Assembly (NCBI GenBank): GCA_017556765.1
Contig: JAFYME010000010.1
Span: forward strand, 1 to 39,138
Origin: Bacteroidales bacterium
Lineage (GTDB): Bacteria; Bacteroidota; Bacteroidia; Bacteroidales; UBA932
Reading direction: 5' to 3'
DNA: 39,138 nucleotides
This document shows, in pieces, positions 1-39,138 of this stretch. Positions within the stretch are counted from its first letter, which is position 1. The number at the start of each line of letters is the position of its first letter. The translations under genes were made by a program, and so were the position numbers. The notes beneath the pieces are model-generated. The model did not search any database, was not told the origin of the DNA, and saw only the letters and a list, made by a program, of their open reading frames with translations.

Positions 1-964
1 CCACCTGACCGCAGATACCTCTTACGAGCTTGTCACCAAGTTCCTCAGGAGATACAGTCATGATGTCACATGTAGAAGTACCGATAACGCGTACGAATGT
101 GTTGTTCTTTGCACCTGCTCCGATTGCACCCATGTGGCAGTCGAATTCGCTTCCTGCTACCACTACGTCTGTAGAAAGTCCGAGGCGCTCAGCCCATTCA
201 GGACAAAGCTTGCCTACAGGCTTCTCGGCAGTAGTTGTCTCGCTGAAGAGACGATCGCGGAATCCTGCGAGAACAGGATCGAGGCTGCAGAGGAACTCTT
301 CTGATGGAAGACCGCCCCACTTTGCATGCCACATAGCCTTGTGACCTGCTGCACAACGGCTGCGAGGAACCTCATTGATGTGCTTTGCGCCGATAAGGAG
401 AGCCGGCATCCAGTCGCAGTGCTCTACGATTGAATACGCTGCATCACGTACAGCTGCATCCTCACGGAGAACATGGAGAGCCTTTGCCCAGAACCACTCT
501 GAAGAGTAGATACCACCCTCATATGCAGTGTAATCTATCTCGTTAGCATGGCACTTCTCGTTGATCTCGGCAGCCTCCTTTACAGCAGTGTGGTCCTTCC
601 AGAGGACGAACATTGCGTTAGGGTTCTCAGCGAACTCAGGCTTGAGAGCAAGAGGAGTACCGTTCTCGTCTGTAAATACAGGAGTAGAACCTGTAGTATC
701 GAAAGCGATACCGATCACATTCTCGGCTGTACCTGCAGGACATGCTGCGAGAGCCTCCTTCACAGAGCCTTCGAGCACCTCGATATAATCGAGAGGGTGC
801 TGACGCCACTGGTTTGCTGAAGGAACGCAGTACATTCCCTTCTTCCAACGTGGATAGTATTTCACAGCTGTTGCAAGAGTCCTTCCGTCAGCAACATCCA
901 CAACTACTGCACGAGCTGAATCCGAACCGTAGTCCAGACCGATTACATATTTTGTATCTGCCAT
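1..964 (-). CDS. araB: Ribulokinase AraB (C-terminus cut by window edge)
   Basis: Cytoplasmic FGGY-family sugar kinase that phosphorylates L-ribulose to L-ribulose 5-phosphate. About 321 residues are visible of the roughly 550 usual for the family; the 3' end lies beyond base 1. The N-terminus reads MADTKYVIGLDYGSDSARAV, the phosphate-binding start of FGGY kinases, and later stretches such as VIGIAFDTTGSTPV and VVAGSEFDCHMGAIGAG fit ribulokinase. The ATG at 964 lies 8 bases after the araA stop, so it is the last visible gene of the symporter-araD-araA-araB operon. The identification rests on motifs and on the araA/araD neighbours; a related FGGY kinase is unlikely in this context. Confidence 0.93.
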   Translation of the reverse strand, partial: MADTKYVIGLDYGSDSARAVVVDVADGRTLATAVKYYPRWKKGMYCVPSANQWRQHPLDYIEVLEGSVKEALAACPAGTAENVIGIAFDTTGSTPVFTDENGTPLALKPEFAENPNAMFVLWKDHTAVKEAAEINEKCHANEIDYTAYEGGIYSSEWFWAKALHVLREDAAVRDAAYSIVEHCDWMPALLIGAKHINEVPRSRCAAGHKAMWHAKWGGLPSEEFLCSLDPVLAGFRDRLFSETTTAEKPVGKLCPEWAERLGLSTDVVVAGSEFDCHMGAIGAGAKNNTFVRVIGTSTCDIMTVSPEELGDKLVRGICGQV

Positions 965-972
965 GATATCAA

Positions 973-2514
973 TTACTTAAGAGCCTTATTCAACATGTAG
1001 TAAACCTCGTTCACCCTCATCTCCTTCTTGAAGTCAGAGAGAGTTGTCTGGTCGTTGATGACGAGCATCTCGACGTCAGCGAGCTCTGCATAATCCTCCC
1101 AATACTCTGTTGTAAGGTCGTAAGAGAAGCTTGTGTGGTGAGTACCACCTGCGAGCATCCATGCTGCAGCGCCTACCTCGAAGCTTGGCTTAGGGATCCA
1201 GAGAGCTGAAGCTACAGGAAGCTTAGGAAGCGGCTTAGACTCGATACAGTTGACCTCGTTCACGATGAGGCGGAAACGGTTACCCATGTCTACTACTGTT
1301 ACAGCCACACCGTCGCCAGTCTTGCTTGTGAACACGAGACGTGCAGTCTGAGTCTTGCGGACTCCGATACCGAGGTGGTGTACCTCAAGCTTCGGCTTCT
1401 CAGCAGCGATTGCAGGGCTGATCTCGAGCATGTGAGCCTGGAGAAGAGCTGAATTAGCGCCGTCGAAGTGGATTGTGTAGTCCTCGAGGAATGATGAACC
1501 CTTAGGAAGGCCCTGGCCCATGTACCATGCTGTACGAACGAGAGCAGCTGTCTTCCAGTCACCCTCACCGCCGAAACCGTAACCATCAGCCATGAGACGC
1601 TGTGATGCGAGACCTGGGATCTGGTCGAAGCCCTTTCCTGTCTCCTCTACGTTCACGTCACCGAGGTCATCGAAGTTAGATGTGAATGCCTTTGCGCCGT
1701 ATGCCTCGAGAACTGCGCGGAGAGTAAGCTCTGCCTTAGCTGAGTTCCATACCTTTCTGTAAGCCTCAGTAGTCTTGTCCTCAAGCTCAGGAGCGTGATC
1801 ATACTCGTTGAAGTATACCTCTACGAGAGCGTCAACATCCTTATCCTCGATCTTCTCGAAGTAAGTCATGACTGTGCTGAAAGGAACATAGTCCACATGG
1901 TATCCGAAACGAAGCTCAGCCTCAACCTTGTCACCGTCTGTAACGGCTACATTGTTCATCTGGTCGCCGAAACGGAGGATTCTCATGTCCTGTGAATCTG
2001 CCCATGCAGCTGCAACTCTCTGCCATACAGCAATACGCTCGAGAGTCTTAGGATCCTGCCAGTGACCTACAACTGTCTTGCGGCCCTTACGCATGCGTGA
2101 GAGGATGTGAGCATACTCTCTGTCGCCGTGGGCGCTCTGGTTGAGGTTCATGAAATCCATGTCCATTGTGTCCCAAGGAATCTCCTTGTTGAACTGAGTG
2201 TGGAGGTGGAGGAGAGGCTTGCGGAGCTTCTGCATTCCGTGGATCCACATCTTTGCAGGAGAGAATGTGTGCATCCATGTGATGACACCCACACACTTAG
2301 GATCAGACTCTGCTGCAGTCATGATGTCAGCAACTTCCTTTGAAGAGTTTGCTGTACCTTTATATACAACCTTTATAGGGAGCACGCCTGAAGCGTTCAT
2401 TCCTTCTACCATCTGTGTCGAGTGGCCGTCTACCTGTACCACTGCGTCGCCTCCGTAAAGGAGCTGAGCTCCTGTTACGAACCATACTTCATGATTCTCA
2501 AATGCTTTGATCAT
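973..2514 (-). CDS. araA: L-arabinose isomerase AraA
   Basis: Cytoplasmic Mn2+-dependent isomerase converting L-arabinose to L-ribulose. The 513-residue length matches the family (about 500). It starts MIKAFENHEVWFVTGAQLLY, the typical AraA beginning, and carries the conserved stretches WMHTFSPAKMWI, GFGGEGDWK (catalytic Glu region), SFLEDYTIHF and AGGTHHTSFS (metal/catalytic His region). An in-frame ATG at 2577 would add 21 Asn/Arg-rich residues and overlap araD; I reject it because the family starts at 2514 and this leaves a normal 25-base gap after araD. It lies 8 bases upstream of araB. Confidence 0.96.
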   Translation of the reverse strand: MIKAFENHEVWFVTGAQLLYGGDAVVQVDGHSTQMVEGMNASGVLPIKVVYKGTANSSKEVADIMTAAESDPKCVGVITWMHTFSPAKMWIHGMQKLRKPLLHLHTQFNKEIPWDTMDMDFMNLNQSAHGDREYAHILSRMRKGRKTVVGHWQDPKTLERIAVWQRVAAAWADSQDMRILRFGDQMNNVAVTDGDKVEAELRFGYHVDYVPFSTVMTYFEKIEDKDVDALVEVYFNEYDHAPELEDKTTEAYRKVWNSAKAELTLRAVLEAYGAKAFTSNFDDLGDVNVEETGKGFDQIPGLASQRLMADGYGFGGEGDWKTAALVRTAWYMGQGLPKGSSFLEDYTIHFDGANSALLQAHMLEISPAIAAEKPKLEVHHLGIGVRKTQTARLVFTSKTGDGVAVTVVDMGNRFRLIVNEVNCIESKPLPKLPVASALWIPKPSFEVGAAAWMLAGGTHHTSFSYDLTTEYWEDYAELADVEMLVINDQTTLSDFKKEMRVNEVYYMLNKALK

Positions 2515-2539
2515 AATTATTTCTTGGTTAGTGTTATTA

Positions 2540-3232
2540 TTATTTCTTTTTCTGTCCATAGTAAGCGTTAGGACCATGCTTGCGGTTGAAGTGCTTCTCG
2601 ATGAGAAGGTCGTTCATTGTGAGGTTCGGATTCACGCCGTAAGCGATGAACGCCATCTTCGCAACCTGCTCCATCACCACAGCGTTGTGGACTGCGTCAA
2701 AACCGTCCTTACCCCATGAGAAAGGACCATGGTTCTTCACGAGAACACCTGGAGTGTGTACCGGGTTGAGACCCTCGAAACGCTTGATGATCACGTTTCC
2801 TGTCTCGAGCTCATATGCGCCCTTTACCTCCTCCTCGGTCATGCTTTCTGTGCATGGAATCGCGTTGTGGAAATAATCGGCGTGGGTTGTTCCGATGTTA
2901 GGGATGTCCTTACCTGCCTGTGCCCATGCTGTAGCGTAAGTCGAGTGTGTGTGAACCACACCACCGATCTCAGGCCATGCACGATAGAGGGCAAGGTGGG
3001 TAGGAGTGTCTGACGAAGGGTTGAGGTCTCCCTCGACGATATTTCCGTCGAGGTCGACTACAACCATATCTTCCGGTTTCATGTTATCGTATGAAACGCC
3101 GCTTGGCTTGATCACAACGAGGCCCGACTCACGGTCGATCGCCGAAACGTTGCCCCATGTGAAGATTACAAGTCCATGCTCTACAAGCTCCAGATTGGCC
3201 TTGCAGACTTTTGCTTTGAGTTCTTCCAACAT
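2540..3232 (-). CDS. araD: L-ribulose-5-phosphate 4-epimerase AraD
   Basis: Zinc-dependent class II aldolase-fold epimerase that converts L-ribulose 5-phosphate to D-xylulose 5-phosphate, the entry into the pentose phosphate pathway. The 230 residues are full length. The metal-binding HTH of [11 protein letters not shown], the later NHGPFSWG motif, and the [10 protein letters not shown] and IKPSGVSYD motifs of the aldolase/epimerase family are all present. Its ATG at 3232 is separated by a single base from the symporter stop (3234-3236), which indicates tight translational coupling. With araA and araB it completes the bacterial L-arabinose isomerase pathway. Confidence 0.96.
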
Positions 3233-3233
3233 A

Positions 3234-5219
3234 TTACCAAAGTGCTACGTAAAGAATAACGATGATAACAGCGATTGCAAGAGCGCCCCATGCATACTCC
3301 TTGTTTGTATCGAAGAGCTTGAGGTCAAGGCTGTGGCCCTTAGGGTCGATCTTCTTGTCGTTTGCGTCTGACCAGAGCCAGATAGCGTTGCAGCCTACGA
3401 GGGCTCCGAAGAAGAAGAATGCCTGGAATCCGATATCGTTAAGATATGCGATGAAGTTTGTCTCAGGTGTTGCAGTTGCAGGGAGGCATGCGCCCCAGAT
3501 AGTAACTACAGCAGCGATGAAGATGAAGAATACACCTGCACCGCCGAGGATCTTAGCCCACTTGATCATGGTCTTTCTGTCCTTCTCCTCAGGAAGCTCG
3601 CAAGAGATGAACTTCTTGTCGATGTAAGAGATGAGGATGAACATTGTGACGAGGATCATGAATACATAACCTGCGCGGAGCTGGAACGCAACCTCAGGCA
3701 TAGTGAGCTTGAAGAATACTCCGAGTGGAATAGTAGCGATTGCAGACCATACGGCAGCCTTGTTTGAAGCGCGCTTCCAGAGAAGACCGAGACCGAATAC
3801 AACCACGATACCTGGATAGATGAATCCTGAATACTCCTGGATATACTGGAATGCCTGGTCAAGACCTCCGAGGAGAGGCTTCACTGCGATGGCAGCGATG
3901 ATGAGGGCTGTAAGCGAAGTAAGACGACCGATGTTCACGAGCTTCTTGTCTGAAGCGGCTGGATTGATGTACTTCTTATAGATATCCATTGTGAAGAGGG
4001 TCGAAGTCGAGTTGAACATCGAAGCGAGCGACGAAATGATAGCCGCTGCGAGAGCTGCGAATGAAAGACCCTTCACTACAGGTGGAGCGAAGTTACGGAT
4101 GAGCCATGGATAAGCGTCGTCAGCTACATTGATTGATCCCTGGAGCATTGTGAACTGATCAGCGTGCTGAGTCATATAGAATGCGCATACGCCTGGAAGC
4201 ACAACGATGAAAGGAATGAGGAGCTTGAGGAGACCTGCGAAAACGAGACCCTTCTGAGCCTCCTGGATGCTCTTCGCAGCGAGACCCTTCTGGATGATGT
4301 ACTGGTTGAATCCCCAGTAACCGAGGTTTGTAAGCCAGAGGGCTCCTACGAGGGCAACGAGACCTGGAACGTTAGCGAAAGCCTCAGGGTTGTGAGACTG
4401 CTGGATCACAAGGTGGAAGTGTGTATCGTTTGCATACTCGCCTGTTGTGAGGGTTGTATATACGTTTCTGAGACCCTCCATTGCAGCGCCGTCACCGGCA
4501 GCCTTGAGAGCGAAGAACGCTGTGATGAGACCACCGCCCACGAGGAACACAACCTGCATCACGTCAGTCCATGCAACTGAAGCAAGACCTCCGTAGATAG
4601 AGTAGATACCTGCAACGAGGAAGAGGAATACCACGATCACCATTCTCATCGAAATCATTGTCTCGCCGAATGTGATGAACACACCCTGAAGACCGAGGAT
4701 CTGCTCGATTGCGAGAGCTCCGAGCCATGCTACAGATGTAAGGTTCACAAACACATAGAGGAAGAGGAAGAGGATAGAGAAAGCGAGACCTACTCCGTCG
4801 CTGTACCTCTCGCGGAGGAACTGAGGGATAGTGAAGATCTTTCTCTTGAGCATCACAGGAAGAAGGAACTTACCGATGACGATAAGCGTGATGGCTGCCA
4901 TGATCTCATAAGCTGCAGTAGCGATACCGTCACGGAAACCTGTTCCTGACATACCGATGAACTGCTCTGCAGAAATGTTGGCTGCGATGAGCGAAGCGCC
5001 AACTGCCCACCATGTCAAAGTGTTACCGGCAAGGAAGTAGTCGTTTGCACTCTTCTCTTCACCTTTCTTTGTGCGGCCGAGGAAAAGGCCGAGGCCCACG
5101 AGGACAACAAGATAGATCGCCAGAATGACGAGGTCGATCGTCTTGAATCCTGATGCGCCGATAGCTGCACCGAGATCGATCGATCTCATGGTTTCGCCGA
5201 ATTGCTGTACAAAATTCAT
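3234..5219 (-). CDS. SSS-family sodium/sugar symporter, probably for L-arabinose
   Basis: Inner-membrane Na+/solute symporter (SSS family, SglT-like) of 661 residues with about 14 hydrophobic segments. Typical motifs include [19 protein letters not shown] near residue 60, [11 protein letters not shown], a [14 protein letters not shown] block and [20 protein letters not shown]. It is the first gene of the arabinose operon, so L-arabinose is the likely cargo; substrate cannot be read from sequence and galactose or another released sugar is possible. In Bacteroides thetaiotaomicron a sodium/glucose-type cotransporter also sits with the ara genes (family knowledge). A promoter with a good -7 box and a spaced TTG lies about 54-83 bases upstream. 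Confidence 0.88.
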
Positions 5220-5272
5220 AAGATTAGTGATTAGTTTATTGTTAATATTTTAAGGATATTCCTTTAACCAAG

Positions 5273-5302
5273 CAAATGTACAAAAAATATATGTGGAATC
5301 AA
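5273..5302 (-). promoter_or_regulatory. Bacteroidota-type promoter of the arabinose operon
   Basis: Reading the minus strand, TTG (5302-5300), 19 bases, then TACATTTG (5280-5273) matches the Bacteroides sigma consensus TTTG-N19-21-TAnnTTTG. Predicted transcription starts near 5266, giving a leader of roughly 45 bases before the symporter ATG at 5219. The leader contains ATCCTTAAAAT (minus strand, 5257-5247), an 11-mer also found just downstream of the susC -7 box. Confidence 0.6.
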
Positions 5303-5319
5303 CCCCTGACTTCATATAG

Positions 5320-5392
5320 GGTCTGACAATTTTGTACGAATAATAGAAAAATCGTCTAATACTTGTCCAGAATATTGGATTTGGACGATTGT
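5320..5392. promoter_or_regulatory. Candidate operator region with inverted repeat ATCGTC/GACGAT
   Basis: Between the two divergent promoters, ATCGTC (5351-5356) and GACGAT (5384-5389) form an inverted pair 33 bases apart, about three helical turns. The right half belongs to ATTTGGACGATT (5379-5390), a 12-mer repeated exactly upstream of GH97 (26708-26719). GACAATTTT (5325-5333) also recurs there (26667-26675). Binding by the local HTCS or an arabinose regulator is inferred, not shown. Confidence 0.4.
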
Positions 5393-5439
5393 GCCATAAA
5401 TAAAGGTATATATTATCATTCCGTGGAGTTTTTCTTTGA

Positions 5440-5447
5440 TAAATTTG
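5440..5447 (+). promoter_or_regulatory. -7 box of the GH146-like gene
   Basis: TAAATTTG fits the Bacteroidota -7 consensus TAnnTTTG, 40 bases before the ATG at 5488. No clear TTTG element sits at the usual -33 distance, as expected if an activator is needed. The box lies 61 bases downstream of the start of the shared 12-mer at 5379. Confidence 0.5.
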
Positions 5448-5487
5448 CCACAAATAAATAATACAAACCATAACCGATATTCAAAAA

Positions 5488-8379
5488 ATGAAAAGAATCC
5501 TTAGCCTTATCATCTGCGGAGCGATGATGCTTGCCGGTCTGGCATCATGCGGCACTGCAGAAAAGGGTGCTAAAAGCATCAAGAGCGTCGAGAAGGTCAC
5601 AGTGGAGTCGCCGGAGGGAACTGTCCCAAGGCTTCCATACCAGCTGTGGGTAACCTACAACGACGGCACAGGAGCATACCGTCAGGTACGCTGGAGCAAC
5701 GCCGCATTGGCAGTGGAGAAGGAGCAGTCTGATCCGTCGCTCTATCCTGCAGGAAAGAAGTACACAATCGAAGGACACATCACAGGTGACAACAAGACAC
5801 CTAAGGGATACCCTGTAGTCGCAAAGATCACCGTGACAAAGGGTGAGTATGAGGTTCCGGGCAATACATTCAAGGCCCAGCCGCTCCCTCTTGACAAGGT
5901 TGTCATCAACGGCGACAACCGTCTTACCTCAAACCGCGACATGCTCATCGAGCAGGTCCTCAGCTGGGACATCACCCAGCAGCTCTACAACTATCGTGAG
6001 ACATACAACCTCAGCACAAAGGGCTATACCGAGTCTGACGGATGGGATTCACCTACAACCAAGCTCAAGGGCCACGGTTCAGGACACTACATGTCGGCTC
6101 TCGCATTCGCATTCGCCAGCGCTACAAAGCCTGAGCACAAGGATGCTCTCCGCGCAAGGATGAAGCGCATGACAGACGAGCTCCGCACATATCAGGAGAT
6201 GACCTTCGTATGGAACGAAGAGCTCGGCCGCTACTGGGAGGCACGCGACTTCGCTCCGGAGGAAGAGCTCCGCGAGATGAAGGGTACATGGGCCGCTTTC
6301 AAGGAGCACCAGAAGGATTGGGCGAAGTACGGATACGGCTACATCAACGCCATCCCTGCACATCACCCTGCCCTCATCGAGATGTACCGCGCATACAACA
6401 ACGAGCAGTGGGTATGGGCTCCATACTACTCTATCCACAAGCAGCTCGCAGGTCTCATCGACATCGCTACATACGTTGACGACCCTGCAATCGCAGAGAA
6501 GGCCCTCAAGATCGCCACAGACATGGGTCTTTGGATCTGGAACCGTCTGAGCCACCGTACATATGTGAACACAGAGGGAACCCAGGAGGAGCGCCGCGCG
6601 AAGCCGGGTAACCGCTACGAGATGTGGAACATGTACATCGCAGGTGAGGACGGAGGTACAGGCGAGTCTCTCGCACGCCTTGCAATGCTCTCGAACGACG
6701 AGACAACAAGAGCACGCCTCCTCGAGGCTTCGAACTTCTTCGACAGCCCTGCATTCTACGAGCCGCTCTCGATCAATGTAGACGACATCCGCACACGCCA
6801 TGCAAACCAGCATATCCCTAAGATCATCAGCGCGTTGAGGAGCTATGTGGGCAACAACAACCCATACTACTACAACATCGCTCTCAACTTCTGGAACATG
6901 GTCCAGGGCCGCTATGCATACTCTACAGGCGGTGTGGGTAACGTAGAGATGTTCCGTCAGCCTTACACTCAGATCCTCAGCATGAACACAAACGTTCAGT
7001 CTGACCGCCACGGAAACCTCTACCCTAACCCTACCCTCAACGAGACATGCTGCGTATACAACCTCGCGAAGCTCACAAAGGATCTCAACTGCTTCGATCC
7101 GGACGACGCACGCTACATGGACTACTACGAGCGAGTTCTCTACAACCAGCTCATCGGTTCGGTAGACCCTCACCACTACGGCGTGACTTACCACTATGCA
7201 GTAGGTCTTGACGCAAGCAAGCCTTTCGGCAGCGAGACTCCGCAGTCTACATGCTGCGGCGGTACAGGTTCGGAGAACCACACAAGATACCAGGAGGCTG
7301 CATACTTCGTGAACGACAACACCATCTGGGTAGCCCTCTACATGCCTACAACAGCAACATGGGACGCAAAGGGCGTACAGCTCACCCAGGACTGCCTCTG
7401 GCCTGCAGAAAAGTCTACCATCACAGTGAAGGGTTCAGCTGACTTCGCAATGAAGCTCCGCGTTCCTTACTGGGCAACAGAGGGCTTCGACGTGAAGCTC
7501 AACGGCAAGTCGATCGCCAAGTCATACCAGCCATGTTCATATGTGGAGATTCCTTCACGCACATGGAGCGAAAGCGACGTGGTTGAGGTCGTGATGCCTT
7601 TCACAAAGCACATCAACTACGGTCCTGACAAGATGACTGTCGCAGCTACAGGCATGAACGAGACAAACACAGTGTTCACTCCGATGTGGGTAGGTACACT
7701 CATGTACGGTCCTCTCGCCATGTCTACAGACGCTGTAAGAAGCTGGGATGACGCCCTCCTCAACCTTGACTCGGCCCTCGAGTGCGTACAGGTCAACACT
7801 CCTACAGCAGAGGCGGGTACTGACGGCAACATCTACACCCTCACAGTGGGCGACATGACATTCTACCCTGACTACTACCTCTGCGAGCACTCTACACGCT
7901 ACCTCCGCATCAATATGGACAACGCCCTTGAGAACGCATCGGCTGCCGGCATCATCGACAAATCAGCTCTCGAGGAAGGCGTAATCCTCGCAAGATCACG
8001 CAAGGAGGCGCAGGAGGCATGGAACGCAATGGAAGTGAAGGTTCCTGATCACGCTCCATGGGCACCGCACGCATACGGCAGAATGGTCGAGCAGCTCGCT
8101 CAGGCCGAGGAGATAATGGCAGGTAAGGAGTTCACTCAGGAAGAGGTGAACAACGCTACAGCCCTCCTCAACGCAGCGATCAACACAATGCGTCCAGGTA
8201 ACCTTCCTGAGCTTGAGGACCTCAACGAACTTCTCCAGCTTGTCAAGGAAGCAAAGGACAAGAACGATCCTAAGCAGAAAGAGGCCATCGACTACGCCGA
8301 AATGGTCATCAGATACGTAAGCAACGGATCAGGTACAATGGACATGATCATCAAGGGCTGCGAGCAGCTTAAGAAATAA
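5488..8379 (+). CDS. Beta-L-arabinofuranosidase, GH146/GH127 superfamily (DUF1680), lipoprotein
   Basis: Predicted exo-acting glycoside hydrolase releasing terminal beta-L-arabinofuranose by a zinc-bound Cys nucleophile. The 963-residue protein has a lipoprotein signal (LASC, Cys22), a bacterial Ig-like (Big_4-type) domain at about 30-115 (SPEGTVPRLPYQLWVTYNDG), the catalytic (alpha/alpha)6 and beta region at about 125-790, and a helical, charged C-terminus (about 800-963) resembling FIVAR-type helices. The zinc/nucleophile set is visible as E519-T-C521 and C589-C590 in TCCGGTGSENH, matching the Glu-x-Cys ... Cys-Cys pattern of HypBA1 and the GH146 ESCNTYN/WCCVGSGMENH style, so GH146 is favoured over GH127. 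Family members next to ara genes are known in B. thetaiotaomicron. It is monocistronic and divergent from the arabinose operon; a perfect hairpin terminator follows. Confidence 0.85.
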   Translation: MKRILSLIICGAMMLAGLASCGTAEKGAKSIKSVEKVTVESPEGTVPRLPYQLWVTYNDGTGAYRQVRWSNAALAVEKEQSDPSLYPAGKKYTIEGHITGDNKTPKGYPVVAKITVTKGEYEVPGNTFKAQPLPLDKVVINGDNRLTSNRDMLIEQVLSWDITQQLYNYRETYNLSTKGYTESDGWDSPTTKLKGHGSGHYMSALAFAFASATKPEHKDALRARMKRMTDELRTYQEMTFVWNEELGRYWEARDFAPEEELREMKGTWAAFKEHQKDWAKYGYGYINAIPAHHPALIEMYRAYNNEQWVWAPYYSIHKQLAGLIDIATYVDDPAIAEKALKIATDMGLWIWNRLSHRTYVNTEGTQEERRAKPGNRYEMWNMYIAGEDGGTGESLARLAMLSNDETTRARLLEASNFFDSPAFYEPLSINVDDIRTRHANQHIPKIISALRSYVGNNNPYYYNIALNFWNMVQGRYAYSTGGVGNVEMFRQPYTQILSMNTNVQSDRHGNLYPNPTLNETCCVYNLAKLTKDLNCFDPDDARYMDYYERVLYNQLIGSVDPHHYGVTYHYAVGLDASKPFGSETPQSTCCGGTGSENHTRYQEAAYFVNDNTIWVALYMPTTATWDAKGVQLTQDCLWPAEKSTITVKGSADFAMKLRVPYWATEGFDVKLNGKSIAKSYQPCSYVEIPSRTWSESDVVEVVMPFTKHINYGPDKMTVAATGMNETNTVFTPMWVGTLMYGPLAMSTDAVRSWDDALLNLDSALECVQVNTPTAEAGTDGNIYTLTVGDMTFYPDYYLCEHSTRYLRINMDNALENASAAGIIDKSALEEGVILARSRKEAQEAWNAMEVKVPDHAPWAPHAYGRMVEQLAQAEEIMAGKEFTQEEVNNATALLNAAINTMRPGNLPELEDLNELLQLVKEAKDKNDPKQKEAIDYAEMVIRYVSNGSGTMDMIIKGCEQLKK

Positions 8380-8401
8380 TCACAACCGACATAACAACCA
8401 A

Positions 8402-8437
8402 AAAAGAGGAAAACCATCATACCGGTTTTCCTCTTTT
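8402..8437. terminator. Bidirectional intrinsic terminator between GH146-like gene and HTCS
   Basis: A perfect 14-bp stem, AAAAGAGGAAAACC (8402-8415) with GGTTTTCCTCTTTT (8424-8437), and an 8-base loop. A- and T-rich ends allow use in both directions, for the plus-strand hydrolase gene and the minus-strand HTCS gene that converge here. Confidence 0.9.
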
Positions 8438-8441
8438 CTGT

Positions 8442-11400
8442 TTATTCCCCAGACTGGGCGGCGAACTCTCCCGGCTTCATGCCGAACTGCTTGTAGAAGC
8501 ATTTCGAGAAGTAGGAAGGGTTGTTGAAGCCGACCATGTAGCAGATTTCGTTGATCCTGTACTTGTTTTCTCTGAGGAGCTGGGCGGCCTTCTTGAGTCT
8601 CATGAGCTGGATAAGTTCGTTCGGAGTCTTGTCAGTGAGGACCTTGATCTTGTTGTAGAGCGACGAGCGGCTTATGCCCATCTGCTCGGTCAGGAAGTCC
8701 ACGGAGAGGTTCGAATCCGAGAAATGAGCCTCGATGATATCCGTCATGTTCTTCAGGAAGTTGGTGTCGGTATTGTTGTTTGCAACCGAGGTGAGCGGCA
8801 TCAGAGGCGATGTCGAATACTTGTTCCTCAACATCGCGCGAAGGCTTACGAGGTTGTTGATGCATGCCTCGAGATACTGCACCGAGAATGGTTTCTCTAT
8901 GTACGCATCAGCTCCGCAGTCCATTCCCACCACCTTGGAAGCATCGTCTGTCTTGGCTGTGAGAAGGATGAACGGAATATGGCTCAGATCGGTGTTTGCA
9001 CGTATCTGCCTGCACAATTCGACTCCGTCCATACGCGGCATCATCCAGTCCGCCACGACAAGGGCAACATCAGGATGATCACCCAGCACCTCGAGCGCCT
9101 CGACTCCGTCCGAAGCGGAGAGAATCTGATATGTCTCCGAGAAAGTCGACATGAGGAATGTTATCATCTCATCGTTGTCATCGACAAGCAGCACACAAGG
9201 CTTGTACTCGGCCTGCATCTCGACAAGGTCCGAAGTAAGGATGTCCTCGAACGCCACATCCTCCGCCTCGGTCTTGACTCCATGAGACGGATGTCCGGCC
9301 GAGGAGTCGCTTTCGTGGAAGATCGGAAGAGTCGCCGTAAAGATCGAATATTTTCCAGGCTCGGAGCGTACGCTTATTATACCTCCATGAAGCTCCGCGA
9401 TGCTCTTGACAAGGCTCAGACCGATACCTGTACCTGGCTTGTTTTCAGCTGTCTGATAGAACGGACGGAAGATCTTGGCCTGTTCCTCAGGGCTGATGCC
9501 GCATCCGTTGTCATATACGCTGATATTGAACATGGTGTCATCTGTCGGGTGGATTCCGCAGCTGAGCTTGACCGTATCCTTTGTATATTTTCCCGCATTG
9601 GTCAGGAGGTTGCTGATGAGCTTGGTCATGGCCTCGCTGTCTATGTGCGGACAGAAGTCTTCAGGCGGATATTCCACGATGAGGCGGGAACCGTTGTACG
9701 TTATCGTAGGCTCGAAGCGCTCGCAGATCTCCCTCATCAGAGGAGCCAGCGGCTGGCTGAGGAAACGCATCTTCATGGCGTCCTGCTCGACCTTTCTGAA
9801 ATCGAGAAGCTGGTTGACAAGATAAAGGAGCCTCTGGCTGTTGTGGTTGATGATATTGAGGTCATTACCAATGGATTCCGGGATCTGATCGACCTTCTTC
9901 ATCACCTTTTCAAGAGGTCCGATGATAAGCGATACCGGAGTCCTGATCTCATGGGCGATCATGGTAAAGAACTCGATCTTCGCCTCGAAGACCTCCTTTT
10001 CCTTCTTGGAGTTGAGTTCCTTCATCTGATTGATGTACTTTCTTTCGTTACGACGCACAAAGAGCGAGAATACCGCAATGACAGCCATCACGCCGAAGAT
10101 TCCGTACATCATCTTGAAAGCAGTGGAGAGGAGGATATGCGGATGGACTATGACCTTAAGCTCCGCAGGTTCTTCATTCCATACCGAATCACTGTTGCTG
10201 GCCTTTACAAGGAACCTGTACGTGCCGGCCGGAAGATTTGTATATGTAGCCGTATTCTGGTTGCCGACATAGTTCCATTCCTTGTCGAAGCCTTCAAGCA
10301 TATACGCATACAGGTTCTTGGAAGGAGCGCAATAGCTGAGGGAAGCAAAAGAGAACCTCATGCTTTTATCCCTGTACGTGAGCTCCACGCATTGCTTCGC
10401 ATCTTCGCTATGGCCAAGCTCAGGAGAGGTGATCACGACCTTAGGAACAACACCGTTTGTCCTTATCTGATAAGGATAGAATGCATTGAATCCGTTGGCA
10501 GTACCGACATATACCCTTCCGTCAGAAGCCTTGAATATGGCGTTGCTTATGAACTGGTTGCTCTGCAGACCGTCACTGGTCGTGAAGACCTGCTTTACTC
10601 CAGTGGACGGATTGTATCGCATGAGTCCGTGGGTAGTGGTGATCCAGAGCACCTGCTGATCCTCCACGATACCGCATATATTTGATAATGAAGCCTCTAT
10701 GTCATATGTGACAAACCCGTCAGTCTCGCGGTCATATGTACATAAGCCTTCGCTGGTTCCGACCCAGAAGACCCCGCGCGAATCCAGGAATCCGCAGTTC
10801 ACATAGTCGCTTGGCAGCGATCCGGCCTCGCATGTCCTCGCATATTTCTTCCACAGTCCGGTAGATACATCATACTTCAGGAGACCATCCTCTTCGGTCG
10901 AGAACCATATGTTTCCTTCGTTATCCTGATCTATGTCCATGACAAGGGAAGGCGTAGCTATCATACGGCGGAAGCTGTCGCTGCGACGGTCATAAAGATT
11001 GATTCCTTCCATGGTGGCGACCCAGATATGTCCTTCCTTGTCCTTGAATATCGCGTATGAACTCGTTCCGTCGATCGATGTCTCGTCGCCCGGCTCAGGA
11101 AGGTATGTCTTCATCCTGCCCGTAGGTATGTCCATCACGGTCACACCTTCTGCATATGTACCGATCCAAAGCCTGTCACCGTCGACACAGAGCGCGTGGA
11201 CATTGCTGGAAGGCAGGTAATTTCTGAACTTTCCGCTTTTGTCCATACATGTAAGTCCTCCGTCATCCGATGCGATCCATATGTTGTGATATGCATCCTC
11301 GCAGAACCTTCCCACAACCCTTCCCGGCATATCACCGTCATTGTCATCGACCGGATATCCGTCGAACTGACCGCTGAAGGGCGATATGTAATTGACTCCG

Positions 11401-12380
11401 CCATAATATGTTCCGGCCCATACACCGCCTTCGCGGTCCTTCATTACCGGATACACGAACCTGGCAGAGATATTTCTGCCTGTCTCTCCCTTGTCAAAGA
11501 AGTCAAAACCCTTCGTCTTCATATCGTAAAGGAAGAGTCCGTCGTCCGAGCCGACAAGGATCTTACCCGGCTCCAGCTCCATGAGGGAGTGGATATGGGT
11601 GATTCCTGACTTGACTGAAGACGGTGTCAGATGACGCGTCACTCGTCCGGTAAGACGGTCGATCTCAAGAAGGCCCGACATCCATGTTCCCATCCACAAT
11701 CTCTGATCGCTGTCTTCGATCAGGGCAAGACCTCCGTCATTGAAAACAGTTCCACCGTACTGAAGAAGGAACGGTTCGAATACATCCGTAGCCTTGTTGA
11801 GTCTGTAGAGAGGTACAGTTCCCCAATTTGTAACGGTCCAGACCTGATTTGCCTTGTCTACATACACACCGGCGACGAGATCGCGGCTGTCGGACATGCT
11901 GAAGTAATCGAGCTTTCCCTGCTGACGGTTGTAACGGAACACACCTTGGCCGAATGTGGACACCCAAAGGTTTCCGTCCATATCCTTGGCGATCGAGCTT
12001 ATCTGCTCCGAAATACGCATCCCGTCATCGGTAGAGACATCAAAGTATGAGATTTCGCCTGTAACATACGAATAGGACGAAAGGCCTTTGTCTGTACCCA
12101 GCCATATCACATCATCATCTTCACACAGAGAATACACTGAGGATCCCTTGGTTTCCTCACTCAAAGGTATGTTCTGAAAGGTCCGACCGTCATAGCGGTC
12201 CAGTCCTTGATATGTACCCATCCAGATGAACCCCATACGGTCCTGCATTATCGCCCTGACCTGGTTTGAAGACAATCCGTCCTCCTCGGTTATATGACGT
12301 GAAAGAGATTTTGCCGACTGAGCGTGCACGTGCACAGAAATCACAGTCAGAAAGGCTAGAATTAGTCTGATCCTATTCAT
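8442..12380 (-). CDS. Hybrid two-component system regulator (HTCS)
   Basis: One-protein sensor and transcription regulator of a polysaccharide-utilization locus, spanning the inner membrane. In 1312 residues it has a signal peptide (MNRIRLILAFLTVISVHVHA), about 14 Reg_prop/propeller blades (about 25-690; repeated WxGT.xGL and DxxGxxWVxT), a Y_Y_Y domain (about 690-750), one membrane segment (about 755-775), HisKA with phospho-acceptor His810 (AHEIRTP), HATPase (NLLTNAGKYT, DNGCGIS, GTGIGLSL), a receiver domain with Asp1111 (VVADWMMP) and a C-terminal AraC-type HTH (NPSYFSKCFYKQFGMKPGEF). All phosphorelay residues are intact. I start at 12380; the ATG at 12473 would precede the signal peptide by 31 residues and run through a hairpin. 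It probably senses an arabinose-containing oligosaccharide and controls the flanking genes; the ligand is unknown. Confidence 0.95.
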   Translation of the reverse strand: MNRIRLILAFLTVISVHVHAQSAKSLSRHITEEDGLSSNQVRAIMQDRMGFIWMGTYQGLDRYDGRTFQNIPLSEETKGSSVYSLCEDDDVIWLGTDKGLSSYSYVTGEISYFDVSTDDGMRISEQISSIAKDMDGNLWVSTFGQGVFRYNRQQGKLDYFSMSDSRDLVAGVYVDKANQVWTVTNWGTVPLYRLNKATDVFEPFLLQYGGTVFNDGGLALIEDSDQRLWMGTWMSGLLEIDRLTGRVTRHLTPSSVKSGITHIHSLMELEPGKILVGSDDGLFLYDMKTKGFDFFDKGETGRNISARFVYPVMKDREGGVWAGTYYGGVNYISPFSGQFDGYPVDDNDGDMPGRVVGRFCEDAYHNIWIASDDGGLTCMDKSGKFRNYLPSSNVHALCVDGDRLWIGTYAEGVTVMDIPTGRMKTYLPEPGDETSIDGTSSYAIFKDKEGHIWVATMEGINLYDRRSDSFRRMIATPSLVMDIDQDNEGNIWFSTEEDGLLKYDVSTGLWKKYARTCEAGSLPSDYVNCGFLDSRGVFWVGTSEGLCTYDRETDGFVTYDIEASLSNICGIVEDQQVLWITTTHGLMRYNPSTGVKQVFTTSDGLQSNQFISNAIFKASDGRVYVGTANGFNAFYPYQIRTNGVVPKVVITSPELGHSEDAKQCVELTYRDKSMRFSFASLSYCAPSKNLYAYMLEGFDKEWNYVGNQNTATYTNLPAGTYRFLVKASNSDSVWNEEPAELKVIVHPHILLSTAFKMMYGIFGVMAVIAVFSLFVRRNERKYINQMKELNSKKEKEVFEAKIEFFTMIAHEIRTPVSLIIGPLEKVMKKVDQIPESIGNDLNIINHNSQRLLYLVNQLLDFRKVEQDAMKMRFLSQPLAPLMREICERFEPTITYNGSRLIVEYPPEDFCPHIDSEAMTKLISNLLTNAGKYTKDTVKLSCGIHPTDDTMFNISVYDNGCGISPEEQAKIFRPFYQTAENKPGTGIGLSLVKSIAELHGGIISVRSEPGKYSIFTATLPIFHESDSSAGHPSHGVKTEAEDVAFEDILTSDLVEMQAEYKPCVLLVDDNDEMITFLMSTFSETYQILSASDGVEALEVLGDHPDVALVVADWMMPRMDGVELCRQIRANTDLSHIPFILLTAKTDDASKVVGMDCGADAYIEKPFSVQYLEACINNLVSLRAMLRNKYSTSPLMPLTSVANNNTDTNFLKNMTDIIEAHFSDSNLSVDFLTEQMGISRSSLYNKIKVLTDKTPNELIQLMRLKKAAQLLRENKYRINEICYMVGFNNPSYFSKCFYKQFGMKPGEFAAQSGE

Positions 12381-12383
12381 ACG

Positions 12384-12423
12384 AAAAAAGTTGCATCTTT
12401 GATAACAAAGATACAACTTTTTT
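12384..12423 (-). terminator. Strong intrinsic terminator upstream of HTCS
   Basis: An 18-bp stem (12384-12401 with 12406-12423) around a 4-base loop; on the minus strand the only non-Watson-Crick pair is a G-U wobble, and the 3' arm ends in TTTTTT. It should end the operon after the 12449-13750 gene. It finishes only 3 bases before the HTCS ATG, so HTCS must have its own promoter or depend on read-through. Confidence 0.85.
12406..12413 (-). promoter_or_regulatory. Possible HTCS -7 box inside the terminator stem
   Basis: On the minus strand TATCTTTG fits TAnnTTTG. A start about 7 bases downstream would give an HTCS leader of roughly 18 bases. No TTTG appears at the -33 distance, and the element is embedded in the hairpin, so this is only a candidate. 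Confidence 0.35.
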
Positions 12424-12448
12424 ATTTCATGGATATTATATGCCGGAT

Positions 12449-13750
12449 TTAATATCTGACGGCATAAGGCCACTGGTCGTCAAAGACTTCCTCTCCTTCT
12501 TCCTGATCGAAGCTGAAAGGATTCATCTTGTGCTCGGTCGGAGCTCCCATGACTACGAGCCAGAGATGTGAAAGAGGAGCCTCTGGGGCCTCGAACGAGA
12601 TCGTTCCCTCGGCGGCCGAGTTCATTTCACCGTATATTGACTTGCCGTCATCCTGACGTACAGCTACAAAGCCATAGCGCCATCCCGCCTTCGACGGATC
12701 TGCATTCTTATAGCCTTCCATGCCAGCGCAGCCCTTGAACTCCACATCGATCCTCTCGCCTGCAGCCGGTACAGGAAGAGCGACCGCATTGAATCCATAG
12801 TTCTCAGGACACTGCTCAGGAGCCACATATCTCCATCCGTCCTCACCCTCTATAAGGCTGGTAGTGAACTTGTTGGCATTAGGTCGGGTCTCCTCCCATG
12901 CTCTTTCATAGTCAAGGTTGATGATACGTCTTGTGGCTTCATACATCTCGTCGCAGAACTGCTCCTGGGTAAGGTTGTTCACCCTCATGTATGTCATCGC
13001 AGGATCCTCTCCCCTCTTTCCCTGACGGTAGAGTTCGGCGATATGCTTCAGGCCTCTCTTATCTCCCCAATGCTCGAGGATATACGGAGTATGGTAGATG
13101 TTGGTCATATGGAGGTAAGCCTTGTGAGCCTTGCTTGTGAAGCCGTCCCAATGGTATGCCTCGTCCTGCACCCAGAGCGGGTTCACCTGCCAGAGCATCC
13201 ACTGCGAGGTCATCTCGAAGAAGCCGTGGCCTCCCCATGCCTCACCTTCACCGTCGCATGAGATCTGCGACTGGAAGGAGTGTCCGAGCTCATGAGCGAT
13301 ACAGTTCAGACGCTCGTCGCGAAGACGTCCCGGAGTCACCCAGAGAGCGCCGATCTCTCCGTCATAGTCTCCGCCGTATGCGGTTCCCTCGAGAGAGTAA
13401 CGGAGCATCACCATCATACGGTACCTGTCACACTTCGAACCCTTCTTCGCAAAGCCGAGATCATTGTAGAAATAATCATAGAATGTCTCGAGCTTCTCCT
13501 TGAGGTTCTCAAGGTCTATGGTCATGTCATGTCCTTCAAGTTCAGGGGCGGCTGAAAGGTCGTTGCCGAAGCCCTTCTCCCAGAAGATCACGAAATTCTC
13601 TGTGAGAGCTGACCTTTCGTAGCAATATTCGCTCTCAGGATCGTTGAGATCCATTCCATGAAGGTCCTTAGGGACATATATTTCCTTCTCCTTCACCCCG
13701 CATGAAGCGAGAAGCAGCAGCATGGCTGCCATCATGAATAATCTTTTCAT
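12449..13750 (-). CDS. DUF6055-like zinc metallopeptidase lipoprotein
   Basis: Predicted surface lipoprotein (MKRLFMMAAMLLLLASCG, lipobox Cys) of 433 residues. It has an HExxH zinc motif, HELGH at 153-157, followed by Glu179 in FFEMTSQW, the layout of a gluzincin. The C-terminal region (about 290-433) forms a beta-rich unit ending SHLWLVVMGAPTE and DDQWPYAVRY, shared with the 18016-20322 product (YFVVLGAPIE, DDQWPYKVKF), so the two are paralogues. Substrate is unknown; peptidase activity is inferred from the motif. I start at 13750, because the longer frame from 13933 lacks a signal and overlaps the CotH gene. It lies 4 bases after the CotH stop and is the last gene before a strong terminator. 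Confidence 0.8.
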   Translation of the reverse strand: MKRLFMMAAMLLLLASCGVKEKEIYVPKDLHGMDLNDPESEYCYERSALTENFVIFWEKGFGNDLSAAPELEGHDMTIDLENLKEKLETFYDYFYNDLGFAKKGSKCDRYRMMVMLRYSLEGTAYGGDYDGEIGALWVTPGRLRDERLNCIAHELGHSFQSQISCDGEGEAWGGHGFFEMTSQWMLWQVNPLWVQDEAYHWDGFTSKAHKAYLHMTNIYHTPYILEHWGDKRGLKHIAELYRQGKRGEDPAMTYMRVNNLTQEQFCDEMYEATRRIINLDYERAWEETRPNANKFTTSLIEGEDGWRYVAPEQCPENYGFNAVALPVPAAGERIDVEFKGCAGMEGYKNADPSKAGWRYGFVAVRQDDGKSIYGEMNSAAEGTISFEAPEAPLSHLWLVVMGAPTEHKMNPFSFDQEEGEEVFDDQWPYAVRY

Positions 13751-13754
13751 ATCG

Positions 13755-15107
13755 TCAGTCGAGTTGTACGTATCGGTTGAATATAGGAGTGAGGTGGGAG
13801 ACTCTGTAGGAGAGCCAGCTGTACATGTTGGCGATCTCCGTAGCAAAGTTGATTTCCTCCTGCGGCCAGTTGTCTGAAGGGAAGTAGATAGGCCATCTCT
13901 GCGAATTGCGCACCATGGCATTTTCCGCCGCATTGATGTACTTTTCAGTGTTTGCCCACACCTCGGTCATTATGAGCGGGCTGATCTCCTCCCAGCGGGC
14001 TATGAACTCTTCGCAGAACTCGTCGCTTCTGAACATGTCGGTAAAGAATTCAGGCACCCAATAGGATCCGGCATGATGAATGGGATCCGGTCCAAGCACA
14101 TATTCCCTGTAATCTTCAAAGAAATGATGGCCGTCTGTCATGGTTCCCCAATCGAAGTCAAATCCGGCATCAAAATCCCAGAGAGGGCCCATTACCCATT
14201 TGCCGCCCTTGTCCTTATGCATGTACATGCTACGAGGAGCGGCAAGCTCCACATTGTACACAAGTTCCTGAATGATAAGAAAATCAATAAACGACTGAAC
14301 ATCAAGAAGTTCACGAACCTTATCCATTCCTGCCTTGATGGCCGCAGCATTGCCCTTGCTCTTGCGTATGCTGAGGATTGCCGACTCCAGCTGGGCGAAG
14401 TCCTTTTTGATGCCGGTTACATCTATATCCTCCGGAAACTTCACACATACAGGCATCTGATAGATCTCCGACCAGAAGTTGTCCTTGGAAGAAGAATGCT
14501 CCGGACCATCATCAACGTCAAGAGCGATGAGAACTCCCTCGACATCATCGACCGCCACGCGGTTCTTTCCCTGCTCGATCTGCTCGGTAAGCTGATACAG
14601 ACCGATATATTCTCCGTTGAGAGTCACTTCCATATAACGGGAATGATTGGTATATGGCATTCCCATGACATGTCCCAGCTCGAAAACGAAGGTGTTCATC
14701 ATATGGGTCGGATCACGGAAATTGGCAAGAAGGACCCAATCCTTCTCAGCGGCAAGGCCGACTATCGAAGCCTTCTCGTCAAGCTTGATGCGGTACGGCT
14801 TCTTATCATACCACTCCCATGTGGAGTTTCCTCGACCGCGGATACGTCCTGTTCCTGTATAGTCCCACTGATCGTCCGGATGATCCACGGTAATGGTGCA
14901 GTTGACATAATCCTCCTTCTCCTTTCCTTTGATCGGAGCGCCGTTTTCAGTCGTGATGTCCATTACAGCCACGGCATGGGCTGCGCTCACAACCGGCGGT
15001 TCGGGCTGAGGATCCGGCTGTGGATCAACACCGTTTGTGTCATCTCCGCAGGCCGCCATCATAAAGACGGCGGCAAGCGGCATAAAGAACTTCAATCCTT
15101 CTCTCAT
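13755..15107 (-). CDS. CotH-family protein kinase-like lipoprotein
   Basis: A 450-residue lipoprotein (MREGLKFFMPLAAVFMMAACG) of the CotH family, an atypical secreted kinase fold first known from spore coat CotH. Characteristic blocks are GRIRGRGNSTWEW, KKPYRIKLDEKASIVGL, KDWVLLANFRDPTHMMN, LNGEYIGLYQLTEQI, GKNRVAV and GPLWDFDAGFDFDWG, the last with the metal-binding D311/D313. The key residues therefore look intact. CotH proteins are common in Bacteroidota but their target here is unknown; an extracytoplasmic protein or glycan could be phosphorylated, or the domain may act structurally. Its ATG overlaps the upstream stop by one base (TAATG), so it is translationally coupled to the zincin gene. 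Confidence 0.88.
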   Translation of the reverse strand: MREGLKFFMPLAAVFMMAACGDDTNGVDPQPDPQPEPPVVSAAHAVAVMDITTENGAPIKGKEKEDYVNCTITVDHPDDQWDYTGTGRIRGRGNSTWEWYDKKPYRIKLDEKASIVGLAAEKDWVLLANFRDPTHMMNTFVFELGHVMGMPYTNHSRYMEVTLNGEYIGLYQLTEQIEQGKNRVAVDDVEGVLIALDVDDGPEHSSSKDNFWSEIYQMPVCVKFPEDIDVTGIKKDFAQLESAILSIRKSKGNAAAIKAGMDKVRELLDVQSFIDFLIIQELVYNVELAAPRSMYMHKDKGGKWVMGPLWDFDAGFDFDWGTMTDGHHFFEDYREYVLGPDPIHHAGSYWVPEFFTDMFRSDEFCEEFIARWEEISPLIMTEVWANTEKYINAAENAMVRNSQRWPIYFPSDNWPQEEINFATEIANMYSWLSYRVSHLTPIFNRYVQLD

Positions 15108-16798
15108 TATTCTGCTACATTCTGCCAGTCAAACCAGCTCTTGTGAATATTGGCCACATGCGCGTTTTTGCTCATCTTGATACGATAGTCGTACTTGTAT
15201 TTGCGCACATCAGATTTTTCAAATGTGTAATGGAGATTGCAGACAACAGCAAAGACAACATCATTTGCAGGACGGTCCTTGGAAAGGTCAAGAAGATAAC
15301 TTCCTGTCTTGAAAGGGTTTCCGTAGACAGTCTTGCCCTCAGCAGTACGATAGCAGAGCTGGCATGACATGTTGTCATCTGTCGATCTGTCGCCGTATGG
15401 CTGGAAAGCCACAAGAAGCTTGTCGCCCTCGACCTTGATAGGGACGATGTTGGCGCCGGTCCATCCCGGAAGGGTAAGTTCGTCCGGCTTGAGCCAGTCT
15501 GTGTCATCCCAGTCACCGATTCCAGGCTCATCCTGATTTACTGTCGGAGGAACAGGAACCCTTGTGTTGAGGACTTCTGTCTCTTCCTCGTCAAGCACAG
15601 GAGAAAGGCTTGCATATGGAGTAGCCTTCCATGGAGCCACATACTTGCCCTCTACGTCCGATCCGTATACGGCGCCCATAGCGTTTCTTGTAAGATTCAA
15701 AACGGCCTGAGAGTAACGTCCCATGTCACAAAGGGCGATACGGGCGCGATACTCCTGGATCATACGCTCCATCTGCTCCTTTCCGATCTCCTCGGCTATG
15801 CCAGAAAGCACATTGCCCGTACAGTTGTTCCAAACCCATGGAACGGAGCCCTTTCCGATGATCTCTCCAAGGAAGGTAGGGAACATCTCGCTATACTGGA
15901 TACCTCCGATCGTCTGACGGAAATTCTCATTCACACCCTGTGCCTGAGGACCTCCGAACGAACCGTCGAGAAGCCATCCTGAATAACATTCGATAGGGAT
16001 GAACGGAGCTATCGCGCTACCGGTAGAAAGCCATCCCATATCATTGGCTGTATAGTTTCCGTCAGGATATTCCCTGTTATACTTCATTGTAGCCTGAAGC
16101 CAGCAGTTCGCTCCTTCATGGAACCAAGCCGACTTGCGGCATCCCGGCATCGAAGCGAAGATGGCATGTATGTACTCATGGGTCACAGCCTCTGTCTGAT
16201 ATGTCTTGTCGCTGTATGCGCAGTCAGGATCGAAGCATGAGATAGGATAATACGACAGAAGGACCATTGGATACGTTGTTCCTCCGACATTGACAGCCGA
16301 CTGCCAGCCGCCAAGATCGGTATTGCTTGCCGTATCTGTGCCGAGCTTGGATCCAAAAAGGAAAACGGCGTCACGATATCCCTTACGCACATTGGTTGTA
16401 GGAGGCCATCCCATTTCATCGCGGATATAGGCGGCATCTGCCTCAAGCTGCGCGAACATCCTCTCGATGGCAGCCTCATTGCCCTTTACGGCAGAATTCG
16501 CGTTCGGTCCCTCGTAATATGACCAGTATTTTCCGTTGTCATAGACCTTCTGAGCCTGATTCCACGGGAGATTCTTCGAAGGCATTCCCCACTTCGCATA
16601 ATCATCTGACTCCTTGAAGTCATAGTGGATGGTTGGATTGTAAGCCGGCCATTCATTGAATGTGCCTGTCGCTGCTGTCGCATATGGGATATCCTGAACG
16701 ATCTCAGGCTCCTCCACGCAAGATGCGGCTGAAAAAGCTGTCGCAGCGACACCGAGCCACATCATCATATTCTTGAAAGATTTCATTTTATTCATCAT
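15107..16798 (-). CDS. HExxH zinc metallopeptidase-like lipoprotein
   Basis: A 563-residue lipoprotein (lipobox SAASC near residue 27) with a zincin motif HEYIH at 207-211 and a second Glu at 228 in WFHEGANCWLQ, typical of gluzincins with HExxH and a downstream E. The C-terminal about 170 residues (from DDTDWLKPDELTLPGW) look like a beta-sandwich module. It differs from the two DUF6055-like paralogues outside the active site but shares their layout. The start could be 16798 or 16795 (two adjacent ATGs). It follows the 16823-17830 gene by 24 bases and overlaps the CotH start by one base. Function beyond a probable surface peptidase cannot be stated. Confidence 0.75.
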   Translation of the reverse strand: MMNKMKSFKNMMMWLGVAATAFSAASCVEEPEIVQDIPYATAATGTFNEWPAYNPTIHYDFKESDDYAKWGMPSKNLPWNQAQKVYDNGKYWSYYEGPNANSAVKGNEAAIERMFAQLEADAAYIRDEMGWPPTTNVRKGYRDAVFLFGSKLGTDTASNTDLGGWQSAVNVGGTTYPMVLLSYYPISCFDPDCAYSDKTYQTEAVTHEYIHAIFASMPGCRKSAWFHEGANCWLQATMKYNREYPDGNYTANDMGWLSTGSAIAPFIPIECYSGWLLDGSFGGPQAQGVNENFRQTIGGIQYSEMFPTFLGEIIGKGSVPWVWNNCTGNVLSGIAEEIGKEQMERMIQEYRARIALCDMGRYSQAVLNLTRNAMGAVYGSDVEGKYVAPWKATPYASLSPVLDEEETEVLNTRVPVPPTVNQDEPGIGDWDDTDWLKPDELTLPGWTGANIVPIKVEGDKLLVAFQPYGDRSTDDNMSCQLCYRTAEGKTVYGNPFKTGSYLLDLSKDRPANDVVFAVVCNLHYTFEKSDVRKYKYDYRIKMSKNAHVANIHKSWFDWQNVAE

Positions 16799-16822
16799 TG
16801 GTTATGTGAAACTCTAACGCCA

Positions 16823-17830
16823 TTAAAGAAGTCCGAGATCATCTGTGACTTCAGACACGATCTTCAGCTTGAATGTAAGGATTGCTTCTTTTCCGTCATG
16901 GATAAGGGCTATCTTCATGTCATAACGAGAACCCACGACGTTGTTCTCGACAGCCTGTCCCAGACGGAATATCATAGGGGAATTGCGGTCCCACTCAATA
17001 TATGCTCCCCACTTTTCACCCTTCCACTCGCAGACATATCCGTCCTGATTGAACCAGTATCCGGCCACATTTGCAGTATACTTGCTGTAATCGTCATATG
17101 TTCCGTCAGGCTCATATCCTCGCATTGTGGTATCATAGGCGGTGTCACTCTGCATCGCATCAAGAAGCGGCTTGATCGAATCAAGGCCGAGAGCATTCAT
17201 CACAGCCTTCTCGTTGACAGGAATCTCAAGGGCGGTATAATCAGTATTGACTTCCTGATAGACGGTATAGGTAAGTCCGTCAGGATGCTGCATAGACTTT
17301 GCCCATGGAAGAGCCTCGGCGATCTTTACCGAAAGCTTCACAGGCTGCTTTGACTGCTCTGTCGCGAAGCCGAATTCAAGGACGTACGTCTTGCCCTGCT
17401 CGCATGCATCAGGAATCTGTCCTACCGCCACAGTCGGCTCCTTTACGCCGTTGACACCTGCAGGATAATACTCCACGAAGAATGTCACATCTTCGGCGCT
17501 GCGCTGGCACGCCATGCCTTCTGTGTCCATGTAGAAGCCATGCTCAGAGGTATACCAATCCTCGCCGCACCAGTCTGTCTTGTCATCATAAGGAGCATAA
17601 AAGACAGCATCGTCAGCTACGTTGATGCCCAGTTCAGACAAAGTGAGGTTCGTGGTCCTGTACTTCTGGTCTGCACGTACCTTGAGCTCCTTAGTTACCG
17701 GAGACAGGATCTCAGCACCGGCATAAGGAGACTTGGGAGCCTTGAAATCACCGTAGATATCGTCCCTTTCACACGAAACGAGAAGAGTACCGGCAACCGC
17801 AAGGCTGATGAAAAAATCAAAGATTTTCAT
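16823..17830 (-). CDS. DUF4859-like surface lipoprotein
   Basis: A 335-residue lipoprotein (LLVSCERDD). It appears to hold two related beta-rich modules: about 90-185 (GFYMDTEGMACQ ... YVLEFGFATEQ) and about 245-330 (GYWFNQDGYVCEWKGEKWGAYIEWD ... AILTFKLKIVSEV). The GxWF-nxdGxvC-xWg pattern resembles DUF4859, a domain frequent beside SusCD systems in Bacteroidota. A glycan- or glycopeptide-binding role at the cell surface is plausible. It is the first gene after an internal terminator (17964-17996), so it may have its own promoter or depend on partial read-through. No catalytic motif is visible. Confidence 0.65.
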   Translation of the reverse strand: MKIFDFFISLAVAGTLLVSCERDDIYGDFKAPKSPYAGAEILSPVTKELKVRADQKYRTTNLTLSELGINVADDAVFYAPYDDKTDWCGEDWYTSEHGFYMDTEGMACQRSAEDVTFFVEYYPAGVNGVKEPTVAVGQIPDACEQGKTYVLEFGFATEQSKQPVKLSVKIAEALPWAKSMQHPDGLTYTVYQEVNTDYTALEIPVNEKAVMNALGLDSIKPLLDAMQSDTAYDTTMRGYEPDGTYDDYSKYTANVAGYWFNQDGYVCEWKGEKWGAYIEWDRNSPMIFRLGQAVENNVVGSRYDMKIALIHDGKEAILTFKLKIVSEVTDDLGLL

Positions 17831-17940
17831 AATGGATGTTGTTATTTTGGTTAGTGTATATCTGACTATGTATATTTATGCAAAATAACACTTTATAACT
17901 TCATTGAACGTGCAGAAATTTCCATAAAGATGCAACTATT

Positions 17941-17960
17941 TTCCAAGTTGTCCATAATAT
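17941..17960. promoter_or_regulatory. Weak match to the shared operator-like motif upstream of 17830
   Basis: AGTTGTCCATAATAT (17946-17960) differs at two positions from CTTGTCCAGAATAT-type sequence at 5361-5375 (ACTTGTCCAGAATAT), and the preceding ATTTTCCAA recurs at 26671-26679. This could be a third regulator site serving the second half of the operon. Evidence is similarity only. Confidence 0.25.
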
Positions 17961-17963
17961 ACG

Positions 17964-17996
17964 AAAAAAGCCCCGTACACTGCTGTACGAGGCTTT
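17964..17996 (-). terminator. Intrinsic terminator inside the PUL operon
   Basis: On the minus strand a 13-bp stem (arms 17984-17996 and 17967-17979, one G-U pair, 4-base loop) is followed by a TTTTTT run. It lies 20 bases after the stop of the 18016-20322 gene and would separate susC-susD and the next two genes from the peptidase/CotH genes. Confidence 0.85.
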
Positions 17997-18015
17997 GAAT
18001 ACATATCAGACACGA

Positions 18016-20322
18016 CTAGAACGCCATGTTGATCTGAACTGTTGTCTTGTATTCCTCACCGCCCTTGGTATAGATGAGCGTAGGCTTTACAGTATATGTC
18101 TCACCTGCCACAGAATGGCCTGGATAGTGACCGTATGTGATTGTCAGACCGTCGAACTCCACATATGTGAATGCATCAGCTCCCCAGTTTGTGAGGTCAC
18201 CGTCAGCAGTACACCAGAAGCCGTTGTTTGCGGTGCTTTTATATGCATAGGAACCGTCAGTCTGCTCAAGTCCCCAGACGATCTTGCCTTCTGAAGGCTT
18301 AGCATTGACGCCCTGGATGAGACTTGAGATTGCAGATGGATTCATCACGAATGCCTGCGCAAGATTCTTGTTCGACGACAGGTCAATCGTTCCGAGAGGA
18401 TATCCTCCATTCGAAGCATCGCAGTTCACATCAAAAGTGATGATAGCATCCTTAGGATCCGCTGTCTCGTCGATCTCGAAGTTGCCGAGAAGGTCAGTCT
18501 TTCCGAACTTGACCTTGTATGGCCACTGGTCGTCATCCTTCTCGTCGTCATCCCACTCGTTCTGACGATACTCGATAGGAGCTCCGAGAACTACGAAATA
18601 AAGGTATGCAGCGTCGGCTGGAACAGCAAATGAAGCCTCACCTTCCTTAGCTGAATACATGTCGCCATATACTCTTGAGCCGTCTTTCTTGAGGGCCACG
18701 AAGCCATATCTCCAGCCTTCCTTGCCATTACCTACGTTGTTATATGTAGTGGCTGTACCCTGGATAGTCTGAAGGTCACCGTTCACAAAGTTTCCGGCGT
18801 CACCCTCAGGAAGAGCTGAACCGACCTGAAGTCCCTTGAAGTCTGCAGTTACAACCGCACCTTCTTCGTCAGGAAGATTAAGAGGAACGATATTGAAACC
18901 TGCTGTCGAAGGGCAGCTTCCGTATGATACCTGATAATAACCGTCTGCCTGCTTGAAGAGGGTTGTCTTGAAGTGGTTTGCAGTCACATTGCTTCCCGCA
19001 TACTCGCGTACGCCGTCGATGTCGAATGTTGCCATGCGGGCAGCATAATCATAAAGCTCTGCAGCTGTCTTGGACCAGTCTCCGCCATTGTAGATCTTGG
19101 TGTAGGTCTTGATCGCATCCTCAGGAAGCACTGACTGACGCCAGATCTCACCATAAGCCTCGACACCTCTCTTCTCAACCCAGTAGCTCTGGAGCCAGTA
19201 GCTTGCATAACGCATCCACTCATGATGGAAATGACGGTTGTACTGAGCCTTGAAGACATTCAGGTCATGTCCGAACTGCTGCTCAGGATAATCCTGGAAT
19301 GACTGCCACTGAGCGCACTGCTCCCAGTATGCGCATCCGCCTTCGCCCTTAGGGCCGAATCCGTAACGGAAACCGTATGCAAGATTGTCAGGCTCGCCCT
19401 GATATACCTTGTCGCAGTATGTCTGATACTGGAATGAGTGACCGATCTCATGAGCGATTGTCGATCCTACAGGCTTACATGTAGCCGGATTCACCCAAAG
19501 AGCGCCGATCACATTGTCATAACCCGAACCTGTAGCAAGCCACTCGCTCTGATAGAGGATGTAGATCTCCATCTTGTAGTCGTCAAGATAAGACTTGCCG
19601 ACACCGAGTTCAGCCATCTTGAGCTTGTTGATATTGGTATCGAAGAACTGCTCAGCCTTCATAAGGAGGTCGTCGATATCGACATACATCGAATGGCTCT
19701 TTGCAAGAGTTGAAGGAGAAGTGTTCTCAACACCCATCCTGTCACCGTAAAGACCATATTCTCCGTACTTGATGTCCCAGAACACGATGAAGTGCTCAGA
19801 CTGCTTTGAACGGCAGAAAGACCACTTTGAACTACTGTTCATCATGTCGAAGTTGAATTCCTTCGGCTGATAATATCTGTCAAGATCCTCTACGTCAGCA
19901 GCGGTAAGGACAAGCGATGCCTGCTTCTGAGTTACGTTGAACTTGAGAGATGAAACGCCTGAAACGATCTCGCATTCAGCGACACGCTCTGAACCAGGAT
20001 TGGCCGCTGCAGTCGCCTGAACTCCGATGAGCTTTCCAGCTTCGCCTTCAGTCTTGTCGAATGTAAGCCAGCCTGCTTCCTCTGGAACATTGATCTTCCA
20101 CTTATGGTTGCATGCGAAGATAACGTCCAATACAGAGCCTTCTTCGGAATCTATCACAAGCTTGTCTTTTGCTGTAGCAAGCTTGATAGTAGCTTCAGTA
20201 AGATCAGGAGTATCGCCATTATCTGGCTGCTTCTGATCACATGCAGCCAGACCAAAGAGGGCTGCTGTTAAAAAGCAAATGCCTAGAAACCTAGGCATTT
20301 GCAATTTGATATTACTAAACAT
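18016..20322 (-). CDS. BACON, DUF6055-like zincin and DUF4859-like multidomain lipoprotein
   Basis: A 768-residue lipoprotein (FGLAACDQK). The domains I see are a BACON-like Ig domain at about 45-135 (WKINVPEEAGWLTFDKTEG ... KFNVTQKQA), a zincin at about 150-590 with HEIGH at 291-295 and Glu334 in YWEQCAQW, and a DUF4859-like module at about 610-768 (NNGFWCTADGDLTNWG ... ITYGHYPGHSVAGETYTVKP). The zincin part is paralogous to the 12449-13750 product. The BACON plus DUF4859 arrangement suggests a glycan-guided surface peptidase; that is inference. It lies 14 bases after the preceding lipoprotein gene and is followed by a terminator, so it ends the susCD transcription unit. Confidence 0.78.
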   Translation of the reverse strand: MFSNIKLQMPRFLGICFLTAALFGLAACDQKQPDNGDTPDLTEATIKLATAKDKLVIDSEEGSVLDVIFACNHKWKINVPEEAGWLTFDKTEGEAGKLIGVQATAAANPGSERVAECEIVSGVSSLKFNVTQKQASLVLTAADVEDLDRYYQPKEFNFDMMNSSSKWSFCRSKQSEHFIVFWDIKYGEYGLYGDRMGVENTSPSTLAKSHSMYVDIDDLLMKAEQFFDTNINKLKMAELGVGKSYLDDYKMEIYILYQSEWLATGSGYDNVIGALWVNPATCKPVGSTIAHEIGHSFQYQTYCDKVYQGEPDNLAYGFRYGFGPKGEGGCAYWEQCAQWQSFQDYPEQQFGHDLNVFKAQYNRHFHHEWMRYASYWLQSYWVEKRGVEAYGEIWRQSVLPEDAIKTYTKIYNGGDWSKTAAELYDYAARMATFDIDGVREYAGSNVTANHFKTTLFKQADGYYQVSYGSCPSTAGFNIVPLNLPDEEGAVVTADFKGLQVGSALPEGDAGNFVNGDLQTIQGTATTYNNVGNGKEGWRYGFVALKKDGSRVYGDMYSAKEGEASFAVPADAAYLYFVVLGAPIEYRQNEWDDDEKDDDQWPYKVKFGKTDLLGNFEIDETADPKDAIITFDVNCDASNGGYPLGTIDLSSNKNLAQAFVMNPSAISSLIQGVNAKPSEGKIVWGLEQTDGSYAYKSTANNGFWCTADGDLTNWGADAFTYVEFDGLTITYGHYPGHSVAGETYTVKPTLIYTKGGEEYKTTVQINMAF

Positions 20323-20336
20323 ATACTATTCTATAA

Positions 20337-21506
20337 TTAGAATGTAACTGTATAGTTAAGAGTACAAGTGTAAGACTCACCCTCTGCTGGAGTGTAAGTA
20401 ACCTCCTGCTTGAAGTTGTTGAATGTCTTGCCTGCTACCTGTGCAGCTGAATCCTCACCATAGTATCCTGAGTAAGCAGCAGCCTCTGTTGCAGTAGAGA
20501 TAAGCTCGATGTAGTAGCAAGCTGGAGTTGCAGCCTCGTTTACATCTGGAGTTTCAGGATTGTCCTCAGAACCTGTTCCCCAAACTGTTCTCTTACCCTC
20601 TGCGTCGAACCATACACCGCCGAATCCGCCAGCTGAAGGATCAACCTGAACACCGTCGATGAAGTTTACAGTCTTCACGAGACCAGCAACAACAGCCTCT
20701 TTGAGCTGGAACTTAGAGAGCTGGAATGACTCCTGAAGAGCGTCGAGAGCAACTGGAGTACCTACTGTAAGAGCAAGGTCAGCAGAGTGGTTCTTTCTCT
20801 TTGAAGGATCAAAGTTCTTTGCCTCCTCGTCTACGAAGTCAGTAACCTCAAGATTGAAAGTGAAGTAGCAAGTCTTCTGTGTTGACCTCTCGAAAAGGAA
20901 GTGTGTGCAAGAGTACTTGTCACCAACCTTACCGTCAACATAGTTTCCTTCGTGGAAACCTACAGTGAAGTCCCACATCTGGTCATAAGTGAATTCATCG
21001 TCAACTGGAACGTCTGAACGGAAATACCAGCACTGGCTCTCTGTAAAGAACATACCGTCAGCCCATTCACAAGGGAGACCTTCAGCAGTCATCCAGTAAC
21101 CGATGTTAGATGATGTAGGAGCAGAGAAGTCATATACCCACTCGCCAGCATCCTTATATGCGTTACCGAAAACGATAGTATTGTCAGAAAAAGACTTGCC
21201 GTCAAAATCAAACTTACCCATTGCAGCGAAGAATTCCTCCTCTGTCATATCGAAGAACTTGAGGATCTTGTCACCCTCGAGAGAAGCAGTAACACCTGCA
21301 TAGTTTGTCTGAACGCCAAGCTGGAACTTGAGGTCATAAGTAAGGAAGAGCTCAGTGTCGCTCGAAGCAGGAGGACACTCGCAAGGGTTCTTGCCACAAT
21401 CGTCGCAAACCTCATCAGATGGGCCAGGAGTTGGACCTGGGGTTGGCTTCTCACATGCTGCAAAAGCGATCATCGCTGCAGCTGCAAATAAAAGAATTTT
21501 CTTCAT
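20337..21506 (-). CDS. SGBP-like surface lipoprotein with DUF4859-like modules
   Basis: A 389-residue lipoprotein (FAACEK) encoded directly after susD, the usual place for a surface glycan-binding protein. A Pro-rich linker (PTPGPTPGPSDE) and a four-Cys stretch (CDDCGKNPCECPP) precede two modules: about 60-215 (GYWMTAEGLPCEWADG) and about 235-389 (GGVWFDAEGKRTVWG, ending TCTLNYTVTF), both like DUF4859. A binding role for the PUL substrate is inferred from position and lack of catalytic motifs. It follows susD by 54 bases. Confidence 0.68.
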   Translation of the reverse strand: MKKILLFAAAAMIAFAACEKPTPGPTPGPSDEVCDDCGKNPCECPPASSDTELFLTYDLKFQLGVQTNYAGVTASLEGDKILKFFDMTEEEFFAAMGKFDFDGKSFSDNTIVFGNAYKDAGEWVYDFSAPTSSNIGYWMTAEGLPCEWADGMFFTESQCWYFRSDVPVDDEFTYDQMWDFTVGFHEGNYVDGKVGDKYSCTHFLFERSTQKTCYFTFNLEVTDFVDEEAKNFDPSKRKNHSADLALTVGTPVALDALQESFQLSKFQLKEAVVAGLVKTVNFIDGVQVDPSAGGFGGVWFDAEGKRTVWGTGSEDNPETPDVNEAATPACYYIELISTATEAAAYSGYYGEDSAAQVAGKTFNNFKQEVTYTPAEGESYTCTLNYTVTF

Positions 21507-21560
21507 TTTTTTGTTAAATTAATTGATTTGTAAATATTCTGGTTTAGTACATCTTTTCCG

Positions 21561-23462
21561 TTACTCTGCAGCAGCCTCGTCAGAGAAGCCGTAGTTCTGC
21601 TTGAGGTTAAGGTTAGCCTTGATGAACTCCGAGTAGATTGGGAATACATTGTTCTTGTAATCGGTTGGCTTGGTCTGTGAATCAAGCTTTGTCTTACGGC
21701 AGAACCATGTCTTTCCGTTGTAAACGTTCACGCCATTGTCAAGGGTGAAGCGGATGAGGTCCTGACGGCGATGGTGCTCACCTACGAACTCCCATGCGAG
21801 GTCATCAAGAAGACCGCCAAGCTCGATTGTTGTAGCGTCGTCACGTGAGAAATCTGTAAAGTTGCTCCTTTCAGCTGCAACAGACATCATGTCTGAAGGA
21901 TCAGCATACTTGAAGTCCTCGTAAGGATTCTTGCCAGACTTGTTGTTCTCACGAACACCGTAATCATATACAGAGTCACCCTTGAGGTCAGCTACAGTAC
22001 GTACAGCCTTTGAAGGATCTGTAGTAGCGAATGCACGCTGACGAACCTGTGTGATAAGGTCAGCAGCCTCCTGCTCTCTCTCACCCATGCGGAGGAGACA
22101 CTCAGCCTTGATGAACATAGCGTCAGCAAGACGGAAGAAACATACGTCGTTACCATATGTACCTGAAGTACCTGCTACGACCTCCTGCTTGTGGAAACGT
22201 GCACCTTCTGCATCGAATGCACCAGGGTTGTCGATAGAGTGAACCTCAACTGTGTATACAAGCGGATCGTCACCAGCCTTGTGACCATAAGTAAGGTGGA
22301 AGCCCTCTGCTACCTCCTCCTCAGTAAGACCCTGAGTAGTAAGCTTCTGGTCAGCGAAGTAGATAGGATCCTGAGTACCGTAATAGTACTGCTGTCCGAT
22401 TGCCCATGTGTCGTGGAGACGGGTATCATCAGCATCATAAGTGTGGATGAACTGAGGAACCGCGCATGAACCGTTCCAAGGTGTACCATTGTATCCGTAA
22501 GCCTTACCACCGTTACCTACGAAGCACTTGTTCACGAGGTAGTTGTGTGAAGCCTTCTTCTCATCGAGAGGAATCACGAGGATAGCCTCTGGAGTAGAGT
22601 TGAGAGTGCAACGTGAGTTGTCAAGGTAATGAGGAGCAAGTGAATAGCCACCCTCGTTGATCACGATGTCAGCATACTCAAGAGCCTTCTTGTACCACTT
22701 GTTGCCGTTCTGTGCATTTGTCTCGAACCAGCTGCTTGACTCGTTACGTGTAGTAGCGGCAACCATCTCGCCGGCATCCTTGCCGAATCCCTTGAGCCAT
22801 GCATCATGGTTAAGGAAAATCTTCGAAGCAAGCATACATGCACCATACTTGTTGATACGGCCGTAGCTCTTTTCAGTAGAAAGGATAGGGATGATCTCCT
22901 CGATCTCAGCAGTCATGAAGTCCCAGATATCCTCTGGAGCTGCCTGTACAGGCTGATATGCAGGGTCGTCAGAAATCTCCTTCTCGAGCGGAATGTTTCT
23001 CCAGAGATCGAAGAGGATGTAGTAGAACATGACACGCATAGCTCTTACCTCTGCAACCATTGCCTCGTTCTTCTGAACTACAGGGTTCTCAAGAAGAGTG
23101 TTTGCCTTTGTGATGGCGTTATATCCATAGTACCACTCCTGATAAAGGTGAGGGATACCTGCGTATGGATCGTTCTTATGAAGGTTGATGTACTGCGCAC
23201 CCCATCCACCGTATGTACGGTATGGAGTCATGAGACAGTCTGAGCTCTCCTCCATGATATCAAAGTAACCCTCCCATGCCCAGTAGAGGAAGCGGAACTG
23301 TACGTAGAGAGATCCTACCATTGAGAGGATTTCCTGCTCTGTACCCTCGAGGTTCGCATCTGTCAGATCTGAGTAGAGCTCCTCATCGAGGTTGGTGCAG
23401 GATGATGTCACCAGAACAAGTCCTGCGAGCAACGCTGAAATAAAACCTTTTATACTTTTCAT
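21561..23462 (-). CDS. SusD-like nutrient-binding lipoprotein
   Basis: Outer-membrane surface lipoprotein that caps its SusC partner and captures oligosaccharides or glycopeptides. The 633 residues begin MKSIKGFISALLAGLVLVTS with the lipobox Cys22, then CTNLDEELYSDL, typical of SusD. Family blocks include YNAITKANTLLENP, AEVRAMRVMFYYILFDLW, FFRLADAMFIKAECLLRMGE and a C-terminal WEFVGEHHRRQDLIRF. It starts 26 bases after the susC stop. Ligand cannot be read from sequence, but the surrounding beta-L-arabinofuranosidases suggest an arabinosylated substrate. Confidence 0.95.
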   Translation of the reverse strand: MKSIKGFISALLAGLVLVTSSCTNLDEELYSDLTDANLEGTEQEILSMVGSLYVQFRFLYWAWEGYFDIMEESSDCLMTPYRTYGGWGAQYINLHKNDPYAGIPHLYQEWYYGYNAITKANTLLENPVVQKNEAMVAEVRAMRVMFYYILFDLWRNIPLEKEISDDPAYQPVQAAPEDIWDFMTAEIEEIIPILSTEKSYGRINKYGACMLASKIFLNHDAWLKGFGKDAGEMVAATTRNESSSWFETNAQNGNKWYKKALEYADIVINEGGYSLAPHYLDNSRCTLNSTPEAILVIPLDEKKASHNYLVNKCFVGNGGKAYGYNGTPWNGSCAVPQFIHTYDADDTRLHDTWAIGQQYYYGTQDPIYFADQKLTTQGLTEEEVAEGFHLTYGHKAGDDPLVYTVEVHSIDNPGAFDAEGARFHKQEVVAGTSGTYGNDVCFFRLADAMFIKAECLLRMGEREQEAADLITQVRQRAFATTDPSKAVRTVADLKGDSVYDYGVRENNKSGKNPYEDFKYADPSDMMSVAAERSNFTDFSRDDATTIELGGLLDDLAWEFVGEHHRRQDLIRFTLDNGVNVYNGKTWFCRKTKLDSQTKPTDYKNNVFPIYSEFIKANLNLKQNYGFSDEAAAE

Positions 23463-23488
23463 AATTTATTGTTCTGTTTACTGTGGAA

Positions 23489-26143
23489 CTACTTGTTTCC
23501 GAAAGTGATGTTTACACCTACAGAGAATGTGCGGAGAGTAGGATACTTCTCACGATAGTCCATACCGAATGATGAATAACCTGAATAGTTAAGCTCTGGA
23601 TCAAGACCCTGATACTTTGTGAAGCAGAGAAGGTTCTCGCCTGAGAGGTAAACTCTTGCCTTGTCGAGGTACTTCACGTTCTTTGTGTTGAATGTGTAAC
23701 CTACTGTGAAGTTGTCGAGCTTGAGGTAGTCACCGTCCTCGAGGTAGTAGCTTACTGCAACCGGCTGCTGGCTCTTTGCGAGAGTAGTTCCGTACACTGG
23801 CTGAGTTGCTGACTTGTAACGGTTGAGACCGATATTGAGGTTTTCATAGAACATTCTCTGGCAGTTGAAGATCTTGTATCCGAACTGACCGCTGAATGAC
23901 ATTGTAACGTCTACACCGTAGAAGCGGAGAGTGTTGCTCCAACCCATTGTAAGCTTAGGAAGAGCTGAACCGCAATACTGACGGAATCTAGAGTCGTAGT
24001 TACGCATACCTGATTCGAAAGGAACTGCATCCTCTACTGCCTCACCTGGGATATCCGGATCGTCGATGAGCCAGAGACCCTTCTCCGGACCTGACTGAAC
24101 TACACCTACAGCCTTAAGCATATAGAAGCTTCCGATTGCGTCGCCGATGTAAGTTCTCTGGGTTACCATTGAAGTAGGCTCCTCTGTCCAACCGCCGTCG
24201 AGATAGTTTTCAGTCTCATAGAGGTCGTTAGACATGTTGATGAGCTTGTTCCTGTTGTGAGCGAGTGTGAGGGTAGTATTCCACTCGAAGTTCTTTGCCT
24301 GGATTGGCGAACCACCGATGAGAACCTCGATACCCTGGTTGCTCATGCTACCTACGTTAGCAGTAGTATAACCATAGAGGTTTGGTGGAACAGGCACTGA
24401 GTACTCCCAGAGCATGTCTGAAGTCACCTTATTATAAAGGTCGATGTTTGCATAGAGACGGTTTCCGAAGAATCCGAGGTCGAGACCGATGTTGTACTCT
24501 GTTGACTTCTCCCATCTGAGGTCAGGGTTAGCATTTGAAATAGGAGAAAGTGAAGGAGACCATACACCGTTTGCGTCTACGTAGTTTCCGTAAGATGTGT
24601 CATAGTCATATCTCAGGAGAGACATGTATGATGAACTTGGGATGACACCTGTGATACCGAATGAAGCACGGAGCTTCAAGTTGTCGAGCCAGCTTCTTGT
24701 GCCTTCCATCCACTCCTCGTTAGAGATTGTCCAACCTGCTGAGATACCAGGGAAGTTACCCCACTTGTGATCAGCACCGAACTTTGATGATCCCTCGTGA
24801 CGGAGAGAGAGGAGGACGTTGTATCTGTCAGCATAACCGTAAGAGATACGTCCGAAGAAACCGATGAGTCGGCTTGAATTCTTCCATGAACCCATACCTG
24901 CCTTACCGTCCTTGAGGTAAGTACCGTTTGCGAGGTTATTATAAAGGTATGCGTTAGTAGAGAACTCTGAGTTGTTTGCACTGAAGCCTGAGCTTACAGA
25001 GTTGAGCCAGCTGTAACCTACGAGAGCAGAAATACGGTGCTCGCCGAAAGTATTCTCATACTTTGAAGTGAGCTCGAGCATGTGCTCCTCGAAGTCGCTC
25101 TGGCTCTTGCTTGCGCTACCGTTGATACCGCCCCAGCGGTTTGACTGATACTTCTCAGTGTTGTATGACTCGCCTACACCGTTGTTTGTACGGCTTGAGA
25201 GCATGAGGTTTGTCTGCCATCCCTCGATAGGCTCGAGAGTGATGTTACCTGTAAGACGTGTGCTCTCGTTTCTTGACTGTCCGAAGTGCTCGTTACCAGT
25301 GATGTATGGAAGCGGGTTGTAGTAGTAGAGAGGAGCTGACTGCTCGAAGTAGTCGCCGTCTTCAGTATATACAGGTGAGGTCGGGTTACGTGTAACCGCC
25401 TGATGATAAATGTAGTATGAAGACTGGTTATCATTCTCTGAGATAGACTTCAACATGTTGAAGTTGAGCTTGAGGATATCGTCGAAGAGATACTGCGAGA
25501 TGTCCATCTGAGCACGGAGGTCGTTTGCGAAAGAGCCCTTGATCACACCCTCGTTCTGACGGTATGACACGTTAGCCGAATAAGTCATGCTCTGTGTACC
25601 ACCTTCGAGAGATACGTTGTGGTTCTGAACCCAACCTGTCTGTGAAACGAGGCCGAGCCAGTCAGTATCCTCGCCGAGGTCTGCGAAAGCCGAATACTTA
25701 GGAAGGTCATCACCGAGAGCACGCATGTACTCTGCATCCATGAAGTCGGCAGTCTTTGCGAAGTTCGAGATAGAACCGTAGCCTGAATAAGAAACATTGT
25801 ATCTGTCGCCACGCTTACCGGACTTGGTTGTGATGATGATCACACCGGAAGCACCACGTGTACCGTAGATAGCGGCTGCAGATGCGTCCTTGAGGACAGA
25901 GATCTCAGCGATGTTCTCAGGAGCAACAGTCTCGAGCGAACCTTCGATACCGTCAACGAGCACGAGCGGAGTGAAACCTCCCATGAGGGATGTCACACCA
26001 CGGAGCATGATGGTAGAAGACTCTGAAGGGTTACCTGTACCCTTAGCGATGTTAAGACCTGCTACCTTACCCTTGATGAGCTGAGCAGCGTCACCGATGT
26101 TACCTGTAAGGAAGTCGTCAGCCTTAACGCTTGCGACAGCCGA
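23489..26143 (-). repeat. Large inverted repeat, arm 1 (susC plug and barrel)
   Basis: This part of the first susC is homologous to 36140-38695 in opposite orientation. Blocks such as the one encoding SPVYTEDGDYFEQS (near 25340-25385) are almost identical at base level to the other copy. About 10 kb separates the arms. Confidence 0.85.
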
Positions 26144-26554
26144 GGTGATATCACCCTTACGCTGTGTACCGTAACCCACAACAACTGTCTCAGAAAGCAT
26201 GAGCGCATCCTCTGAAAGAGTCACGTTGATTGTTGTACGGTTTCCTACAACTTCTTCAACCTCTGCAAAACCGAGAGCGTTGAATACGAGGACTGCATCT
26301 GATGGAAGTCCTGACAAGGTATAATGACCGTCAGCATCTGTGCTGGTACCGACAGTCGAATTACCCTTAAGGAAGACACCTACTCCAGGAACCGGACCGA
26401 CTTCGTCCGACACAACTCCTGAAACCGTCTTACCCTGAGCGAACGCCTCATTTGGCGCTACAGCCATGCCGATAACGAGAGCCAGAAGCACTGCGAGAGT
26501 CCTCTGACCGAATGTACCAAGACAGGCTGCACATTTTTTAAAATGTTCAATCAT
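23489..26554 (-). CDS. SusC-like TonB-dependent outer-membrane transporter
   Basis: Full-length 1021-residue transporter that imports oligosaccharides together with SusD, energized by TonB. It has a signal peptide ending near AFAQ, a carboxypeptidase-D regulatory-like domain at about 42-118 (KTVSGVVSDEVGPVPGVGVFLKGN), a TonB-box region at about 121-135 (SETVVVGYGTQRKGD), the plug (about 138-270, with VLKDASAAAIYGTRGASGVI) and the 22-strand barrel ending FSVGVNITFGNK. It is first in the minus-strand PUL operon, with a -7 box upstream. From residue 138 onward it is closely related to the product of 36014-38695. Confidence 0.95.
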   Translation of the reverse strand: MIEHFKKCAACLGTFGQRTLAVLLALVIGMAVAPNEAFAQGKTVSGVVSDEVGPVPGVGVFLKGNSTVGTSTDADGHYTLSGLPSDAVLVFNALGFAEVEEVVGNRTTINVTLSEDALMLSETVVVGYGTQRKGDITSAVASVKADDFLTGNIGDAAQLIKGKVAGLNIAKGTGNPSESSTIMLRGVTSLMGGFTPLVLVDGIEGSLETVAPENIAEISVLKDASAAAIYGTRGASGVIIITTKSGKRGDRYNVSYSGYGSISNFAKTADFMDAEYMRALGDDLPKYSAFADLGEDTDWLGLVSQTGWVQNHNVSLEGGTQSMTYSANVSYRQNEGVIKGSFANDLRAQMDISQYLFDDILKLNFNMLKSISENDNQSSYYIYHQAVTRNPTSPVYTEDGDYFEQSAPLYYYNPLPYITGNEHFGQSRNESTRLTGNITLEPIEGWQTNLMLSSRTNNGVGESYNTEKYQSNRWGGINGSASKSQSDFEEHMLELTSKYENTFGEHRISALVGYSWLNSVSSGFSANNSEFSTNAYLYNNLANGTYLKDGKAGMGSWKNSSRLIGFFGRISYGYADRYNVLLSLRHEGSSKFGADHKWGNFPGISAGWTISNEEWMEGTRSWLDNLKLRASFGITGVIPSSSYMSLLRYDYDTSYGNYVDANGVWSPSLSPISNANPDLRWEKSTEYNIGLDLGFFGNRLYANIDLYNKVTSDMLWEYSVPVPPNLYGYTTANVGSMSNQGIEVLIGGSPIQAKNFEWNTTLTLAHNRNKLINMSNDLYETENYLDGGWTEEPTSMVTQRTYIGDAIGSFYMLKAVGVVQSGPEKGLWLIDDPDIPGEAVEDAVPFESGMRNYDSRFRQYCGSALPKLTMGWSNTLRFYGVDVTMSFSGQFGYKIFNCQRMFYENLNIGLNRYKSATQPVYGTTLAKSQQPVAVSYYLEDGDYLKLDNFTVGYTFNTKNVKYLDKARVYLSGENLLCFTKYQGLDPELNYSGYSSFGMDYREKYPTLRTFSVGVNITFGNK

Positions 26555-26613
26555 ACTGTATTAGTTTAGTTGTTTTTGGTTGATTAATTCCAACATTTTA
26601 AGGATTATGCATG

Positions 26614-26621
26614 CAAATGTA
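26614..26621 (-). promoter_or_regulatory. susC -7 box
   Basis: On the minus strand TACATTTG fits TAnnTTTG, and it is identical to the box of the arabinose operon. Predicted start is near 26607. Just downstream the transcript begins with the same ATCCTTAAAAT 11-mer (plus-strand 26595-26605) found in the arabinose-operon leader. No TTG lies at the -33 spacing, which suits an activator-dependent promoter. Confidence 0.5.
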
Positions 26622-26650
26622 TATAACGCACGCGTGCTCGAGGGCCACTT

Positions 26651-26736
26651 TTGTCTAAATTGATGCGACAATTTTCCAAAGCTCACATTTGCACTATTTT
26701 GCGACGAATTTGGACGATTCTTTCATCGGTTTGCAC
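26651..26736. promoter_or_regulatory. Candidate operator cluster between susC and GH97
   Basis: Contains TTGTCTAAAT (26651-26660) facing ATTTGGACGATT (26708-26719, exact copy of 5379-5390), GCGACAATTTT (26665-26675) and GCGACGAATTT (26701-26711) as a near direct repeat, and TTTGCAC twice (26688-26694, 26730-26736). The region drives genes in both directions and is the most likely HTCS target in the window. Confidence 0.45.
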
Positions 26737-26796
26737 GTTTGAGACATCCTTTAAGTATTATTATACCGATATTTGCGTGATTTAATTTAATGACAC

Positions 26797-28773
26797 GTGA
26801 AAAAACTGAGAATCTACATTTTAGCGCTCCTTTTCTGCTGTTTCATCAGTGCCGAAGCCGCTCCAAAAATCTACAATGTGACATCTCCTGACGGAAATAT
26901 CTCTGTTGAGATACAGGCCGGAGAAGACCTTTCGTACATGGTCAGATACGAAGGGGATCTCATAGTGGACAAGTCTGAAATCGCCATGACCCTGGCTGAC
27001 GGAACAGTTGTCGGAGCATCTTCGCGTATCACCTCCGCAAAGAAGAACCGCGTCGCTGAAAACATATCCGCGCCGCTCTACCGCCAGAAGGAATTCACCG
27101 CTGAAGCGAACGAGATCGTCCTGAAGATGAAGGGAGGCTTCAACGTGACATTCCGTGCATACAACGATGGCGTGGCATACAGATTCTCGACGACACTCAA
27201 TGGCGAGACCGTAGTGCTCTCGGAGACCGCCGAAGTGAATTTCGGCAAGGACAACCTTGCATGGCTGCCGTACTCGACCAATGAGCAGAAGCCTATGGCC
27301 ATGGCATTCCAGAACCTCTACGACAACTGCAGGCTCTCTCAGGCCAAGGACATCCTCGCCTTCCTTCCTGCCGCCGTAGACTGCGGCAACGTGAAGGTCA
27401 CAGTGATGGAAAGCGACCTGGAGGCATATCCGGGCATGTTCCTTTCCGTCGACAAGGAAAAGAAAGGCCTCAAGGGCGTATTCGCCCCATATCCCAAGAC
27501 ATACGACCATTACCCTTGGAGAATGCAGAAGTATGTGACTGAAGCAGAAGACTTCATTGCAAAGACAACAGGTCCCCGCAACTACCCATGGCGCGTTCTC
27601 GCAATCACATCATGCGACACGCAGCTCCCGACAAACAACCTCGTCTATGCCCTCGCATCGCCAAGCCGCATCGAGGACACATCGTGGATCAAGGGCGGAA
27701 AGGTAGCATGGGACTGGTGGAACGACTGGGGACTCAGCGGAGTCGACTTCGTTGCCGGCATCAACATGGACACATACAGGCATTACATCGACTTCGCGTC
27801 GAAAAACGGCATAGAATACATAGTTCTCGACGAAGGATGGTACGATCCTAAGGGCGGAGACATGCTCACTGTAATCCCTGAGCTTGATCTTGAGGAACTT
27901 ATCGCATACGGAAAGGACCGCAACGTGAACATCATCCTCTGGACCGTGTTCAATGTGCTTGACGACCAGCTCGAAGAGGCCTGCAGGAAGTACAGCAGCA
28001 TGGGAGTGGTAGGATTCAAGGTCGACTTCCTTGACCGTGACGACCAGACAGCCGTAGAGATGGCATACCGCATCGCTGAAAAATGTGCGGAATACAAGAT
28101 GACCCTCGACTACCACGGATTCTACAAGCCTACCGGCCTGAACCGTACATATCCGAACGTCATCAACTTCGAAGGCGTGTTCGGAATGGAGGAAGTCAAG
28201 TGGGCCGTTCCTGGCACAGACATGCCTCTGTACGACGTTACATTCCCGTTCATCAGAATGGCCAGCGGCCCTGTGGACTATACTCCGGGAGCCATGACAA
28301 ATGCAGCGAAAGCAGATTTCCAGGCGATCTACAACAATCCTATGAGCATGGGAACACGCTGCCACCAGCTTGCGACATACATAGTCCATGATTCTCCTCT
28401 GACAATGCTCTGCGACGCCCCTACAAACTACAAGGGCGAGGAAGAATGCGTGGAATTCATCGTTTCGATCCCTAACGACATCGACAAGACAGTGATTCCG
28501 GCAGGAAAGATCGGCGAATACATCGTCAGCGCAAGGGAGAAGGACGGAAAGTGGTATGTCGGCGGTATGACAAACTGGGATGCACGTGATATCGAGCTCA
28601 GCTTCGACTTCCTTCCTGAAGGAAAGACATACGAGGCTACATTCTTCGTTGATGGAGTGAACGCCGACAAGCAGGGCGAGGACTACCGCGTGGAGAAGAA
28701 GACAGTAAAGAAAGGCGACGTCGTCAAGATCCATATGGCTTCAGGCGGAGGATTCGCGGCAAGACTTGACTAA
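26797..28773 (+). CDS. GH97 retaining glycosidase (alpha-galactosidase / beta-L-arabinopyranosidase type)
   Basis: Periplasmic GH97 enzyme of 658 residues with a signal peptide (ILALLFCCFISAEAA). It has the N-terminal beta-sandwich (about 25-270) and the (beta/alpha)8 barrel with Asp410 in GFKVDFLDRDD as likely nucleophile and Glu459 in NFEGVFGME as likely acid/base. This Asp-type site is that of the retaining GH97 branch (alpha-galactosidases), not the inverting SusB alpha-glucosidases, which use Glu bases. Some retaining GH97 enzymes of B. thetaiotaomicron also cleave beta-L-arabinopyranosides (family knowledge), which fits this locus. The start is GTG: an in-frame TGA at 26791-26793 rules out an upstream start and the signal peptide requires this one. 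It is first in the GH97-GH43-GH127 operon. Confidence 0.9.
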   Translation: MKKLRIYILALLFCCFISAEAAPKIYNVTSPDGNISVEIQAGEDLSYMVRYEGDLIVDKSEIAMTLADGTVVGASSRITSAKKNRVAENISAPLYRQKEFTAEANEIVLKMKGGFNVTFRAYNDGVAYRFSTTLNGETVVLSETAEVNFGKDNLAWLPYSTNEQKPMAMAFQNLYDNCRLSQAKDILAFLPAAVDCGNVKVTVMESDLEAYPGMFLSVDKEKKGLKGVFAPYPKTYDHYPWRMQKYVTEAEDFIAKTTGPRNYPWRVLAITSCDTQLPTNNLVYALASPSRIEDTSWIKGGKVAWDWWNDWGLSGVDFVAGINMDTYRHYIDFASKNGIEYIVLDEGWYDPKGGDMLTVIPELDLEELIAYGKDRNVNIILWTVFNVLDDQLEEACRKYSSMGVVGFKVDFLDRDDQTAVEMAYRIAEKCAEYKMTLDYHGFYKPTGLNRTYPNVINFEGVFGMEEVKWAVPGTDMPLYDVTFPFIRMASGPVDYTPGAMTNAAKADFQAIYNNPMSMGTRCHQLATYIVHDSPLTMLCDAPTNYKGEEECVEFIVSIPNDIDKTVIPAGKIGEYIVSAREKDGKWYVGGMTNWDARDIELSFDFLPEGKTYEATFFVDGVNADKQGEDYRVEKKTVKKGDVVKIHMASGGGFAARLD

Positions 28774-28794
28774 CTAACTGATACACAACCAATA

Positions 28795-31212
28795 ATGAGA
28801 AAAACCCTTTTGACAATTGCAGCCTGCCTGGCCTTGACGTCAGGTTCGGCTCTCGCACAGACGATGCGCCATGACGCACCGGGTGCGGCCAATCCGGTTA
28901 TTCCCGGCTATTTCGCCGACCCGACCGTAAAGAAGTTCGGGGACACATTCTACATGTATGCTACGACAGACGGCAGCGGTGCAGGATTCGGTCCTGCGCA
29001 GGTATGGGTCAGCAAGGACTTCATGAACTGGACGCTCATGCCTATGAACTGGCCTGACACCCACTGGATCTGGGCTCCGGACTGCATGCAGCACACAGAC
29101 GGCAAATATTATTTCTATTACTGCCAGCCATGTACAATCCACGGCGGTGTCAGCGAGACTCCGCGCGGACCATGGACAAACCTCCTCGGCGAGAGTGACG
29201 CGGTGATGATCGAGGACCGCTTCGTATTCAATGCGATCACCCTCGACGGACAGACATTCGTGGACGATGACGGCTCCGTATACATGTATTGGGGAACATG
29301 GGGCATCTACGAAGGCTTCGGCTGCGGTTCAGGAAAGCTCAATCCGGACATGAAGTCATTCTCCGAGACCCGCCTCATTCCTAACACAGAGGTCACAGAC
29401 TTCTTCGAGGCTCCTTTCGTGATCAAGAGAAACGGCACATACTACTTCATGTATTCGTCTGACAGCTGCCATGACCATACATACCATGTGCAGTATGCGA
29501 CTTCAGACAAGCCGCTCGGCCCATATACATACCGCGGCACAATCCTCGAGACCAATGCAGACCGTACTGTAGACGGCCCGGGACACCACAGTATCCTTCA
29601 GGACGGCGACGACTATTATATAGTATACCACCGTCACGACAATCCGCACTCAAACCGCGGATTCCACCGTCAGCTCTGCATCGACAAGATGGAGTTTGCT
29701 GAGGACGGAAGCATCAAGAAGATCGTTCCGACCCACGAAGGCATCGGCCTCCTTGCTCCTTCTGTCGTAAAGAGCGAAAACCTCGCTTACCAGTGCAAGG
29801 TACGCGTATCTTCATACTATGACGACTTCTTCAAGCCTGAATTTGCCGTAGACGACAACAACGGAACACTCTGGAGACCACGCGGAATGGGACAGGAGTG
29901 GATCGAGCTCGACCTGGGAAAGGCTCAGAAGATCCAGACCATCTGGACACAGTTCGAATACGGAACACAGTTCTATCAGTACCTCATCGAGACTTCGAAG
30001 GACGGAAAGAACTGGGAGATCTTCGCTGACAAGCGCGACAACCGCCTTGCAGGCAGCCCTATGGTCGATTTCGGCAATGCAAAGGCACGTTATATCCGCA
30101 TAACCACAACCGGCGGACAGAAGAACGGCTTCAACGGAGCGATCTGGAACATAAAGGTTTACGGCGGCATAGAGGAGGCAAATCCACAGCAGTGGCTCGG
30201 CCTTACTGCAGCCGACTGGAACGGACGCGAGTGGAAGAACAACGAAGGTATGCTCGGAGGCTCATTCAAGATCGAGAAGGGCCATGTAAGCACAGGACGC
30301 TTCGCAGGACGCGACGCCATCATCCTCGCCCCTAACACCGTCCTTTCATACGAAAACAAGCTCATTTCTCCATCCAAGGAGCACACTCTCAGCGCTATGA
30401 CTTACAGAAACGGAGAGTGGACAGCATATGATCCGGCCCTTGCAGAAGGCAAGATCACAATCAGCAGCGGCGCTGAGAATCTCATCGTGACAAACCTCCG
30501 CTACTACAACTGGAAGCAGGACAAGTTCGAGACAGAATATGACCTCAGGACAGACATCGTACGCATGCCTGTGGCAGACTGGAACAAGAAGGGACTTCTC
30601 GTGGACATCGAGGCTGAGGAATTCGAGGCCGGAGACACCCTCTACTGGGGATTCGAGAACCGCGGAACCCTCGGCGGAAACTTCGAGCCAGTATCGCATC
30701 GCGGTGAGCCTGCAATCGTCAAGGAAATCGAGGGCAAGCTCGGTATCCACTTCACAGGAGAGCAGGTATTCCAGTCGGATTTCGCTATGCCGGCTACAGT
30801 ACGCGACAATGCTCCATACACTCTCGAGGCATGGATCCTCAACGAGGAAATCGCTCTGAATGAGTGTGTTGCAGACTTCACAAGCAGCCACGACGAGCTC
30901 GAGAAGATCATGTTCGTGAACGGAACAGAGCCTCGCTGCGGCGTGATGAACCACTACGCATGGTATGAGGATGCAGGATGGGAGGACGTGAAGAACCTCG
31001 CAGGAAAATGGCAGCACATCTATGTATGTTTCGACGGCCGTATCGAGCAGGTATGGATCAACGACATGCTTGTAAGCGAGAAGGACATCCAGATCATGGT
31101 CAAGCCGTCACAGTTCGTGCTCCTGGGACGCAATGCAGAGCACGAATGGCCATTCACCGGCTACCTCAACTCACTCAAGTTCTGGGACGAATACATCCCG
31201 TACAGGAAATAA
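28795..31212 (+). CDS. GH43 glycosidase with discoidin-like and LamG-like C-terminal domains
   Basis: An 805-residue secreted enzyme (signal peptide ending GSALAQ). The five-bladed GH43 domain at about 33-325 shows the three carboxylates: Asp42 in YFADPTV (base), Asp151 in TLDGQTFVDDDG (pKa modulator) and Glu205 in DFFEAPFVIK (acid). An F5/8 type C (CBM32-like) domain follows at about 335-465 (FAVDDNNGTLWRP, ARYIRITTTGG). The C-terminus at about 620-805 looks like a concanavalin/LamG-type sandwich (YTLEAWILNEE, KWQHIYVCFDG). Alpha-L-arabinofuranosidase is the best guess from the neighbours; beta-xylosidase or exo-galactanase cannot be excluded. It begins 21 bases after GH97. Confidence 0.85.
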   Translation: MRKTLLTIAACLALTSGSALAQTMRHDAPGAANPVIPGYFADPTVKKFGDTFYMYATTDGSGAGFGPAQVWVSKDFMNWTLMPMNWPDTHWIWAPDCMQHTDGKYYFYYCQPCTIHGGVSETPRGPWTNLLGESDAVMIEDRFVFNAITLDGQTFVDDDGSVYMYWGTWGIYEGFGCGSGKLNPDMKSFSETRLIPNTEVTDFFEAPFVIKRNGTYYFMYSSDSCHDHTYHVQYATSDKPLGPYTYRGTILETNADRTVDGPGHHSILQDGDDYYIVYHRHDNPHSNRGFHRQLCIDKMEFAEDGSIKKIVPTHEGIGLLAPSVVKSENLAYQCKVRVSSYYDDFFKPEFAVDDNNGTLWRPRGMGQEWIELDLGKAQKIQTIWTQFEYGTQFYQYLIETSKDGKNWEIFADKRDNRLAGSPMVDFGNAKARYIRITTTGGQKNGFNGAIWNIKVYGGIEEANPQQWLGLTAADWNGREWKNNEGMLGGSFKIEKGHVSTGRFAGRDAIILAPNTVLSYENKLISPSKEHTLSAMTYRNGEWTAYDPALAEGKITISSGAENLIVTNLRYYNWKQDKFETEYDLRTDIVRMPVADWNKKGLLVDIEAEEFEAGDTLYWGFENRGTLGGNFEPVSHRGEPAIVKEIEGKLGIHFTGEQVFQSDFAMPATVRDNAPYTLEAWILNEEIALNECVADFTSSHDELEKIMFVNGTEPRCGVMNHYAWYEDAGWEDVKNLAGKWQHIYVCFDGRIEQVWINDMLVSEKDIQIMVKPSQFVLLGRNAEHEWPFTGYLNSLKFWDEYIPYRK

Positions 31213-31247
31213 TTTTTTACTATCATAATAACTAACACAACAGACAA

Positions 31248-33656
31248 ATGAAAAGATTTATTGCTACATCTCTTCTTGCTGTGATCGCCGTAACTGGCTT
31301 TGCACAGGATAAGAAGCAGCAGTCACATGGTTATCCTATTGACCCTGTGCCATTTACATCAGTAAAGGTTACTGATGCATTCTGGGGCCAGCGCCTCCAG
31401 GCAAGCCGTGAGACAACAATTCCGCTCGCTTTCAGCAAGTGTGAGGAGACAGGTCGTTACGAGAACTTCGTAAAGGCAGCCAACCCAAGCGACTCTTATG
31501 AGGTAGGCGGTCTTGCATTCGACGACACTGACGTTTACAAGACTATCGAGGGTGCAAGCTACCTTCTCCAGACTTATCCGGACAAGAAGCTTGAGGCTTA
31601 CATCGACAGCGTTCTCGTTATCGTGAAGGCAGCTCAGGAGCCTGACGGATACCTCTACACAAGCCGTACAATGAACCCTAAGCATCCGCACGAGTGGGCT
31701 GGTACAGAGCGTTGGGAGCTTGTAGAGGACCTCAGCCATGAGTTCTACAACCTCGGTCACATGGTAGAGGGTGCAATCGCACACTACCAGGCTACAGGAA
31801 AGCGCAACTTCCTTGACATCGCCATCGCTTACGCTGACTGCGTATGCCGCGAGATCGGTGACGGCGCAGACCAGGTAGTACGCGTACCGGGCCACCAGAT
31901 CGCTGAGATGGCTCTTGCTAAGCTTTACCTTGTTACAGGAGAGAAGAAGTACCTCGACCAGGCCAAGTTCTTCCTTGACAAGCGTGGCTACACAACACGT
32001 ACAGACGAGTACAGCCAGGCTCACAAGCCGGTTCTCGAGCAGGATGAGGCTGTAGGACACGCAGTACGTGCAGCTTACATGTACGCAGGTATGGCTGACG
32101 TTGCCGCTCTTACAGGAGACCAGGGCTACATCGACGCTATCGACGCCATCTGGGACAACATCGTTACAAAGAAGCTCTACATCACAGGTGGTATCGGAGC
32201 TACAAGCAACGGTGAGGCTTTCGGTGAGAACTACGAGCTTCCTAACATGTCAGCATACTGCGAGACTTGCGCAGCCATCGGAAACGTTTACGTGAACCAT
32301 CGTCTCTTCCTCCTCCACGGAGAAAGCAAGTACTACGATGTTCTCGAGCGTACTCTCTACAACGGTCTTATCTCAGGTGTATCACTCGACGGTGGCGGAT
32401 TCTTCTATCCTAACCCTCTCGAGAGCATCGGCCAGCACCAGCGTCAGCCTTGGTTCGGCTGCGCATGCTGCCCTTCAAACATCTGCCGCTTCATCCCTTC
32501 ACTCCCAGGTTATGTATATGCTACAAAGGGTTCTGACGTTTACGTAAACCTCTTCATGTCAAATACTTCCAACCTTACTGTAAACGGAAAGAAGGTTCAG
32601 CTCTCACAGGAGACAAGATATCCATGGAACGGTGACATCGCCATCACTGTCGACAACAACAAGGCTAAAGCATGGACAATGAAGGTCCGTATCCCAGGTT
32701 GGGTACGCGGTCAGGTTGTTCCTAGCAATCTTTACGAGTACACTGACGGAAAGCGTCTCGGCTACAGCATCACCGTAAACGGCGAGAAGGTTGAGAGCGA
32801 GCTCCAGAACGGTTACTTCTGCATCAACCGCACATGGAAGAAGGGTGACGTTGTACGCGTTCACTTCGACATGGAGCCACGTACAGTGAAGGCCAACTAC
32901 AAGGTAGAGGCAGACCGCGGACGCATCTCTGTAGAGCGTGGTCCTATCGTTTACTGCGCAGAGTGGCCGGACAACGACTTCGACGTTCTCTCTATCCTCA
33001 TGAACCGCGAGCCTAAGTTCGAGGTTGTAGAGCGCCCAGACCTTCTTTACGGTCTCAACCAGCTCACAACAGACGCTCAGGTACTCAACTATGACGACAA
33101 CGGCCGTCTCGTTGCCGAGGACGTGAAGCTAACTCTCATCCCTTACTATGCATGGTGCCACAGAGGCAGCGGTTCAATGGCAGTATGGCTTCCACAGGAG
33201 CTTACAGCTACACGCCCTACAATGCCTGCAACACTCGCATCTGTCAGCAAGCTCGACGCTTCTACAAAGACTTCATCACTCAAGTCTATCGCTGACCGCC
33301 TCGTACCGAAGGATGAGTTCGACAGATCAATGCCTTACTACCACTGGTGGCCTGCACAGGCAACAACAGAGTGGATGACATACGAGTTCCCAGAGCCTGC
33401 AACTATCAAGAGCTCAACAGTTTACTGGTTTGACGACGGCCCATGGGGCGGTTGCCGCGTTCCAAAGTGGTGGAAGATCTACTACATGGACGAAGCCGGT
33501 GAGTGGCAGGAAGTACAGAACCCTGACAAGTATGAAACCGTAAAGGGTGCTGCAAACACAGTGAACTTCGATCCTGTTACCACAAAGAAGGTGAAGCTTG
33601 AGGTTCGTCAGCCAGACGACAACTCGGCAGGTCTCTTCGAGTGGGAAGTAAGATAA
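31248..33656 (+). CDS. GH127 beta-L-arabinofuranosidase
   Basis: Secreted 802-residue GH127 enzyme (signal peptide MKRFIATSLLAVIAVTGFAQ). It matches the HypBA1 active site: Glu323 in NGEAFGEN (acid/base position, 16 residues before the zinc Glu), Glu339-T-Cys341, and Cys407-Cys408 in GCACCPSN, with a Cys as nucleophile. HypBA1 of Bifidobacterium removes beta-L-Araf from hydroxyproline-linked arabino-oligosaccharides of extensin. An extra C-terminal beta domain (about 660-802, ATTEWMTYEFPEPATIKSST ... KVKLEVRQPD) resembles a discoidin fold. It is last in the three-enzyme operon, 35 bases after GH43. Its codon use appears richer in GTT/GCT than the two genes before it. Confidence 0.92.
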   Translation: MKRFIATSLLAVIAVTGFAQDKKQQSHGYPIDPVPFTSVKVTDAFWGQRLQASRETTIPLAFSKCEETGRYENFVKAANPSDSYEVGGLAFDDTDVYKTIEGASYLLQTYPDKKLEAYIDSVLVIVKAAQEPDGYLYTSRTMNPKHPHEWAGTERWELVEDLSHEFYNLGHMVEGAIAHYQATGKRNFLDIAIAYADCVCREIGDGADQVVRVPGHQIAEMALAKLYLVTGEKKYLDQAKFFLDKRGYTTRTDEYSQAHKPVLEQDEAVGHAVRAAYMYAGMADVAALTGDQGYIDAIDAIWDNIVTKKLYITGGIGATSNGEAFGENYELPNMSAYCETCAAIGNVYVNHRLFLLHGESKYYDVLERTLYNGLISGVSLDGGGFFYPNPLESIGQHQRQPWFGCACCPSNICRFIPSLPGYVYATKGSDVYVNLFMSNTSNLTVNGKKVQLSQETRYPWNGDIAITVDNNKAKAWTMKVRIPGWVRGQVVPSNLYEYTDGKRLGYSITVNGEKVESELQNGYFCINRTWKKGDVVRVHFDMEPRTVKANYKVEADRGRISVERGPIVYCAEWPDNDFDVLSILMNREPKFEVVERPDLLYGLNQLTTDAQVLNYDDNGRLVAEDVKLTLIPYYAWCHRGSGSMAVWLPQELTATRPTMPATLASVSKLDASTKTSSLKSIADRLVPKDEFDRSMPYYHWWPAQATTEWMTYEFPEPATIKSSTVYWFDDGPWGGCRVPKWWKIYYMDEAGEWQEVQNPDKYETVKGAANTVNFDPVTTKKVKLEVRQPDDNSAGLFEWEVR

Positions 33657-33684
33657 TTTTTTTCATAGTGTTTTTATTAAGGCA

Positions 33685-33731
33685 AGACTCTTACCTTTAA
33701 TGATTTATAATCAAAGACAAGGTAAGGGTCT
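33685..33731 (+). terminator. Hairpin after GH127, possible terminator or leader structure
   Basis: AGACTCTTACCTT (33685-33697) pairs with AAGGTAAGGGTCT (33719-33731) with one G-U pair and a 21-base loop. The following TTTGATTT is a poor U-tract, so termination is uncertain; it may partly separate the CAZyme operon from the aminopeptidase gene 95 bases downstream. Confidence 0.5.
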
Positions 33732-33751
33732 TTGATTTAGACAGATCGGAA

Positions 33752-35113
33752 ATGTTTTCAAAAGAGACCTATAAAGACAGACGCGAGGCCTTGAAAAAAA
33801 GCGTCGGAAGCGGTGTTCTCCTCTTCCTTGGCAACGAGGAAGTCGGAATGAACTATGCCGACAACACCTACCGTTTCCGTCAGGATTCGACTTTCCTGTA
33901 TTTCTTCGGCCTTGATTATGCCGGACTGGCCGCCGTGATCGACATCGACAACGACAAGGAAATCATCTTCGGCAACGAGCTCACTATCGACGACATAGTA
34001 TGGATGGGAACACAGCCTACATTGAAGGAGAAAGCCTTCAGCGTCGGCATCGTGGAGACCCAGCCTTTGAACAGCCTCAAGGATTATATCGAGAAGGCCA
34101 TGGCAAAGGGACAGACCATCCATCATCTTCCTGTCTACAGGGCTGAGCATACCGTGATACACTCCCTGATCGGCAAGGTGACCGAAGCCTCAATTCCATT
34201 CATCAAAGGAGTGGTGAACCTGAGGAACTACAAGACCGCGGAGGAGATCGTCGAGCTTGAGCGTGCATGTGACGTGACTGCAGACATGCATATCGCAGCC
34301 ATCAAGACTGCACGCGTAGGAATGAAGGAATACGAAGTGGCAGCAGCTCTTGAAGCCGTAGCTCAGGCAAACGGATGCTTCGTTTCATTCCCTACCATCG
34401 CCACAGTCAACGGACAGACCCTCCACAACCATTACCATGGAAACACCATCAAGGAGGGAGACATGGTCCTCATAGACGCAGGTGCGGAAACCGCCATGGG
34501 ATATTGCGGAGACATGTCTTCTACAATCTGTGCCGGAAAGACATTCTCTTCAAGGCAGAAGGAAATCTACGACATACAGGTTGCATCACACCTCGCGGCA
34601 GTGCAGGCCCTGAAGCCTGGAGTGCGTTTCAGCGATGTATATGACCTTTCATGCAGAGTGATCTGCGAAGGCCTGAAGGGCCTCGGAATCATGAAGGGAG
34701 ACCCTGCAGAGGCCGTTGCAGCCGGAGCCCATGCGATGTTCTTCCCTTGCGGACTTGGACATATGATGGGACTTGACGTCCATGACATGGAAAACCTCGG
34801 AGAGGTATGGGTCGGATATGACGGACAGCCTAAGAGCACTCAGTTCGGACGCAAGTCGCTCCGTCTTGCACGCCCTCTGGAGCCTGGATTCGTCCTCACG
34901 ATCGAGCCTGGAATCTATTTCATTCCTGAACTCATCGACCTGTGGAGATCAGAAGGCCGCTTCAAGGATTTCATCAATTACGATAAGGTCGAGACATACA
35001 AGGACTTCAGCGGTCTGAGAAACGAAGAAGACTATCTCATTACCGAAACAGGAGCCCGCAGGCTTGGAAAGAAGATTCCGTTAACGACAGAAGAAGTGGA
35101 GGCATTACGATGA
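33752..35113 (+). CDS. pepP: Xaa-Pro aminopeptidase, M24B family
   Basis: Cytoplasmic dinuclear-metal aminopeptidase that removes the N-terminal residue preceding proline. The 453 residues comprise the AMP_N domain (about 1-140) and the pita-bread catalytic domain. Metal ligands are visible: Asp242 and Asp254 in DAGAETAMGYCGD, His337 in CGLGHMMGLDVHD, then Glu in TIEPGIYF and Glu in YLITETGARRLG. No signal peptide is present. Its stop overlaps the start of the EamA transporter gene by 4 bases (ATGA). In this locus it could finish degradation of (hydroxy)proline-rich peptides; it may equally be a housekeeping enzyme. Confidence 0.92.
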   Translation: MFSKETYKDRREALKKSVGSGVLLFLGNEEVGMNYADNTYRFRQDSTFLYFFGLDYAGLAAVIDIDNDKEIIFGNELTIDDIVWMGTQPTLKEKAFSVGIVETQPLNSLKDYIEKAMAKGQTIHHLPVYRAEHTVIHSLIGKVTEASIPFIKGVVNLRNYKTAEEIVELERACDVTADMHIAAIKTARVGMKEYEVAAALEAVAQANGCFVSFPTIATVNGQTLHNHYHGNTIKEGDMVLIDAGAETAMGYCGDMSSTICAGKTFSSRQKEIYDIQVASHLAAVQALKPGVRFSDVYDLSCRVICEGLKGLGIMKGDPAEAVAAGAHAMFFPCGLGHMMGLDVHDMENLGEVWVGYDGQPKSTQFGRKSLRLARPLEPGFVLTIEPGIYFIPELIDLWRSEGRFKDFINYDKVETYKDFSGLRNEEDYLITETGARRLGKKIPLTTEEVEALR

Positions 35114-36006
35114 AACAGACAAACAAAGCAATATTATACGCCTGCATAGCAGTGCTCAGCTGGTCGACCGTAGCGACAGCGTTCAAGAAATCGCTCGAAC
35201 ATATTAGCCATTTCGAACTCGTGCTGGTGTCATGTGTGACATCGCTTCTGATTTTCGCCATCCTCATGACGATTCAGAAGAAATGGAGCCTTCTCAAGGG
35301 CCTCACAGGCAAGGAATGGGGCTATTTTGCCCTTCTGGGCCTTCTGAACCCCGTAGCATACTATCTGGTCCTTTTCAAGTCATATGACCTGCTTCCGGCC
35401 CAGGTAGCCCAGCCTATCAACTATGCATGGCCTATCGTGCTTGTGGTACTGCTGGCCATATTCACGAAGCAGCCTATCCAGCCCAAGAAATATATAGGCA
35501 TGGCGATCTCCCTTGGAGGTGTGGCCATGATCTCATTGGGAGGCGGCCAGGCATTGGGAGCAAAGCTTCCGCTGAGCGGACTTTTGCTTGCCGCCTTGAG
35601 CGCCTTCCTCTGGGCTTCATACTGGGTCGTGAACAACAAGAACAAGGAAAGATTTGACGCAAGCCTCGCCTTCTTCATGACCTTCCTTTTCGGAAGCATC
35701 TACATGACCATAGGCTCTTTCTTCGTCGGAGTTGACCTCAACACCGTTCCCGGCCTGCTCTGGGGATCGTATGTAGGAGCGTTTGAGATGGGTATTCCGT
35801 TCATATTCTTCGGAATGGCGATGAGAAAGACCGACAATCCGGCCCTGATCAACCAGCTCACCTATCTCTCACCGTTCATGTCGCTCTTCCTTATCTCCAT
35901 CGTACTTGGAGAGAAGATCGTGCCTACGACAATGATAGGTCTCGCCCTGATCGTCTTCGGTATCGTCTTCAACGAATATTTCGTAAAAAGCAAAGCATCA
36001 AAATAA
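35110..36006 (+). CDS. EamA-family (DMT superfamily) transporter
   Basis: Inner-membrane protein of 298 residues with ten hydrophobic segments and two EamA repeats (ACIAVLSWSTVATAFKKSL at the start; LSAFLWASYWVVNNK and MGIPFIFFGMAMRKTDNPAL in the second half). DMT members mostly export amino acids or other metabolites; cargo is not predictable. It is translationally coupled to the aminopeptidase gene, so peptide or amino-acid products are a reasonable guess. The second susC-like gene starts only 7 bases after its stop. Confidence 0.9.
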   Translation: MKQTNKAILYACIAVLSWSTVATAFKKSLEHISHFELVLVSCVTSLLIFAILMTIQKKWSLLKGLTGKEWGYFALLGLLNPVAYYLVLFKSYDLLPAQVAQPINYAWPIVLVVLLAIFTKQPIQPKKYIGMAISLGGVAMISLGGGQALGAKLPLSGLLLAALSAFLWASYWVVNNKNKERFDASLAFFMTFLFGSIYMTIGSFFVGVDLNTVPGLLWGSYVGAFEMGIPFIFFGMAMRKTDNPALINQLTYLSPFMSLFLISIVLGEKIVPTTMIGLALIVFGIVFNEYFVKSKASK

Positions 36007-36013
36007 TACATAA

Positions 36014-38695
36014 ATGATTAAACTATCGAAATTTCAAGCCGTTCTCCTTACCATGGCGCTTGCCATGTGCCTGGTACCGGGAAGGGCAAATGCACAGACA
36101 GAAGTTCTGGGACTGGATATTCCCGAAGATGTCATCAATTCGGCTGTCGCAAGCGTGAAATCAGACGACTTCCTTACAGGTAACATAGGTGACGCGGCAC
36201 AGCTCATCAAGGGTAAGGTTGCAGGTCTTGACATCGCAAAGGGTACAGGTAACCCTTCAGAGTATTCAACCATCATGCTCCGTGGTGTGACATCCCTCCT
36301 GGGAGGTTTCACTCCGCTTATACTTATTGATGGCGTAGAAGGCTCACTCAATACCGTATCTCCTGAGAACATCGCCGAGATCTCTGTCCTCAAGGACGCG
36401 TCTGCAGCCGCTATCTACGGTACACGTGGCGCTTCCGGTGTGATCCTCATCACAACCAAGTCCGGCAAGCGGGGCGAGAGATACAACGTTTCATACTCAG
36501 GCTACGGAGCGATCTCTGATTTCGCTAAGACCGCAGACTTCATGGATGCAGCTTACATGCGCAGCCTCGGAGAGGAGATGTCCGAATACACTGCTTTTCC
36601 TGATCTCGGCGAGGATACAGACTGGCTGGGACTTGTGTCTCGTACAGGCTGGGTTCAGAACCACAATATATCCCTTGAAGGCGGCACAGAGAGCATGACC
36701 TATTCGGCTAACGTATCATACCGTCAGAACGAGGGTGTGATCAAGGGTTCTTTCGCAAACGACCTCCGTGCTCAGATGGACATCTCGCAGTATCTCTTCA
36801 ATGATATACTCAAGGTTAGGCTCAACATGCTGAAGTCGATCTCTGAGAGCGACAATCAGGAGTCGGAACACATTTACCATCAGGCGGTTACACGTAACCC
36901 AACCTCTCCTGTATATACTGAAGACGGTGACTACTTCGAGCAGTCAACTCCTCTCTACTACTACAACCCGCTTCCTTACATCACCGGCAACGAGCATTTC
37001 GGACAGAACAGGTACGAGTCGACACGTATCATCGGTAACATCACTCTCGAGCCTGTCAAGGGATGGAAGACAAACCTCATGCTCTCAAGCCGTACAAACA
37101 ACGGTGTAGGCGAGTCTTACAACACCGAAAAGCACCAGTCGAACCGCTGGGGCGGCATCAACGGCAGCGCAAGCAAGAGCCAGAGAGACTTCAAGGAAAA
37201 CGAACTCGAGATCACATCCAGATATGAGAACACTTTCGGCAAGCACCATGTTGCAGCTCTTGCCGGCTACAGCAGAATCAGCAACGTAAGCTCCGGCTTC
37301 AACGCAAGCAACTCTGAGTTCTCTACAAACGCATATCTCTACAACAATCTCGCAAACGGTACTTTCCTCAAGGACGGAAAGGCTGGAATGGGCTCGTGGA
37401 AGAATTCCAGACGACTCGCCGGCTTCTTCGGACATATCTCTTACGGTTATGCAGACCGCTACAACGTGATGGTCTCGTTACGACGTGACAATGATTCCAT
37501 GTTCGGAGAAAATCACAAATGGGGAAATTTCCCTGGCGTATCGGCAGGCTGGACTATATCCAACGAAGAATTCATGAACGGTGCAAAGGATTGGCTGTCA
37601 AACATGAAGCTTCGTGCAGGATGGGGTATGGCCGGCATTATGCCTGATCTTTTGTCAGAAGCTTACGCGACATATGAGGCTAATCAGGATCTTCATTGGG
37701 AGACTTCTAAGGAAGTGAACATAGGCCTCGACCTCGGATTCTTCGGAAACCGTCTCTATGCAAACATCGACCTTTATGATAAGGTGACTTCGGGCATGCT
37801 CTGGGGATACTCGGTGGCAGCTTCGCCGACACTCTATAATCTTATAGCCAACGCAGGCAGCATGAGCAACCAGGGTATCGAGGTTCTCATCGGCGGTACA
37901 CCAGTACAGACAAAGGACTTCGAGTGGAACTCAACTCTCACACTGGCGCACAACAGGAACAAGCTCCTCAGCATGTCAAACGACCTCTATGAGACTGAGG
38001 ACTACCTCGACGGCGGCTGTACAGAGGATCCTGTTTCGATGGTTACCCAGAGGACATACCTCGGCGATGCTATCGGCAGCTTCTACATGCTCAAGTCAGT
38101 AGGTGTCGTTTCCGAGGGCTCCAGAAAGGGAACATGGCTCATAGAAGACCCGGAGACCGGAGAGGCAGTGCCATTTGATTCCGGCATGCGCAGCTATGAC
38201 TCAAGATTCCGTCAGTATTGCGGTTCGGCTCTTCCTAAGCTGACAATGGGATGGAGCAACACCCTCCGCTTCTACGGCGTTGACCTTACAATGTCATTCA
38301 GCGGCCAGTTCGGACATGAGATATTCAACAGCCAGAGAATGTTCCACGAAAACCTCAACACTGGTCTGAACCTTTACAAGTCAGCTACTCAGCCAGTATA
38401 CGGAACAACTCTTTCCAGAAGACAGGAAGCGGTTGCGGTAAGCTACTATCTTGAGGACGGTGACTATGTGAAGCTCGACAACCTCACATTGGGTTATACA
38501 TTCAACACAAAGAACGTGAAATACCTCGAGAAGGCAAGAGTATATCTCTCAGGAGAGAACCTCCTCTGCATCACAAAGTACTCGGGACTTGATCCGGAGC
38601 TCAACTACTCTGGTTATTCTTCATTCGGTATGGACTACCGTGAGAAGTATCCTGTTCTCCGCACATTCTCAGTCGGTGTAAACATCACATTCTAA
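36014..38695 (+). CDS. N-terminally shortened SusC-like protein without TonB box
   Basis: An intact 893-residue reading frame with its own signal peptide (to about residue 28, GRANAQ) and about 14 further residues, after which it aligns with the other SusC from S43 (= S138 there) to the terminal FSVGVNITF. The carboxypeptidase-regulatory domain and the ETVVVGYGTQ TonB-box segment are absent. The plug (VLKDASAAAIYGTRGASGVI) and barrel are kept, except for a loss of about 24 residues after GMAGIMP and small gaps. There is no SusD gene beside it; it follows the EamA gene by 7 bases. It may be a decaying duplicate, a barrel cassette, or a TonB-independent porin. The open frame argues against a long-dead pseudogene. 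Confidence 0.85.
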   Translation: MIKLSKFQAVLLTMALAMCLVPGRANAQTEVLGLDIPEDVINSAVASVKSDDFLTGNIGDAAQLIKGKVAGLDIAKGTGNPSEYSTIMLRGVTSLLGGFTPLILIDGVEGSLNTVSPENIAEISVLKDASAAAIYGTRGASGVILITTKSGKRGERYNVSYSGYGAISDFAKTADFMDAAYMRSLGEEMSEYTAFPDLGEDTDWLGLVSRTGWVQNHNISLEGGTESMTYSANVSYRQNEGVIKGSFANDLRAQMDISQYLFNDILKVRLNMLKSISESDNQESEHIYHQAVTRNPTSPVYTEDGDYFEQSTPLYYYNPLPYITGNEHFGQNRYESTRIIGNITLEPVKGWKTNLMLSSRTNNGVGESYNTEKHQSNRWGGINGSASKSQRDFKENELEITSRYENTFGKHHVAALAGYSRISNVSSGFNASNSEFSTNAYLYNNLANGTFLKDGKAGMGSWKNSRRLAGFFGHISYGYADRYNVMVSLRRDNDSMFGENHKWGNFPGVSAGWTISNEEFMNGAKDWLSNMKLRAGWGMAGIMPDLLSEAYATYEANQDLHWETSKEVNIGLDLGFFGNRLYANIDLYDKVTSGMLWGYSVAASPTLYNLIANAGSMSNQGIEVLIGGTPVQTKDFEWNSTLTLAHNRNKLLSMSNDLYETEDYLDGGCTEDPVSMVTQRTYLGDAIGSFYMLKSVGVVSEGSRKGTWLIEDPETGEAVPFDSGMRSYDSRFRQYCGSALPKLTMGWSNTLRFYGVDLTMSFSGQFGHEIFNSQRMFHENLNTGLNLYKSATQPVYGTTLSRRQEAVAVSYYLEDGDYVKLDNLTLGYTFNTKNVKYLEKARVYLSGENLLCITKYSGLDPELNYSGYSSFGMDYREKYPVLRTFSVGVNITF
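36140..38695 (+). repeat. Large inverted repeat, arm 2 (shortened susC plug and barrel)
   Basis: Partner of 23489-26143. Homology starts sharply at TCGGCTGTCGCAAGCGT, which is identical in both copies, and the sequence upstream is unrelated apart from a few bases. By eye the first 130 bases of the repeat are close to 90 percent identical. Confidence 0.85.
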
Positions 38696-38714
38696 CCGTA
38701 TATCAAACATACGA

Positions 38715-38750
38715 AAAGGCCGATGTACTCAAACTGGTACATCGGCCTTT
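38715..38750. terminator. Bidirectional intrinsic terminator after the shortened susC
   Basis: A perfect 14-bp stem, AAAGGCCGATGTAC (38715-38728) with GTACATCGGCCTTT (38737-38750), and an 8-base loop, flanked by A and T runs. It serves both convergent genes, the plus-strand susC copy and the minus-strand lyase gene. Confidence 0.92.
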
Positions 38751-38771
38751 CATATTGCATGAATTGTCAGA

Positions 38772-39138
38772 CTAGAGTCTCTCGAGCTTCACTGTGAAGT
38801 GGCGCATGAGCTCTGTCTCCCATACGATCTTCACACCGCGTGTGATCTCATGACGACGGTCGTAAACGTTCTTGAGAGCCGCTGCGATCACGTCCATGTG
38901 GTTGTTTGTATAAACACGGCGTGCGATGCAAAGACGGAGAAGGTCGAGACCTCCGAAACGGTTCTCACGAGTCACAGGATCACGGTCAGCGAGGATGTAA
39001 CCGATCTCGCAGCCACGTACACCGGCCTCGATGTAGAGCTCGATGGCGAGAGTCTGTGCAGGGAACTCCTTCTTAGGGATCTGGTCAAGAACGCGGTCTG
39101 CGTCTACGAAGAGAGCGTGACCACCTACAGGACGCTGG
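38772..39138 (-). CDS. tnaA: Tryptophanase / tyrosine phenol-lyase family protein (C-terminal part)
   Basis: About 121 C-terminal residues of a PLP-dependent beta-eliminating lyase; the 5' end lies beyond the right edge. The fragment reads GGHALFVDADRVLDQIP, FPAQTLAIELYIEAGVR, GRD-like ADRDPVT, LLRLCIARRVYTNNHMDV and ends LMRHFTVKLERL, closely following the TnaA ending (LRHFTAKL). Tryptophanase, which cleaves tryptophan to indole, pyruvate and ammonia, is favoured; tyrosine phenol-lyase has the same end and cannot be excluded from this fragment. It appears unrelated to the arabinose genes and marks the edge of the locus. Confidence 0.8.
   Translation of the reverse strand, partial: QRPVGGHALFVDADRVLDQIPKKEFPAQTLAIELYIEAGVRGCEIGYILADRDPVTRENRFGGLDLLRLCIARRVYTNNHMDVIAAALKNVYDRRHEITRGVKIVWETELMRHFTVKLERL

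What the first reader, a model, noticed from the sequence alone, without database searches (positions are those of the whole stretch)
5488..35113. Possible utilization locus for extensin-type hydroxyproline-rich glycoproteins
The locus combines two Cys-nucleophile beta-L-arabinofuranosidases (GH146-like and GH127), a GH43 (candidate alpha-L-arabinofuranosidase), a retaining Asp-type GH97 (candidate alpha-galactosidase), three surface HExxH lipoproteins, a Xaa-Pro aminopeptidase and a complete L-arabinose pathway. Plant extensins carry beta-L-Araf chains on hydroxyproline (with a terminal alpha-L-Araf on some) and alpha-Gal on serine, on a Pro/Hyp-rich backbone. Each linkage has a matching enzyme class here, and the peptidases would be out of place in a plain arabinan or arabinogalactan locus. 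The gene content is seen in the sequence; the substrate is inferred.
Basis: partly seen in the sequence, partly recalled or inferred. Interest (0 to 1): 0.78.

Follow-up and report, generated by a model that had tools for sequence, protein, structure and literature searches.

The report
Gut-bacterial locus for digesting extensins
A gut Bacteroidales bacterium carries a set of genes, recurring in related gut bacteria, that looks built to capture, cut and eat extensins, the sugar-coated structural proteins of plant cell walls, which would make it a protein-plus-sugar counterpart of the well-known polysaccharide-digestion loci.

Summary
The genes are present and the substrate guess gains independent support. 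Two of the three HExxH lipoproteins are DUF6055 proteins, distant relatives of the Pectobacterium Svx peptidase: 21 of 21 scanned match the Svx model, below its cut-off. Svx was shown to cleave extensins (PMC13164431). SusC/SusD with DUF6055, and variously DUF4859, CotH, GH43, GH127, GH97 and HTCS, recur in six other Bacteroidales families. DUF6055, a beta-arabinofuranosidase and an alpha-galactosidase coincide in 14 of 104 loci (13 distinct, window included), six distinct ones also with a proline exopeptidase, M24 or DPPIV. DUF4859 is nearly confined to DUF6055 loci: a candidate arabinosyl-peptide-binding module. Best reading: a PUL-type system for whole hydroxyproline-rich glycoproteins, a plant counterpart of mucin PUL BT4240-50. 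Corrections: the orphan zincin is lineage-specific, M24/EamA are optional, araB is cut by the contig end. Against: 16 of 26 DUF6055 clusters lack a PF07944 gene within 20 kb, Svx's arabinan-recognizing C-terminal domain is not matched, and nothing here has been assayed.

The parts
2..964 (-). araB (ribulokinase), cut by the contig end
   Evidence: NCBIfam NF003154, 438 bits vs cut-off 428; contig is 39138 bases
973..2577 (-). araA, L-arabinose isomerase
   Evidence: NF002795, 739.7 bits vs 622
2540..3232 (-). araD, L-ribulose-5-phosphate 4-epimerase
   Evidence: NF006047 381.2 vs 257 bits; PF00596
3234..5219 (-). sodium:solute symporter, candidate arabinose importer
   Evidence: PF00474 1.3e-58; TIGR00813 above cut-off
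5488..8379 (+). GH146-like beta-L-arabinofuranosidase, lipoprotein; candidate for Araf-beta-Hyp
   Evidence: PF07944 2.1e-47; 5opj 2.6e-40, 8k7y 4.8e-26; ETC and CC motifs; relatives at 53-93% near DUF6055 in L072, L073, L084, L115, L126, L130, L133
8442..12473 (-). hybrid two-component system regulator (HTCS)
   Evidence: Reg_prop, Y_Y_Y, HisKA, HATPase, receiver, AraC-type HTH; relatives in 36 of 80 DUF6055a loci
12449..13750 (-). DUF6055a: Svx-related gluzincin, lipoprotein (HELGH 153-157, third ligand candidate E179)
   Evidence: PF19527 2.7e-139; Svx model 5.1e-18; H153 E154 H157 E179 invariant in 21 of 21
13755..15107 (-). CotH-fold kinase-like lipoprotein, role unknown
   Evidence: PF08757 5.6e-47; 7-sequence alignment A3; in 23 of 80 DUF6055a loci
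15107..16798 (-). orphan zincin lipoprotein (HEYIH-x16-E); lineage-specific, not core
   Evidence: no Pfam at E up to 1; no PDB relative; 3 of 295 genomes; absent between DUF6055b and CotH in L073
16823..17830 (-). DUF4859 lipoprotein, candidate surface glycan-binding protein
   Evidence: PF16151 3e-18
18016..20322 (-). DUF6055b: BACON + Svx-related gluzincin + C-terminal DUF4859, lipoprotein
   Evidence: PF19527 6.7e-133, PF16151 2.3e-23, PF13004; Svx model 3.4e-13
20337..21506 (-). DUF4859 lipoprotein in the position after SusD, candidate surface glycan-binding protein
   Evidence: PF16151 3.8e-14
21561..23462 (-). SusD
   Evidence: PF07980 6.5e-20
23489..26554 (-). SusC
   Evidence: TIGR04056 721.8 bits
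26797..28773 (+). GH97 retaining alpha-galactosidase; candidate for alpha-Gal on Ser
   Evidence: NF053844 873.3 vs cut-off 800; 3a24 2.1e-204
28795..31212 (+). GH43 + CBM32-like + LamG; candidate alpha-1,3-L-arabinofuranosidase
   Evidence: PF04616 3.6e-51; 5msx 1.8e-52; linkage not tested
31248..33656 (+). GH127 beta-L-arabinofuranosidase + F5/8-type domain
   Evidence: PF07944 1.4e-125; 6ex6 1143.8 bits, 4qjy, 3wkw
33752..35113 (+). M24 Xaa-Pro aminopeptidase, no signal peptide seen
   Evidence: PF00557 4.9e-49, PF05195; next to DUF6055a in L080-L082 and L089
35110..36006 (+). EamA transporter, candidate amino-acid exporter
   Evidence: PF00892; next to DUF6055a or M24 in 7 of 80 loci

Best explanation
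A polysaccharide-utilization-type locus for whole extensin-like hydroxyproline-rich glycoproteins. Proposed steps, all inferred from homology and gene context: SusD and the DUF4859 lipoproteins hold arabinosylated glycoprotein at the cell surface; the lipoprotein gluzincin DUF6055b, which carries its own DUF4859 domain, cuts the backbone; SusC imports glycopeptides; GH43 takes off the terminal alpha-1,3-Araf, GH127 the beta-1,2-Araf, the GH146-like enzyme the Araf on Hyp, GH97 the alpha-Gal on Ser; DUF6055a trims further, perhaps in the periplasm; the Xaa-Pro aminopeptidase finishes Pro-containing peptides in the cytoplasm and EamA may pass amino acids on; the symporter and AraBAD use the L-arabinose; the HTCS senses a breakdown product.
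For: DUF6055 matches the Svx model in 21 of 21 proteins given (21 of the 27 found in the fetched loci and window); Svx cleaves extensin (PMC13164431). Zinc-site residues invariant in 21 of 21. SusC/SusD 42-50% identical with DUF6055 in 6 of 23 fetched loci, six families. DUF6055 + beta-arabinofuranosidase + alpha-galactosidase in 14 of 104 loci, 13 distinct. Swapped parts for the same chemistry: DPPIV at 51-72% identity in six loci besides none in the window (L079 = G165, G219, L092, L095, L096, L108), M24 in L080, L081, L082, L089, L145, GH27 in G219, L077, L084, L143. Ara genes within reach in 4 of 80 loci, L072, L099, L100, L148. DUF4859 in 8 of 295 genomes above 30 bits, all 8 among the 18 with strong DUF6055. 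No galactanase, pectin lyase or arabinanase family was hit among the 20 window proteins.
Against: 16 of 26 DUF6055 clusters have no PF07944 within 20 kb and 11 of 80 clade-A loci hold none of the partners sought, so DUF6055 alone is no marker. Match to Svx is far below the curated cut-off (65 vs 625 bits) and stops at model position 441 of 601, so the Svx C-terminal part, whose arabinan-recognizing domain is needed for extensin cleavage, is not matched. PF07944 proteins of over 420 bits also stand far from DUF6055 (G106:C2, G137:C240, G023:C39, G258:C5), and the nearest solved GH127, 6ex6, is by my recall BT3674 of an arabinogalactan locus. M24 and EamA orthologues sit together away from the locus in G165. 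A crude lipobox test was positive in only 16 of 69 clade-A and 22 of 39 clade-B relatives. GH43 linkage unknown. No assay.
Confidence: 0.74

Rival explanations
1. An arabinogalactan-protein (AGP) locus: GH127/GH146 remove beta-Araf caps, GH43 alpha-Araf, GH97 alpha-Gal from AGP glycans, and the peptidases cut the AGP backbone.
For: Nearest solved GH127 is 6ex6, which I recall as BT3674 of an AGP locus; GH146 Bll3HypBA1 acts on Araf-beta1,3-Araf of AGPs (passages of PMC10850190); AGPs also have Hyp backbones.
Against: No galactanase or galactan-side-chain family (GH43_24 not typed; GH16, GH2, GH35, GH30, GH154, PL27) was hit by Pfam among the 20 window proteins. Docking work holds that the Svx pocket takes alpha-glycosylated but hardly beta-galactosylated Hyp (passages of PMC9266454).
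Confidence: 0.12
2. A plain arabinan or RG-I side-chain locus that happens to carry peptidases for access.
For: GH146 BT0349 is an arabinan/RG-I enzyme (passage of PMC10850190); the window continues into an arabinose operon.
Against: No GH51, endo-arabinanase equivalog above cut-off (AbnA, AbnB and BT0367 models far below cut-off for the GH43) or pectin lyase in the window; two DUF6055 zincins, an alpha-galactosidase, and in relatives DPPIV, M24, M43 or GH27 would be unexplained.
Confidence: 0.06
3. DUF6055 peptidases of this locus act on another plant glycoprotein of the same class (solanaceous lectins, leucine-rich-repeat extensins, arabinosylated seed or fibre proteins) rather than on cell-wall extensins as such.
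For: Solanaceous lectins carry the same Ser-Hyp4 arabinosides (introduction of PMC6085000); nearest relatives come from rectum of goat and water deer (L072, L073), whose diet I infer to be plants of many kinds.
Against: None tested; the enzymes would be the same.
Confidence: 0.06

Closest known systems
Mucin O-glycoprotein PUL BT4240-50 of Bacteroides thetaiotaomicron (PMC11992087; abstract and one Results section seen)
   Same: SusC/SusD, a surface glycan-binding lipoprotein, a lipoprotein glycopeptidase with its own binding domains, exo-glycosidases and sugar metabolism in one locus aimed at protein and glycan together
   Different: Plant instead of animal glycoprotein; DUF6055 instead of M60-like peptidase; DUF4859 instead of CBM32 as shared module; beta-arabinofuranosidases and alpha-galactosidase; HTCS instead of sigma/anti-sigma; function not tested
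Svx peptidases of Pectobacterium and Dickeya (PMC13164431 abstract and Results; passages of PMC9266454 and PMC10815107)
   Same: Gluzincin-type HExxH peptidase with downstream Glu; homologous by profile; proposed plant extensin substrate
   Different: Svx is a secreted virulence protein with a C-terminal acyltransferase-like domain that is not matched here; DUF6055b has a C-terminal DUF4859 domain instead; here the setting is a nutrient-uptake locus of a gut bacterium
HypBA1/HypBA2/HypAA cluster of Bifidobacterium longum and XCV2724/2728/2729 of Xanthomonas euvesicatoria (PMC6085000 abstract and introduction; PMC10850190 passages)
   Same: GH43 and GH127/GH146 enzymes for Hyp-linked arabinofuranosides
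   Different: No GH121 HypBA2 here (the HypBA2 model matched only the F5/8-type domain of the GH127, E 8e-6); those clusters are described for the sugar chains, here peptidases and an alpha-galactosidase are in the set, with SusC/SusD uptake

Membership tests
Polysaccharide utilization locus (Bacteroidota) | adjacent SusC and SusD genes | tested here: met
   23489-26554 and 21561-23462
Polysaccharide utilization locus (Bacteroidota) | linked sensor-regulator and carbohydrate-active enzymes | tested here: met
   HTCS 8442-12473, GH127, GH146-like, GH43, GH97
Polysaccharide utilization locus (Bacteroidota) | co-induction by a substrate | not testable with these tools
   needs RNA-seq
DUF6055 (PF19527) | match above Pfam cut-off with HExxH site kept | tested here: met
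   465 and 444 bits vs cut-off 27; zinc-site residues invariant. One Aspergillus paper places a DUF6055 protein in MEROPS M106 (passage of PMC11241649)
Svx/AvrXca family (NF040510) | score above curated cut-off 625 bits over the full 601 positions | tested here: not met
   65 bits, positions 60-263 and 312-427: a relative, not a member
Svx/AvrXca family (NF040510) | cleavage of extensin | not testable with these tools
   needs assay
GH127 | PF07944 with zinc-binding Glu/Cys and Cys nucleophile motifs | tested here: met
   E 1.4e-125; ETC and CC in line with 6ex6 and 4qjy
GH146 | closest to characterized GH146 enzymes, with E-x-C and CC motifs | tested here: met
   5opj, 8k7y, 8k7x ahead of GH127 structures; motifs kept; subfamily not built as a tree
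GH97 retaining alpha-galactosidase (NF053844) | score above curated cut-off | tested here: met
   873.3 vs 800 bits; KVDF motif at 408 in line with 3a24
HRGP-arabinoside GH121 pathway (HypBA2) | GH121 beta-L-arabinobiosidase | tested here: not met
   no GH121 catalytic match in the 20 window proteins

The most novel reading that the evidence does not exclude
A conserved gut-bacterial system that eats whole plant structural glycoproteins, sugars and Pro/Hyp-rich backbone together: DUF6055 is a commensal branch of the Svx-type extensin peptidases, DUF4859 is a new binding module for Hyp-arabinosides or extensin glycopeptides, and proline exopeptidases (M24 or DPPIV) have joined the locus in different lineages so that the peptide is used as food too.
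Probability: 0.5. Interest if true: 0.82.

Novelty: new variant of a known kind. Interest (0 to 1): 0.7.

Why it matters
Extensins and related hydroxyproline-rich glycoproteins reach the gut with plant food and forage, and bacterial use of them is described mainly for the sugar chains. A locus for the whole glycoprotein would name the missing peptidases, would give functions to DUF6055 and DUF4859, and would tie a plant-disease peptidase family to ordinary gut digestion. It is directly testable because cultured species carry forms of it: Bacteroides cellulosilyticus DSM 14838 (L075), Parabacteroides goldsteinii (L096), Bacteroides ihuae (L079), Xylanibacter ruminicola (L123). In a search of held PMC papers I saw no listing of an extensin PUL: terms extensin+GH127+PUL+Bacteroides, extensin+hydroxyproline+gut and others, extensin+SusC+PUL, extensin+SusD (5 papers), hydroxyproline-rich glycoprotein+polysaccharide utilization (2 papers), extensin+cellulosilyticus (3 papers), DUF6055 (1 paper). 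Most subscription papers are not held there. An in-silico proposal for HRGP use, by GH127, exists for Latescibacteria (passages of PMC4454575).

Tried and rejected
PDB sequence searches gave nothing for DUF6055a (0 hits up to E 10) and only chance-level hits for the orphan zincin. A 25-row DUF6055 tree (25 of the 27 proteins, one fragment and one without the motif string left out) showed a clade A and a clade B, but the test of the PUL label was uninformative: 2 changes against a shuffled mean of 1.9, 500 of 500 shuffles as low. In the clade that holds DUF6055b, 6 of 7 rows are PUL members.

I considered that M24 + EamA prove peptide use: rejected as proof, because in B. ihuae (G165) the pair's orthologues (72% and 62%) lie about 446 kb from the locus, and the eight locus-derived genomes searched were chosen for having them. 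I considered GH127 as a marker of the system: rejected, since close relatives stand far from DUF6055 in four genomes. I considered the orphan zincin as core: rejected (3 of 295 genomes).

Counting notes: one search used 29 of the 58 DUF6055 rows (those over 200 bits, less the second half of one split gene), 95 of 103 PF07944 rows, 87 of 91 CotH rows and 85 of 94 GH97 rows; fragments and weak rows were dropped. Of 25 DUF6055 clusters outside the window I fetched 23 (not G182:C183 and G258:C23). Of 313 relatives confirmed only the best 80 were kept by the tool; 40 of the 80 have full flanks; L093 and L105 are one contig, and L079 is the same locus as G165_C1. The DUF4859 overlap is partly built in, because DUF4859 is also fused to DUF6055b; the separate DUF4859 proteins next to SusD are the independent part.

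Full report
What is in the window. The window is one whole contig, C55, of a 1.55 Mb assembly that is 58% complete. Pfam and NCBIfam scans of the 20 main ORFs give, in order: araB (cut), araA, araD and a sodium:solute symporter on the minus strand; a GH146-like lipoprotein (+); then on the minus strand HTCS, DUF6055a, CotH, an orphan zincin, a DUF4859 protein, DUF6055b with BACON and DUF4859 domains, a second DUF4859 protein, SusD and SusC; then on the plus strand GH97, GH43, GH127, M24, EamA and a second SusC-like gene. DUF6055a starts at 13750, four bases after the CotH stop, with a lipobox-like start.

The zincins. DUF6055 is a Pfam family without assigned function. Both DUF6055 proteins match the NCBIfam Svx/AvrXca model, as do 21 of 21 DUF6055 proteins given to (21 of the 27 found), all well below the model's cut-off as far as shown (best E 1.4e-20). 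DUF6055a aligns at positions 60-263, which include the HExxH region, and 312-427; DUF6055b at 309-441; positions 442-601 are not matched. H153, E154, H157 and E179 are invariant in the 21-row alignment, the pattern of a gluzincin. For Svx the papers report HEXXHX(22)E (passage of PMC10815107); in DUF6055a 21 residues lie between, so the spacing is near but not equal. The 2026 paper states and shows that Svx degrades an extensin-rich fraction of carrot but not gastric mucin or concanavalin A, and that removal of the acyltransferase-like domain abolishes this (PMC13164431, abstract and Results). The inference to the window is by homology and context. One paper places an Aspergillus DUF6055 protein in MEROPS M106.

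The glycosidases. GH97 passes the curated cut-off for retaining alpha-galactosidase. GH127 is nearest to 6ex6, the GH146-like protein to 5opj and 8k7y; their E-x-C and CC motifs are kept. GH43 has its three acidic motifs, but its nearest solved relative 5msx does not fix the linkage. Published work: GH43 HypAA cuts the terminal alpha-1,3-Araf, GH121 and GH127/GH146 enzymes take the beta-Araf, with GH146 Bll4HypBA1 and XeHypBA1 acting on Araf-beta-Hyp. No GH121 is here; GH127 HypBA1 is reported to act on Ara2-Hyp and Ara3-Hyp too.

The locus recurs. In 295 genomes of the order, 43 have a DUF6055 match, 21 above cut-off and 18 (window's included) above 200 bits. Around 23 of the 25 other strong clusters, SusC at 47-50% and SusD at 42-48% identity are found with DUF6055 in 6 loci of six families: G219, G247, G136, G078, G165, G211. 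With them stand CotH in 5 of 6, GH127 in 5 of 6, GH43 in 5 of 6, GH97 in 3 of 6 and tandem-DUF4859 proteins in 5 of 6. G165 has no CotH and no DUF4859; G136 has no GH in reach. The other 17 loci lack this SusC/SusD. Against random placement PF07944 is enriched near DUF6055 (10 of 26 clusters, 1.76 expected), and against GH97 and CotH anchors in the same genomes (8 of 73 and 2 of 65).

In a scan of named genomes the best 80 of 313 relatives of DUF6055a were kept. Among them: DUF6055b 39, HTCS 36, SusC or SusD of the same kind 30, beta-arabinofuranosidase 27, CotH 23, alpha-galactosidase 19, GH43 12, EamA 7, M24 5, DPPIV 5, arabinose genes 4, M43 2; 11 have none. Flanks are full in 40 of 80, so these are lower bounds. 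Over all 104 loci, DUF6055 + beta-arabinofuranosidase + alpha-galactosidase coincide in 14 (13 distinct: L079 and G165_C1 are one locus); 7 of these (6 distinct) also hold M24 or DPPIV, and 10 (9 distinct) GH43. The nearest kin, MAGs from goat and water-deer rectum (L073, L072), share SusC at 95% and the GH146-like protein at 93% and 88%.

Same chemistry, different parts. P. goldsteinii, B. ihuae and G219 have a DPPIV-type peptidase next to the GH127, 64-72% identical to each other, and L092, L095, L108 have relatives at 51-57%, while the 7 genomes checked hold 2-7 DPPIV_N matches each. L081 and L082 run SusC, SusD, DUF6055b, DUF6055a, M24, EamA, GH97, GH43, GH127 on one strand. GH27 at 75-80% stands in G219, L077, L084 and L143; an M43 peptidase stands between DUF6055b and CotH in L074. 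These replacements are what one expects of a system whose substrate has a proline-rich backbone and alpha-galactose. Caution: genomes with M24 in the locus keep a second M24 at 44-51% in 5 of 6 cases, but the M24-EamA pair lies elsewhere in B. ihuae.

DUF4859. Besides its place at the end of DUF6055b it forms separate lipoproteins of up to five repeats after SusD. All 36 matches in the 18 DUF6055 genomes lie within 20 kb of DUF6055 (30) or on two contigs of G182 that hold SusC, SusD and DUF4859 (6). In the order sample 12 of 295 genomes match; 8 exceed 30 bits and all 8 are among the 18 with strong DUF6055 (hypergeometric 3e-11; 1e-8 without the window and one of a same-family pair); the other 4 are at or below 25.7 bits and outside the 18. 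The fusion makes part of this overlap automatic. The reading as a binding module for arabinosylated peptides is mine.

Comparison. The design is that of the mucin PUL BT4240-50, moved to a plant glycoprotein. It is not filed as an Svx member (cut-off not met) nor as the GH121 pathway (no GH121). Verdict: real, conserved, and most likely a hydroxyproline-rich-glycoprotein utilization locus; the substrate remains to be shown.

Noticed in passing
window 13755-15107 (-): A CotH-fold kinase-like lipoprotein is a frequent member of the locus (23 of 80 DUF6055a loci); the motifs RGRGNSTW and WDFDAGFDFDW hold invariant residues in 7 of 7 sequences aligned. What a kinase fold does outside the cytoplasm here is unexplained.
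   Followed up: partly
window 15107-16798 (-): Orphan zincin HEYIH-x16-E without Pfam match, in 3 of 295 genomes; the G108 copy stands in another locus with SusC and CotH, and the G032 contig has two copies in tandem.
   Followed up: partly
window 36014-38695 (+): A second SusC-like protein of 893 aa without the usual N-terminal CarboxypepD-type domain; probably the start of a further locus cut by the contig end.
   Followed up: no
L074, L075, L076 (about 16.2-19.7 kb): A tricorn-type S41 peptidase (88-98% identical) follows the HTCS in three Bacteroides species.
   Followed up: no
G258:C23:142594-143837: A DUF6055 gene split over two overlapping frames, possibly a decayed copy; two GH97 genes lie 6-11 kb away.
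   Followed up: no
L131: A contig filed as a Roseburia MAG carries DUF6055a (51%) followed by GH97 (59%); either gene transfer or mis-binning.
   Followed up: no
L099, L100, L148, L072: Arabinose genes lie near the DUF6055 locus in Muribaculaceae-type loci as well as in the window's nearest kin.
   Followed up: partly
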